From positions 21,152,974-21,216,973 of the forward strand of contig NC_135259.1 in assembly GCF_964204865.1 (NCBI RefSeq): 64,000 bases of DNA, written 5' to 3'. Below, piece by piece: positions 1-64,000 of this stretch (positions are counted from its first letter, which is position 1; the number at the start of each line of letters is the position of its first letter). The DNA comes from Styela clava. Taxonomy: Eukaryota > Chordata > Ascidiacea > Stolidobranchia > Styelidae. The notes below the pieces were generated by a model, which worked only from the letters and a program-made list of their open reading frames with translations, had not been told where the DNA came from and ran no database searches. The translations under genes and the position numbers were made by a program.

Positions 1-3000
1 TCTCCAATACCATCTCTGCGAACTATGTCTAGAGAATAATGTTGGTTTGATTTCGTAAAAACCTTGCCGCACTTAACGACACCCATACTAGTTGCATAAG
101 TAAATTGCCGACATTTTATATTAAAACATTGTCGCATGTCGCTGCTAGACAACCAGCTTTGGTTCCATGTTGTTTTTCTTCCCTAGTAAAACTTTGTGGT
201 GGCTCAAGCCCATTCCAGGAAAGTGGTCGGTTCCGCAAATTGTAATTTTAGGGCATGAATTTTTTATAAACTTCCTAGTACATGTTGCGTTCCACAATCT
301 TTTCCCAGTCTGAGAATATTCAGTTACCCGTAAGTGTATATTGTCCAAAAGAGAAGGCTTCACAAAATGAACATTTAAAGACATCGTTACTGGGTTCATT
401 AATATTGTACAACTCCGCTTTTGAATTCAGGGGCTCTGAATTAGACCCCTGATATATCACCGCTAGTGGGCAGCGGTTCACTGATTTTTATTATTTGTCA
501 AGGCCTCTTCGACAACAAACGTAACACTGAGGGTGCACACAGTTATCACTCAACTACTTTCTGCCTTTAATTGCGTAACTGTTGGCGGAATAGAAAACAA
601 TTGAGTGAAAACAATTGAGCAATCAGTTGATGCAATGCAATCCCACTTAGCTGTTCATTAAATAATACCTCGTGGGTAAATGGGTTGGGTTCAGCATGGT
701 AATATGGGATTGGCCGTCGATGTACACGGAAATTGAAAGTTTATGAAATTCGAGAACATCGTCATAAAGCATTGTCCACCACGGTAACTGTTTCTCGTTT
801 GACTATCCAACTTGGTACCGCAAACAAAAGTTACAGAAAGTAACCGCCACTTCTCAAGTGCTTCCCAATGATGCAGAGGGATCTATCGAAACCATTTGAC
901 ATCTTTATAAAAACATATTTTTCTCCCCGTTCAAACGCGAGTTACAAATGGATTTTAGGTCTTTTCCCGCGTGATGGTGCAAAAAGGCGATAATTGCTTT
1001 TCTCTCTACCATGGTGGGCTGTTGGAGCAGAATTTTCAAAAAAAATTTGTTGGAAAGTTTGTAATCAACGTCAGCCGTATTAGACAAAATAGCGATCTAA
1101 ACTACTTGTCTATTTCCGTGAATAGTATACTTTAAGCATACATGGTGGCCTGTAATACAAGTTCATTAAAGTGATTTAAGCCGAGTCTCCCTTGAAAACA
1201 CTATCTGTTCCTATTAGCAGATCTCACGTTTATTCGATGCCCGTGGTTTGGCCAACAAAGCCGAATAAAAGCATTCTTTTTTTTCAATTAAATCGTGCTA
1301 GGGCGGTTAGTTAGACATCAAGTAGAAATTTTATTCCCCGTTACTACATAATTTCGACGGTTAAGTCTTAAATGGATTGGAAAATTCAGGCAAGGTAAAT
1401 CACAACAGCGCGGGTTCAAGTGCTAAGAAAGACTTTAATTCAAAGGTCTAACTCAGGTATGTTTACAATGAAATCGTTTGTATTGTCGTGTTGTATTCAC
1501 ATGCAACGTGATACCGATGCGTTTGCGTAGTTTCTCTCGTTCTGTCGCAGGAAGCTTTTTGCCTCGCGTGTGTTGAAAGATTGTTGTGTAATTGTCACGC
1601 GATCTACCTGCAATCGATTGTCATATTCTGACTCAGTCAGTACTTAGACAAGCATGATTGCTTATGGTATGGGTTTTTAAATTCAATTTGGGGTAAGTCA
1701 TAGTTGGGTAAGTCATAGTTTTTATAAACTTTCGTACAAAGCCCCTCGCCAAAAAAATAAATTAACACCCCCGCCAACGCTCAAAATAAGAAAATTATGA
1801 GGTGATTATCCAGTTAGCGTTAGGGTCAGTAATGCAGATTGCCCTGGAAATTTAAATTTTCAAATCATTTCTTACCCGAACGGCGGCGGTGTTTTTCTCA
1901 ACTCTCACATTTTCTCACAAGTGACGGGGATTTGGACAAATGATCCAATATTCGTTTGAATGACTCAGTGTACTTTGAAAAAAGTCCGTCGGTTGAAACC
2001 AGTAACATTTGGTAGAATATTAACGGTATAAAACGTGAAAAAAACAAACATTTTCATGCATAATAAAAATATAACCGGTTACTTACAAACGTTTCCCAAA
2101 TAATATGGCCATGATTGATTGACGCCGTTTGCATATACATTTATAATACAATTTTTCATACATGATCTGATGTTGAGCGTTTCATAAACCATCCTTTTGT
2201 CAACCATCCTTATGTCAATTTCCCGTAAAAGACTTGTTCACTACTATGCATAATTTCAACGATTAATTAAAAAAATAAAAATAAAATTGGGCTATTTAGG
2301 GCAGGCAGCCGGGATCACGTAGGATTTTAAAATAACTAGCCATGTCTGGCTTGAATTGAGTTGTTTGTATCTTTTTGTTGAAAACACACCTTGAGTATGC
2401 ATTAACTTTAATGATTAAAGTGAGTCGTTTGTCAGTTGAAACACACACGCACACAGACACTGGCCTTAAAACACAAAAGATTAAGATAAGGAGAAATGTT
2501 CATTTCTTAAAAATGACGCAAGCGCGTTTCGCCCTTCTCATTTTTTTTATCGGCTATCTAAATAAGGTATTTAGGCTCATATGAGCGTATTTCAATAAAT
2601 GTGCTCAAAACGATAGGAGCTGCATAGGTTTCTTAAAATCATGATGCTCCTGTAATCAGTAGTAGTTCATTTCATAATTAAAGAAAGCAGCACAGGTAGA
2701 AGAGGAGAAGTATATATTTTGCGTTAGATAACCGATCTTCTCATTCTTAGTTTATATATATTGAGTTGCGAATTACGAATAATATTTTACGCCATGCAGT
2801 GAATAGGTGAGGGGTCGGGATGACTATCGAGGGTGCAAAGTCATATATTTTTATAAGTAATTTCTAAGACTTGCAATCCAAGTCTTAAGTTTCAGATGAA
2901 TTTTTTGACAAAAATATAACTATTTTTCACAATTCGGTAATAATTATTTCCTGACACCCGATGGAAAGTATTAACCTTGCCCGTGGTAAATTACTTGGAT

Positions 3001-3146
3001 CACGGAATTTAGAATTCAGTAAAGATTAATGAGTTTCGAGAATCGAAAATATTTTTACCAGATATTTTTTAAACACTTTTTTCATTCGAATAATTTTTAA
3101 CTTTGTACAACGTATTTCACAGATCATTAATTAATAATCTTATACG
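1..3146. other. AT-rich region without a recognisable gene
   Basis: No supported coding exon, RNA gene or repeat was found upstream of the collagen/fibrinogen-like gene. Open frames here are short and show no splice signals or domain signatures, apart from a weak thioesterase-like resemblance on the minus strand at 145-399 that is listed only as an observation. The promoter of the downstream gene should lie near the right end; no convincing TATA box can be assigned. Confidence 0.5.
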
Positions 3147-6100
3147 ATGGAAAAATCCATGGTGCTCATATTGTTAATAATTTGCCACATTACAACTATA
3201 ATTGTCGTCGCCCAGCATTCGGTGCCGTTTCCGTCAAAAGGAGGGGATTCGTGCAACGTAGTTCAAGTCAACTGCGGGTCTGTCGCTCCTGTTGATAATA
3301 AAAGGGACTCTCAACACCTTAGACGTTCAGGCCCGCCCGGGAAACTTGGCCCCAAAGGTGACCCGGGTGGTACTGGGCCAGTGGGACCTCAAGGTATTAA
3401 AGGAGCAAAAGGAGACGCGCCGGATTATGTGAGAATTCAAAACATAATGAGTGAGTTTATTTTCATATTTTCTTTACCTGTCTGTTCAAAAATGGCCGCG
3501 CCCGCTATTAATACATGGGAGAAGTGAGGTGAACGGCCCCTCCTCCTGAAACTCGGACTTTAGAGACCATAGGGTTTTTAAAGCCAGTATACATCATTCT
3601 GATGACGTCATTTGTTTATTGAATAGGGTATTTCAGTACTTCAAGTTATCGATAAACGTATAAAAATCCTTGTTAAATCTCACATAAATCAAGTACTCAC
3701 ATGCGAACATTTCTGGGTTTTTTTCAATTCCAAAATCAGAAGCGCGATTTTGGAAATCAAGTTCACGATGGAACTTGTTCGAAATTTTTTGTTAATATAC
3801 AGGTATCAAAGGTAGGCTATTTCTGCCAATCTAATTAATATAATGCGCGAACGAAGTGACACAAATCGAATAATCGTGGCCCCTTTTTTCGGATAGGACG
3901 GCTCGACAAGTACTGAATCCTTCGAACGAAAAATCAAGAAAAATATCGCTGACATATCTAGGCGGAAAAAAACTATTTGCCGTTTTAAAGTGATCTTGAC
4001 ACGCTTGCAAATGATTTTAGCGTAGATATATAATACATTTTCTACTGAAATTTCGATTTATTTGGCCATTTTAAAGTACGTTCAACTGATTAAAAAAATT
4101 ATGCGACAGGAGATTTAAATTTTCTATTTTTTTTATTCTGTTCGCTCACTAGTATTTGTTTCGATTGGCCAGACATGATAGGCTCATCGTGGATTACCGT
4201 AGCCGACTTCATTGTTGTGAATACAAACAGGGATGTGTGCATGTAGATGTGTTTATATGTAAACACAGAAAGAAAATATCCATTGCCGAACACTTGTAAC
4301 AAATAGCTGTTTTAAAAGGGCGCTCAATCTCATGACATAGTTGCAAGTGAGCTGTTGTTATTTTGGAATTGAAACCCGCTCGATAACAGTAATACAACAT
4401 GAACATGGACAGTAATACAACATACATTATGGAAAATTGAAAATTTCTGAATACAATTTTTGTTTTGTGATTCAAACCCAAATTCAAACCGAATTAAATA
4501 GCATTCATCATTTTTGGCACGGGGTTCATCTGCTTTAATGTTTCTGCTTTAATTTAAAATTTCGGAACATGCTTTGAATAAAGTTTTTGTCTTCTGATTC
4601 AACCCGAACCCCAAACCCTCCGAATCCGACACGACGCACAACTGTGCGTTGGTATAGAATTACCCCTACTTGTGAAATCATATATTGCGCCCCAGATGTG
4701 TACGTTGACGACATAATCTAATCTAGAATGTTGCGCCATGACCGATCATGCTTTTTACTGACTTTGGCCTTTCGGTGTAGTTCAACTCAGTGTTGGGTAG
4801 AAGTCGCAAGTCAAGTAGAGTCACGGGCCCTTCAAAGCTAGAGCCAAGTATGGGCGGTAGCAAATGTTAAGCTCGAGTAACAAGTCGAGTCCAGAGTCAT
4901 AAGATTTAGTAAATAACAGTGAATTGATAATCATGAGTCATATTGGCACGAACACAAGGGACGTCCAACTTCCGTTATTGCAACGTTATTTATGAAATTG
5001 AAATAGAATTCAATCGTATACAACATTTACATCGGTATCATCAAGGTTATGAGTTATTGCTGCATCAAGATGATGAATTTTCCATATTTTTTTAAAGCAC
5101 AGCATTTCGGCATGTCAAATCTTACTTTGTCAGATATTTTTCTCTTTTTTAAAAACTCGCCCAAATTGTTTTCAAATCTAAAGTCGAGTTGTCTATGGAT
5201 GTTAGTCAAATCCGTGTCGAGTCATCTCGATCAGATGACTTTGAAACTCCTCAACACTGGTATAAGTTGACAATAATAGTTTTGGGGGTCACTGGTGACG
5301 TCACACTACGTTTCCCTAGTTCTGAAGATTTTCATGGAAAATTCCATTTCGCACTTATTGTTATCAGAATATCTCTGTTATTTAGGGCAAACAAGCTGCA
5401 AGGAACTGAACGAAATTCACAGAGTTTCAACAACCGGATATTACCCATTGAGAACGATTGGTACCGGAGTTCTGGTCTCTGTTTACTGCGACTTCAGAAT
5501 TTATGACGGTATGTGAGAATTCATTTTTATTCAGAAACATTCTTACCTTTCAAGATTTCGGAAGACTACAGACGATTTCGACACATTTAATTATGTTGAG
5601 AAAACTCGGTGTTTGTTCATTCATTATTTCCTTATTTAATTCTTTTTGGCCTTTCGTGACATATGGCTTCAAAGAAATATATTACGACGTAACAACAGAG
5701 TGTGCTCTCGACAATTTTGGTCGGCACGCGAAAGAATTTTGTCATTAAATGTTGTCGATTTTGGCACGTGAGCCGAAAAAGATTTCCCACCAATGGCCTA
5801 GGGACACGTAAAATACGGTATTTTAAAAATGCGAAAGTTATCACGTCTTCGCTGATTGGCTTTGTTCTAGTAAAACCTTTTCATGTTCCCTTTTTTTTTA
5901 TCAAACCAAATACTTATGAAAACCATTTATTCAACTATCATCTTTGGTTAGGCGCAACTAACTCCTAAGGCAGGACTAACTACTAATCTCTATGTCAGGC
6001 ATTCATTGCTTGTCTTGTTTATATGCTTGTTTGAAGAAACCTGAGCTCGGCTGTGCGAAATCTTATCGAAATACATTTGTGTTGATGGGACGCAAAGCTT

Positions 6101-9100
6101 TGAATCACATAAGATATTTATGGATATCTTTAAATAGAGACGTTGGAAATATTCGTAACCTCTTTTTTTTAATTTTCAGGCGTATCCAATTGTAAAGAGT
6201 TCATATTGCGGTACGGTATTTCAACATCCGGGTTTTATCGTCTAAGAATGACCTCAAGTGAGCAACCGAAATACCATTACTGCTCAGGTACCATTTTTTA
6301 ACACAATATGCGGTGTGATATTGCATGAGCGTAACAACGATGTTCAGAACAAACAATAATAAGTAGTTATATAAGATTATAAGTAGTATGATTAAATTTT
6401 TTAAAAGGAAAACGAATCTTTTTTATTCCTTACTTGCTTGCCCCAAATACATATTATAAGTGAGGTGGTGGGCATGGGTTTTTACCAGCGATTATTCTCA
6501 AAACGTTCCATGCTAAAAGATCTCTTTTGTTACAACAGATGTTTTTACGTGCAAGCAACTTCAGGAAAGAGACGAAATTGAGACGTCTGGGAAATACCTT
6601 CTTGGGTCAGCCAACAACCAATATGAGGTTCATTGTGACTTTTCTGGATCGGATGGTACGTTTGTCGATTTGTGGTAATTTACTGATGCATGTTCACAAT
6701 GCTATGAGGTTCAGTGATAGTAGTATACTCAGTTTACTTATGTAAAGCCTTGTTTGGAGCGTAAGAGCCAAAATCTTTAAAGCAATTGTTGAGCCTTCAT
6801 ATTACCAACGGAAACTGGAATTTGGGATCGCTTTGAAACACAGTCAGAGCTCTGTTTCGAACAAAAATTCAAAACCAATGAATATTACCCAATGAATATT
6901 ATACTGTCGTATTCCCAGCAAACACTGAGATATGGAATGAGTTCATGGCCATGATTAGACGAAATTCATTTCGAACGTCTAATTTGCTATTATTTTTACT
7001 CAAAACAAGATTTCACTGAACCGAGAAAACGTTTCATTTGAAGCTGAGAAAATTTAATTAATTCTGACGATATATTTTATTGAAAGTCTCACAAAAAGTT
7101 GAAAGCTTTATCTAGAAAGTAGAAGACTTACCGTTAACTATTTTATATTACATTTACAGCAATCACTGAAATTCGACATGATTCCATGAATGAGGTGAAG
7201 ATGACAAACTGCGAAGATCGTGGATGCTATTCCAAGATTCCCCGGTATACAATCAGCCTGAATTACACGATTAAAATCATAGAGAACTCAAGGGAATGTC
7301 GGCAATATATTAAGGTTTGCAACTTTGATTATTATCAAGATGCGTTTTTGACAAAGTTTTGGATGCCCCTACTCCCTATCTCCACAAAACACTTTTTTAT
7401 TACGAAGGATCGATTACCGTGTACACCAGGGGTCGGCAACCTTTTGTTACTCGCTAGCCAAAATCAAGGGTTGTAATTGCAAGTCATTGGCGGGCCGCAC
7501 ATATTTTTAGAAAGTTGAAAACCGAACGGATGATACTTTTTATATTAAAAATCAAGCAGTGAATTATTGCATCTCAAAAAATTCCCTTTGAATATTTTTG
7601 GCGCCATTGAATCCTTTGCACTTAGCATCGACTTTTATGCGTTTTGTTGCCATGTGTTAATTATATTTAATTCATAGGCTCATCAAACGAGTAATTGTGA
7701 ATTTTATACTTGTTAGATTATAATATAATTTAGTCTACGCGTGTCTCGCAATAAATGCTGTTACTTAAAGAATATAATCGTCGAAATGGCTGTTTTGTTA
7801 CTATATTCAGTGAAGCGTCGAGGGCCGGATTATATTACTCCGTAGGTTGCCGACCCCTGATGTACACAAACATACATATAAACACTCGGGCAGCGTAATG
7901 GAAAATTGACTTACTGGAATATGTTTTATTTCAAGGGATCAAAATATATATTATCAACCTGTTCTTTTTGTGGGTAATTATATATAAAGTCTCAATAAAC
8001 CGTTGTGTTAATAATATCGTGCATTGTTATCTCGTGACCACTAACGGGAGGACATTGGTGTTGATCTGTTTCCGCAAAGCGCATTTAGTGCGCATTTTTG
8101 AAAATCCGCTGCTTAAGTATTCAAGAATGAGCCCGTAAATCAAAACACTGTGGCATTTCACGTAATACCCAACTCGCCGAGCGAACAGCGTTAGTTAGTC
8201 GAAGTATGAGACTGGAGCCAAATTAGACAATTTTACTGTTTAAAGCCAGAAACAGCTGTTTCAAGTATTTAGAGATCTTGTGAAGTCAAATTTTTTTTTG
8301 TTTCGGAGTCAAATTTTACTATTCCAGAGTTCCAGAATTTTTTATTCTGGAATTGGAGTCAAACCTTGTAACCACAGCAGGTCATTCACACAAAGATTTT
8401 TTCCTTTATAAGAGCTTACATAGATTTAAGCGTTATTAGACTGAAGAGAAAACGGGGAAAACCATACTAATAAAATTATTAAAACTCAATAAAAATAACT
8501 TAGACTACCAACTACGTGTACTGCTGAAAAATCATTTAGCATTTATAAAGTTCTGGAGCTGTTCCGAGTTACTATAATTTACACTAGTCACAATGATAGG
8601 TGTGTTTTCATATCAAAATATCGCCTTCCCAGCTATACCCAAATTAGATACTTTCTTGTGCGGTGGTTCATTAGATCTACATACTACTTGTACAAACACG
8701 TGCCCGGAAAATTCGCCGCAGGAAATTTCACCGTAGGCAATCTCGCCTAAGGAAATTTCGCCGCATAGGAAAAATCGCTAGAGCATATTGCTGTAAAACA
8801 AGTATTTGCGATAAAAAACAGTTGGGATTATAGGGTTTGGATATGTGTTTTAAGAACGATCCTTTTTACAGAAGGCGATTTTCCATGCGACGAAATTTCC
8901 CTCTGCGAGATTTCCTACGGCGAATTTTTCTGCAACGAATTATCCTAGAACCGTACAAACATAATACAAAAACTTGAATGTCCCAGTTAATTAACCAAAT
9001 CTATTCTTCTTTTCAAATAGGCCCGTTGTCAAGGCATGGCCTTATTTCGAACTAATCCTTATGCCTGGTGGGTTTCGCGAGATGGAGAGAAGATGATGTA

Positions 9101-10560
9101 TTGGGGTGGAGCAATTTCCAAGATAAATTATTATTGCGCTTGTGGAGAGACAGGTAACGTCACTGGCTTTTGGCCGTCTTGAATTCTACTTACCAAACCA
9201 AGTCATTGAGTGAGCTTGTTGACGTCATATAGTTCCAATAATACAGACAACAATATACATATACAGCCAACTCATATATAGTCATTTGAATATCCATGTG
9301 GGGCTTCTGCTACGTTCATATACAGCCAGCCCGGATTTGGACGATGAGAGAGGTTTTGATTCTTGTGAGATCCTTCTTTAATCATGACGCCATAAATCAT
9401 TTATTATGACGTCATTATATATTGTTTACGGTCATGTAAAATGTAATATGATGGCATAAATAAAATTTTAAATTGCGTCAAATACGAAATTTTAATGAAA
9501 AGCAAGACACGTACGCTAATCGCCCGAGTAGATTGCATAGTTGAATTTGAAGGCACTAATAAACATAAGTCTATAATAAAACGCCATCGTTCGGGAAAAC
9601 TCGACGACGCAATACCTGTTCTAGTCGCATAGGGTAACATGGCATGACATGATTAATGCTGATAAATAAAATTACCAGTCCAAGTTGAAATAAATGAGTT
9701 TATAATAAAATATCCGGAATAGTAGAAAATACAGTAATTCTTCAATTCGTTGTTGTCTAGACTAGATAAATAAGTATGGCTATATATCGTTTTTTTATAT
9801 TCTTTTTCAAGTTCAATCAATTTAATTAATTTAGTATATTTTTTTAAAGTTCAAGCGGTGAGTTTTTTAACTTTAGACAAATCAATTTATTCAATCGCAT
9901 TTGATTTTCAACATCTTAAAGGTGAATATTTGGGAATTATTAACTTGATTAAAAATTAAATAAATATTAGTTTTATAAAATTTCAAACCGTTTTTTTTTT
10001 GGAACAAGCTTTTGCAATTTGGCGCGGCGGTGTGGCTCAACGGGCTAAGCGTTAGGAATACGCTCGCCACCGCACCTCTAACTACTCTGCGTGGGTTCGC
10101 AGGTTCGAATCCCATGCAGGGATGGTTATGTGCGAGAGGATTGCTGGACTCCTCGCCGTCGTTGGGTGGTTCACGTAACCGCTGGTCGGTTACGGCTTCC
10201 TCCACCACCAAGTCCATGCTTCCGAAAACAAACAATACAGTAAATCTAATCCCATACCCGACTTGGAATGGTAACCGGACGAGAGGCCGTGCTTCGCCAT
10301 ATGAATAAGCCGTCTTATCGGCTTTCCTCTCCCCCTGGATAAATATGTAAATCCTATCCTATCCTTTTATATTTCAAGGCCAATGTGCTGACAACGTATG
10401 GAAATGCAATTGCGATAAGAACGACGGCACCATCAGGGCAGACGAAGGATTCCTGACCGCCAAGACCAAGTTACCGGTCAAAGAAATAAGATTCGGCGAC
10501 ATGGGAAATAAGGGAGAAAATGGATGGCACACTCTCGGCAAATTAGAATGCATGGGTTAA
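3147..10560 (+). CDS. Secreted collagen-like / fibrinogen-like (CNTNAP-type) protein, 7 exons
   Basis: Seven exons join in one frame to 373 codons plus stop: 3147-3450, 5386-5508, 6180-6287, 6539-6655, 7160-7314, 9021-9153, 10379-10560. All introns are GT-AG and phases agree (1,1,1,1,0,1). Residues 1-22 are a hydrophobic signal peptide. Residues 62-91 are ten uninterrupted Gly-X-Y triplets (GPP to GDA). Exons 2, 3 and 4 each encode one short module with Cys-Lys-Glu/Gln, then S/T-S/T-G-Y/F/K-Y, then a closing Cys, as in the start of fibrinogen-like domains. Exons 5-7 carry GCY, WWVSRDG, YWGGA, CACGETG, CNCD, DEGFL, LPVKEIRFGD and HTLG, the hallmark of the fibrinogen-like region of contactin-associated proteins and many invertebrate secreted proteins. 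No membrane segment follows, so secretion is inferred. ATG 3147 is the start because it opens the signal peptide. A role as a lectin or matrix protein is only a guess. Confidence 0.85.
4788..5259. mobile_element. Probable hAT-like MITE in intron 1
   Basis: The ends are inverted: CAGTGTTGGG on the left and CTCAACACTG on the right (one mismatch). The interior is rich in GAGTC/CAAGTC words. The flanking 8-mers (GTTCAACT and GTATAAGT) match at five of eight positions, so the target duplication is old or uncertain. It has no transposase frame and is therefore non-autonomous. Several short open frames at 5049-5516 run through or just past this element and are not genes. Confidence 0.55.
7427..7859. 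mobile_element. hAT-family MITE in intron 5
   Basis: A 433-bp element with 16-bp perfect terminal inverted repeats starting CAGGGGTCGGCAACCT. It is flanked by an 8-bp target duplication with one changed base (GTGTACAC at 7419-7426, ATGTACAC at 7860-7867). Subterminal GGGCCGCAC and GGGCCGGAT motifs are typical of hAT elements of this terminus class. No transposase is encoded. Confidence 0.85.
8699..8952. mobile_element. MITE with long inverted repeats, 9-bp target duplication, intron 5
   Basis: Flanked by an exact 9-bp direct repeat GTACAAACA (8690-8698 and 8953-8961). About 75 bp at each end are imperfect inverted repeats built from repeated AATTTCGCCG / CGGCGAAATT-like words. The centre contains a GGGTTTGG stretch. 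A 9-bp duplication suits a MULE-like origin, but the family is not identified. No open frame. Confidence 0.75.
10027..10366 (+). mobile_element. tRNA-derived SINE in intron 6
   Basis: A pol III head with A box TGGCTCAACGGG (from about 10033) and B box GGTTCGAATCC (10102-10112), then a tRNA-unrelated GC-rich body and a 3' tail of ATCCT-like repeats (about 10349-10364). A candidate target duplication is imperfect (CTTTTGCAATTT before, CTTTTATATTTC after). Open frames crossing it on both strands (9891-10235 and 10012-10308) are not genes. The tail ends about 13 bp before exon 7 of the host gene. Confidence 0.75.
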
Positions 10561-10835
10561 AATCTCAGAACCTATGGAAACTGCTAGAACCGATGTAAAA
10601 AGCAATGGAATTTTTTTTATATTACCGTGGTTCATATATTTTAGATATTCTCTCGCACAGCGAGCCTATAATTAAGTAACACATGGTACGTTGAAAGAAA
10701 CAAAGTTTTGCAATATAGGAATGTATTGTCATAGCGCCTCACAATTCGAAGTTGACTTGGTGACATTTTTTACAACTTCAATTTAAATCATATAGTATAT
10801 ATACAATAACGTTTGAGAATGGCTGGTTTGAATTT

Positions 10836-10841
10836 AATAAA
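10836..10841 (+). promoter_or_regulatory. Candidate polyadenylation signal of the collagen/fibrinogen-like gene
   Basis: AATAAA about 276 bp after the stop codon at 10558-10560, in AT-rich sequence. It is the first canonical hexamer after the stop that I noticed. Confidence 0.5.
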
Positions 10842-13800
10842 ATAAGTTCATCTTGCGAAGGTGGTCATTGCTACTAGTTTAACTAATTGTTACTCGGAAT
10901 ACCTCCCCTCCCAAACTTTATACATGCTAATTGATTTTTCAGCATTAAGTACAGGTAGTTAGTAGTCTGGGTAACTCCTTTTTGATAATTTCGTTATGGT
11001 TTTCCCCGATTCTCTCTCCAGTTTAACAATGCTCAATAATTTCCCATTATTAGATATATTTAACTATTGTCATTCGTTTATTACATTTCAATGCCTACTA
11101 TCAACTGACCACCAAATTCAAAATGTGTGTATGTAATTAAAGAGTTAAAAACGACAAATACCTGAAAGCTCTCAATTATCTCCAATTACTTTTTCGATTG
11201 GTGACTATTGAAAACTTGTGGGTAAGAGTTTGACAATTTTTCTAGAATTTGATAAGCAATTTCTATACGCCTTCACTTTGAACAAAGCCCTTTAAAGGCA
11301 TCCACACCTGTGACCTGAATAGGAAGATCATATAGTTACGACCTCAATTTATAGTTTAAAAGCCGTTTGTGTGGACGTGGAATTTACTCAAGATGTATAA
11401 TATAACCTGAAACACCAACAACGTTAAATCCAATAATTATTAAAGCTAACTGAATTTGGCAACCATCCAACTTTCACAAGATTGATCATAATTTTACGTC
11501 GTTCGGTTGTTTATAGTCAGTAATTGAGATAAACACGGATATTTTGAAATAAAAATTTCCGGTTTCCATCAACAACTGTTATCTCTTTCCCAGTCTACGA
11601 AGTTTATTTTTGTTGCATTAGCAACCTTTGTTACTTTATTAAATGAGTAGAGAATCTTTCTGACGTTAAATGTTCGTTGCAAAGTGATTAATAAAAATGT
11701 AAATATTGCACAAAAACATGTTAATCTTTTGCGTCTTTATCGCGGGTACCTTTAGTCATAGATACTGTTCCGAACATCTGTTTGTGGTATTCACATCTTC
11801 ACTTCAATAGCAACCGTCTCAACAAGTAATGTCTTACAGATATATCGCAATTAACTCCCGACTCCGGGAAGTTTAAAAATACAAATCCTTGCCCAACTTC
11901 AATAGCAATAAAAACATGTCAAACTTCGACTCTGCGCATCACTAGTATTTGAAAATATATCAAAGTCAAGTAACTGTTCTAGTTGCTCATTTTACATAAT
12001 AGTATGTTGTTGCTTCAGATTTGATAAGCCAGATGTCCGAAGCAGAACTATAGGGGGTCTATAAAATTCTAATTTTTTTAAATTGCAAAGATAATTTATC
12101 GTTACCATACATTGTTTTGGCCCTCACAGATGTATTGATTTAAAATTGAAGTAAAATTGCCCAAACAACTACTGAATAAAAACAACAAACTTGGTTAAGA
12201 TATATTGAGAACCGACTTTATAACAAAATTGAAATTGTAAAGGGACTTTGGGGACACCCTGTATATCAAAATGAAGCAAACATCAAATTTTAGTTTGTTC
12301 AAGACCGCTTTCGTGAATAATTGTCGCGTGTCGGAAGGTACTTTATAGAAATACCGCGATACTTATGGTTTTTCGAGTTGAAAGAAAAATAAAATGAGTG
12401 TCAGTGAATTAACTACGACAGAAGTTCTCCCAAAAATATACCGGTATGAAAAGTCTTTTTCTAAATTCTATTGATAAGAATATAGACCGACAATAAACAA
12501 TTAAAATTCTGGGTCACAAGTTAAACGTCCTTGGCCGCACCTCAGGCCTCGACTAGCAGGATTTGCTATATATATTGGATTAAATTTCACGCAATCTTTC
12601 AAGACTTTTCTGAAGAATCATATCAACACTACACTCATATTATTAAAAATGATATTTTTGTAGTAACCTAAAACAGTATACAAATCTTGATAAAATAAGA
12701 GTTTATTCAAATCTCGTGTCTGAGTTTGCCGCGATTTAATTTGCTCTGGTTCGGGACTGAATAGGGTAAACACTGGTGCAGACTCACGATATACGTTTAA
12801 ACCCATACATAGCCGTCTGTGTGTAATCAATATAACACGCTATTGGGAACTGAATACTCAGGCATAAAAAAAATAATAAAACAGTGATTCGTCATGTTCT
12901 AATGATCATAGGCAAACGTGTAAAATAGAGACTCGTTATGGAAATGTGTACAAAGATCAAAAACGAGCATAACACCTCTTCTATTCACAACAGAGTCGCA
13001 GGCGTCCTTTTAGCTTCATTACAAAAGGAAATGAAAATGAGACTAGACGTCTCTGATGTATACATGGTTTATTTATTGTATTTCTGCCTGCTTATTATAC
13101 CAAGCTTATTCTGGAAGCAATACTGCCACAAGTAGACTCAATAACACTTGTACCTACACAAGTATTTTTAATATTGAATATATCAGATTGAAACAGTGAT
13201 TTTACAATGATAAATTTCAATATAATGTTGATTACTACTCAATTAAAATACATAATCTATAGAATTTAAATCAGATAATAGAGTCCATAACATTGCCCTG
13301 CACTTAACAAAATATAATTGCTTATTCGAGAATTGAAGAAAAAATTAAATAATAGGTTTTGATCAGTACAGTGTTGCACCACAAGAATCTGGTAATCACT
13401 GAAATAGACTTACGAACATTATTACAAACGCAGGCGAAAATTTGAACCTTTATTTTACATCAGATTTTACATACATCAGAATAAAAGTATACATATGAAA
13501 TATCTACAGTGGAAAAATCTAAGGTTGCTACAGCTGCGGACTATTCATTCGAAATTCCCACTCATTTGAAAAAATACAATCGCACATTTGAGAATTTGAA
13601 AAAATCTTTAAAAATAAAAGATTTTGATTCTTACATTGTAAATCATTTTCATATTGCTTACAAATGATAAAAAACTTCTTTTTCATACTGAATTAAAGGG
13701 CTTCATTAAAATAGGATTTTATATTAATCCCAGTACTTAAAATAGAGCCTAAAAGTAAAATATTTCAAACTAATCCCCAATATTTAATGGATCCTTAGCT

Positions 13801-15289
13801 CGGTAGAAATTGTCATGTGTAAGTCGCACTCCCGCTTTTGTACAGTTCAAGTAGTTTACAATGTGGTATTATGGGTACAAGAGAGCTATACTCAAATATA
13901 TAGACACGTCACACAGTGTCGCTCTTTACTATTCTGACTAATAAAAAAAGGAATCTCTGGAAGTCCACAGAAATTTTTGAAATAAGTAAAAGCAATAGTC
14001 TTCTGGCGGAAAAATCAATCGAATAATTCAAAGCAATCAATTCAGTATTCGAAGAGAAAAGCGATTCTGTAATGTTGATAAACAAGAACAACAACATAAT
14101 ATTGAAACGATCAATAACTGTCATTTCGACTTCAAGGCACAAAATGTTGTTACGTCAGTATACAGTGGCATATGAACGTTGAAATTTTCATAGATTCGAT
14201 ATTTGATGTCAACGATCAGATAAGACATGTATTCTCATTAATGTAGTTTTGGCATATATTCACTTATGAACCGAACAAAATACAAAAATATTACACCGGA
14301 ACGCAGTCAGTATCTGATTGAAAATTGGCAATTTGGCGCTGTTGTGTCGGGCGTCAAAACTTTTTTCCGCGACGCAGAGTGACGTCGTCTCAAAGGTGAG
14401 CAAAAATGATTTATGTGAGGTTGACGTAACTTTTGACGCACCGTGAATTCTCAATATTTTGACGGTATTTACGATTCGGAATTTTAGGTTTTAGGTAAAT
14501 CTTGTACGACATCTTGCCATCACTCTGATGAATTGAATACATTGTTATCGCCCTCTACCGAATGGTGGTATTTTGATGATGATAGCCTCAGTCGAAGCGC
14601 CGTTGAATAGCGGGTAGTCATTTTGGTATTAATTCCATTTTTTAATAAAAAAAAGGATTATGCTAAATTAAAAAGTTAAGGAGTACACGTAACAACGCTA
14701 GCCATAAAAATTAAAACTGGCGGAATAATGCGTTTTTTAGCCGAGATATGACTGTTTAAAATTCTTGTCCGAAGTTAGGAACCGTCCGAAGTTGTTCGAA
14801 GGCACTTTTACAGTACGGATACTAGAACTGGAATCTTTTATATGTTTCATGTTTATAGTACAACAATGGTCTAGTTAGGGAAGTGTAACTTGTCAAAAAA
14901 AAAGACTTAATTTCAAACTGTGTCACGGCACCGGAACTCCAACAGCCCTCACTTTACCAGTTCCTGTCTTGTGCCACCCTGAAATTGCAAGATGATCCGG
15001 ACAGTTGATGGCCGGTATTATAACGGCAGATATCACAGTCTACAAATATATTGAAACCAAGCAATGGAGTACCGTAGTTTACTTTACATTTAGCGTTACC
15101 GGTACCATAACCTCAAAAAACTTCCGATTTTCTAGGAGCAACAATTTGCGAAATCAGCCGTCACGCTTGGTGGATTAAAAACCGTGGTCTCATAATTAAA
15201 AGTGATACAGCGAAATTTTGGATAAGTATTAGATCTCATAGAATTCACAGAGAATTTAGGAATTAATAGAAGTAATTGCAAGGCAAAAT
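10842..15289. other. AT-rich intergenic region
   Basis: No supported gene. Open frames are under 80 codons, lack splice context and resemble no family I know. A possible small inverted-repeat element (12049-12266) is listed separately. Confidence 0.5.
12049..12266. mobile_element. Possible Tc/mariner-like MITE
   Basis: The right end GGGACACCCTGTATA is inverted relative to the left end TATAGGGGGTCTATAAAAT with about 13 of 19 matches. Both ends abut TA. The ends are diverged, so this is a weak call. Confidence 0.3.
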
Positions 15290-15293
15290 TCGA

Positions 15294-15500
15294 TTGCGAC
15301 TTGGATTTGTGACACGCTTTTGTCATGCTGTTGGCACACAAATCCTTTTTAAACAATAAATGCAAGAATAATAGATTTTGTTGGAGACTTGGATTTGTGA
15401 CGCTCCTCTGTCATACTGTTGGCACACAAAACCTTTTCGAACAATAAATGACGTAAATACCAGATTTTGTTATATATTCATATTGCTTGCTGCGATCGAA
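15294..15500 (+). pseudogene. Left edge of array: decayed tRNA-Leu remnants only
   Basis: Two diverged Leu-relic 3' parts (from about 15294 and about 15388), each with GACTTGGATTTGTGAC and GGCACACAAA, lie next to each other without a Met body between them. Confidence 0.7.
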
Positions 15501-15572
15501 GCCTCGATTGCGCAGTAGGCTGCACATGAGTCTCATTATCTCTAAGTCGTGAGTTCAATCCTCGCTCGGGGC
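15501..15572 (+). pseudogene. Diverged tRNA-Met relic
   Basis: First Met copy. CAT anticodon present but G9T, broken D stem and several loop changes. Confidence 0.75.
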
Positions 15573-15848
15573 AGATCAAATATTTGAGACTTGATGCGAC
15601 AGTCCAGAATCACATATCTGTCGTGATATAACTCGGGTCGGATCATGTATCTTAGACCTGGTGCCAAGTGCCAAATAACATACACACATGTCTAATGTAA
15701 TCTAAGCCACTGCTTTCAGGTCGCAGTCTCCGATTGAGACTTGTATTCGTAATCCGCTTCTGTAATAATGGTGTCACACAAGTCATTTCAGAACAATTAA
15801 TGACGTTAATGATGGATTTTCTTATATATATTGCTCGTCGTGATAGGA

Positions 15849-15920
15849 TCCTCGATGGCGCAGTAGGCAGCGCGAGAGTCTCATAAACTAAAGGTCGTGA
15901 GTTCGATCCTCACTCGGGGC
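15849..15920 (+). pseudogene. Diverged tRNA-Met relic
   Basis: G1T breaks the terminal pair; the 3' side of the anticodon stem is altered (AAACTA). Confidence 0.75.
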
Positions 15921-16099
15921 AGGTCAAATATTTTAAACCTGATGCGGCATTTCAAAAACACATATCCATCGTGATATCTAGCTTTTGGAGTTGATTCCAA
16001 TCCCGGTCTTTCAAAATAATGAATTACTTCACTCGTTTTCACTATAAAAGATTTCACTGAGGTTTCTATATTTTGTTTGCTACAATGCATGTATTACAA

Positions 16100-16181
16100 G
16101 ACAAAATAGCCTAGCGGTTTGAGGCTCTGCGTCAAAGTCGCAGTCTCCAGTGAAGGCGTGGGTTCGAATCCCACTTCTGTC
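16100..16181 (+). pseudogene. Diverged full-length tRNA-Leu relic
   Basis: Colinear with the 82-nt Leu body and with an intact B box GGTTCGAATCC. The anticodon loop reads TCAAAGT in place of TTCAGGT, losing the invariant T33, and the A box is altered. Confidence 0.7.
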
Positions 16182-16413
16182 TTATTTGTTGCACACAAAT
16201 CCTTTAAACTCAGGTCGGATCAAAAACTTAGACCTGATGCGAAAGAACATAAACACATGTCTATTGTAATCTAAGCTGCTGCGTTCAGGTCGCAGTCTCC
16301 GATTGAGACTTGGGTTTGTAACCCGCTCCTGTCAGGATGGTGGCACACGAGTCATTTCAAAACAATTAATGACGTAATAATTGATTGTGTTATTTAAATT
16401 GGTCGTGATAGGA

Positions 16414-16461
16414 GTCTCGATGGCGCAGTAAGCAGTGCGTAAGTCTCATAATCTCAAGGTT
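16414..16461 (+). pseudogene. 3'-truncated tRNA-Met relic
   Basis: Ends after the anticodon arm (AAGGT) and joins directly to unit spacer; the T arm is missing. Confidence 0.75.
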
Positions 16462-16650
16462 TTTAGACTTTATGTGACAGAACAGAACACATGTCTAATG
16501 TAATCTAAGGCGCTACATTTATGTCGCAGTCTTCCATTGAGACTTGGATTTGTTACACGCTTCTGTCATACCGTTGGCACACAAATACTTTTCAAACAAT
16601 AAATGCCAAAATAATAGATTTTGTTCTACATAATTCTCGATATGATGGCA

Positions 16651-16722
16651 GCCTCGATGGCGAGGTAGGCAGCGAGTGAGTCTCATAATCTTAAGGTCGT
16701 GAGTTCGATCCTCACTCGAGGC
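16651..16722 (+). pseudogene. tRNA-Met variant, D arm damaged
   Basis: C13A, A14G, C25A and C42T. Loss of A14 and of D-stem pairs makes function unlikely. Confidence 0.6.
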
Positions 16723-16919
16723 ACATAAATATTTTGGGCTTGATGCGACAGAAATAACATATGTCTAATGTAATCTAAGGTGCTACGTTTATGTCGCAGT
16801 CTTCCATGAGACTTGGATTTGTGACTCGTTTCTGTCATACTGTTGGCACACAAATCCTTTTCGAACAATAAATGCGAAAATAATAGATTTTGTTATATAT
16901 ATTGCTTGCTTCGATGGGA

Positions 16920-16991
16920 GCCTTGATGACGCAGTAGGCAGCTCGTGAGTCTCATAATCTCACGGTCGTGAGTTCAATCTTCACTCTAGAG
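16920..16991 (+). pseudogene. tRNA-Met relic, acceptor stem lost
   Basis: C5T, G10A and G24T; the 3' acceptor strand is replaced by TCTAGAG-like sequence. Confidence 0.75.
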
Positions 16992-17196
16992 TCTAGACAC
17001 ATAACATATTTTATCTTCATGCGATAGAACAGAACACATGCCTAATGTAATCTAAGGCGCTACTTTTATGTCGCAGTCCTCCATGAGACTTGGATTTGTG
17101 ACGCGCTTCTGTCATACTGTTGGCACACAAAACCTTTTCAAACAATAAATGCCAAAATAATAGATTTTGTTCTACATAATTCTCGATATGATGGCA

Positions 17197-17268
17197 GCCT
17201 CGATGGCGCTGTAGGCAGTGCGTGAGTCTCATAATCTCAAGGTCGTGAGTTCGATCCTCACTCGAGGC
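17197..17268 (+). tRNA. tRNA-Met(CAT) variant
   Basis: A14T and C23T; the rest is consensus. Loss of A14 weakens the A box and the tRNA core. Confidence 0.5.
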
Positions 17269-17466
17269 ACATAAATATTTTAGACTTGATGCGACAGAAA
17301 GAGCACATGTCTAATTTAATCTAAGGCGCTACGTTCATGTCGCAGTCTTCCATTGAGACTTGAATTTGTGACACGCTTCTGTCATATTGATGGCACACAA
17401 ATCCTTTTCGAACAATAAATGCGAAAATAATAGATTTTTTTATATATATTGCTCGCTTTGATGGGA

Positions 17467-17538
17467 GCCTCGATGGCGCAGTAGGCAGCTCGTGAGTCTC
17501 ATAATCTCACGGTCGTGAGTTCAATCCTCACTCGAGGC
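17467..17538 (+). tRNA. tRNA-Met(CAT) variant
   Basis: G24T leaves a D-stem mismatch; A44C and G57A are tolerable. Confidence 0.55.
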
Positions 17539-17737
17539 ATATAATTATTTTAGACTTGATGCGACAGAACAGAACACATGTCTTATGTAATCTAAGGCGC
17601 TACGTTTATGTCGCAGTCTTCTAATGAGACTTGGATTTGTGAAACGCTTCTGTCATACTGTTGGCACACAAATACTTTTCGAACAATGAATGACGAAACA
17701 AGTGTAATTTTTATATATATTGCTCGCTTTGAAGGGA

Positions 17738-17809
17738 GCCTCGATGGCGCAGTAGGCAGCGCGTGAGTCTCATAGTCTCAAGGTCGTGAGTTCGATCCTC
17801 ACTCGAGGC
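17738..17809 (+). tRNA. tRNA-Met(CAT)
   Basis: Single change A38G in the anticodon loop; long spacer. Confidence 0.75.
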
Positions 17810-18007
17810 ATATAAATATTTTAGACTTGATGCGACAGAAAGAACACGTGTCTAATGTAATCTAAGTCGCTGCGTCCATGTCGCAGTCTTCTAGTGAGAC
17901 TTGGATTTGTGACACGCTTCTGTCATACTGTTGGCACACAAATACTTTTCAAACAATAAATGCAAAAATAGTAGATTTTGTTGAACATATTTGCCGATGT
18001 GTTGGGG

Positions 18008-18071
18008 GCTTCTATGGCGCAGTAGGCAGCGTGTGAGTCTCAAGGTCGTGAGTCCAATACTCACTTGGGGA
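18008..18071 (+). pseudogene. tRNA-Met relic with 8-nt anticodon-loop deletion
   Basis: First of the recurrent deleted class: the stretch between two CTCA repeats, containing the CAT anticodon, is gone, and the acceptor strands no longer pair (GCTTCTA against TTGGGGA). Confidence 0.9.
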
Positions 18072-18217
18072 ACATTAAATACTTTAGACCTGATGCGACA
18101 GTCCAGAAAGACATATCTACCGTGATATCTAGCTTTTGGAGTTGATTCCAATTTCGGTTTCCTAAAACACTGAATTACTTCACTCGTTTTCACTTTATAA
18201 GATTTCAATAGGGTTCC

Positions 18218-18227
18218 TATATTTTAT
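18218..18227 (+). promoter_or_regulatory. TATA-like run upstream of tRNA-Leu
   Basis: TATATTTTAT at -33 to -24 of the tRNA-Leu at 18251. It is part of an upstream flank (TTCACTCGTTTTCACTTTAT, then TTGCTACCCTGTG) found before intact Leu genes and missing from the Leu relics. A role as upstream pol III element is inferred. Confidence 0.45.
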
Positions 18228-18250
18228 TTGCTACCCTGTGTGCATAGAAA

Positions 18251-18332
18251 GGCAGAATGGCCGAGCGGTCTAAGGCGCTGCGTTCAGGTCGCAGTCTCCG
18301 ATGGAGGCGTGGGTTCGAATCCCACTTCTGTC
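18251..18332 (+). tRNA. tRNA-Leu(CAG)
   Basis: An 82-nt body with A box TGGCCGAGCGG, anticodon loop TTCAGGT (CAG, reads CUG), long variable arm and B box GGTTCGAATCC. Acceptor GGCAGAA pairs with TTCTGTC with one G:T. It closely resembles vertebrate tRNA-Leu(CAG). A six-T run follows. Confidence 0.93.
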
Positions 18333-18335
18333 ATA

Positions 18336-18341
18336 TTTTTT
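18336..18341 (+). terminator. Pol III terminator of tRNA-Leu
   Basis: TTTTTT starting 4 nt after the Leu body; present after every full-length Leu copy. Confidence 0.8.
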
Positions 18342-18420
18342 GCACACAAATTCTTAAACTCGGGTCGGATCGTATAACTCAGACCTGATGCGAAAGAACA
18401 TAAACACATGTCTATTGTAA

Positions 18421-18484
18421 TCTAATCTGCTGCGTTCAGGTCGCAGTGTCTGATTGAGACTTGGTTTCGTAACCCGCTCTTGTC
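18421..18484 (+). pseudogene. tRNA-Leu relic, class with intact anticodon loop
   Basis: Colinear with Leu body nt 19-82. It keeps CTGCGTTCAGGTCGCAG but has lost the B box (TTTCGTAACCC) and everything 5' of nt 19. The same relic follows the full-length Leu genes at about +170. Confidence 0.8.
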
Positions 18485-18568
18485 ATGATGCTGGCACACA
18501 AGTCATTTCAGAACAATCAATGACGTTATTCATTGATTTTGTTATATATATGGCTTTTTGTGATAGAA

Positions 18569-18640
18569 GCCTGGATTGCGCAGTAGGCAGTGCGTGAGTC
18601 TCATAATCTCAAGGTCGTGAGTTCGATCCTCACTCGAGGC
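18569..18640 (+). tRNA. tRNA-Met(CAT), GCCTGGATT class
   Basis: C5G (mismatch with G68), G9T in the A box, C23T. Recurrent class found after full-length Leu genes; probably weak or inactive. Confidence 0.45.
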
Positions 18641-18838
18641 ACATAAATATTTTAGACTTGATGCGACAGAAAGAACACATGTCTAATGTAATCTAAGGCG
18701 CTACGTTTATTTCGCAGTCTTCCAATGAGACTTGGATTTGTGACACGCTTCTGTCATACTGTTGGCACGCAAATCCTTTCTGAACAATAAATGACGAACC
18801 AATAAAATTTGTTATATATATTGCTCGCTTTGATGGGA

Positions 18839-18910
18839 GCCTCGATGGCGCAGTAGGCAGCGCGTGAGTCTCATAATCTCAAGGTCGTGAGTTCGATCCT
18901 CACTCGAGGC
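18839..18910 (+). tRNA. tRNA-Met(CAT)
   Basis: Consensus body, long spacer. Confidence 0.9.
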
Positions 18911-19083
18911 ACATATATATTTTAGACTTTATGCGACAGAAAGAACACATGTCTAATGTAATCTAAGACGCTACGTTCATGTCGCATTCTTCGATTGAGA
19001 CTTGGATTTGTGACACGCATCTGTCATACCGTTGGCACACAAATTCTTTTTGAACAATAAATGACGAAACAAATAGAATTTGT

Positions 19084-19092
19084 TATATATAT
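19084..19092 (+). promoter_or_regulatory. TATA-like run upstream of tRNA-Met
   Basis: TATATATAT at -26 to -18 of the copy at 19110. It is conserved in long-spacer units (sometimes TATAAATAT or GTATATATAT) and absent from short-spacer units. Function is inferred. Confidence 0.45.
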
Positions 19093-19109
19093 TGCTCGCT
19101 TTGTTGGGA

Positions 19110-19181
19110 GCCTCGATGGCGCAGTAGGCAGCGCGTGAGTCTCATAATCTCAAGGTCGTGAGTTCGATCCTCACTCGAGGC
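19110..19181 (+). tRNA. tRNA-Met(CAT), reference unit
   Basis: Used as the consensus: acceptor GCCTCGA/TCGAGGC fully paired, D stem GCGC/GCGC, anticodon loop CTCATAA with the T31:T39 mismatch also seen in vertebrate elongator tRNA-Met, T stem GTGAG/CTCAC, discriminator A. Confidence 0.95.
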
Positions 19182-19190
19182 ACATAAATA

Positions 19191-19194
19191 TTTT
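19191..19194 (+). terminator. Pol III terminator of tRNA-Met
   Basis: TTTT 10-13 nt after the body, preceded by ACATAAATA; kept in nearly every unit. Confidence 0.7.
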
Positions 19195-19232
19195 AGACTT
19201 CATGCGACAGAAAGAACACATGTCTAATGTAA

Positions 19233-19296
19233 TATAAGACGCTACGTTCATGTCGCAGTCTTCCATTGAGACTTGGATTTGTGACACGCATCTGTC
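19233..19296 (+). pseudogene. tRNA-Leu relic, common class (representative)
   Basis: Colinear over 64 nt with Leu body nt 19-82 (TAAGACGCTACG to CTGTC). Box A is missing and the B box is ruined (GGATTTGTGAC). The same relic recurs at +123 to +186 of almost every Met copy, in two sub-forms (TTCATGTCGCAG and TTTATTTCGCAG). Confidence 0.85.
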
Positions 19297-19380
19297 ATAC
19301 CGTTGGCACACAAATTCTTTTTGAACGATAAATGACGAAACAAATAGAATTTGTTATATATATTGCTCGCTTTGATGGGA

Positions 19381-19452
19381 GCCTCGATGGCGCAGTAGGC
19401 AGCGCGTGAGTCTCATAATCTCAAGGTCGTGAGTTCGATCCTCACTCGAGGC
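19381..19452 (+). tRNA. tRNA-Met(CAT)
   Basis: Consensus body, long spacer. Confidence 0.9.
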
Positions 19453-19651
19453 ACATAAATATTTTAGACTTTATGCGACAGAAAGAACACATGTCTAATG
19501 TAATCTAAGACGCTACGTTCATGTCGCATTCTTCGATTGAGACTTGGATTTGTGACACGCATCTGTCATACCGTTGGCACACAAATTCTTTTTGAACAAT
19601 AAATGACGAAACAAATAGAATTTGTTATATATATTGCTCGCTTTGTTGGGA

Positions 19652-19723
19652 GCCTCGATGGCGCAGTAGGCAGCGCGTGAGTCTCATAATCTCAAGGTCG
19701 TGAGTTCGATCCTCACTCGAGGC
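19652..19723 (+). tRNA. tRNA-Met(CAT)
   Basis: Consensus body, long spacer; duplicated at 27045 and 34292. Confidence 0.9.
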
Positions 19724-19921
19724 ACATAAATATTTTAGACTTCATGCGACAGAAATAACACATGTCTAATGTAATATAAGACGCTACGTTCATGTCGCAG
19801 TCTTCCATTGAGACTTGGATTTGTGACACGCATCTGTCATACCGTTGGCACACAAATTCTTTTTGAACAATAAATGACGAACCAATAGAATTTGTTATAT
19901 ATATTGCTCGCTTTGATGGAA

Positions 19922-19993
19922 GCCTCGATGGCGCAGTAGGCAGCGCGTGAGTCTCATAATCTCAAGGTCGTGAATTCGATCCTCACTCGAGGC
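19922..19993 (+). tRNA. tRNA-Met(CAT) variant
   Basis: G53A breaks the conserved 53:61 pair and touches the B box; same change at 27315, 29770 and 34562. Confidence 0.45.
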
Positions 19994-20191
19994 ACATAAA
20001 TATTTTAGACTTGATGCGACAGAAAGAACACATGTCTAATGTAATCTAAGGCGCTACGTTTATTTCGCAGTCTTCCAATGAGACTTGGATTTGTGACACG
20101 CTTCTGTCATACTGTTGGCACGCAAATCCTTTTTGAACAATAAATGACGAACCAATAGAATTTGTTATATATATTGCTCGCTTTGATGGGA

Positions 20192-20263
20192 GCCTCGATG
20201 ACGCAGTAGGCAGCGCGTGAGTCTCATAATCTCAAGGTCGTGAGTTCGGTCCTCACTCGAGGC
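20192..20263 (+). pseudogene. tRNA-Met with B-box A58G
   Basis: G10A and A58G (TTCGGTC). A58 is nearly invariant in box B and the T loop. Duplicated at 34832. Confidence 0.6.
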
Positions 20264-20460
20264 ACATAAATATTTTAGACTTCATGCGACAGAAAGAACA
20301 CATGTCTAATGTAATATAAGACGCTACGTTCATGTCGCAGTCTTCCATTGAGACTTGGATTTGTGACACGCATCTGTCATACCGTTGGCACACAAATCCT
20401 TTTTCAACAATAAATGACGAAACAAATAGAATTTATTATATATTGCTCGCTTTGATGGGA

Positions 20461-20532
20461 GCCTCGATGGCGCAGTAGGCAGCGCGTGAGTCTCATAATC
20501 TCAAGGTCGTGAGTTCGATCCTCACTCGAGGC
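20461..20532 (+). tRNA. tRNA-Met(CAT)
   Basis: Consensus body; upstream run shortened to TATATATT. Confidence 0.9.
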
Positions 20533-20729
20533 ACATAAATATTTTAGACTTGATGCGACAGAAAGAACACATGTCTAATGTAATATAAGACGCTACGTTC
20601 ATGTCGCAGTCTTCCATTGAGACTTGGATTTGTGACACGCATCTGTCATACCGTTGGCACACAAATTCTTTTTGAACAATAAATGACGAAACAAATAGAA
20701 TTTATTATATATTGCTCGCTTTGATGGGA

Positions 20730-20801
20730 GCCTCGATGGCGCAGTAGGCAGCGCGTGAGTCTCATAATCTCAAGGTCGTGAGTTCGATCCTCACTCGAGG
20801 C
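20730..20801 (+). tRNA. tRNA-Met(CAT)
   Basis: Consensus body; upstream run shortened to TATATATT. Confidence 0.9.
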
Positions 20802-21000
20802 ACATAAATATTTTAGACTTGATGCGACAGAAAGAACACATGTCTAATGTAATCTAAGACGCTACGTTCATGTCGCATTCTTCCATTGAGACTTGGATTT
20901 GTGACACGCATCTGTCATACCGTTGGCACACAAATTCTTTTTGAACAATAAATGACGAAACAAATAGAATTTGTTATAAATATTGCTCGCTTTGATGGGA

Positions 21001-21072
21001 GCCTCGATGGCGCAGTAGGCAGCGCGTGAGTCTCATAATCTCAAGGTCGTGAGTTCGATCCTCACTCGAGGC
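21001..21072 (+). tRNA. tRNA-Met(CAT)
   Basis: Consensus body; upstream TATAAATAT. Confidence 0.9.
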
Positions 21073-21270
21073 ACATAACTATTTTAGACTTGATGCGACA
21101 GAAAGAACAAATGTCTAATGTAATCTAAGGCGCTACGTTTATTTCGCAATCTTCCATTGAGACTTGAATTTGTGACACGCTTCTGTCATACTGATGGCAC
21201 ACAAATCTTTTTCGAACAATAAATGCGAAAATAATAGATTTTTTTATATATATTGCTCGATTTGATGGGA

Positions 21271-21342
21271 GCCTCGATGACGCAGTAGGCAGCTCGTGAG
21301 TCTCATAATCTCAAGGTCGTGAGTTCGATCCTCACTCGAGGC
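21271..21342 (+). tRNA. tRNA-Met(CAT) variant
   Basis: G10A and G24T damage the D stem and A box. Confidence 0.45.
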
Positions 21343-21507
21343 ACATAAATATTTTAGACTTCATGCGACAGAAAGAACACATGTCTAATGTAATATAAGA
21401 CGCTACGTTCATGTCGCAGTCTTCCATTGAGACTTGGATTTGTGACACGCATCTGTCATACCGTTGGCACACAAATTCTTTTTGAACAATAAATGACGAA
21501 ACAAATA

Positions 21508-21579
21508 GCCTCGATGGCGCAGTAGGCAGCGCGTGAGTCTCATAATCTCAAGGTCGTGAGTTCGATCCTCACTCGAGGC
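21508..21579 (+). tRNA. tRNA-Met(CAT)
   Basis: Consensus body, short spacer: the 33-34 bp holding the TATA-like run are deleted. Confidence 0.88.
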
Positions 21580-21744
21580 ACATAAATATTTTAGACTTCA
21601 TGCGACAGAAAGAACACATGTCTAATGTAATATAAGACGCTACGTTCATGTCGCAGTCTTCCATTGAGACTTGGATTTGTGACACGCATCTGTCATACCG
21701 TTGGCACACAAATTCTTTTTGAACAATAAATGACGAAACAAATA

Positions 21745-21816
21745 GCCTCGATGGCGCAGTAGGCAGCGCGTGAGTCTCATAATCTCAAGGTCGTGAGTTC
21801 GATCCTCACTCGAGGC
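21745..21816 (+). tRNA. tRNA-Met(CAT)
   Basis: Consensus body, short spacer. Confidence 0.88.
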
Positions 21817-22015
21817 ACATAAATATTTTAGACTTCATGCGACAGAAAGAACACATGTCTAATGTAATATAAGACGCTACGTTCATGTCGCAGTCTTCCA
21901 TTGAGACTTGGATTTGTGACACGCATCTGTCATACCGTTGGCACACAAATTCTTTTTGAACAATAAATGACGAAACAAATTGAATTTGTTATATATATTG
22001 CTCGCTTTGATGGGA

Positions 22016-22087
22016 GCCTCGATGGCGCAGTAGGCAGCGCGTGAGTCTCATAATCTCAAGGTCGTGAGTTCTATCCTCACTCGAGGC
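22016..22087 (+). tRNA. tRNA-Met(CAT) variant
   Basis: G57T in the T loop/B box (TTCTATC). Confidence 0.5.
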
Positions 22088-22252
22088 ACATAAATATTTT
22101 AGACTTCATGCGACAGAAAGAACACATGTCTAATGTAATATAAGACGCTACGTTCATGTCGCAGTCTTCCATTGAGACTTGGATTTGTGACACGCATCTG
22201 TCATACCGTTGGCACACAAATTCTTTTTGAACAATAAATGACGAAACAAATA

Positions 22253-22324
22253 GCCTCGATGGCGCAGTAGGCAGCGCGTGAGTCTCATAATCTCAAGGTC
22301 GTGAGTTCGATCCTCACTCGAGGC
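22253..22324 (+). tRNA. tRNA-Met(CAT)
   Basis: Consensus body, short spacer. Confidence 0.88.
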
Positions 22325-22523
22325 ACATAAATATTTTAGACTTCATGCGACAGAAAGAACTCATGTCTAATGTAATATAAGACGCTACGTTCATGTCGCA
22401 GTCTTCCATTGAGACTTGGATTTGTGACACGCATCTGTCATACCGTTGGCACACAAATTCTTTTTGAACAATAAATGACGAAACAAATTGAATTTGTTAT
22501 ATATATTGCTCGCTTTGATGGGA

Positions 22524-22595
22524 GCCTCGATGGCGCAGTAGGCAGCGCGTGAGTCTCATAATCTCAAGGTCGTGAGTTCGATCCTCACTCGAGGC
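22524..22595 (+). tRNA. tRNA-Met(CAT)
   Basis: Consensus body, long spacer. Confidence 0.9.
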
Positions 22596-22793
22596 ACATA
22601 AATATTTTAGACTTGATGCGACAGAAAGAACACATGTCTAATGTAATCTTAGGCGCTACGTTTATTTCGCAGTCTTCCAATGAGACTTGGATTTGTGACA
22701 CGCTTCTGTCATACTGTTGGCACGCAAATCCTTTTCGAACAATAAATGACGAACCAATAGAGTTTGTTATATATATTGCTCGCTTCGATGGGA

Positions 22794-22865
22794 GCCTCGA
22801 TGGCGCAGTAGGCAGCGCGTGAGTCTCATAATCTCAAGGTCGTGAGTTCGATCCTCACTCGAGGC
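22794..22865 (+). tRNA. tRNA-Met(CAT)
   Basis: Consensus body, long spacer; higher-order copies at 27585 and 30040. Confidence 0.9.
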
Positions 22866-23064
22866 ACATAAATATTTTAGACTTCATGCGACAGAAAGAA
22901 CACATGTCTAATGTAATATAAGACGCTACGTTCATGTCGCATTCTTCCATTGAGACTTGGATTTGTGACACGCATCTGTCATACCGTTGGCACACAAATT
23001 TTTTTTGAACAATAAATGACGAAACAAATAGAATTCGGTATATATATTGCTCGCTTTGATGGGA

Positions 23065-23136
23065 GCCTCGATGGCGCAGTAAGCAGCGCGTGAGTCTCAT
23101 AATCTCAAGGTCGTGAGTTCTATCCTCACTCGAGGC
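23065..23136 (+). pseudogene. tRNA-Met with D-loop and T-loop changes
   Basis: G18A and G57T together remove the 18:55 / 19:56 type D-T loop contact context. Copies at 27856, 30311 and 46873. Confidence 0.5.
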
Positions 23137-23335
23137 ACATAAATATTTTAGACTTCATGCGACAGAAAGAACACATGTCTAATGTAATATAAGACGCTAC
23201 GTTCATGTCGCAGTCTTCCATTGACACTTGGATTTGTGACACGCATCTGTCATACCGTTGGCACACAAATTCTTTTTGAACAATAAATGACGAAACAAAT
23301 AGAATTTGTTATAAATATTGCTCGCTTTGATGGGA

Positions 23336-23407
23336 GCCTCGATGGCGCAGTAGGCAGCGCGTGAGTCTCATAATCTCAAGGTCGTGAGTTCGATCCTCAC
23401 TCGAGGC
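23336..23407 (+). tRNA. tRNA-Met(CAT)
   Basis: Consensus body; upstream TATAAATAT. Confidence 0.9.
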
Positions 23408-23605
23408 ACATAACTATTTTAGACTTGATGCGACAGAAAGAACAAATGTCTAATGTAATCTAAGGCGCTACGTTTATTTCGCAATCTTCCATTGAGACTT
23501 GAATTTGTGACACGCTTCTGTCATACTGATGGCACACAAATCTTTTTCGAACAATAAATGCGAAAATAATAGATTTTTTTATATATATTGCTCGATTTGA
23601 TGGGA

Positions 23606-23677
23606 GCCTCGATGACGCAGTAGGCAGCTCGTGAGTCTCATAATCTCACGGTCGTGAGTTCAATCCTCACTCTAGAC
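23606..23677 (+). pseudogene. tRNA-Met relic, TCTAGAC acceptor class
   Basis: G10A, G24T, A44C, G57A; acceptor strand TCTAGAC leaves mismatches at 2:71 and 5:68. Confidence 0.7.
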
Positions 23678-23877
23678 ACATAACATATTTTATCTTGATG
23701 CGACAGAACAGAACACATGTCTAATGTAATCTAAGGCGCTACGTTTATGTCGCAGTCTTCCTTGAGACTTGGATTTGTGACATGCTTCTGTCATACTGTT
23801 AGCACACAAAACCTTTTCGAACAATGAATGACGAAACAAGTGTAATTTTTATATATATATTGCTCGCTCTGAAGGGA

Positions 23878-23949
23878 GCCTCGATGGCGCAGTAGGCAGC
23901 GCGTGAGTCTCATAATCTCAAGGTCGTGAGTTCGATCCTCACTCGAGGC
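23878..23949 (+). tRNA. tRNA-Met(CAT)
   Basis: Consensus body; 3' flank ATATAATTATTTTA. Confidence 0.9.
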
Positions 23950-24147
23950 ATATAATTATTTTAGACTTGATGCGACAGAAAGAACACATGTCTAATGTAA
24001 TCTAAGGTGCTGCGTCCATGTCGCAGTCTTCTAGTGAGACTTGGATTTGTGACACGCTTCTGTCATACTGTTGGCACACAAATACTTTTCAAACAATAAA
24101 TGCAAAAATAGTAGATTTTGTTGAACATATTTCCCGATGTGATGGGG

Positions 24148-24211
24148 GCCTCTATGGCGCAGTAGGCAGCGTGTGAGTCTCAAGGTCGTGAATTCAATAC
24201 TCACTTGGGGA
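24148..24211 (+). pseudogene. tRNA-Met relic, anticodon-loop deletion class
   Basis: Same 8-nt deletion as 18008; also G53A. Confidence 0.9.
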
Positions 24212-24390
24212 ACATTAAATACTTTAGACCTGATGCGACAGTCCAGAAAGACATATCTACCGTGATATCTAGCTTTTGGAGTTGATTCCAATTTCGGTTT
24301 CCTAAAACACTGAATTACTTCACTCGTTTTCACTTTATGAGATTTCAATAGGGTTCCTATATTTTATTTGCTACCCTGTGTGCATAGAAA

Positions 24391-24472
24391 GGCAGGATGG
24401 CCGAGCGGTCTAAGGCGCTACGTTCAGGTCGCAGTCTCCGATGGAGGCGTGGGTTCGAATCCCACTTCTGTC
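24391..24472 (+). tRNA. tRNA-Leu(CAG) variant
   Basis: Full body, A and B boxes intact. A single change in the anticodon stem (CTACG instead of CTGCG) breaks one pair. Confidence 0.75.
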
Positions 24473-24708
24473 ATATTTTTTGCACACAAATTCTTAAACT
24501 CGGGTCGGATCGTATAACTCAGACCTGATGCGAAAGAACATAAACACATGTCTATTGTAATCTAATCTGCTGCGTTCAGGTCGCAGTGTCTGATTGAGAC
24601 TTGGTTTCGTAACCCGCTCTTGTCATGATGCTGGCACACAAGTCATTTCAGAACAATCAATGACGTTATTCATTGATTTTGTTATATATATGGCTTTTTG
24701 TGATAGAA

Positions 24709-24780
24709 GCCTGGATTGCGCAGTAGGCAGTGCGTGAGTCTCATAATCTCAAGGTCGTGAGTTCGATCCTCACTCGAGGC
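24709..24780 (+). tRNA. tRNA-Met(CAT), GCCTGGATT class
   Basis: C5G, G9T, C23T. Confidence 0.45.
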
Positions 24781-24979
24781 ACATAAATATTTTAGACTTG
24801 ATGCGACAGAAAGAACACATGTCTAATGTAATCTAAGACGCTACGTTCATGTCGCATTCTTCCATTGAGACTTGGATTTGTGACACGCATCTGTCATACC
24901 GTTGGCACACAAATTCTTTTTGAACAATAAATGACGAAACAAATAGAATTTGTTATTTATATTGCTCGCTTTGATGGGA

Positions 24980-25051
24980 GCCTCGATGGCGCAGTAGGCA
25001 GCGCGTGAGTCTCATAATCTCAAGGTCGTGAGTTCGATCCTCACTCGAGGC
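24980..25051 (+). tRNA. tRNA-Met(CAT)
   Basis: Consensus body; upstream run TATTTATATT. Confidence 0.9.
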
Positions 25052-25216
25052 ACATAAATATTTTAGACTTCATGCGACAGAAAGAACACATGTCTAATGT
25101 AATATAAGACGCTACGTTCATGTCGCAGTCTTCCATTGAGACTTGGATTTGTGACACGCATCTGTCATACCGTTGGCACACAAATTCTTTTTGAACAATA
25201 AATGACGAAACAAATA

Positions 25217-25288
25217 GCCTCGATGGCGCAGTAGGCAGCGCGTGAGTCTCATAATCTCAAGGTCGTGAGTTCGATCCTCACTCGAGGC
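25217..25288 (+). tRNA. tRNA-Met(CAT)
   Basis: Consensus body, short spacer. Confidence 0.88.
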
Positions 25289-25453
25289 ACATAAATATTT
25301 TAGACTTCATGCGACAGAAAGAACACATGTCTAATGTAATATAAGACGCTACGTTCATGTCGCAGTCTTCCATTGAGACTTGGATTTGTGACACGCATCT
25401 GTCATACCGTTGGCACACAAATTCTTTTTGAACAATAAATGACGAAACAAATA

Positions 25454-25525
25454 GACTCGATGGCGCAGTAGGCAGCGCGTGAGTCTCATAATCTCAAGGT
25501 CGTGAGTTCGATCCTCACTCGAGGC
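25454..25525 (+). tRNA. tRNA-Met(CAT) variant
   Basis: C2A leaves an acceptor mismatch; short spacer. Copy at 32701. Confidence 0.6.
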
Positions 25526-25723
25526 ACATAAATAATTTAGACTTGATGCGACAGAAAGAACACATGTCTAATGTAATCTAAGGCGCTACGTTTACTTCGC
25601 AGTCTTCCAATGAGACTTGGATTTGTGACACGCTTCTGTCATACTGTTGGCACGCAAATCCTTTTTGAACAATAAATGACGAACCAATAGAGTTTGTTAT
25701 ATATATTGCTCGCTTTGATGGGA

Positions 25724-25795
25724 GCCTCGATGGCGCAGTAGGCAGCGCGTGAGTCTCGTAATCTCAAGGTCGTGAGTTCGATCCTCACTCGAGGC
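25724..25795 (+). tRNA. tRNA-Met body with CGT anticodon
   Basis: Consensus except A35G, so the loop reads CTCGTAA and the anticodon is CGT, which would read the Thr codon ACG. The higher-order partner at 32971 keeps CAT, so the change is recent or a base-call error. Confidence 0.8.
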
Positions 25796-25994
25796 ACATA
25801 AATATTTTAGACTTCATGCGACAGAAAGAACACATGTCTAATGTAATATAAGACGCTACGTTCATGTCGCATTCTTCCATTGAGACTTGGATTTGTGACA
25901 CGCATCTGTCATACCGTTGGCACACAAATTCTTTTTGAACAATAAATGACGAAACAAATAGAATTTGTTATATATATTGCTCGCTTTGATGGGA

Positions 25995-26066
25995 GCCTCG
26001 ATGGCGCAGTAGGCAGCGCGTGAGTCTCATAATCTCAAGGTCGTGATTTCTATCCTCACTCGAGGC
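25995..26066 (+). pseudogene. tRNA-Met with damaged T arm
   Basis: G53T and G57T ruin the B box. Copy at 33242. Confidence 0.6.
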
Positions 26067-26231
26067 ACATAAATATTTTAGACTTCATGCGACAGAAAGA
26101 ACACATGTCTAATGTAATATAAGACGCTACGTTCATGTCGCAGTCTTCCATTGAGACTTGGATTTGTGACACGCATCTGTCATACCGTTGGCACACAAAT
26201 TCTTTTTGAACAATAAATGACGAAACAAATA

Positions 26232-26303
26232 GCCTCGATGGCGCAGTAGGCAGCGCGTGAGTCTCATAATCTCAAGGTCGTGAGTTCGATCCTCACTCGA
26301 GGC
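26232..26303 (+). tRNA. tRNA-Met(CAT)
   Basis: Consensus body, short spacer. Confidence 0.88.
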
Positions 26304-26502
26304 ACATAAATATTTTAGACTTCATGCGACAGAAAGAACACATGTCTAATGTAATATAAGACGCTACGTTCATGTCGCAGTCTTCCATTGAGACTTGGAT
26401 TTGTGACACGCATCTGTCATACCGTTGGCACACAAATTCTTTTTGGACAATAAATGACGAAACAAATAGAATTTGTTATATATATTGCTCGCTTTGATGG
26501 GA

Positions 26503-26574
26503 GCCTCGATGGCGCAGTAGGCAGCGCGTGAGTCTCATAATCTCAAGGTCGTGAGTTCGATCCTCACTCGAGAC
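26503..26574 (+). tRNA. tRNA-Met(CAT) variant
   Basis: G71A gives a 2:71 mismatch. Confidence 0.65.
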
Positions 26575-26773
26575 ACATAAATATTTTAGACTTCATGCGA
26601 CAGAAAGAACACATGTCTAATGTAATATAAGACGCTACGTTCATGTCGCAGTCTTCCATTGAGACTTGGATTTGTGACACGCATCTGTCATACCGTTGGC
26701 ACACAAATTCTTTTTGAACAATAAATGACGAAACAAATAGAATTTGTTATATATATTACTCGCTTTGATGGGA

Positions 26774-26845
26774 GCCTCGATGGCGCAGTAGGCAGCGCGT
26801 GAGTCTCATAATCTCAAGGTCGTGAGTTCGATCCTCACTCGAGGC
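26774..26845 (+). tRNA. tRNA-Met(CAT)
   Basis: Consensus body, long spacer. Confidence 0.9.
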
Positions 26846-27044
26846 ACATAAATATTTTAGACTTTATGCGACAGAAAGAACACATGTCTAATGTAATTTA
26901 AGACGCTACGTTCATGTCACATTCTTCGATTGAGACTTGGATTTGTGACACGCATCTGTCATACCGTTGGCACACAAATTCTTTTTGAACAATAAATGAC
27001 GAAACAAATAGAATTTGTTATAAATATTGCTCGCTTTGTTGGGA

Positions 27045-27116
27045 GCCTCGATGGCGCAGTAGGCAGCGCGTGAGTCTCATAATCTCAAGGTCGTGAGTTC
27101 GATCCTCACTCGAGGC
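27045..27116 (+). tRNA. tRNA-Met(CAT)
   Basis: Consensus body; upstream TATAAATAT. Confidence 0.9.
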
Positions 27117-27314
27117 ACATAAATATTTTAGACTTCATGCGACAGAAAGAACACATGTCTAATGTAATATAAGACGCTACGTTCATGTCGCAGTCTTCCA
27201 TTGAGACTTGGATTTGTGACACGCATCTGTCATACCGTTGGCACACAAATTCTTTTTGAACAATAAATGACGAACCAATAGAATTTGTTATATATATTGC
27301 TCGCTTTGATGGAA

Positions 27315-27386
27315 GCCTCGATGGCGCAGTAGGCAGCGCGTGAGTCTCATAATCTCAAGGTCGTGAATTCGATCCTCACTCGAGGC
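27315..27386 (+). tRNA. tRNA-Met(CAT) variant
   Basis: G53A. Confidence 0.45.
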
Positions 27387-27584
27387 ACATAAATATTTTA
27401 GACTTGATGCGACAGAAAGAACACATGTCTAATGTAATCTAAGGCGCTACGTTTATTTAGCAGTCTTCCAATGAGACTTGGATTTGTGACACGCTTCTGT
27501 CATACTGTTGGCACGCAAATCCTTTTCGAACAATAAATGACGAACCAATAGAGTTTGTTATATATATTGCTCGCTTCGATGGGA

Positions 27585-27656
27585 GCCTCGATGGCGCAGT
27601 AGGCAGCGCGTGAGTCTCATAATCTCAAGGTCGTGAGTTCGATCCTCACTCGAGGC
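27585..27656 (+). tRNA. tRNA-Met(CAT)
   Basis: Consensus body, long spacer. Confidence 0.9.
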
Positions 27657-27855
27657 ACATAAATATTTTAGACTTCATGCGACAGAAAGAACACATGTCT
27701 AATGTAATATAAGACGCTACGTTCATGTCGCATTCTTCCATTGAGACTTGGATTTGTGACACGCATCTGTCATACCGTTGGCACACAAATTTTTTTTGAA
27801 CAATAAATGACGAAACAAATAGAATTCGGTATATATATTGCTCGCTTTGATGGGA

Positions 27856-27927
27856 GCCTCGATGGCGCAGTAAGCAGCGCGTGAGTCTCATAATCTCAAG
27901 GTCGTGAGTTCTATCCTCACTCGAGGC
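27856..27927 (+). pseudogene. tRNA-Met with D-loop and T-loop changes
   Basis: G18A and G57T. Confidence 0.5.
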
Positions 27928-28126
27928 ACATAAATATTTTAGACTTCATGCGACAGAAAGAACACATGTCTAATGTAATATAAGACGCTACGTTCATGTC
28001 GCAGTCTTCCATTGACACTTGGATTTGTGACACGCATCTGTCATACCGTTGGCACACAAATTCTATTTGAACAATAAATGACGAAACAAATAGAATTTGT
28101 TATAAATATTGCTCGCTTTGATGGGA

Positions 28127-28198
28127 GCCTCGATGGCGCAGTAGGCAGCGCGTGAGTCTCATAATCTCAAGGTCGTGAGTTCGATCCTCACTCGAGGC
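28127..28198 (+). tRNA. tRNA-Met(CAT)
   Basis: Consensus body; upstream TATAAATAT. Confidence 0.9.
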
Positions 28199-28396
28199 AC
28201 ATAACTATTTTAGACTTGATGCGACAGAAAGAACAAATGTCTAATGTAATCTAAGGCGCTACGTTTATTTCGCAATCTTCCATTGAGACTTGAATTTGTG
28301 ACACGCTTCTGTCATACTGATGGCACACAAATCTTTTTCGAACAATAAATGCGAAAATAATAGATTTTTTTATATATATTGCTCGATTTGATGGGA

Positions 28397-28468
28397 GCCT
28401 CGATGACGCAGTAGGCAGCTCGTGAGTCTCATAATCTCACGGTCGTGAGTTCAATCCTCACTCTAGAC
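28397..28468 (+). pseudogene. tRNA-Met relic, TCTAGAC acceptor class
   Basis: Same changes as 23606. Confidence 0.7.
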
Positions 28469-28668
28469 ACATAACATATTTTATCTTGATGCGACAGAAC
28501 AGAACACATGTCTAATGTAATCTAAGGCGCTACGTTTATGTCGCAGTCTTCCATGAGACTTGGATTTGTGACATGCTTCTGTCATACTGTTAGCACACAA
28601 AACCTTTTCGAACAATGAATGACGAAACAAGTGTAATTTTTATATATATATTGCTCGCTCTGAAGGGA

Positions 28669-28740
28669 GCCTCGATGGCGCAGTAGGCAGCGCGTGAGTC
28701 TCATAATCTCAAGGTCGTGAGTTCGATCCTCACTCGAGGC
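28669..28740 (+). tRNA. tRNA-Met(CAT)
   Basis: Consensus body; 3' flank ATATAATTATTTTA. Confidence 0.9.
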
Positions 28741-28938
28741 ATATAATTATTTTAGACTTGATGCGACAGAAAGAACACATGTCTAATGTAATCTAAGGTG
28801 CTGCGTCCATGTCGCAGTCTTCTAGTGAGACTTGGATTTGTGACACGCTTCTGTCATACTGTTGGCACACAAATACTTTTCAAACAATAAATGCAAAAAT
28901 AGTAGATTTTGTTGAACATATTTCCCGATGTGATGGGG

Positions 28939-29002
28939 GCCTCTATGGCGCAGTAGGCAGCGTGTGAGTCTCAAGGTCGTGAATTCAATACTCACTTGGG
29001 GA
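28939..29002 (+). pseudogene. tRNA-Met relic, anticodon-loop deletion class
   Basis: 8-nt deletion; also G53A. Confidence 0.9.
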
Positions 29003-29181
29003 ACATTAAATACTTTAGACCTGATGCGACAGTCCAGAAAGACATATCTACCGTGATATCTAGCTTTTGGAGTTGATTCCAATTTCGGTTTCCTAAAACA
29101 CTGAATTACTTCACTCGTTTTCACTTTATGAGATTTCAATAGGGTTCCTATATTTTATTTGCTACCCTGTGTGCATAGAAA

Positions 29182-29263
29182 GGCAGGATGGCCGAGCGGT
29201 CTAAGGCGCTGCGTTCAGGTCGCAGTCTCCGATGGAGGCGTGGGTTCGAATCCCACTTCTGTC
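29182..29263 (+). tRNA. tRNA-Leu(CAG)
   Basis: GGCAGGA 5' end, otherwise as 18251; six-T terminator. Confidence 0.93.
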
Positions 29264-29499
29264 ATATTTTTTGCACACAAATTCTTAAACTCGGGTCGGA
29301 TCGTATAACTCAGACCTGATGCGAAAGAACATAAACACATGTCTATTGTAATCTAATCTGCTGCGTTCAGGTCGCAGTGTCTGATTGAGACTTGGTTTCG
29401 TAACCCGCTCTTGTCATGATGCTGGCACACAAGTCATTTCAGAACAATCAATGACGTTATTCATTGATTTTGTTATATATATGGCTTTTTGTGATAGAA

Positions 29500-29571
29500 G
29501 CCTGGATTGCGCAGTAGGCAGTGCGTGAGTCTCATAATCTCAAGGTCGTGAGTTCGATCCTCACTCGAGGC
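29500..29571 (+). tRNA. tRNA-Met(CAT), GCCTGGATT class
   Basis: C5G, G9T, C23T. Confidence 0.45.
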
Positions 29572-29769
29572 ACATAAATATTTTAGACTTGATGCGACAG
29601 AAAGAACACATGTCTAATGTAATCTAAGACGCTACGTTCATGTCGCATTCTTCCATTGAGACTTGGATTTATGACACGCATCTGTCATACCGTTGGCACA
29701 CAAATTCTTTTTGAACAATAAATGACGAACCAATAGAATTTGTTATATATATTGCTCGCTTTGATGGAA

Positions 29770-29841
29770 GCCTCGATGGCGCAGTAGGCAGCGCGTGAGT
29801 CTCATAATCTCAAGGTCGTGAATTCGATCCTCACTCGAGGC
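29770..29841 (+). tRNA. tRNA-Met(CAT) variant
   Basis: G53A. Confidence 0.45.
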
Positions 29842-30039
29842 ACATAAATATTTTAGACTTGATGCGACAGAAAGAACACATGTCTAATGTAATCTAAGGC
29901 GCTACGTTTATTTAGCAGTCTTCCAATGAGACTTGGATTTGTGGCACGCTTCTGTCATACTGTTGGCACGCAAATCCTTTTCGAACAATAAATGACGAAC
30001 CAATAGAGTTTGTTATATATATTGCTCGCTTCGATGGGA

Positions 30040-30111
30040 GCCTCGATGGCGCAGTAGGCAGCGCGTGAGTCTCATAATCTCAAGGTCGTGAGTTCGATCC
30101 TCACTCGAGGC
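30040..30111 (+). tRNA. tRNA-Met(CAT)
   Basis: Consensus body, long spacer. Confidence 0.9.
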
Positions 30112-30310
30112 ACATAAATATTTTAGACTTCATGCGACAGAAAGAACACATGTCTAATGTAATATAAGACGCTACGTTCATGTCGCATTCTTCCATTGAG
30201 ACTTGGATTTGTGACACGCATCTGTCATACCGTTGGCACACAAATTTTTTTTGAACAATAAATGACGAAACAAATAGAATTCGGTATATATATTGCTCGC
30301 TTTGATGGGA

Positions 30311-30382
30311 GCCTCGATGGCGCAGTAAGCAGCGCGTGAGTCTCATAATCTCAAGGTCGTGAGTTCTATCCTCACTCGAGGC
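30311..30382 (+). pseudogene. tRNA-Met with D-loop and T-loop changes
   Basis: G18A and G57T. Confidence 0.5.
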
Positions 30383-30581
30383 ACATAAATATTTTAGACT
30401 TCATGCGACAGAAAGAACACATGTCTAATGTAATATAAGACGCTACGTTCATGTCGCAGTCTTCCATTGACACTTGGATTTGTGACACGCATCTGTCATA
30501 CCGTTGGCACACAAATTCTTTTTGAACAATAAATGACGAAACAAATAGAATTTGTTATAAATATTGCTCGCTTTGATGGGA

Positions 30582-30653
30582 GCCTCGATGGCGCAGTAGG
30601 CAGCGCGTGAGTCTCATAATCTCAAGGTCGTGAGTTCGATCCTCACTCGAGGC
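30582..30653 (+). tRNA. tRNA-Met(CAT)
   Basis: Consensus body; upstream TATAAATAT. Confidence 0.9.
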
Positions 30654-30852
30654 ACATAACTATTTTAGACTTGATGCGACAGAAAGAACAAATGTCTAAT
30701 GTAATCTAAGGCGCTACGTTTATTTCGCAATCTTCCATTGAGACTTGAATTTGTGACACGCTTCTGTCATACTGATGGCACACAAATCTTTTTCGAACAA
30801 TAAATGCGAAAATAATAGATTTTTTTTATATATATTGCTCGATTTGATGGGA

Positions 30853-30924
30853 GCCTCGATGACGCAGTAGGCAGCTCGTGAGTCTCATAATCTCACGGTC
30901 GTGAGTTCAATCCTCACTCTAGAC
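30853..30924 (+). pseudogene. tRNA-Met relic, TCTAGAC acceptor class
   Basis: Same changes as 23606. Confidence 0.7.
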
Positions 30925-31124
30925 ACATAACATATTTTATCTTGATGCGACAGAACAGAACACATGTCTAATGTAATCTAAGGCGCTACGTTTATGTCGC
31001 AGTCTTCCATGAGACTTGGATTTGTGACATGCTTCTGTCATACTGTTAGCACACAAAACCTTTTCGAACAATGAATGACGAAACAAGTGTAATTTTTATA
31101 TATATATTGCTCGCTCTGAAGGGA

Positions 31125-31196
31125 GCCTCGATGGCGCAGTAGGCAGCGCGTGAGTCTCATAATCTCAAGGTCGTGAGTTCGATCCTCACTCGAGGC
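31125..31196 (+). tRNA. tRNA-Met(CAT)
   Basis: Consensus body; 3' flank ATATAATTATTTTA. Confidence 0.9.
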
Positions 31197-31394
31197 ATAT
31201 AATTATTTTAGACTTGATGCGACAGAAAGAACACATGTCTAATGTAATCTAAGGTGCTGCGTCCATGTCGCAGTCTTCTAGTGAGACTTGGATTTGTGAC
31301 ACGCTTCTGTCATACTGTTGGCACACAAATACTTTTCAAACAATAAATGCAAAAATAGTAGATTTTGTTGAACATATTTCCCGATGTGATGGGG

Positions 31395-31458
31395 GCCTCT
31401 ATGGCGCAGTAGGCAGCGTGTGAGTCTCAAGGTCGTGAATTCAATACTCACTTGGGGA
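31395..31458 (+). pseudogene. tRNA-Met relic, anticodon-loop deletion class
   Basis: 8-nt deletion; also G53A. Confidence 0.9.
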
Positions 31459-31637
31459 ACATTAAATACTTTAGACCTGATGCGACAGTCCAGAAAGACA
31501 TATCTACCGTGATATCTAGCTTTTGGAGTTGATTCCAATTTCGGTTTCCTAAAACACTGAATTACTTCACTCGTTTTCACTTTATGAGATTTCAATAGGG
31601 TTCCTATATTTTATTTGCTACCCTGTGTGCATAGAAA

Positions 31638-31719
31638 GGCAGGATGGCCGAGCGGTCTAAGGCGCTGCGTTCAGGTCGCAGTCTCCGATGGAGGCGTGGG
31701 TTCGAATCCCACTTCTGTC
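31638..31719 (+). tRNA. tRNA-Leu(CAG)
   Basis: GGCAGGA form; full body and terminator. Confidence 0.93.
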
Positions 31720-31955
31720 ATATTTTTTGCACACAAATTCTTAAACTCGGGTCGGATCGTATAACTCAGACCTGATGCGAAAGAACATAAACACATGTCT
31801 ATTGTAATCTAATCTGCTGCGTTCAGGTCGCAGTGTCTGATTGAGACTTGGTTTCGTAACCCGCTCTTGTCATGATGCTGGCACACAAGTCATTTCAGAA
31901 CAATCAATGACGTTATTCATTGATTTTGTTATATATATGGCTTTTTGTGATAGAA

Positions 31956-32027
31956 GCCTGGATTGCGCAGTAGGCAGTGCGTGAGTCTCATAATCTCAAG
32001 GTCGTGAGTTCGATCCTCACTCGAGGC
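31956..32027 (+). tRNA. tRNA-Met(CAT), GCCTGGATT class
   Basis: C5G, G9T, C23T. Confidence 0.45.
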
Positions 32028-32226
32028 ACATAAATATTTTAGACTTGATGCGACAGAAAGAACACATGTCTAATGTAATCTAAGACGCTACGTTCATGTC
32101 GCATTCTTCCATTGAGACTTGGATTTATGACACGCATCTGTCATACCGTTGGCACACAAATTCTTTTTGAACAATAAATGACGAAACAAATAGAATTTGT
32201 TATATATATTGCTCGCTTTGATGGGA

Positions 32227-32298
32227 GCCTCGATGGCGCAGTAGGCAGCGCGTGAGTCTCATAATCTCAAGGTCGTGAGTTCGATCCTCACTCGAGGC
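32227..32298 (+). tRNA. tRNA-Met(CAT)
   Basis: Consensus body, long spacer. Confidence 0.9.
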
Positions 32299-32463
32299 AC
32301 ATAAATATTTTAGACTTCATGCGACAGAAAGAACACATGTCTAATGTAATATAAGACGCTACGTTCATGTCGCAGTCTTCCATTGAGACTTGGATTTGTG
32401 ACACGCATCTGTCATACCGTTGGCACACAAATTCTTTTTGAACAATAAATGACGAAACAAATA

Positions 32464-32535
32464 GCCTCGATGGCGCAGTAGGCAGCGCGTGAGTCTCATA
32501 ATCTCAAGGTCGTGAGTTCGATCCTCACTCGAGGC
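32464..32535 (+). tRNA. tRNA-Met(CAT)
   Basis: Consensus body, short spacer. Confidence 0.88.
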
Positions 32536-32700
32536 ACATAAATATTTTAGACTTCATGCGACAGAAAGAACACATGTCTAATGTAATATAAGACGCTACG
32601 TTCATGTCGCAGTCTTCCATTGAGACTTGGATTTGTGACACGCATCTGTCATACCGTTGGCACACAAATTCTTTTTGAACAATAAATGACGAAACAAATA

Positions 32701-32772
32701 GACTCGATGGCGCAGTAGGCAGCGCGTGAGTCTCATAATCTCAAGGTCGTGAGTTCGATCCTCACTCGAGGC
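32701..32772 (+). tRNA. tRNA-Met(CAT) variant
   Basis: C2A; short spacer. Confidence 0.6.
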
Positions 32773-32970
32773 ACATAAATATTTTAGACTTGATGCGACA
32801 GAAAGAACACATGTCTAATGTAATCTAAGGCGCTACGTTTACTTCGCAGTCTTCCAATGAGACTTGGATTTGTGACACGCTTCTGTCATACTGTTGGCAC
32901 GCAAATCCTTTTTGAACAATAAATGACGAACCAATAGAGTTTGTTATATATATTGCTCGCTTTGATGGGA

Positions 32971-33042
32971 GCCTCGATGGCGCAGTAGGCAGCGCGTGAG
33001 TCTCATAATCTCAAGGTCGTGAGTTCGATCCTCACTCGAGGC
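32971..33042 (+). tRNA. tRNA-Met(CAT)
   Basis: Consensus body, long spacer; higher-order partner of the CGT copy at 25724. Confidence 0.9.
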
Positions 33043-33241
33043 ACATAAATATTTTAGACTTCATGCGACAGAAAGAACACATGTCTAATGTAATATAAGA
33101 CGCTACGTTCATGTCGCATTCTTCCATTGAGACTTGGATTTGTGACACGCATCTGTCATACCGTTGGCACACAAATTCTTTTTGAACAATAAATGACGAA
33201 ACAAATAGAATTTGTTATATATATTGCTCGCTTTGATGGGA

Positions 33242-33313
33242 GCCTCGATGGCGCAGTAGGCAGCGCGTGAGTCTCATAATCTCAAGGTCGTGATTTCTAT
33301 TCTCACTCGAGGC
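33242..33313 (+). pseudogene. tRNA-Met with damaged T arm
   Basis: G53T, G57T and C60T. Confidence 0.6.
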
Positions 33314-33478
33314 ACATAAATATTTTAGACTTCATGCGACAGAAAGAACACATGTCTAATGTAATATAAGACGCTACGTTCATGTCGCAGTCTTCCATTG
33401 AGACTTGGATTTGTGACACGCATCTGTCAAACCGTTGGCACACAAATTCTTTTTGAACAATAAATGACGAAACAAATA

Positions 33479-33550
33479 GCCTCGATGGCGCAGTAGGCAG
33501 CGCGTGAGTCTCATAATCTCAAGGTCGTGAGTTCGATCCTCACTCGAGGC
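33479..33550 (+). tRNA. tRNA-Met(CAT)
   Basis: Consensus body, short spacer. Confidence 0.88.
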
Positions 33551-33749
33551 ACATAAATATTTTAGACTTCATGCGACAGAAAGAACACATGTCTAATGTA
33601 ATATAAGACGCTACGTTCATGTCGCAGTCTTCCATTGAGACTTGGATTTGTGACACGCATCTGTCATACCGTTGGCACACAAATTCTTTTTGAACAATAA
33701 ATGACGAAACAAATAGAATTTGTTATATATATTGCTCGCTTTGATGGGA

Positions 33750-33821
33750 GCCTCGATGGCGCAGTAGGCAGCGCGTGAGTCTCATAATCTCAAGGTCGTG
33801 AGTTCGATCCTCACTCGAGGC
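33750..33821 (+). tRNA. tRNA-Met(CAT)
   Basis: Consensus body, long spacer. Confidence 0.9.
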
Positions 33822-34020
33822 ACATAAATATTTTAGACTTCATGCGACAGAAAGAACACATGTCTAATGTAATATAAGACGCTACGTTCATGTCGCAGTC
33901 TTCCATTGAGACTTGGATTTGTGACACGCATCTGTCATACCGTTGGCACACAAATTCTTTTTGAACAATAAATGACGAAACAAATAGAATTTGTTATATA
34001 TATTGCTCGCTTTGATGGGA

Positions 34021-34092
34021 GCCTCGATGGCGCAGTAGGCAGCGCGTGAGTCTCATAATCTCAAGGTCGTGAGTTCGATCCTCACTCGAGGC
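34021..34092 (+). tRNA. tRNA-Met(CAT)
   Basis: Consensus body, long spacer. Confidence 0.9.
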
Positions 34093-34291
34093 ACATAAAT
34101 ATTTTAGACTTTATGCGACAGAAAGAACACATGTCTAATGTAATCTAAGACGCTACGTTCATGTCGCATTCTTCGATTGAGACTTGGATTTGTGACACGC
34201 ATCTGTCATACCGTTGGCACACAAATTCTTTTTGAACAATAAATGACGAAACAAATAGAATTTGTTATATATATTGCTCGCTTTGTTGGGA

Positions 34292-34363
34292 GCCTCGATG
34301 GCGCAGTAGGCAGCGCGTGAGTCTCATAATCTCAAGGTCGTGAGTTCGATCCTCACTCGAGGC
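34292..34363 (+). tRNA. tRNA-Met(CAT)
   Basis: Consensus body, long spacer. Confidence 0.9.
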
Positions 34364-34561
34364 ACATAAATATTTTAGACTTCATGCGACAGAAAGAACA
34401 CATGTCTAATGTAATATAAGACGCTACGTTCATGTCGCAGTCTTCCATTGAGACTTGGATTTGTGACACGCATCTGTCATACCGTTGGCACACAAATTCT
34501 TTTTGAACAATAAATGACGAACCAATAGAATTTGTTATATATATTGCTCGCTTTGATGGAA

Positions 34562-34633
34562 GCCTCGATGGCGCAGTAGGCAGCGCGTGAGTCTCATAAT
34601 CTCAAGGTCGTGAATTCGATCCTCACTCGAGGC
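34562..34633 (+). tRNA. tRNA-Met(CAT) variant
   Basis: G53A. Confidence 0.45.
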
Positions 34634-34831
34634 ACATAAATATTTTAGACTTGATGCGACAGAAAGAACACATGTCTAATGTAATCTAAGGCGCTACGTT
34701 TATTTAGCAGTCTTCCAATGAGACTTGGATTTGTGACACGCTTCTGTCATACTTTTGGCACGCAAATCCTTTTTGAACAATAAATGACGAACCAATAGAA
34801 TTTGTTATATATATTGCTCGCTTTGATGGGA

Positions 34832-34903
34832 GCCTCGATGACGCAGTAGGCAGCGCGTGAGTCTCATAATCTCAAGGTCGTGAGTTCGGTCCTCACTCGA
34901 GGC
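34832..34903 (+). pseudogene. tRNA-Met with B-box A58G
   Basis: G10A and A58G, as at 20192. Confidence 0.6.
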
Positions 34904-35100
34904 ACATAAATATTTTAGACTTCATGCGACAGAAAGAACACATGTCTAATGTAATATAAGACGCTACGTTCATGTCGCAGTCTTCTATTGAGACTTGGAT
35001 TTGTGACACGCATCTGTCATACCGTTGGCACACAAATTCTTTTTGAACAATAAATGACGAAACAAATAGAATTTATTATATATTGCTCGCTTTGATGGGA

Positions 35101-35172
35101 GCCTCGATGGCGCAGTAGGCAGCGCGTGAGTCTCATAATCTCAAGGTCGTGAGTTCGATCCTCACTCGAGGC
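35101..35172 (+). tRNA. tRNA-Met(CAT)
   Basis: Consensus body; upstream run shortened to TATATATT. Confidence 0.9.
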
Positions 35173-35371
35173 ACATAAATATTTTAGACTTGATGCGACA
35201 GAAAGAACACATGTCTAATGTAATCTAAGACGCTACGTTCATGTCGCATTCTTCCATTGAGACTTGGATTTGTGACACGCATCTGTCATACCGTTGGCAC
35301 ACAAATTCTTTTTGAACAATAAATGACGAAACAAATAGAATTTGTTATATATATTGCTCGCTTTGATGGGA

Positions 35372-35443
35372 GCCTCGATGGCGCAGTAGGCAGCGCGTGA
35401 GTCTCATAATCTCAAGGTCGTGAGTTCGATCCTCACTCGAGGC
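35372..35443 (+). tRNA. tRNA-Met(CAT)
   Basis: Consensus body, long spacer. Confidence 0.9.
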
Positions 35444-35608
35444 ACATAAATATTTTAGACTTCATGCGACAGAAAGAACACATGTCTAATGTAATATAAG
35501 ACGCTACGTTCATGTCGCAGTCTTCCATTGAGACTTGGATTTGTGACACGCATCTGTCATACCGTTGGCACACAAATTCTTTTTGAACAATAAATGACGA
35601 AACAAATA

Positions 35609-35680
35609 GCCTCGATGGCGCAGTAGGCAGCGCGTGAGTCTCATAATCTCAAGGTCGTGAGTTCGATCCTCACTCGAGGC
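35609..35680 (+). tRNA. tRNA-Met(CAT)
   Basis: Consensus body, short spacer. Confidence 0.88.
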
Positions 35681-35845
35681 ACATAAATATTTTAGACTTC
35701 ATGCGACAGAAAGAACACATGTCTAATGTAATATAAGACGCTACGTTCATGTCGCAGTCTTCCATTGAGACTTGGATTTGTGACACGCATCTGTCATACC
35801 GTTGGCACACAAATTATTTTTGAACAATAAATGACGAAACAAATA

Positions 35846-35917
35846 GCCTCGATGGCGCAGTAGGCAGCGCGTGAGTCTCATAATCTCAAGGTCGTGAGTT
35901 CGATCCTCACTCGAGGC
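35846..35917 (+). tRNA. tRNA-Met(CAT)
   Basis: Consensus body, short spacer. Confidence 0.88.
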
Positions 35918-36115
35918 ACATAAATATTTTAGACTTGATGCGACAGAAAGAACACATGTCTAATGTAATCTAAGGCGCTACGTTTACTTCGCAGTCTTCC
36001 AATGAGACTTGGATTTGTGACACGCTTCTGTCATACTGTTGGCACGCAAATCCTTTTTGAACAATAAATGACGAACCAATAGAGTTTGTTATATATATTG
36101 CTCGCTGTGATGGGA

Positions 36116-36187
36116 GCCTCGATGGCGCAGTAGGCAGCGCGTGAGTCTCATAATCTCAAGGTCGTGAGTTCGATCCTCACTCGAGGC
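36116..36187 (+). tRNA. tRNA-Met(CAT)
   Basis: Consensus body, long spacer. Confidence 0.9.
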
Positions 36188-36352
36188 ACATAAATATTTT
36201 AGACTTCATGCGACAGAAAGAACACATGTCTAATGTAATATAAGACGCTACGTTCATGTCGCAGTCTTCCATTGAGACTTGGATTTGTGACACGCATCTG
36301 TCATACCGTTGGCACACAAATTCTTTTTGAACAATAAATGACGAAACAAATA

Positions 36353-36424
36353 GCCTCGATGGCGCAGTAGGCAGCGCGTGAGTCTCATAATCTCAAGGTC
36401 GTGAGTTCGATCCTCACTCGAGGC
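36353..36424 (+). tRNA. tRNA-Met(CAT)
   Basis: Consensus body, short spacer. Confidence 0.88.
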
Positions 36425-36623
36425 ACATAAATATTTTAGACTTCATGCGACAGAAAGAACACATGTCTAATGTAATATAAGACGCTACGTTCATGTCGCA
36501 GTCTTCCATTGAGACTTGGATTTGTGACACGCATCTGTCATACCGTTGGCACACAAATTCTTTTTGAACAATAAATGACGAAACAAATTGAATTTGTTAT
36601 ATATATTGCTCGCTTTGATGGGA

Positions 36624-36695
36624 GCCTCGATGGCGCAGTAGGCAGCGCGTGAGTCTCATAATCTCAAGGTCGTGAGTTCGATCCTCACTCGAGGC
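36624..36695 (+). tRNA. tRNA-Met(CAT)
   Basis: Consensus body, long spacer; 3' flank ATATAATTATTTTA. Confidence 0.9.
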
Positions 36696-36893
36696 ATATA
36701 ATTATTTTAGACTTGATGCGACAGAAAGAACACATGTCTAATGTAATCTAAGGTGCTGCGTCCATGTCGCAGTCTTCTAGTGAGACTTGGATTTGTGACA
36801 CGCTTCTGTCATACTGTTGGCACACAAATACTTTTCAAACAATAAATGCAAAAATAGTAGATTTTGTTGAACATATTTCCCGATGTGATGGGG

Positions 36894-36957
36894 GCCTCTA
36901 TGGCGCAGTAGGCAGTGTGTGAGTCTCAAGGTCGTGAGTTCAATACTCACTTGGGGA
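36894..36957 (+). pseudogene. tRNA-Met relic, anticodon-loop deletion class
   Basis: 8-nt deletion between CTCA repeats. Confidence 0.9.
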
Positions 36958-37136
36958 ACATTAAATACTTTAGACCTGATGCGACAGTCCAGAAAGACAT
37001 ATCTACCGTGATATCTAGCTTTTGGAGTTGATTCCAATTTCGGTTTCCTAAAACACTGAATTACTTCACTCGTTTTCACTTTATGAGATTTCAATAGGGT
37101 TCCTATATTTTATTTGCTACCCTGTGTGCATAGAAA

Positions 37137-37218
37137 GGCAGGATGGCCGAGCGGTCTAAGGCGCTGCGTTCAGGTCGCAGTCTCCGATGGAGGCGTGGGT
37201 TCGAATCCCACTTCTGTC
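37137..37218 (+). tRNA. tRNA-Leu(CAG)
   Basis: GGCAGGA form; full body and terminator. Confidence 0.93.
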
Positions 37219-37451
37219 ATATTTTTTGCACACAAATCCTCAAACTCGGGTCATATCGTATAACTTAGACCTGGTGCGAAAGAACATAAACACGTCTATT
37301 GTAATCTAAGCTGCTGCGTTCAGGTCGCAGTGTCTGATTGAGACTTGGTTTCGTAACCCGCTCTTGTAATAATGCTAGCACACAAGTCATTTCATAACAA
37401 TCAATGACGTTAATCATTGCTTTGTAATATATATGGCTCTTCGTGATAGAA

Positions 37452-37510
37452 GCCTGGATTGCGCAGTAGGCAGTGCGTGACTCTCATAATCTCAAGGTCG
37501 TCAGTTCGAT
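37452..37510 (+). pseudogene. 3'-truncated tRNA-Met fused to tRNA-Leu relic
   Basis: GCCTGGATT class with G30C and G51C. The body stops inside the T loop at CAGTTCGAT and continues directly as the Leu relic CTAAGGCGC; the Met 3' end and spacer are gone. Confidence 0.85.
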
Positions 37511-37656
37511 CTAAGGCGCTACGTTTATTTCGCAGTCTTCCAATGAGACTTGGATTTGTGACACGCTTCTGTCATACCGTTGGCACGCAAATCCTTTTTG
37601 AACAATAAATGACGAACCAATAGAATTTGTTATATATATTGCTCGCTTTGATGGGA

Positions 37657-37728
37657 GCCTCGATGGCGCAGTAGGCAGCGCGTGAGTCTCATAATCTCAA
37701 GGTCGTGAGTTCGATCCTCACTCGAGGC
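37657..37728 (+). tRNA. tRNA-Met(CAT)
   Basis: Consensus body, long spacer. Confidence 0.9.
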
Positions 37729-37930
37729 ACATAAACATTTTAGACTTCATGCAACAGAAAGAGAACATATGTCTAATGTAATATAAGACGCCTACGTTCA
37801 TGTCGCAGTCTTCCATTGAGACTTGGATTTGTGACACGCATCTGTCATACCGTTGGCACACAAATTCTTTTTGAACAATAAATGACGAAACAAATAGAAT
37901 TTGTTATATATATTGCTCGCTTTAATAGGA

Positions 37931-38002
37931 GCCTCGATGGCGCAGTAGGCAGCGCGTGAGTCTCATAATCTCAAGGTCGTGAGTTCGATCCTCACTCGAG
38001 GC
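37931..38002 (+). tRNA. tRNA-Met(CAT)
   Basis: Consensus body, long spacer. Confidence 0.9.
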
Positions 38003-38200
38003 ACATAAATATTTTAGACTTGATGCGACAGAAAGAACACATGTCTAATGTAATCTAAGGCGCTACGTTTATTTCGCAGTCTTCTAATGAGACTTGGATT
38101 TGTGACACGCTTCTGTCATACTGTTGGCACGCAAATCCTTTTTGAACAATAAATGACGAACCAATAGAATTTGTTATATATATTGCTCGCTTTGATGGGA

Positions 38201-38272
38201 GCCTCGATGGCGCAGTAGGCAGCGCGTGAGTCTCATAATCTCAAGGTCGTGAGTTCGATCCTCACTCGAAGC
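38201..38272 (+). tRNA. tRNA-Met(CAT) variant
   Basis: G70A gives a 3:70 C-A mismatch; recurrent class (41064, 53347, 55577, 61469). Confidence 0.6.
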
Positions 38273-38471
38273 ACATAAATATTTTCGACTTCATGCGACA
38301 GAAAGAACATATGTCTAATGTAATATAAGACGCTACGTTCATGTCGCAGTCTTCCATTGAGACTTGGATTTGTGACACGCATCTGTCATACCGTTGGCAC
38401 ACAAATTCTTTTTGAACAATAAATGACGAAACAAATAGAATTTGTTGTATATATTGCTCGCTTTGATGGGA

Positions 38472-38543
38472 GCCTCGATGGCGCAGTAGGCAGCGCGTGA
38501 GTCTCATAATCTCAAGGTCGTGAGTTCGATCCTCACTCGAGGC
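38472..38543 (+). tRNA. tRNA-Met(CAT)
   Basis: Consensus body; upstream run GTATATATT. Confidence 0.9.
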
Positions 38544-38708
38544 ACATAAATATTTTAGACTTCATGCGACAGAAAGAACACATGTCTAATGTAATATAAG
38601 ACGCTACGTTCATGTCGCAGTCTTCCATTGAGACTTGGATTTGTGACACGCATCTGTCATACCGTTGGCACACAAATTCTTTTTGAACAATAAATGACGA
38701 AACAAATA

Positions 38709-38780
38709 GCCTCGATGGCGCAGTAGGCAGCGCGTGAGTCTCATAATCTCAAGGTCGTGAGTTCGATCCTCACTCGAGGC
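38709..38780 (+). tRNA. tRNA-Met(CAT)
   Basis: Consensus body, short spacer. Confidence 0.88.
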
Positions 38781-38978
38781 ACATAAATATTTTAGACTTG
38801 ATGCGACAGAAAGAACACATGTCTAATGTAATCTAAGGCGCTACGTTTACTTCGCAGTCTTCCAATGAGACTTGGATTTGTGACACGCTTCTGTCATACT
38901 GTTGGCACGCAAATCCTTTTTGAACAATAAATGACGAACCAATAGAGTTTGTTATATATATTGCTCGCTTTGATGGGA

Positions 38979-39050
38979 GCCTCGATGGCGCAGTAGGCAG
39001 CGCGTGAGTCTCATAATCTCAAGGTCGTGAGTTCGATCCTCACTCGAGGC
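38979..39050 (+). tRNA. tRNA-Met(CAT)
   Basis: Consensus body, long spacer. Confidence 0.9.
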
Positions 39051-39215
39051 ACATAAATATTTTAGACTTCATGCGACAGAAAGAACACATGTCTAATGTA
39101 ATATAAGACGCTACGTTCATGTCGCAGTCTTCCATTGAGACTTGGATTTGTGACACGCATCTGTCATACCGTTGGCACACAAATTCTTTTTGAACAATAA
39201 ATGACGAAACAAATA

Positions 39216-39287
39216 GCCTCGATGGCGCAGTAGGCAGCGCGTGAGTCTCATAATCTCAAGGTCGTGAGTTCGATCCTCACTCGAGGC
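39216..39287 (+). tRNA. tRNA-Met(CAT)
   Basis: Consensus body, short spacer. Confidence 0.88.
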
Positions 39288-39486
39288 ACATAAATATTTT
39301 AGACTTCATGCGACAGAAAGAACACATGTCTAATGTAATATAAGACGCTACGTTCATGTCGCAGTCTTCCATTGAGACCTGGATTTGTGACACGCATCTG
39401 TCATACCGTTGGCACACAAATTCTTTTTGAACAATAAATGACGAAACAAATTGAATTTGTTATATATATTGCTCGCTTTGATGGGA

Positions 39487-39558
39487 GCCTCGATGGCGCA
39501 GTAGGCAGCGCGTGAGTCTCATAATCTCAAGGTCGTGAGTTCGATCCTCACTCGAGGC
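39487..39558 (+). tRNA. tRNA-Met(CAT)
   Basis: Consensus body, long spacer; 3' flank ATATAATTATTTTA. Confidence 0.9.
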
Positions 39559-39756
39559 ATATAATTATTTTAGACTTGATGCGACAGAAAGAACACATGT
39601 CTAATGTAATCTAAGGTGCTGCGTCCATGTCGCAGTCTTCTAGTGAGAATTGGATTTGTGACACGCTTCTGTCATACTGTTGGCACACAAATACTTTTCA
39701 AACAATAAATGCAAAAATAGTAGATTTTGTTGAACATATTTCCCGATCTGATGGGG

Positions 39757-39820
39757 GCCTCTATGGCGCAGTAGGCAGTGTGTGAGTCTCAAGGTCGTGA
39801 GTTCAATACTCACTTGGGGA
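39757..39820 (+). pseudogene. tRNA-Met relic, anticodon-loop deletion class
   Basis: 8-nt deletion between CTCA repeats. Confidence 0.9.
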
Positions 39821-39999
39821 ACATTAAATACTTTAGACCTGATGCAACAGTCCAGAAAGACATATCTACCGTGATATCTAGCTTTTGGAGTTGATTCCAA
39901 TTTCGGTTTCCTAAAACACTGAATTACTTCACTCGTTTTCACTTTATGAGATTTCAATAGGGTTCCTATATTTTATTTGCTACCCTGTGTGCATAGAAA

Positions 40000-40081
40000 G
40001 GCAGGATGGCCGAGCGGTCTAAGGCGCTGCGTTCAGGTCGCAGTCTCCGATGGAGGCGTGGGTTCGAATCCCACTTCTGTC
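40000..40081 (+). tRNA. tRNA-Leu(CAG)
   Basis: GGCAGGA form; full body and terminator. Confidence 0.93.
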
Positions 40082-40314
40082 ATATTTTTTGCACACAAAT
40101 CCTCAAACTCGGGTCATATCGTATAACTTAGACCTGGTGCGAAAGAACATAAACACGTCTATTGTAATCTAAGCTGCTGCGTTCAGGTCGCAGTGTCTGA
40201 TTGAGACTTGGTTTCGTAACCCGCTCTTGTAATAATGCTAGCACACAAGTCATTTCATAACAATCAATGACGTTAATCATTGCTTTGTAATATATATGGC
40301 TCTTCGTGATAGAA

Positions 40315-40373
40315 GCCTGGATTGCGCAGTAGGCAGTGCGTGACTCTCATAATCTCAAGGTCGTCAGTTCGAT
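40315..40373 (+). pseudogene. 3'-truncated tRNA-Met fused to tRNA-Leu relic
   Basis: Same junction as 37452. Confidence 0.85.
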
Positions 40374-40519
40374 CTAAGGCGCTACGTTTATTTCGCAGTC
40401 TTCCAATGAGACTTGGATTTGTGACACGCTTCTGTCATACCGTTGGCACGCAAATCCTTTTTGAACAATAAATGACGAACCAATAGAATTTGTTATATAT
40501 ATTGCTCGCTTTGATGGGA

Positions 40520-40591
40520 GCCTCGATGGCGCAGTAGGCAGCGCGTGAGTCTCATAATCTCAAGGTCGTGAGTTCGATCCTCACTCGAGGC
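40520..40591 (+). tRNA. tRNA-Met(CAT)
   Basis: Consensus body, long spacer. Confidence 0.9.
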
Positions 40592-40793
40592 ACATAAACA
40601 TTTTAGACTTCATGCAACAGAAAGAGAACATATGTCTAATGTAATATAAGACGCCTACGTTCATGTCGCAGTCTTCCATTGAGACTTGGATTTGTGACAC
40701 GCATCTGTCATACCGTTGGCACACAAATTCTTTTTGAACAATAAATGACGAAACAAATAGAATTTGTTATATATATTGCTCGCTTTAATAGGA

Positions 40794-40865
40794 GCCTCGA
40801 TGGCGCAGTAGGCAGCGCGTGAGTCTCATAATCTCAAGGTCGTGAGTTCGATCCTCACTCGAGGC
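40794..40865 (+). tRNA. tRNA-Met(CAT)
   Basis: Consensus body, long spacer. Confidence 0.9.
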
Positions 40866-41063
40866 ACATAAATATTTTAGACTTGATGCGACAGAAAGAA
40901 CACATGTCTAATGTAATCTAAGGCGCTACGTTTATTTCGCAGTCTTCTAATGAGACTTGGATTTGTGACACGCTTCTGTCATACTGTTGGCACGCAAATC
41001 TTTTTTGAACAATAAATGACGAACCAATAGAATTTGTTATATATATTGCTCGCTTTGATGGGA

Positions 41064-41135
41064 GCCTCGATGGCGCAGTAGGCAGCGCGTGAGTCTCATA
41101 ATCTCAAGGTCGTGAGTTCGATCCTCACTCGAAGC
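41064..41135 (+). tRNA. tRNA-Met(CAT) variant
   Basis: G70A. Confidence 0.6.
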
Positions 41136-41334
41136 ACATAAATATTTTCGACTTCATGCGACAGAAAGAACATATGTCTAATGTAATATAAGACGCTACG
41201 TTCATGTCGCAGTCTTCCATTGAGACTTGGATTTGTGACACGCATCTGTCATACCGTTGGCACACAAATTCTTTTTGAACAATAAATGACGAAACAAATA
41301 GAATTTGTTGTATATATTGCTCGCTTTGATGGGA

Positions 41335-41406
41335 GCCTCGATGGCGCAGTAGGCAGCGCGTGAGTCTCATAATCTCAAGGTCGTGAGTTCGATCCGCACT
41401 CGAGGC
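41335..41406 (+). tRNA. tRNA-Met(CAT) variant
   Basis: T62G mispairs with A52 in the T stem; recurrent before the deletion-class relics (55848, 58793, 61740). Confidence 0.55.
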
Positions 41407-41604
41407 ACATAAATATTTTAGACTTGATGCGACAGAAAGAACACATGTCTAATGTAATCTAAGTCGCTGCGTCCATGTCGCAGTCTTCTAGTGAGACTTG
41501 GATTTGTGACACGCTTTTGTCATACTGTTGGCACACAAATACTTTTCAAACAATAAATGCAAAAATAGTAGATTTTGTTGAACATATTTCCCGATGTGAT
41601 GGGG

Positions 41605-41668
41605 GCCTCTATGGCGCAGTAGGCAGCGTGTGAGTCTCAAGGTCGTGAGTTCAATACTCACTTGGGGA
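41605..41668 (+). pseudogene. tRNA-Met relic, anticodon-loop deletion class
   Basis: 8-nt deletion between CTCA repeats. Confidence 0.9.
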
Positions 41669-41847
41669 ACATTAAATACTTTAGACCTGATGCAACAGTT
41701 CAGAAAGACATATCTACCGTGATATCTAGCTTTTGGAGTTGATTCCAATTTCGGTTTCCTAAAACACTGAATTACTTCACTCGTTTTCACTTTATAAGAT
41801 TTCAATAGGGTTCCTATATTTTATTTGCTACCCTGTGCGCATAGAAA

Positions 41848-41929
41848 GGCAGAATGGCCGAGCGGTCTAAGGCGCTGCGTTCAGGTCGCAGTCTCCGATG
41901 GAGGCGTGGGTTCGAATCCCACTTCTGTC
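41848..41929 (+). tRNA. tRNA-Leu(CAG)
   Basis: GGCAGAA form; full body and terminator. Confidence 0.93.
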
Positions 41930-42163
41930 ATATTTTTTGCACACAAATCCTTAAACTCGGGTCGGATCGTATAACTTAGACCTGATGCGAAAGAACATAA
42001 ACACGTCTATTGTAATCTAAGCTGCTGCGTTCAGGTCGCAGTGTCTGATTGAGACTTGGTTTCGTAACCCGCTCTTGTCATGATGCTGGCACACAAGTCA
42101 TTTCGGAATAATCAATAACGTTATTCATTGATTTTGTTATATATATGGCTCTTCGTGATAGAA

Positions 42164-42235
42164 GCCTGGATTGCGCAGTAGGCAGTGCGTGAGTCTCATA
42201 ATCTCAAGGTCGTGAGTTCGATCCTCACTCGAGGC
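42164..42235 (+). tRNA. tRNA-Met(CAT), GCCTGGATT class
   Basis: C5G, G9T, C23T. Confidence 0.45.
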
Positions 42236-42433
42236 ACATAAATATTTTATACTTGATGCGACAGAAAGAACACATGTCTTATGTAATCTAAGGCGCTACG
42301 TTTATTTTGCAGTCTTCCAATGAGACTTGGATTTGTGACACGCTTCTGTCATACTGTTGGCACGCAAATCCTTTTTGAACAATAAATGACGAACCAATAG
42401 AATTTGTTATATATATTGCTCGCTTTGATGGGA

Positions 42434-42505
42434 GCCTCGATGGCGCAGTAGGCAACGCGTGAGTCTCATAATCTCAAGGTCGTGAGTTCGATCCTCACTC
42501 GAGGC
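42434..42505 (+). tRNA. tRNA-Met(CAT) variant
   Basis: G22A opens the last D-stem pair; also at 59893 and 62839. Confidence 0.7.
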
Positions 42506-42705
42506 ACATAAATATTTTAGACTTGATGCGACAGAAAGGAACACATGTCTAATGTAATCTAAGGCGCTACGTTTATTTCGCAGTCTTCCAATGAGACTTG
42601 GATTTGTGACACGCTTCTGTCATACTGTTGGCACGTAAATCCTTTTTGAACAATAAATGACGAAACAAATAGAATTTGTTATATATATTGCTCGCTTTGA
42701 TGGGA

Positions 42706-42777
42706 GCCTCGATGGTGCAGTAGGCAGCGCGTGAGTCTCATAATCTCAAGGTCGTGAGTTCGATCCTCACTCGAGGC
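42706..42777 (+). tRNA. tRNA-Met(CAT)
   Basis: C11T, leaving a T:G wobble; otherwise consensus. Confidence 0.8.
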
Positions 42778-42928
42778 ACATAAATATTTTAGACTTGATG
42801 CGACAGAAAGAACACATGTCTAATGTAATCTAAGGCGCTACGTTTATTTCGCAGTCTTCCAATGAGACTTGGATTTGTGACACGCTTCTGTCATACTGTT
42901 GGTACGCAAATCCTTTTTGAACAATAAA

Positions 42929-43000
42929 GCCTCGATGGTGCAGTAGGCAGCGCGTGAGTCTCATAATCTCAAGGTCGTGAGTTCGATCCTCACTCGAGGC
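42929..43000 (+). tRNA. tRNA-Met(CAT)
   Basis: C11T; a very short spacer (AATAAAGCCTCG), shorter than the 237-bp class. Confidence 0.78.
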
Positions 43001-43198
43001 ACATAAATATTTTAGACTTGATGCGACAGAAAGAACACATGTCTAATGTAATCTAAGGCGCTACGTTTATTTCGCAGTCTTCCAATGAGACTTGGATTTG
43101 TGACACGCTTCTGTCATACTGTTGGTACGCAAATCCTTTTTGAACAATAAATGACGAACCAATAGAGTTTGTTATATATATTGCTCGCTTTGATGGGA

Positions 43199-43270
43199 GC
43201 CTCGATGGCGCAGTAGGCAGCGCGTGAGTCTCATAATCTCAAGGTCGTGGGTTCGATCCTAACTCGAGGC
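43199..43270 (+). tRNA. tRNA-Met(CAT) variant
   Basis: A52G and C63A weaken the T stem. Confidence 0.5.
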
Positions 43271-43469
43271 ACATAATTATTTTAGACTTCATGCGACAGA
43301 AAGAACACATGTCTAATGTAATATAAGACGCTACGTTCATGTCGCATTCTTCCATTGAGACTTGGATTTGTGACACGCATCTGTCATACCGTTGGCACAC
43401 AAATTCTTTTTGAACAATAAATGACGAAACAAATAGAATTTGTTATATATATTGCTCGCTTTGATGGGA

Positions 43470-43541
43470 GCCTCGATGGCGCAGTAGGCAGCGCGTGAGT
43501 CTCATAATCTCAAGGTCGTGAGTTCTATCCTCACTCGAGGC
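43470..43541 (+). tRNA. tRNA-Met(CAT) variant
   Basis: G57T. Confidence 0.5.
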
Positions 43542-43706
43542 ACATAAATATTTTAGACTTCATGCGACAGAAAGAACACATGTCTAATGTAATATAAGAC
43601 GCTACGTTCATGTCGCAGTCTTCCATTGAGACTTGGATTTGTGACACGCATCTGTCATACCGTTGGCACACAAATTCTTTTTGAACAATAAATGACGAAA
43701 CAAATA

Positions 43707-43778
43707 GGCTCGATGGCGCAGTGGGCAGCGCGTGAGTCTCATAATCTCAAGGTCGTGAGTTCGATCCTCACTCGAGGC
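43707..43778 (+). tRNA. tRNA-Met(CAT) variant
   Basis: C2G (mismatch with G71) and A17G; short spacer. Confidence 0.55.
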
Positions 43779-43977
43779 ACATAAATATTTTAGACTTCAT
43801 GCGACAGAAAGAACACATGTCTAATGTAATATAAGACGCTACGTTCATGTCGCAGTCTTCCATTGAGACTTGGATTTGTGACACGCATCTGTCATACCGT
43901 TGGCACACAAATTCTTTTTGAACAATAAATGACGAAACAAATTGAATTTGGTATATATATTGCTCGCTTTGATGGGA

Positions 43978-44049
43978 GCCTCGATGGCGCAGTAGTCAGC
44001 GCGTGAGTCTCATAATCTCAAGGTCGTGAGTTCGATCCTCACTCGAGGC
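43978..44049 (+). tRNA. tRNA-Met(CAT) variant
   Basis: G19T in the D loop, which contacts C56; the higher-order partner at 46062 is consensus. Confidence 0.5.
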
Positions 44050-44247
44050 ACATAAATATTTTAGACTTGATGCGACCGAAAGAACACATGTCTAATGTAA
44101 TCTAAGGCGCTACGTTTATTTCGCAGTCTTCCAATGAGACTTGGATTTGTGACACGCTTCTGTCATACTGTTGGCACGCAAATCCTTTTCGAACAATAAA
44201 TGACGAACCAATAGAGTTTGTTATATATATTGCTCGCTTTGATGGGA

Positions 44248-44319
44248 GCCTCGATGGCGCAGTAGGCAGCGCGTGAGTCTCATAATCTCAAGGTCGTGAG
44301 TTCGATCCTCACTCGAGGC
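44248..44319 (+). tRNA. tRNA-Met(CAT)
   Basis: Consensus body, long spacer. Confidence 0.9.
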
Positions 44320-44518
44320 ACATAAATATTTTAGACTTCATGTGACAGAAAGAACACATGTCTAATGTAATATAAGACGCTACGTTCATGTCGCAGTCTT
44401 CCATTGAGACTTGGATTTGTGACACGCATCTGTCATACCGTTGGCACACAAATTCTTTTTGAACAATAAATGACGAAACAAATTGAATTTGGTATATATA
44501 TTGCTCGCTTTGATGGGA

Positions 44519-44590
44519 GCCTCGATGGCGCAGTAGGCAGCGCGTGAGTCTCATAATCTCAAGGTCGTGAGTTCGATCCTCACTCGAGGC
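44519..44590 (+). tRNA. tRNA-Met(CAT)
   Basis: Consensus body, long spacer. Confidence 0.9.
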
Positions 44591-44789
44591 ACATAAATAT
44601 TTTAGACTTGATGCGACCGAAAGAACACATGTCTAATGTAATCTAAGGCGCTACGTTTATTTCGCAGTCTTCCAATGAGACTTGGATTTGTGACACGCTT
44701 CTGTCATACTGTTGGCACGCAAATCCTTTTTGAACAATAAATGACGAAACAAATAGAATTTGTTATATATATTGCTCGCTTTGATGGGA

Positions 44790-44861
44790 GCCTCGATGGT
44801 GCAGTAGGCAGCGCGTGAGTCTCATAATCTCAAGGTCGTGAGTTCGATCCTCACTCGAGGC
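44790..44861 (+). tRNA. tRNA-Met(CAT)
   Basis: C11T. Confidence 0.8.
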
Positions 44862-45012
44862 ACATAAATATTTTAGACTTGATGCGACAGAAAGAACACA
44901 TGTCTAATGTAATCTAAGGCGCTACGTTTATTTCGCAGTCTTCCAATGAGACTTGGATTTGTGACACGCTTCTGTCATACTGTTGGTACGCAAATCCTTT
45001 TTGAACAATAAA

Positions 45013-45084
45013 GCCTCGATGGTGCAGTAGGCAGCGCGTGAGTCTCATAATCTCAAGGTCGTGAGTTCGATCCTCACTCGAGGC
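45013..45084 (+). tRNA. tRNA-Met(CAT)
   Basis: C11T; very short spacer, as at 42929. Confidence 0.78.
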
Positions 45085-45282
45085 ACATAAATATTTTAGA
45101 CTTGATGCGACAGAAAGAACACATGTCTAATGTAATCTAAGGCGCTACGTTTATTTCGCAGTCTTCCAATGAGACTTGGATTTGTGACACGCTTCTGTCA
45201 TACTGTTGGTACGCAAATCCTTTTTGAACAATAAATGACGAACCAATAGAGTTTGTTATATATATTGCTCGCTTTGATGGGA

Positions 45283-45354
45283 GCCTCGATGGCGCAGTAG
45301 GCAGCGCGTGAGTCTCATAATCTCAAGGTCGTGGGTTCGATCCTAACTCGAGGC
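45283..45354 (+). tRNA. tRNA-Met(CAT) variant
   Basis: A52G and C63A. Confidence 0.5.
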
Positions 45355-45553
45355 ACATAATTATTTTAGACTTCATGCGACAGAAAGAACACATGTCTAA
45401 TGTAATATAAGACGCTACGTTCATGTCGCATTCTTCCATTGAGACTTGGATTTGTGACACGCATCTGTCATACCGTTGGCACACAAATTCTTTTTGAACA
45501 ATAAATGACGAAACAAATAGAATTTGTTATATATATTGCTCGCTTTGATGGGA

Positions 45554-45625
45554 GCCTCGATGGCGCAGTAGGCAGCGCGTGAGTCTCATAATCTCAAGGT
45601 CGTGAGTTCTATCCTCACTCGAGGC
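45554..45625 (+). tRNA. tRNA-Met(CAT) variant
   Basis: G57T. Confidence 0.5.
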
Positions 45626-45790
45626 ACATAAATATTTTAGACTTCATGCGACAGAAAGAACACATGTCTAATGTAATATAAGACGCTACGTTCATGTCGC
45701 AGTCTTCCATTGAGACTTGGATTTGTGACACGCATCTGTCATACCGTTGGCACACAAATTCTTTTTGAACAATAAATGACGAAACAAATA

Positions 45791-45862
45791 GGCTCGATGG
45801 CGCAGTGGGCAGCGCGTGAGTCTCATAATCTCAAGGTCGTGAGTTCGATCCTCACTCGAGGC
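45791..45862 (+). tRNA. tRNA-Met(CAT) variant
   Basis: C2G and A17G; short spacer. Confidence 0.55.
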
Positions 45863-46061
45863 ACATAAATATTTTAGACTTCATGCGACAGAAAGAACAC
45901 ATGTCTAATGTAATATAAGACGCTACGTTCATGTCGCAGTCTTCCATTGAGACTTGGATTTGTGACACGCATCTGTCATACCGTTGGCACACAAATTCTT
46001 TTTGAACAATAAATGACGAAACAAATTGAATTTGGTATATATATTGCTCGCTTTGATGGGA

Positions 46062-46133
46062 GCCTCGATGGCGCAGTAGGCAGCGCGTGAGTCTCATAAT
46101 CTCAAGGTCGTGAGTTCGATCCTCACTCGAGGC
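46062..46133 (+). tRNA. tRNA-Met(CAT)
   Basis: Consensus body, long spacer. Confidence 0.9.
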
Positions 46134-46331
46134 ACATAAATATTTTAGACTTGATGCGACCGAAAGAACACATGTCTAATGTAATCTAAGGCGCTACGTT
46201 TATTTCGCAGTCTTCCAATGAGACTTGGATTTGTGACACGCTTCTGTCATACTGTTGGCACGCAAATCCTTTTCGAACAATAAATGACGAACCAATAGAG
46301 TTTGTTATATATATTGCTCGCTTTGATGGGA

Positions 46332-46403
46332 GCCTCGATGGCGCAGTAGGCAGCGCGTGAGTCTCATAATCTCAAGGTCGTGAGTTCGATCCTCACTCGA
46401 GGC
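46332..46403 (+). tRNA. tRNA-Met(CAT)
   Basis: Consensus body, long spacer. Confidence 0.9.
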
Positions 46404-46601
46404 ACATAAATATTTTAGACTTCATGTGACAGAAAGAACACATGTCTAATGTAATATAAGACGCTACGTCCATGTCGCAGTCTTCCAATGAGACTTGGAT
46501 TTGTGACACGCTTCTGTCATACTGTTGGCACGCAAATCCTTTTCGAACAATAAATGACGAACCAATAGAGTTTTTTATATATATTGCTCGCTTTGATGGG
46601 A

Positions 46602-46673
46602 GCCTCGATGGCGCAGTAGGCAGCGCGTGAGTCTCATAATCTCAAGGTCGTGAGTTCGATCCTCACTCGAGGC
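46602..46673 (+). tRNA. tRNA-Met(CAT)
   Basis: Consensus body, long spacer. Confidence 0.9.
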
Positions 46674-46872
46674 ACATAAATATTTTAGACTTCATGTGAC
46701 AGAAAGGACACATGTCTAATGTAATATAAGACGCTACGTTCATGTCACATTCTTCCATTGAGACTTGGATTTGTGACACGCATCTGTCATACCGTTGGCA
46801 CACAAATTCTTTTTGAACAATAAATGACGAAACAAATAGAATTCGGTATATATATTGCTCGCTTTGATGGGA

Positions 46873-46944
46873 GCCTCGATGGCGCAGTAAGCAGCGCGTG
46901 AGTCTCATAATCTCAAGGTCGTGAGTTCTATCCTCACTCGAGGC
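46873..46944 (+). pseudogene. tRNA-Met with D-loop and T-loop changes
   Basis: G18A and G57T. Confidence 0.5.
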
Positions 46945-47143
46945 ACATAAATATTTTAGACTTCATGCGACAGAAAGAACACATGTCTAATGTAATATAA
47001 GACGCTACGTTCATGTCGCAGTCTTCCATTGACACTTGGATTTGTGACACGCATCTGTCATACCGTTGGCACACAAATTCTTTTTGAACAATAAATGACA
47101 AAACAAATAGAATTTGTTATAAATATTGCTCGCTTTGGTGGGA

Positions 47144-47215
47144 GCCTCGATGGCGCAGTAGGCAGCGCGTGAGTCTCATAATCTCAAGGTCGTGAGTTCG
47201 ATCCTCACTCGAGGC
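47144..47215 (+). tRNA. tRNA-Met(CAT)
   Basis: Consensus body, but the 3' flank reads ACTATCTTAG, so the usual TTTT terminator is interrupted. Confidence 0.85.
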
Positions 47216-47413
47216 ACATAACTATCTTAGACTTGATGCGACAGAGAGAACACATGTCTAATGTAATCTAAGGCGCTACGTTTATTTCGCAATCTTCCAT
47301 TGAGACTTGAATTTGTGACACGCTTCTGTCATACTGATGGCACACAAATCTTTTTCGAACAATAAATGCGAAAATAATAGATTTTTTTATATATATTGCT
47401 CGATTTGATGGGA

Positions 47414-47485
47414 GCCTCGATGACGCAGTAGGCAGCTCGTGAGTCTCATAATCTCACGGTCGTGAGTTCAATCCTCACTCTAGAC
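47414..47485 (+). pseudogene. tRNA-Met relic, TCTAGAC acceptor class
   Basis: Same changes as 23606. Confidence 0.7.
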
Positions 47486-47685
47486 ACCTAACATATTTTA
47501 TCTTGATGCGACAGAACAGAACACATGTCTAATGTAATCTAAGGCGCTACGTTTATGTCGCAGTCTTCCATGAGACTTGGATTTGTGACACGCTTCTGTC
47601 ATACTGTTAGCACACAAAACCTTTTCGAACAATGAATGACGAAACAAGTGTAATTTATATATATATATTGCTCGCTCTGAAGGGA

Positions 47686-47757
47686 GCCTCGATGGCGCAG
47701 TAGGCAGCGCGTGAGTCTCATAATCTCAAGGTCGTGAGTTCGATCCTCACTCGAGGC
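47686..47757 (+). tRNA. tRNA-Met(CAT)
   Basis: Consensus body; 3' flank ATATAATTATTTTA. Confidence 0.9.
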
Positions 47758-47955
47758 ATATAATTATTTTAGACTTGATGCGACAGAAAGAACACATGTC
47801 TAATGTAATCTAAGGTGCTGCGTCCATGTCGCAGTCTTCTAGTGAGACTTGGATTTGTGACACGCTTCTGTCATACTGTTGGCACACAAATACTTTTCAA
47901 ACAATAAATGCAAAAATAGTAGATTTTGTTGAACATATTTCCCGATGTGATGGGG

Positions 47956-48019
47956 GCCTCTATGGCGCAGTAGGCAGCGTGTGAGTCTCAAGGTCGTGAG
48001 TTCAATACTCACTTGGGGA
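47956..48019 (+). pseudogene. tRNA-Met relic, anticodon-loop deletion class
   Basis: 8-nt deletion between CTCA repeats. Confidence 0.9.
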
Positions 48020-48198
48020 ACATTAAATACTTTAGACCTGATGCGACAGTCCAGAAAGACATATCTACCGTGATATCTAGCTTTTGGAGTTGATTCCAAT
48101 TTCGGTTTCCTAAAACACTGAATTACTTCACTCGTTTTCACTTTATGAGATTTCAATAGGGTTCCTATATTTTATTTGCTACCCTGTGTGCATAGAAA

Positions 48199-48280
48199 GG
48201 CAGGATGGCCGAGCGGTCTAAGGCGCTGCGTTCAGGTCGCAGTCTCCGATGGAGGCGTGGGTTCGAATCCCACTTCTGTC
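48199..48280 (+). tRNA. tRNA-Leu(CAG)
   Basis: GGCAGGA form; full body and terminator. Confidence 0.93.
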
Positions 48281-48513
48281 ATATTTTTTGCACACAAATC
48301 CTCAAACTCGGGTCATATCGTATAACTTAGACCTGGTGCGAAAGAACATAAACACGTCTATTGTAATCTAAGCTGCTGCGTTCAGGTCGCAGTGTCTGAT
48401 TGAGACTTGGTTTCGTAACCCGCTCTTGTAATAATGCTGGCACACAAGTCATTTCATAACAATCAATGACGTTAATCATTGCTTTGTAATATATATGGCT
48501 CTTCGTGATAGAA

Positions 48514-48585
48514 GCCTGGATTGCGCAGTAGGCAGCGCGTGAGTCTCATAATCTCAAGGTCGTGAGTTCGATCCTCACTCGAGGC
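48514..48585 (+). tRNA. tRNA-Met(CAT), GCCTGGATT class
   Basis: C5G and G9T, D stem consensus. Its 3' flank jumps directly into the Leu upstream flank (ACATAACTAAACACTG). Confidence 0.45.
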
Positions 48586-48679
48586 ACATAACTAAACACT
48601 GAATTACTTCACTCGTTTTCACTTTATGAGATTTCAATAGGGTTCCTATATTTTATTTGCTACCCTGTGTGCATAGAAA

Positions 48680-48761
48680 GGCAGGATGGCCGAGCGGTCT
48701 AAGGCGCTGCGTTCAGGTCGCAGTCTTCGATGGAGGCGTGGGTTCGAATCCCACTTCTGTC
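48680..48761 (+). tRNA. tRNA-Leu(CAG)
   Basis: Full body, one change in the variable arm (TCTTCG). First of three copies spaced 958 bp. Confidence 0.9.
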
Positions 48762-48994
48762 ATATTTTTTGCACACAAATCCTCAAACTCGATTCATATC
48801 GTATAACTTAGACCTGGTGCGAAAGAACATAAACACGTCTATTGTAATCTAAGCTGCTGCGTTCAGGTCGCAGTGTCTGATTGAGACTTGGTTTCGTAAC
48901 CCGCTCTTGTAATAATGCTAGCACACAAGTCATTTCATAACAATCAATGACGTTAATCATTGCTTTGTAATATATATGGCTCTTCGTGATAGAA

Positions 48995-49053
48995 GCCTGG
49001 ATTGCGCAGTAGGCAGTGCGTGACTCTCATAATCTCAAGGTCGTCAGTTCGAT
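48995..49053 (+). pseudogene. 3'-truncated tRNA-Met fused to tRNA-Leu relic
   Basis: Same junction as 37452. Confidence 0.85.
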
Positions 49054-49198
49054 CTAAGGCGCTACGTTTATTTTGCAGTCTTCCAATGAGACTTGGATTT
49101 GTGACACGCTTCTGTCATACCGTTGGCACGCAAATCCTTTTTGAACAATAATGACGAACCAATAGAATTTGTTATATATATTGCTCGCTTTGATGGGA

Positions 49199-49270
49199 GC
49201 CTCGATGGCGCAGTAGGCAGCGCGTGAGTCTCATAATCTCAAGGTCGTGAGTTCGATCCTCACTCGAGGC
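49199..49270 (+). tRNA. tRNA-Met(CAT)
   Basis: Consensus body, long spacer. Confidence 0.9.
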
Positions 49271-49471
49271 ACATAAATATTTTAGACTTCATGCGACAGA
49301 AAGAGAACATATGTCTAATGTAATATAAGACGCTACGTTCATGTCGCAGTCTTCCATTGAGACTTGGATTTGTGACACGCATCTGTCATACCGTTGGCAC
49401 ACAAATTCTTTTTGAACAATAAATGACGAAACAAATAGAATTTGTTATATATATTGCTCGCTTTAATGGGA

Positions 49472-49543
49472 GCCTCGATGGCGCAGTAGGCAGCGCGTGA
49501 GTCTCATAATCTCAAGGTCGTGAGTTCGATCCTCACTCGAGGC
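49472..49543 (+). tRNA. tRNA-Met(CAT)
   Basis: Consensus body; 3' flank jumps into the Leu upstream flank, so no TTTT at the usual distance. Confidence 0.85.
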
Positions 49544-49637
49544 ACATAACTAAACACTGAATTACTTCACTCGTTTTCACTTTATGAGATTTCAATAGGG
49601 TTCCTATATTTTATTTGCTACCCTGTGTGCATAGAAA

Positions 49638-49719
49638 GGCAGGATGGCCGAGCGGTCTAAGGCGCTGCGTTCAGGTCGCAGTCTTCGATGGAGGCGTGGG
49701 TTCGAATCCCACTTCTGTC
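49638..49719 (+). tRNA. tRNA-Leu(CAG)
   Basis: TCTTCG variable-arm form; second of the 958-bp series. Confidence 0.9.
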
Positions 49720-49952
49720 ATATTTTTTGCACACAAATCCTCAAACTCGATTCATATCGTATAACTTAGACCTGGTGCGAAAGAACATAAACACGTCTAT
49801 TGTAATCTAAGCTGCTGCGTTCAGGTCGCAGTGTCTGATTGAGACTTGGTTTCGTAACCCGCTCTTGTAATAATGCTAGCACACAAGTCATTTCATAACA
49901 ATCAATGACGTTAATCATTGCTTTGTAATATATATGGCTCTTCGTGATAGAA

Positions 49953-50011
49953 GCCTGGATTGCGCAGTAGGCAGTGCGTGACTCTCATAATCTCAAGGTC
50001 GTCAGTTCGAT
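49953..50011 (+). pseudogene. 3'-truncated tRNA-Met fused to tRNA-Leu relic
   Basis: Same junction as 37452. Confidence 0.85.
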
Positions 50012-50156
50012 CTAAGGCGCTACGTTTATTTTGCAGTCTTCCAATGAGACTTGGATTTGTGACACGCTTCTGTCATACCGTTGGCACGCAAATCCTTTTT
50101 GAACAATAATGACGAACCAATAGAATTTGTTATATATATTGCTCGCTTTGATGGGA

Positions 50157-50228
50157 GCCTCGATGGCGCAGTAGGCAGCGCGTGAGTCTCATAATCTCAA
50201 GGTCGTGAGTTCGATCCTCACTCGAGGC
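50157..50228 (+). tRNA. tRNA-Met(CAT)
   Basis: Consensus body, long spacer. Confidence 0.9.
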
Positions 50229-50429
50229 ACATAAATATTTTAGACTTCATGCGACAGAAAGAGAACATATGTCTAAAGTAATATAAGACGCTACGTTCAT
50301 GTCGCAGTCTTCCATTGAGACTTGGATTTGTGACACGCATCTGTCATACCGTTGGCACACAAATTCTTTTTGAACAATAAATGACGAAACAAATAGAATT
50401 TGTTATATATATTGCTCGCTTTAATGGGA

Positions 50430-50501
50430 GCCTCGATGGCGCAGTAGGCAGCGCGTGAGTCTCATAATCTCAAGGTCGTGAGTTCGATCCTCACTCGAGG
50501 C
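50430..50501 (+). tRNA. tRNA-Met(CAT)
   Basis: Consensus body; joined to the Leu flank as at 49472. Confidence 0.85.
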
Positions 50502-50595
50502 ACATAACTAAACACTGAATTACTTCACTCGTTTTCACTTTATGAGATTTCAATAGGGTTCCTATATTTTATTTGCTACCCTGTGTGCATAGAAA

Positions 50596-50677
50596 GGCAG
50601 GATGGCCGAGCGGTCTAAGGCGCTGCGTTCAGGTCGCAGTCTTCGATGGAGGCGTGGGTTCGAATCCCACTTCTGTC
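50596..50677 (+). tRNA. tRNA-Leu(CAG)
   Basis: TCTTCG variable-arm form; third of the 958-bp series. Confidence 0.9.
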
Positions 50678-50910
50678 ATATTTTTTGCACACAAATCCTC
50701 AAACTCGATTCATATCGTATAACTTAGACCTGGTGCGAAAGAACATAAACACGTCTATTGTAATCTAAGCTGCTGCGTTCAGGTCGCAGTGTCTGATTGA
50801 GACTTGGTTTCGTAACCCGCTCTTGTAATAATGCTAGCACACAAGTCATTTCAAAACAATCAATGACGTTAATCATTGCTTTGTAATATATATGGCTCTT
50901 CGTGATAGAA

Positions 50911-50969
50911 GCCTGGATTGCGCAGTAGGCAGTGCGTGACTCTCATAATCTCAAGGTCGTCAGTTCGAT
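50911..50969 (+). pseudogene. 3'-truncated tRNA-Met fused to tRNA-Leu relic
   Basis: Same junction as 37452. Confidence 0.85.
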
Positions 50970-51114
50970 CTAAGGCGCTACGTTTATTTTGCAGTCTTCC
51001 AATGAGACTTGGATTTGTGACACGCTTCTGTCATACCGTTGGCACGCAAATCCTTTTTGAACAATAATGACGAACCAATAGAATTTGTTATATATATTGC
51101 TCGCTTTGATGGGA

Positions 51115-51186
51115 GCCTCGATGGCGCAGTAGGCAGCGCGTGAGTCTCATAATCTCAAGGTCGTGAGTTCGATCCTCACTCGAGGC
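51115..51186 (+). tRNA. tRNA-Met(CAT)
   Basis: Consensus body, long spacer. Confidence 0.9.
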
Positions 51187-51387
51187 ACATAAATATTTTA
51201 GACTTCATGCGACAGAAAGAGAACATATGTCTAATGTAATATAAGACGCTACGTTCATGTCGCAGTCTTCCATTGAGACTTGGATTTGTGACACGCATCT
51301 GTCATACCGTTGGCACACAAATTCTTTTTGAACAATAAATGACGAAACAAATAGAATTTGTTATATATATTGCCCGCTTTAATGGGA

Positions 51388-51459
51388 GCCTCGATGGCGC
51401 AGTAGGCAGCGCGTGAGTCTCATAATCTCAAGGTCGTGAGTTCGATCCTCACTCGAGGC
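51388..51459 (+). tRNA. tRNA-Met(CAT)
   Basis: Consensus body, long spacer. Confidence 0.9.
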
Positions 51460-51657
51460 ACATAAATATTTTAGACTTGATGCGACAGAAAGAACACATG
51501 TCTAATGTAATCTAAGGCGCTACGTTTATTTCGCAGTCTTCTAATGAGACTTGGATTTGTGACACGCTTCTGTCATACTGTTGGCACGCAAATCCTTTTT
51601 GAACAATAAATGACGAACCAATAGAATTTGTTATATATATTGCTCGCTTTGATGGGA

Positions 51658-51729
51658 GCCTCGATGGCGCAGTAGGCAGCGCGTGAGTCTCATAATCTCG
51701 AGGTCGTGAGTTCGATCCTCACTCGAAGC
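51658..51729 (+). tRNA. tRNA-Met(CAT) variant
   Basis: A43G (wobble with T27) and G70A. Confidence 0.55.
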
Positions 51730-51928
51730 ACATAAATATTTTCGACTACATGCGACAGAAAGAACATATGTCTAATGTAATATAAGACGCTACGTTCATG
51801 TCGCAGTCTTTCATTGAGACTTGGATTTGTGACACGCATCTGTCATACCGTTGGCACACAAATTCTTTTTGAACAATAAAAGACGAAACAAATAGAATTT
51901 GTTATATATATTGCTCGCTTTAATGGGA

Positions 51929-52000
51929 GCCTCGATGGCGCAGTAGGCAGCGCGTGAGTCTCATAATCTCAAGGTCGTCAGTTCGATCCTCACTCGAGGC
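51929..52000 (+). tRNA. tRNA-Met(CAT) variant
   Basis: G51C breaks a T-stem pair; copy at 54159. Confidence 0.5.
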
Positions 52001-52030
52001 ACATAAATATTTTAGACTTGATGCGACAGA

Positions 52031-52091
52031 AAGGCGCTGCGTTCAGGTCGCAGTCTCCGATGGAGGCGTGGGTTCGAATCCCACTTCTGTC
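52031..52091 (+). pseudogene. 5'-truncated tRNA-Leu
   Basis: Starts at AAGGCGCTGCG (about Leu nt 22) and keeps the CAG anticodon arm, variable arm and B box. The acceptor 5' strand, D arm and A box are replaced by Met 3' flank. A minimal open frame across it (51954-52136) is not a gene. Confidence 0.85.
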
Positions 52092-52324
52092 ATATTTTTT
52101 GCACACAAATCCTCAAACTCGGGTCATATCGTATAACTTAGACCTGGTGCGAAAGAACATAAACACGTCTATTGTAATCTAAGCTGCTGCGTTCAGGTCG
52201 CAGTGTCTGATTGAGACTTGGTTTCGTAACCCGCTCTTGTAATAATGCTAGCACACAAGTCATTTCATAACAATCAATGACGTTAATCATTGCTTTGTAA
52301 TATATATGGCTCTTCGTGATAGAA

Positions 52325-52383
52325 GCCTGGATTGCGCAGTAGGCAGTGCGTGACTCTCATAATCTCAAGGTCGTCAGTTCGAT
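52325..52383 (+). pseudogene. 3'-truncated tRNA-Met fused to tRNA-Leu relic
   Basis: Same junction as 37452. Confidence 0.85.
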
Positions 52384-52530
52384 CTAAGGCGCTACGTTTA
52401 TTTTGCAGTCTTCCAATGAGACTTGGATTTGTAACACGCTTCTGTCATACCGTTGGCACACAAATTCTTTTTGAACAATAAATGACGAAACAAATAGAAT
52501 TTGTTATATATATTGCCCGCTTTAATGGGA

Positions 52531-52602
52531 GCCTCGATGGCGCAGTAGGCAGCGCGTGAGTCTCATAATCTCAAGGTCGTGAGTTCGATCCTCACTCGAG
52601 GC
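52531..52602 (+). tRNA. tRNA-Met(CAT)
   Basis: Consensus body, long spacer. Confidence 0.9.
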
Positions 52603-52803
52603 ACATAAATATTTTAGACCTAATGCGACAGAAAGAGAACATATGTCTAATGTAATATAAGACGCTACGTTCATGTCGCAGTCTTCCATTGAGACTTGGA
52701 TTTGTGACACGCATCTGTCATACCGTTGGCACACAAATTCTTTTTGAACAATAAATGACGAAACAAATAGAATTTGTTATATATATTGCTCGCTTTAATG
52801 GGA

Positions 52804-52875
52804 GCCTCGATGGCGCAGTAGGCAGCGCGTGAGTCTCATAATCTCAAGGTCGTGAGTTCGATCCTCACTCGAGGC
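52804..52875 (+). tRNA. tRNA-Met(CAT)
   Basis: Consensus body, long spacer. Confidence 0.9.
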
Positions 52876-53076
52876 ACATAAATATTTTAGACTTCATGCG
52901 ACAGAAAGAGAACATATGTCTAATGTAATATAAGACGCTACGTTCATGTCGCAGTCTTCCATTGAGACTTGGATTTGTGACACGCATCTGTCATACCGTT
53001 GGCACACAAATTCTTTTTGAACAATAAATGACGAAACAAATAGAATTTGTTATATATATTGCTCGCTTTAATGGGA

Positions 53077-53148
53077 GCCTCGATGGCGCAGTAGGCAGCG
53101 CGTGAGTCTCATAATCTCAAGGTCGTGAGTTCGATCCTCACTCGAGGC
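53077..53148 (+). tRNA. tRNA-Met(CAT)
   Basis: Consensus body, long spacer. Confidence 0.9.
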
Positions 53149-53346
53149 ACATAAATATTTTAGACTTAATGCGACAGAAAGAACACATGTCTAATGTAAT
53201 CTAAGGCGCTACGTTTATTTCGCAGTCTTCTAATGAGACTTGGATTTGTGACACGCTTCTGTCATACTGTTGGCACGCAAATCCTTTTTGAACAATAAAT
53301 GACGAACCAATAGAATTTGTTATATATATTGCTCGCTTTGATGGGA

Positions 53347-53418
53347 GCCTCGATGGCGCAGTAGGCAGCGCGTGAGTCTCATAATCTCAAGGTCGTGAGT
53401 TCGATCCTCACTCGAAGC
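53347..53418 (+). tRNA. tRNA-Met(CAT) variant
   Basis: G70A. Confidence 0.6.
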
Positions 53419-53617
53419 ACATAAATATTTCCGACTTCATGCGACAGAAAGAACATATGTCTAATGTAATATAAGACGCTACGTTCATGTCGCAGTCTTC
53501 CATTGAGACTTGGATTTGTGACACGCATCTGTCATACCGTTGGCACACAAATTCTTTTTGAACAATAAATGACGAAACAAATAGAATTTGTTATATATAT
53601 TGCTCGCTTTAATGGGA

Positions 53618-53689
53618 GCCTCGATGGCGCAGTAGGCAGCGCGTGAGTCTCATAATCTCAAGGTCGTGAGTTCGATCCTCACTCGAGGC
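53618..53689 (+). tRNA. tRNA-Met(CAT)
   Basis: Consensus body, long spacer. Confidence 0.9.
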
Positions 53690-53887
53690 ACATAAATATT
53701 TTAGACTTGATGCGACAGAAAGAACACATGTCTAATGTAATCTAAGGCGCTACGTTTATTTCGCAGTCTTCTAATGAGACTTGGATTTGTGACACGCTTC
53801 TGTCATACTGTTGGCACGCAAATCCTTTTTGAACAATAAATGACGAACCAATAGAATTTGTTATATATATTGCTCGCTTTGATGGGA

Positions 53888-53959
53888 GCCTCGATGGCGC
53901 AGTAGGCAGCGCGTGAGTCTCATAATCTCGAGGTCGTGAGTTCGATCCTCACTCGAAGC
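53888..53959 (+). tRNA. tRNA-Met(CAT) variant
   Basis: A43G and G70A. Confidence 0.55.
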
Positions 53960-54158
53960 ACATAAATATTTTCGACTTCATGCGACAGAAAGAACATATG
54001 TCTAATGTAATATAAGACGCTACGTTCATGTCGCAGTCTTTCATTGAGACTTGGATTTGTGACACGCATCTGTCATACCGTTGGCACACAAATTCTTTTT
54101 GAACAATAAAAGACGAAACAAATAGAATTTGTTATATATATTGCTCGCTTTAATGGGA

Positions 54159-54230
54159 GCCTCGATGGCGCAGTAGGCAGCGCGTGAGTCTCATAATCTC
54201 AAGGTCGTCAGTTCGATCCTCACTCGAGGC
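54159..54230 (+). tRNA. tRNA-Met(CAT) variant
   Basis: G51C. Confidence 0.5.
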
Positions 54231-54260
54231 ACATAAATATTTTAGACTTGATGCGACAGA

Positions 54261-54321
54261 AAGGCGCTGCGTTCAGGTCGCAGTCTCCGATGGAGGCGTG
54301 GGTTCGAATCCCACTTCTGTC
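54261..54321 (+). pseudogene. 5'-truncated tRNA-Leu
   Basis: 2230-bp-shifted copy of the truncated Leu at 52031, same junction. Confidence 0.85.
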
Positions 54322-54554
54322 ATATTTTTTGCACACAAATCCTCAAACTCGGGTCATATCGTATAACTTAGACCTGGTGCGAAAGAACATAAACACGTCT
54401 ATTGTAATCTAAGCTGCTGCGTTCAGGTCGCAGTGTCTGATTGAGACTTGGTTTCGTAACCCGCTCTTGTAATAATGCTAGCACACAAGTCATTTCATAA
54501 CAATCAATGACGTTAATCATTGCTTTGTAATATATATGGCTCTTCGTGATAGAA

Positions 54555-54613
54555 GCCTGGATTGCGCAGTAGGCAGTGCGTGACTCTCATAATCTCAAGG
54601 TCGTCAGTTCGAT
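54555..54613 (+). pseudogene. 3'-truncated tRNA-Met fused to tRNA-Leu relic
   Basis: Same junction as 37452. Confidence 0.85.
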
Positions 54614-54760
54614 CTAAGGCGCTACGTTTATTTTGCAGTCTTCCAATGAGACTTGGATTTGTAACACGCTTCTGTCATACCGTTGGCACACAAATTCTTT
54701 TTGAACAATAAATGACGAAACAAATAGAATTTGTTATATATATTGCCCGCTTTAATGGGA

Positions 54761-54832
54761 GCCTCGATGGCGCAGTAGGCAGCGCGTGAGTCTCATAATC
54801 TCAAGGTCGTGAGTTCGATCCTCACTCGAGGC
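54761..54832 (+). tRNA. tRNA-Met(CAT)
   Basis: Consensus body, long spacer. Confidence 0.9.
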
Positions 54833-55033
54833 ACATAAATATTTTAGACCTAATGCGACAGAAAGAGAACATATGTCTAATGTAATATAAGACGCTACGT
54901 TCATGTCGCAGTCTTCCATTGAGACTTGGATTTGTGACACGCATCTGTCATACCGTTGGCACACAAATTCTTTTTGAACAATAAATGACGAAACAAATAG
55001 AATTTGTTATATATATTGCTCGCTTTAATGGGA

Positions 55034-55105
55034 GCCTCGATGGCGCAGTAGGCAGCGCGTGAGTCTCATAATCTCAAGGTCGTGAGTTCGATCCTCACTC
55101 GAGGC
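55034..55105 (+). tRNA. tRNA-Met(CAT)
   Basis: Consensus body, long spacer. Confidence 0.9.
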
Positions 55106-55306
55106 ACATAAATATTTTAGACTTCATGCGACAGAAAGAGAACATATGTCTAATGTAATATAAGACGCTACGTTCATGTCGCAGTCTTCCATTGAGACTT
55201 GGATTTGTGACACGCATCTGTCATACCGTTGGCACACAAATTCTTTTTGAACAATAAATGACGAAACAAATAGAATTTGTTATATATATTGCTCGCTTTA
55301 ATGGGA

Positions 55307-55378
55307 GCCTCGATGGCGCAGTAGGCAGCGCGTGAGTCTCATAATCTCAAGGTCGTGAGTTCGATCCTCACTCGAGGC
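55307..55378 (+). tRNA. tRNA-Met(CAT)
   Basis: Consensus body, long spacer. Confidence 0.9.
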
Positions 55379-55576
55379 ACATAAATATTTTAGACTTAAT
55401 GCGACAGAAAGAACACATGTCTAATGTAATCTAAGGCGCTACGTTTATTTCGCAGTCTTCTAATGAGACTTGGATTTGTGACACGCTTCTGTCATACTGT
55501 TGGCACGCAAATCCTTTTTGAACAATAAATGACGAACCAATAGCATTTGTTATATATATTGCTCGCTTTGATGGGA

Positions 55577-55648
55577 GCCTCGATGGCGCAGTAGGCAGCG
55601 CGTGAGTCTCATAATCTCAAGGTCGTGAGTTCGATCCTCACTCGAAGC
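55577..55648 (+). tRNA. tRNA-Met(CAT) variant
   Basis: G70A. Confidence 0.6.
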
Positions 55649-55847
55649 ACATAAATATTTCCGACTTCATGCGACAGAAAGAACATATGTCTAATGTAAT
55701 ATAAGACGCTACGTTCATGTCGCAGTCTTCCATTGAGACTTGGATTTGTGACACGCATCTGTCATACCGTTGGCACACAAATTCTTTTTGAACAATAAAT
55801 GACGAAACAAATAGAATTTGTTGTATATATTGCTCGCTTTGATGGGA

Positions 55848-55919
55848 GCCTCGATGGCGCAGTAGGCAGCGCGTGAGTCTCATAATCTCAAGGTCGTGAG
55901 TTCGATCCGCACTCGAGGC
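55848..55919 (+). tRNA. tRNA-Met(CAT) variant
   Basis: T62G. Confidence 0.55.
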
Positions 55920-56117
55920 ACATAAATATTTTAGACTTGATGCGACAGAAAGAACACATGTCTAATGTAATCTAAGTCGCTGCGTCCATGTCGCAGTCTT
56001 CTAGTGAGACTTGGATTTGTGACACGCTTTTGTCATACTGTTGGCACACAAATACTTTTCAAACAATAAATGCAAAAATAGTAGATTTTGTTGAACATAT
56101 TTTCCGATGTGATGGGG

Positions 56118-56181
56118 GCCTCTATGGCGCAGTAGGCAGCGTGTGAGTCTCAAGGTCGTGAGTTCAATACTCACTTGGGGA
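56118..56181 (+). pseudogene. tRNA-Met relic, anticodon-loop deletion class
   Basis: 8-nt deletion between CTCA repeats. Confidence 0.9.
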
Positions 56182-56360
56182 ACATTAAATACTTTAGACC
56201 TGATGCAACAGTTCAGAAAGACATATCTACCGTGATATCTAGCTTTTGGAGTTGATTCCAATTTCGGTTTCCTAAAACACTGAATTACTTCACTCGTTTT
56301 CACTTTATAAGATTTCAATAGGGTTCCTATATTTTATTTGCTACCCTGTCCGCATAGAAA

Positions 56361-56442
56361 GGCAGAATGGCCGAGCGGTCTAAGGCGCTGCGTTCAGGTC
56401 GCAGTCTCCGATGGAGGCGTGGGTTCGAATCCCACTTCTGTC
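56361..56442 (+). tRNA. tRNA-Leu(CAG)
   Basis: GGCAGAA form; full body and terminator. Confidence 0.93.
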
Positions 56443-56675
56443 ATATTTTTTGCACACAAATCCTCAAACTCGGGTCATATCGTATAACTTAGACCTGGTG
56501 CGAAAGAACATAAACACGTCTATTGTAATCTAAGCTGCTGCGTTCAGGTCGCAGTGTCTGATTGAGACTTGGTTTCGTAACCCGCTCTTGTAATAATGCT
56601 GGCACACAAGTCATTTCATAACAATCAATGACGTTAATCATTGCTTTGTGATATATATGGCTCTTCGTGATAGAA

Positions 56676-56747
56676 GCCTGGATTGCGCAGTAGGCAGTGC
56701 GTGAGTCTCATAATCTCAAGGTCGTGAGTTCGATCCTCACTCGAGGC
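56676..56747 (+). tRNA. tRNA-Met(CAT), GCCTGGATT class
   Basis: C5G, G9T, C23T. Confidence 0.45.
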
Positions 56748-56945
56748 ACATAACTATTTTAGACTTGATGCGACAGAAAGAACACATGTCTAATGTAATC
56801 TAAGGCGCTACGTTTATTTCGCAATCTTCCATTGAGACTTGAATTTGTGACACGCTTCTGTCATACTGATGGCACACAAATCTTTTTCGAACAATAAATG
56901 CGAAAATAATAGATTTTTTTATATATATTGCTCGATTTGATGGGA

Positions 56946-57017
56946 GCCTCGATGACGCAGTAGGCAGCTCGTGAGTCTCATAATCTCACGGTCGTGAGTT
57001 CAATCCTCACTCTTGAC
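56946..57017 (+). pseudogene. tRNA-Met relic, TCTAGAC-type acceptor class
   Basis: As 23606 but acceptor strand TCTTGAC, one mismatch more. Confidence 0.75.
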
Positions 57018-57217
57018 ACATAACATATTTTATCTTGATGCGACAGAACAGAAAACATGTCTAATGTAATCTAAGGCGCTACGTTTATGTCGCAGTCTTC
57101 CATGAGACTTGGATTTGTGACACGCTTCTGTCATACTGTTAGCACACAAAACCTTTTCGAACAATGAATGACGAAACAAGTGTAATTTTTATATATATAT
57201 TGCTCGCTCTGAAGGGA

Positions 57218-57288
57218 GCCTCGATGGCGCAGTAGGCAGTGCGTAGTCTCATAATCTCAAGGTCGTGAGTTCGATCCTCACTCGAGGC
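57218..57288 (+). pseudogene. tRNA-Met with 1-nt deletion in anticodon stem
   Basis: 71-nt body: one G missing (GCGTAGTC for GCGTGAGTC class) and C23T. Partners at 23878, 28669 and 47686 are intact. Confidence 0.7.
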
Positions 57289-57486
57289 ATATAATTATTT
57301 TAGACTTGATGCGACAGAAAGAACACATGTCTAATGTAATCTAAGGTGCTGCGTCCATGTCGCAGTCTTCTAGTGAGACTTGGATTTGTGATACGCTTCT
57401 GTCATACTGTTGGCACACAAATATTTTTCAAACATTAAATGCAAAAATAGTAGATTTTGTTGAACATATTTCCCGATGTGATGGGG

Positions 57487-57550
57487 GCCTCTATGGCGCA
57501 GTAGGCAGCGTGTGAGTCTCAAGGTCGTGAGTTTAATACTCACTTGGGGA
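57487..57550 (+). pseudogene. tRNA-Met relic, anticodon-loop deletion class
   Basis: 8-nt deletion; T loop further changed (TTTAATA). Confidence 0.9.
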
Positions 57551-57729
57551 ACATTAAATACTTTAGACCTGATGCGACAGTCCAGAAAGACATATCTACC
57601 GTGATATCTAGCTTTTGGAGTTGATTCCAATTTCGGTTTCCTAAAACACTGAATTACTTCACTCGTTTTCACTTTATGAGATTTCAATAGGGTTCCTATA
57701 TTTTATTTGCTACCCTGTGTGCATAGAAA

Positions 57730-57811
57730 GGCAGGATGGCCGAGCGGTCTAAGGCGCTGCGTTCAGGTCGCAGTCTCCGATGGAGGCGTGGGTTCGAATC
57801 CCACTTCTGTC
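57730..57811 (+). tRNA. tRNA-Leu(CAG)
   Basis: GGCAGGA form; full body and terminator. Confidence 0.93.
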
Positions 57812-58044
57812 ATATTTTTTGCACACAAATCCTCAAACTCGGGTCATATCGTATAACTTAGACCTGGTGCGAAAGAACATAAACACGTCTATTGTAATCT
57901 AAGCTGCTGCGTTCAGGTCGCAGTGTCTGATTGAGACTTGGTTTCGTAACCCGCTCTTGTAATAATGCTAGCACACAAGCCATTTCATAACAATCAATGA
58001 CGTTAATCATTGCTTTGTAATATATATGGCTCTTCGTGATAGAA

Positions 58045-58103
58045 GCCTGGATTGCGCAGTAGGCAGTGCGTGACTCTCATAATCTCAAGGTCGTCAGTTC
58101 GAT
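58045..58103 (+). pseudogene. 3'-truncated tRNA-Met fused to tRNA-Leu relic
   Basis: Same junction as 37452. Confidence 0.85.
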
Positions 58104-58249
58104 CTAAGGCGCTACGTTTATTTCGCAGTCTTCCAATGAGACTTGGATTTGTGACACGCTTCTGTCATACCGTTGGCACGCAAATCCTTTTTGAACAATA
58201 AATGACGAACCAATAGAATTTGTTATATATATTGCTCGCTTTGATGGGA

Positions 58250-58321
58250 GCCTCGATGGCGCAGTAGGCAGCGCGTGAGTCTCATATTCTCAAGGTCGTG
58301 AGTTCGATCCTCACTCGAGGC
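58250..58321 (+). tRNA. tRNA-Met(CAT)
   Basis: A38T in the anticodon loop; otherwise consensus. Confidence 0.7.
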
Positions 58322-58521
58322 ACATAAATATTTTAGACTTCATGCGACAGAAAGAGAACATATGTCTAATGTAATATAAGACGCTACGTTTATTTCGCAG
58401 TCTTCTAATGAGACTTGGATTTGTGACACGCTTCTGTCATACTGTTGGCACGCAAATCCTTTTTGAACAATAAATGACGAACCAATAGAATTTGTTATAT
58501 ATATTGCTCGCTTTGATGGGA

Positions 58522-58593
58522 GCCTCGATGGCGCAGTAGGCAGCGCGTGAGTCTCATAATCTCAAGGTCGTGAGTTCGATCCCCACTCGAAGC
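58522..58593 (+). tRNA. tRNA-Met(CAT) variant
   Basis: T62C and G70A. Confidence 0.45.
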
Positions 58594-58792
58594 ACATAAA
58601 CATTTTCGACTTCATGCGACAGAAAGAACATATGTCTAATGTAAGATAAGACGCTACGTTCATGTCGCAGTCTTCCATTGAGACTTGGATTTTTGACACG
58701 CATCTGTCATACCGTTGGCACACAAATTCTTTTTGAACAATAAATGACGAAACAAATAGAATTTGTTGTATATATTGCTCGCTTTGATGGGA

Positions 58793-58864
58793 GCCTCTAT
58801 GGCGCAGTAGGCAGCGCGTGAGTCTCATAATCTCAAGGTCGTGAGTTCGATCCGCACTCGAGGC
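58793..58864 (+). tRNA. tRNA-Met(CAT) variant
   Basis: G6T and T62G. Confidence 0.45.
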
Positions 58865-59062
58865 ACATAAATATTTTAGACTTGATGCGACAGAAAGAAC
58901 ACATGTCTAATGTAATCTAAGTCGCTGCGTCCATGTCGCAGTCTTCTAGTGAGACTTGGATTTGTGACACGCTTTTGTCATACTGTTGGCACACAAATCC
59001 TTTTCAAACAATAAATGCAAAAATAGTAGATTTTGTTGAACATATTTCCCGATGTGATGGGG

Positions 59063-59126
59063 GCCTCTATGGCGCAGTAGGCAGCGTGTGAGTCTCAAGG
59101 TCGTGAGTTCAATACTCACTTGGGGA
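59063..59126 (+). pseudogene. tRNA-Met relic, anticodon-loop deletion class
   Basis: 8-nt deletion between CTCA repeats. Confidence 0.9.
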
Positions 59127-59305
59127 ACATTAAATACTTTAGACCTGATGCAACAGTTCAGAAAGACATATCTACCGTGATATCTAGCTTTTGGAGTTGA
59201 TTCCAATTTCGGTTTCCTGAAACACTGAATTACTTCACTCGTTTTCACTTTATAAGATTTCAATAGGGTTCCTATATTTTATTTGCTACCCTGTGCGCAT
59301 AGAAA

Positions 59306-59387
59306 GGCAGAATGGCCGAGCGGTCTAAGGCGCTGCGTTCAGGTCGCAGTCTCCGATGGAGGCGTGGGTTCGAATCCCACTTCTGTC
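59306..59387 (+). tRNA. tRNA-Leu(CAG)
   Basis: GGCAGAA form; full body and terminator. Confidence 0.93.
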
Positions 59388-59621
59388 ATATTTTTTGCAC
59401 ACAAATCCTTAAACTCGGGTCGGATCGTATAACTTAGACCTGATGCGAAAGAACATAAACACGTCCATTGTAATCTAAGCTGCTGCGTTCAGGTCGCAGT
59501 GTCTGATTGAGACTTGGTTTCGTAACCCGCTCTTGTCATGATGCTGGCACACAAGTCATTTCGGAATAATCAATGACGTTATTCATTGATTTTGTTATAT
59601 ATATGGCTCTTCGTGATAGAA

Positions 59622-59693
59622 GCCTGGATTGCGCAGTAGGCAGTGCTTGAGTCTCATAATCTCAAGGTCGTGAGTTCGATCCTCACTCGAGGC
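59622..59693 (+). tRNA. tRNA-Met(CAT), GCCTGGATT class
   Basis: C5G, G9T, C23T and G26T. Confidence 0.4.
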
Positions 59694-59892
59694 ACATAAA
59701 TATTTTAGACTTGATGCGACAGAAAGAACACATGTCTTATGTAATCTAAGGCGCTACGTTTATTTTGCAGTCTTCCAATGAGACTTGGATTTGTGACACG
59801 CTTCTGTCATACTGTTGGCACGCAAATCCTTTTTGAACAATAAATGACGAACCAATAGAATTTTGGTATAAATATTGCTCGCTTTGATGGGA

Positions 59893-59964
59893 GCCTCGAT
59901 GGCGCAGTAGGCAACGCGTGAGTCTCATAATCTCAAGGTCGTGAGTTCGATCCTCACTCGAGGC
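59893..59964 (+). tRNA. tRNA-Met(CAT) variant
   Basis: G22A; 3' flank ATATAATTATTTTA. Confidence 0.7.
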
Positions 59965-60162
59965 ATATAATTATTTTAGACTTGATGCGACAGAAAGAAC
60001 ACATGTCTAATGTAATCTAAGGTGCTGTGTCCATGTCGCAGTCTTCTAGTGAGACTTGGATTTGTGACACGCTTCTGTCATACTGTTGGCACACAAATAC
60101 AATTCAAACAATAAATGCAAAAATAGTAGATTTTGTTGAACATATTTCCCGATGTGATGGGG

Positions 60163-60226
60163 GCCTCTATGGCGCAGTAGGCAGCGTGTGAGTCTCAAGG
60201 TCGTGAGTTCAATACTCACTTGGGGA
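60163..60226 (+). pseudogene. tRNA-Met relic, anticodon-loop deletion class
   Basis: 8-nt deletion between CTCA repeats. Confidence 0.9.
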
Positions 60227-60405
60227 ACATTAAATACTTTAGACCTGATGCGACAGTCCAGAAAGACATATCTACCGTGATATCTAGCTTTTGGAGTCGA
60301 TTCCAATTTCGGTTTCCTAAAACACTGAATTACTTCACTCGTTTTCACTTTATGAGATTTCAATAGGGTTCCTATATTTTATTTGCTACCCTGTGTGCAT
60401 AGAAA

Positions 60406-60487
60406 GGCAGGATGGCCGAGCGGTCTAAGGCGCTGCGTTCAGGTCGCAGTCTCCGATGGAGGCGTGGGTTCGAATCCCACTTCTGTC
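60406..60487 (+). tRNA. tRNA-Leu(CAG)
   Basis: GGCAGGA form; full body and terminator. Confidence 0.93.
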
Positions 60488-60720
60488 ATATTTTTTGCAC
60501 ACAAATCCTCAAACTCGGGTCATATCGTATAATTTAGACCTGGTGCGAAAGAACATAAACACGTCTATTGTAATCTAAGCTGCTGCGTTCAGGTCGCAGT
60601 GTCTGATTGAGACTTGGTTTCGTAACCCGCTCTTGTAATAATGCTAGCACACAAGTCATTTCATAACAATCAATGACGTTAATCATTGCTTTGTAATATA
60701 TATGGCTCTTCGTGATAGAA

Positions 60721-60779
60721 GCCTGGATTGCGCAGTAGGCAGTGCGTGACTCTCATAATCTCAAGGTCGTCAGTTCGAT
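60721..60779 (+). pseudogene. 3'-truncated tRNA-Met fused to tRNA-Leu relic
   Basis: Same junction as 37452. Confidence 0.85.
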
Positions 60780-60925
60780 CTAAGGCGCTACGTTTATTTC
60801 GCAGTCTTCCAATGAGACTTGGATTTGTGACACGCTTCTGTCATACCGTTGTCACGCAAATCCTTTTTGAACAATAAATGACGAACCAATAGAATTTGTT
60901 ATATATATTGCTCGCTTTGATGGGA

Positions 60926-60997
60926 GCCTCGATGACGCAGTAGGCAGCGCGTGAGTCTCATAATCTCAAGGTCGTGAGTTCGATCCTCACTCGAGGC
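60926..60997 (+). tRNA. tRNA-Met(CAT) variant
   Basis: G10A. Confidence 0.6.
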
Positions 60998-61198
60998 ACA
61001 TAAATATTTTAGACTTCATGCGACAGAAAGAGAACATATGTCTAATGTAATATAAGACGCTACGTTCATGTCGCAGTCTTCCATTGAGACTTGGAGTTGT
61101 GACACGCATCTGTCATACCGTTGGCACACAAATTCTTTTTGAACAATAAATGACGAAACAAATAGAATTTGTTATATATATTGCTCGCTTTAATGGGA

Positions 61199-61270
61199 GC
61201 CTCGATGGCGCAGTAGGCAGCGCGTGAGTCTCATAATCTCAAGGTCGTGAGTTCGATCCTCACTCGAGGC
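61199..61270 (+). tRNA. tRNA-Met(CAT)
   Basis: Consensus body, long spacer. Confidence 0.9.
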
Positions 61271-61468
61271 ACATAAATATTTTAGACTTGATGCGACAGA
61301 AAGAACACATGTCTAATGTAATCTAAGGCGCCACGTTTATTTCGCAGTCTTCTAATGAGACTTGGATTTGTGACACGCTTCTGTCATACTGTTGGCACGC
61401 AAATCCTTTTTGAACAATAAATGACGAACCAATAGAATTTGTTATATATATTGCTCGCTTTGATGGGA

Positions 61469-61540
61469 GCCTCGATGGCGCAGTAGGCAGCGCGTGAGTC
61501 TCATAATCTCAAGGTCGTGAGTTCGATCCTCACTCGAAGC
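61469..61540 (+). tRNA. tRNA-Met(CAT) variant
   Basis: G70A. Confidence 0.6.
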
Positions 61541-61739
61541 ACATAAATATTTTCGACTTCATGCGACAGAAAGAACATATGTCTAATGTAATATAAGACG
61601 CTACGTTCATGTCGCAGTCTTCCATTGAGACTTGGATTTGTGACATGCATTTGTCATACCGTTGGCACACAAATTCTTTTTGAACAATAAATGACGAAAC
61701 AAATAGAATTTGTTGTATATATTGCTCGCTTTGATGGGA

Positions 61740-61811
61740 GCCTCGATGGCGCAGTAGGTAGCGCGTGAGTCTCATAATCTCGAGGTCGTGAGTTCGATCC
61801 GCACTCGAGGC
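61740..61811 (+). tRNA. tRNA-Met(CAT) variant
   Basis: C20T, A43G and T62G. Confidence 0.5.
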
Positions 61812-62009
61812 ACATAAATATTTTAGACTTGATGCGACAGAAAGAACACATGTCTAATGTAATCTAAGTCGCTGCGTCCATGTCGCAGTCTTCTAGTGAG
61901 ACTTGGATTTGTGACACTCTTCTGTCATACTGTTGGCACACAAATACTTTTCAAACAATAAATGCAAAAATAGTAGATTTTGTTGAACATATTTCCCGAT
62001 GTGATGGGG

Positions 62010-62073
62010 GCCTCTATGGCGCAGTAGGCAGCGTGTGAGTCTCAAGGTCGTGAGTTCAATACTCACTTGGGGA
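62010..62073 (+). pseudogene. tRNA-Met relic, anticodon-loop deletion class
   Basis: 8-nt deletion between CTCA repeats. Confidence 0.9.
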
Positions 62074-62252
62074 ACATTAAATACTTTAGACCTGATGCAA
62101 CAGTTCAGAAAGACATATCTACCGTGATATCTAGCTTTTGGAGTTGATTCCAATTTCGGTTTCCTTAAACACTGAATTACTTCACTCGTTTTCACTTTAT
62201 AAGATTTCAATAGGGTTCCTATATTTTATTTGCTACCCTGTGTGCATAGAAA

Positions 62253-62334
62253 GGCAGAATGGCCGAGCGGTCTAAGGCGCTGCGTTCAGGTCGCAGTCTC
62301 CGATGGAGGCGTGGGTTCGAATCCCACTTCTGTC
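62253..62334 (+). tRNA. tRNA-Leu(CAG)
   Basis: GGCAGAA form; full body and terminator. Confidence 0.93.
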
Positions 62335-62568
62335 ATATTTTTTGCACACAAATCCTTAAACTCGGGTCGGATCGTATAACTTAGACCTGATGCGAAAGAA
62401 CATAAACACGTCTATTGTAATCTAAGCTGCTGCGTTCAGGTCGCAGTGTCTGATTGAGACTTGGTTTCGTAACCCGCTCTTGTCATGATGCTGGCACACA
62501 AGTCATTTCGGAATAATCAATGACGTTATTCATTGATTTTGTTATATATATGGCTCTTCGTGATAGAA

Positions 62569-62640
62569 GCTTGGATTGCGCAGTAGGCAGTGCGTGAGTC
62601 TCATAATCTCAAGGTCGTGAGTTCGATCCTCACTCGAGGC
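62569..62640 (+). tRNA. tRNA-Met(CAT), GCCTGGATT class
   Basis: C3T, C5G, G9T, C23T. Confidence 0.4.
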
Positions 62641-62838
62641 ACATAAATATTTTAGACTTGATGCGACAGAAAGAACACATGTCTTATGTAATCTAAGGCG
62701 TTACGTTTATTTTGCAGTCTTCCAATGAGACTTGGATTTGTGACACGCTTCTGTCATACTGTTGGCACGCAAATCCTTTTTGAACAATAAATGACGAACC
62801 AATAAAATTTGTTATATATATTGCTCGCTTTGATGGGA

Positions 62839-62910
62839 GCCTCGATGGCGCAGTAGGCAACGCGTGAGTCTCATAATCTCAAGGTCGTGAGTTCGATCCT
62901 CACTCGAGGC
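62839..62910 (+). tRNA. tRNA-Met(CAT) variant
   Basis: G22A. Confidence 0.7.
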
Positions 62911-63110
62911 ACATAAATATTTTAGACTTGATGCGACAGAAATGAACACATGTCTAATGTAATCTAAGGCGCTACGTTTATTTCGCAGTCTTCCAATGAG
63001 ACTTGGATTTGTGACACGCTTCTGTCATACTGTTGGCACGAAAATCCTTTTTGAACAATAAATGACGAAACAAATAGAACTTGTTATATATATTGATCGC
63101 TTTGATGGGA

Positions 63111-63182
63111 GCCTCGATGGCGCAGTAGGCAGCGCGTGAGTCTCATAATCTCAAGGTCGTGAGTTCGATCCTCACTCGAGGC
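63111..63182 (+). tRNA. tRNA-Met(CAT)
   Basis: Consensus body, long spacer; last complete consensus copy in the window. Confidence 0.9.
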
Positions 63183-63381
63183 ATATAAATATTTCAGACT
63201 TGATGTGGCAGAACAGGACACATGTCTAATGTAATCTAAGTCGCTGCGTCCATGTCGCAGTCTTCTAGTGAGACTTGGATTTGTGACACGCTTCTGTCAT
63301 ACTGTTGGCACACAAATACTTTTCAAACAATGAATGACGAAATAATAGATTTTGTTGAACATATTTCCCGATGTGATGGGG

Positions 63382-63424
63382 GGCTGCGAATCTCAAGGTC
63401 GTGAGTTCAATCCTCACTTGGGGA
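63382..63424 (+). pseudogene. tRNA-Met relic with enlarged deletion
   Basis: Related to the anticodon-loop deletion class, but the D arm is also gone (GGGGGCTGCGAATCTCAAGG). Confidence 0.7.
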
Positions 63425-63602
63425 ACATTAAATACTTTAGACCTGATGCGACAGTCCAGAAAGACATATCTATCGTGCTATCTAGATTTGGAGTTGATTC
63501 CAATTTCGGTTTCTTAAAACACTGAATTACTTCACTCGTTTTCACTTTATAAGATTTCAATAAGATTCCTATATTTTATTTGCTACCCTGTGTGCATAGC
63601 AG

Positions 63603-63684
63603 TGCAGAATGGCCGAGCGGTCTAAGGCGCCACGTTCATGTCGCAGTCTTCCATTGAGACTTGGATTTGTGACACGCTTCTGTC
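63603..63684 (+). pseudogene. Chimeric tRNA-Leu: intact 5' part, relic 3' part
   Basis: The 5' part has the A box (GCAGAATGGCCGAGCGG) of full-length Leu. From GCGCCACG on it follows the common relic with no B box and no CAG loop (TTCATGT). A crossover between an intact Leu and a relic explains it. Confidence 0.8.
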
Positions 63685-63769
63685 ATACCGTTGGCACATA
63701 AACCCTTTTTGAACAATAAATGACGAAACAAATAGAATTTGTTATATATATATGCTCGCTTTGATGGGA

Positions 63770-63833
63770 GCTTCGATGGCGCAGTAGGCAGCGCGTGAGT
63801 CTCAAGGTCGTGAGTTCAATCCTCACTTGGGGA
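63770..63833 (+). pseudogene. tRNA-Met relic, anticodon-loop deletion class
   Basis: 8-nt deletion; 5' half close to consensus (GCTTCGATGGCGC), 3' half TTGGGGA. Confidence 0.85.
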
Positions 63834-64000
63834 ACATTAAATACTTTAGACCTGATGCGACAGTCCAGAAAGACATATTTAACGTGATATCTAGCTTTTG
63901 GAGTTGATTCCAATTTCGGTTTCCTAAAACACTGAATTACTTCACTCGTTTTCACTTTATAAGATTTCAATAGGGTCCCTATATTTTATTTGCTACCCCG

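Follow-up and report, generated by a model that had tools for sequence, protein, structure and literature searches.

On C13, a contig of chromosome size from a probable tunicate, the locus forms a tDNA satellite of tandemly repeated tRNA genes. It is built of two related unit types, one consisting of a tRNA-Met gene with a dead tRNA-Leu and the other of a dead tRNA-Met, an intact tRNA-Leu and a dead tRNA-Leu. Tandem tRNA arrays are known; the distinctive feature of this one is that its units typically keep one gene together with the wreck of the other. Judged from sequence, the array is read, with a probability of about 0.75, as a tandem satellite of tDNA that unequal exchange has shaped, in which single copies would be dispensable and many intact tRNA-Met copies are probably transcribed.

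Array extent and gene content

The window, which is the whole stretch of 64,000 bp that was analysed, contains the array from position 15283 to its end at 64000 on the + strand. A map of the Met, Leu and decayed Leu (psiLeu) bodies prepared with nhmmer follows the array to window coordinate 112886, giving a span of 97.6 kb (C13:21168256-21265859), approximately twice the length visible within the window. The whole array holds 297 tRNA-Met-like, 44 tRNA-Leu(CAG)-like and 302 psiLeu bodies, all on the + strand, and at least 90 % of full length is reached by 257 of the Met and 37 of the Leu bodies. The repeated units lie head to tail, each bearing one or more tRNA genes. The left edge (15283..17000, +) is decayed, with a truncated psiLeu, a mutated Met and a Leu-like body called as tRNA-Phe(AAA), as found by ARAGORN, nhmmer and inspection of the sequence.

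Within the window, ARAGORN called 152 tRNA genes, all on the + strand and the first at 15849, comprising 131 Met(CAT), 18 Leu(CAG) (16 of them 83 nt long) and three others. Across the entire array its Met and Leu calls number 200 and 38, a ratio of about 5:1. The nhmmer search of the window gave 165 Met and 19 Leu bodies, of which 154 and 17, respectively, reach at least 90 % of full length, and the Rfam tRNA model gave 158 window matches over the gathering score, the most frequent Met body having an E-value of 5.9e-12 in the search of the whole window. Most units are spaced 269-273 bp apart, others measure 237 bp and a few 223 bp, and the GC content of the approximately 271-bp unit is about 42 %. 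The first-pass annotation, which had described about 140 same-strand Met bodies at a spacing of about 271 bp, some 70 of them identical, with 16 full-length tRNA-Leu(CAG), in an array starting near the same position and running off the window, is borne out on each of these points, as is its description of a two-isotype (Met/Leu) tandem tRNA array in a probable animal.

Two unit types with complementary decay

An example of the Met unit, delimited by ARAGORN and alignment, occupies 270 bp at 21001..21270 (+). It begins with a major-type tRNA-Met(CAU) body, presumably an elongator tRNA, at 21001..21073 (+; Rfam RF00005, 65.4 bits), the identical 73 nt of which occur 92 times in the array and 70 times in the window. 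The unit also contains a psiLeu at 21124..21188 (+), a decayed tRNA-Leu(CAG) matching intact Leu at 47 of 65 positions (72 % identity, E 1e-7). An example of the Leu block, identified from the sequence and BLAST alignment, lies at 18008..18568 (+) and carries a 65-nt psiMet from which the anticodon stretch is deleted (18008..18072, +), an intact tRNA-Leu(CAG) followed by T6 (18251..18333, +; ARAGORN, Rfam 55.5 bits and sequence), and a psiLeu at 18421..18485 (+), whose coordinates were transferred by hand from the BLAST alignment of the unit to the Leu region. Met units are about 271 bp long and 31 of the 44 Leu blocks measure 558-561 bp. The earlier description as a Met array with 16 tRNA-Leu genes overlooked the nature of the 271-bp unit, which is itself a composite of tRNA-Met and a decayed tRNA-Leu.

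The decay is complementary between the two types. The tested B-box pattern is kept in none of the 302 psiLeu copies, and of the 44 Met bodies that immediately precede a Leu, 38 have a length of 65 nt and show the anticodon-stretch deletion pattern; the anticodon-loop pattern TCTCATAATC is kept in only 5 of these 44 versus 217 of the 253 other Met bodies. When the 295 nt between the GACCTGATGCGA direct repeats were removed from a Leu block, tried for a single block, the remainder could be aligned along its whole length with the consensus of the Met unit (identity at 212 of 262 positions). A solitary Leu-like copy on contig C17 keeps the CAG loop and the B box and also resembles the 3' flank of psiLeu. 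We infer that the short Met unit would have arisen from an ancestral composite unit carrying both tRNA genes when two short direct repeats recombined, and that the direction was one of Leu loss rather than Leu gain. Both unit types would afterwards have spread by unequal crossing-over and conversion.

Integrity of the gene copies

Most of the copies, though not all, appear sufficiently intact for RNA polymerase III. Among the 257 near-full-length Met bodies, a T4 run follows within 40 nt downstream in 200 (at +8 in 181), TATATA occurs within 50 bp upstream in 198 (at -26 in 170), and a GTTCGA-type B box is found in 178, the pattern being absent from the other 79. A T6 run lies downstream of 34 of the 37 near-full-length Leu bodies. 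Preservation of A and B boxes and of T-run terminators in many copies had been proposed earlier and holds for most of them. By structure, the copies are not nearly all pseudogenes, since 92 are of the major Met type and 127 of the 255 Met 73-mers have all tested stem pairs and the CAT anticodon intact. Because the intact Met copies carry polymerase III signals (A and B boxes, a TATA element about 26 bp upstream and T4 8 bp downstream), many of them are probably transcribed into ordinary tRNA-Met.

Sequence diversity among copies

Diversity (pi), tree, Fisher, pair and neighbour comparisons of the Met unit were made on 199 aligned Met-psiLeu units, chosen for a length of 200-310 bp and a body no shorter than 70 nt. 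Within the unit, diversity is lowest in the Met body, with a pi of 0.031 versus 0.095 elsewhere, and its divergence remains 0.03-0.05 where spacers differ by at least 12 %. In four Fisher tests of rare versus frequent variants, Met differed from all other regions taken together (p = 0.028) and did not differ from psiLeu (p = 0.40), and the other two tests gave p = 0.15 and p = 0.65. Raw pi and one Fisher test in four thus hint at purifying selection on single copies, with which the tree counts and the stem and box tests disagreed. On a tree built from spacers only, Met shows 1.68 changes per site, more than the 1.42 of psiLeu, and unit pairs with identical spacers differ by 0.014 in Met and by a lower 0.007 in psiLeu. 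Among the 255 of 297 Met bodies that are 73 nt long, mutation types that break stem pairs showed no depletion, numbering 64 of 137 where the null mean was 58.9. With the 53 of these bodies that carry at least six changes set aside, no depletion of pair-breaking types was seen in any frequency class, or of A-box and B-box mutation types (13 and 13 versus 11 expected for each). In the 33 of 44 Leu blocks with lengths of 540-580 bp, tRNA-Leu showed no clear dip in diversity (pi of 0.034, against 0.040 in the 410 columns outside psiMet and Leu, which include psiLeu).

Purifying selection on copies is therefore not claimed, since the tree counts and the stem and box tests do not support it. The undepleted stem and box mutations, together with the Leu gene lacking a dip, suggest that single copies drift, and single Met copies look dispensable, with mutations within them apparently unselected. 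Given the stem and box, tree and identical-spacer results, the low diversity of Met may reflect conversion rather than selection. Any selection there may be would act on the copies as a pool, or on those lineages from which new blocks are seeded.

Other tRNA loci

Dispersed Met copies occur on contigs C3, C5 and C8, the one on C5 having the same 73 nt with different flanks, and a Leu-like match is present on C9. A second tandem array, of Lys(UUU), is located at C2:15.88-15.94 Mb with 36 scored tRNAs, and a partial Lys relic was seen in the one unit looked at. A separate cluster contains a Cys(GCA) gene. C9 also has an exon for a GH6 domain (Pfam, 42.4 bits versus a cut-off of 27), a domain known in animals from tunicate cellulose synthase, and this points to a tunicate; no synthase domain was recognized by Pfam in two other scanned frames of this locus. 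COX1 did not turn up among two scored candidates.

Origin and possible roles of the array

The units are present in many variants and are copied in blocks. Exact repeats within the array reach 2347 bp, which could confuse an assembler, and it is highly improbable that assembly turned a few units into this array, as 148 of the 199 aligned units are distinct, no N characters occur in the 164 kb read, the array contains insertions (one of them with a target duplication of 8 bp), and major-type Met copies are unevenly placed, most frequent at 20-40 kb (42 of 71) and scarce at the far end, beyond 100 kb (4 of 34). Local homogenisation of neighbours was not seen: the unit difference is 0.080 between neighbours and 0.079 between units 50 apart, both below the 0.097 of units at least 60 apart, so homogenisation is at best regional. 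A cluster of tRNA-derived SINEs would likewise join a tRNA body to a fixed non-tRNA sequence and might leave a Leu-like relic elsewhere, as on C17; the chance of this is close to negligible, since the units are head to tail on one strand and, with seven of ten candidates scored in the genome search, matches longer than the tRNA body are confined to C13 except for one of 85 bp on C17, so that dispersed whole-unit copies were not found in that search.

The role of the array is a separate matter. Its anatomy would be the same if it were a neutral satellite of tRNA-gene origin, silenced or barely transcribed and spread by unequal exchange, while dispersed genes supplied the tRNA; this differs from the favoured explanation in expression and falls somewhat short of even odds. 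The undepleted stem-breaking and A/B-box mutation types, the dispersed Met copies and Leu-like match, and the 302 Leu relics carried as ballast agree with it, against which stand the 92 identical Met copies, the TATA and terminator in most copies, and the conservation of Met across deep divergence while psiLeu and spacer diverge. Less probable, and on balance unlikely, is a selected reservoir, in which rapid translation, as in eggs and embryos, would depend on having tRNA-Met and tRNA-Leu(CAG) genes in high copy number, a role that was proposed for the tDNA satellite of Xenopus laevis. The many intact copies with polymerase III signals, the Lys(UUU) array and the cluster with the Cys(GCA) gene would fit a reservoir, whereas single copies give no sign of selection and the Met:Leu ratio of about 5:1 has no measured demand to match. 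We regard as distinctly unlikely a version of the unit history in which complementary loss split an ancestral Met-Leu repeat into two unit types, each kept for its isotype, with selection working at the level of array composition instead of individual copies; in that case the partial Lys relic would make this a general way for the genome to keep its tRNA genes. A chromatin boundary or structural element made of dense TFIIIC sites is quite improbable: B boxes of the GTTCGA type about 271 bp apart would suit it, and barrier activity of tDNA has been reported for yeasts and mammals (PMC4041453), yet 79 of 257 copies lack the B-box pattern. A role at chromosome ends is rejected because the array lies well within the contig, its edge being 1,234,771 bp (1.23 Mb) from the contig end, and the parallel drawn in the first-pass annotation with Entamoeba, where the location of arrays at chromosome ends is itself an unproven proposal, is not supported in this respect. 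The preferred reading accordingly remains that of a satellite shaped by unequal exchange, with many intact Met copies probably transcribed.

Comparison with known tRNA arrays

Among the matches listed in a literature search, with most subscription journals outside its scope, no title or abstract opening describes the present array. Published tunicate data soften the earlier remark that such an array was not one recognised: according to the accessible part of one source, clusters hold about 40 % of the tDNA of C. intestinalis and of B. schlosseri and 90 % of that of C. savignyi, mostly in direct tandem, and D. vexillum has many tRNA pseudogenes (PMC5006418). The direct tandem orientation is shared, probably within the same subphylum; array size, Met/Leu make-up and complementary dead partners, as far as that part of the source extends, are found here only. 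In Ciona, seven tRNA-Arg genes lie within or close to a single gene (PMC6339383). Clustered tDNA amounts to 65 % in zebrafish and 87 % in stickleback, and zebrafish and frog clusters contain heterogeneous pairs, nearly all parallel, as here; complementary dead partners are unmentioned in the portion available (PMC2888827). The human 1q23.3 tRNA VNTR, in the section of its report consulted, is also a tandem tRNA-bearing repeat in a chordate, with a 7.3-kb GC-rich CTCF-binding unit in 9-43 copies, unlike the short, 42 % GC unit of this array (PMC4041453). Entamoeba arrays similarly have tandem units with more than one tRNA gene, for which concerted evolution was proposed, and are described in the text seen as having no clear pseudogenes, almost all tRNA genes arrayed and microsatellite-like spacers (PMC2652664). 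In contrast, the present array lies inside a contig, has 302 psiLeu relics and 39 of 44 Leu-linked Met bodies without the anticodon-loop pattern, and gives TRF periods of 223-481 bp only (score of at least 50, window part). Dispersed Met copies and a Leu-like match occur elsewhere in this genome.

Implications

For Entamoeba, the question whether large tRNA arrays represent reservoirs under selection or satellites that are neutral has been discussed, without an answer in the text seen (PMC2652664). In the Met unit, the dead tRNA-Leu next to the tRNA-Met serves as an internal yardstick, by which the present sequence points to old constraint or conversion, recent constraint not being visible. 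This built-in yardstick makes the question testable at one locus, using reads from several individuals.

Extent and integrity of the array

The window corresponds to C13:21152974-21216973, and the assembly holding it comprises 376.6 Mb in 379 contigs. The 152 tRNA genes that ARAGORN called in the window share the + strand and begin at position 15849, and 158 Rfam matches lay over the cut-off. Bodies mapped across 164 kb place the array from window position 15283 to window-coordinate 112886 (numbering continued past the window end), in keeping with the first-pass annotation, which had it leaving the window. The mapped bodies were 297 Met, 302 decayed tRNA-Leu(CAG) copies (psiLeu) and 44 Leu, on the + strand without exception, and ARAGORN called 200 Met(CAT) and 38 Leu(CAG) over the whole stretch. 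ARAGORN called no tRNA in the flanks, neither in the 20 kb upstream of the window (L017, L018) nor over the 30 kb following the fetched stretch L013. Identical 73-nt Met bodies numbered 92 in the array and 70 inside the window, the latter agreeing with the earlier count of about 70. An open frame at window 3138-3527 includes a short stretch resembling collagen, which scores 18.3 bits against Pfam Collagen, under the 27.2 cut-off.

Two insertions interrupt the array. A hAT-like insertion of 1755 bp lies inside an array unit at window-coordinate 91241-92995 (C13:21244214-21245968, in L011), with 14-bp inverted ends and an 8-bp target duplication, GTCATACT, a combination found in hAT elements. 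The second, of about 4.7 kb, starts with CAGTGTT at window-coordinate about 96496-101238 (L012), and relatives of its sequence occur downstream of the array on the opposite strand. Expansion of a few units by the assembly, which the first-pass annotation had named as fatal to its reading, is opposed by these insertions together with the 148 distinct sequences among 199 aligned Met units.

Two unit types

The 271-bp unit consists of more than Met and an anonymous spacer: a decayed tRNA-Leu(CAG), matching the array's intact gene at 47 of 65 nt, occupies positions 124-188; the tested B-box pattern was found in 0 of 302 psiLeu copies. A solitary Leu-like relic at C17:10730102-10730186 (in L019), in which ARAGORN called no tRNA, has its CAG loop and B box intact and matches Leu in 88 of 102 aligned columns and psiLeu in 69 of 87, the similarity including the psiLeu 3' flank, which backs a tRNA-Leu origin of psiLeu. 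The Leu genes occupy longer blocks in the order psiMet-Leu-psiLeu (558-561 bp in 31/44), psiMet being a dead Met: 38 of the 44 Met bodies immediately upstream of Leu measure 65 nt, having lost the anticodon stretch. The loop TCTCATAATC is intact in only 5 of these 44 but in 217 of the remaining 253 Met bodies, and the unit types are thus complementary, one retaining Met and the other Leu. One Leu block without the 295 nt between two GACCTGATGCGA repeats matches the Met unit consensus end to end (212/262), and recombination between these repeats is the simplest link of block and unit, its direction being inferred.

Transcription signals

B boxes, TATA elements and T-runs of this kind are compatible with RNA polymerase III transcription. 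Among 257 near-full-length Met bodies, 178 carry a GTTCGA-type B box, 200 have T4 within 40 nt 3' (181 at +8) and 198 have TATATA at most 50 bp upstream (170 at -26). Of 37 Leu bodies, 34 have a B box of this type and 34 are followed by T6, while TATATA occurs within 50 bp upstream of none; among five Leu upstream regions compared, the four that share one sequence carry TATATTTTA. The B boxes and T-runs reported earlier as preserved in many copies are thereby upheld, and on sequence grounds the array's B boxes, TATA and terminators would permit transcription by polymerase III.

Diversity and constraint

Diversity (pi) among the 199 Met units was 0.031 in Met and 0.077 in psiLeu, and the two spacers had 0.057 and 0.133; among 270 circular windows the Met body took rank 2. 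This low value looks like constraint, yet further tests split the signal by age. Pairs with identical spacers diverge more in Met (0.014) than in psiLeu (0.007), and at spacer divergence 0.001-0.03 the two are equal (0.0206 and 0.0208), these lowest bins being biased by binning on spacer divergence; above 0.12, Met reaches only 0.030-0.046 and psiLeu 0.088-0.107. Variants in at least 20 copies are absent from Met and number 42 across 197 sites of the other regions, and single-copy variants per site are 0.38 in Met and 0.46-0.60 elsewhere (148 distinct units). Changes per site on the whole-unit tree were 1.30 in Met, 1.46 in psiLeu, and 1.72 and 2.20 in the spacers; on the spacer tree they were 1.68, 1.42, 1.86 and 2.07. 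Pair-breaking mutation types are not depleted in Met (64/137, null mean 58.9), overall or in any frequency class, and Met mutation types show no avoidance of the A or B box. Our reading is that founder lineages held on to their Met over long times, through selection or conversion; single Met copies at present seem to drift.

In 33 of the 44 Leu blocks pi was 0.034 in the Leu body (rank 247 of 476 windows), 0.054 in psiMet and 0.040 in the rest. Neighbouring Met units are no closer (0.080) than units 50 apart (0.079), and units at least 60 apart diverge more (0.097). Exact repeats of up to 2347 bp indicate block copying.

Other tRNA genes in the genome

Dispersed Met copies occur on C5 (identical over 73 nt, flanks different) and on C3 and C8 (each one base off); C5 also has a 61-base partial Met match, and on C9 a sequence resembling Leu matches 102 query bases at 93%. 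A genome tRNA search, in which 63 of 32363 candidates were scored, revealed a second array, of at least 36 tRNAs, along C2:15882721-15941977 (+ strand); the genome therefore has two or more tandem tRNA arrays. In the one stretch of it that was read, C2:15905590-15905999 (L060), a pair of tRNA-Lys(UUU) copies lies 316 bp apart, with a 31-bp tRNA-Lys relic in the spacer (26/31 identical; none of 1000 plain shuffles equally good). On the - strand at C10:6888133-6925763 (L061) there are at least four tRNAs over 37 kb, of which the one fetched is Cys(GCA).

Small unplaced contigs (C154, C296, C191, C98, C216, C318 and others) carry a tRNA of 71 positions that reappears every 44-46 kb; the one copy read, at C154:14590-14690 (L062), is Gly(UCC) with CCA encoded. 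Its 101 bases gave 503 matches in a phage collection, and the five listed were 75-85% identical, four annotated as tRNA-Gly. The series may stem from a circular contaminant, bacterial or phage-like, of which the assembly joined several copies. The genome contains a GH6 exon, which indicates a tunicate, since the GH6 known in animals is that of tunicate cellulose synthase. There are at least five 18S matches; C2 carries four of the five scored and C14 the other.

Comparison with known tRNA arrays

Passages of Bermudez-Santana et al. (PMC2888827) place 65% of zebrafish and 87% of stickleback tDNA in clusters and describe zebrafish and Xenopus tDNA pairs as almost all parallel, and part of the Didemnum ncRNA paper (PMC5006418) gives about 40% clustered in C. 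intestinalis and B. schlosseri and 90% in C. savignyi. Entamoeba arrays, as described in sections of PMC2652664, have no clear pseudogenes, unlike the present array. Given this clustering and the Entamoeba contrast, the array is a large new example of an already known kind. The first-pass remark that a Met/Leu array of this kind in an animal was not recognised is softened by the clustering published for tunicates. Among the systems compared, the complementary dead partners make the array unusual.
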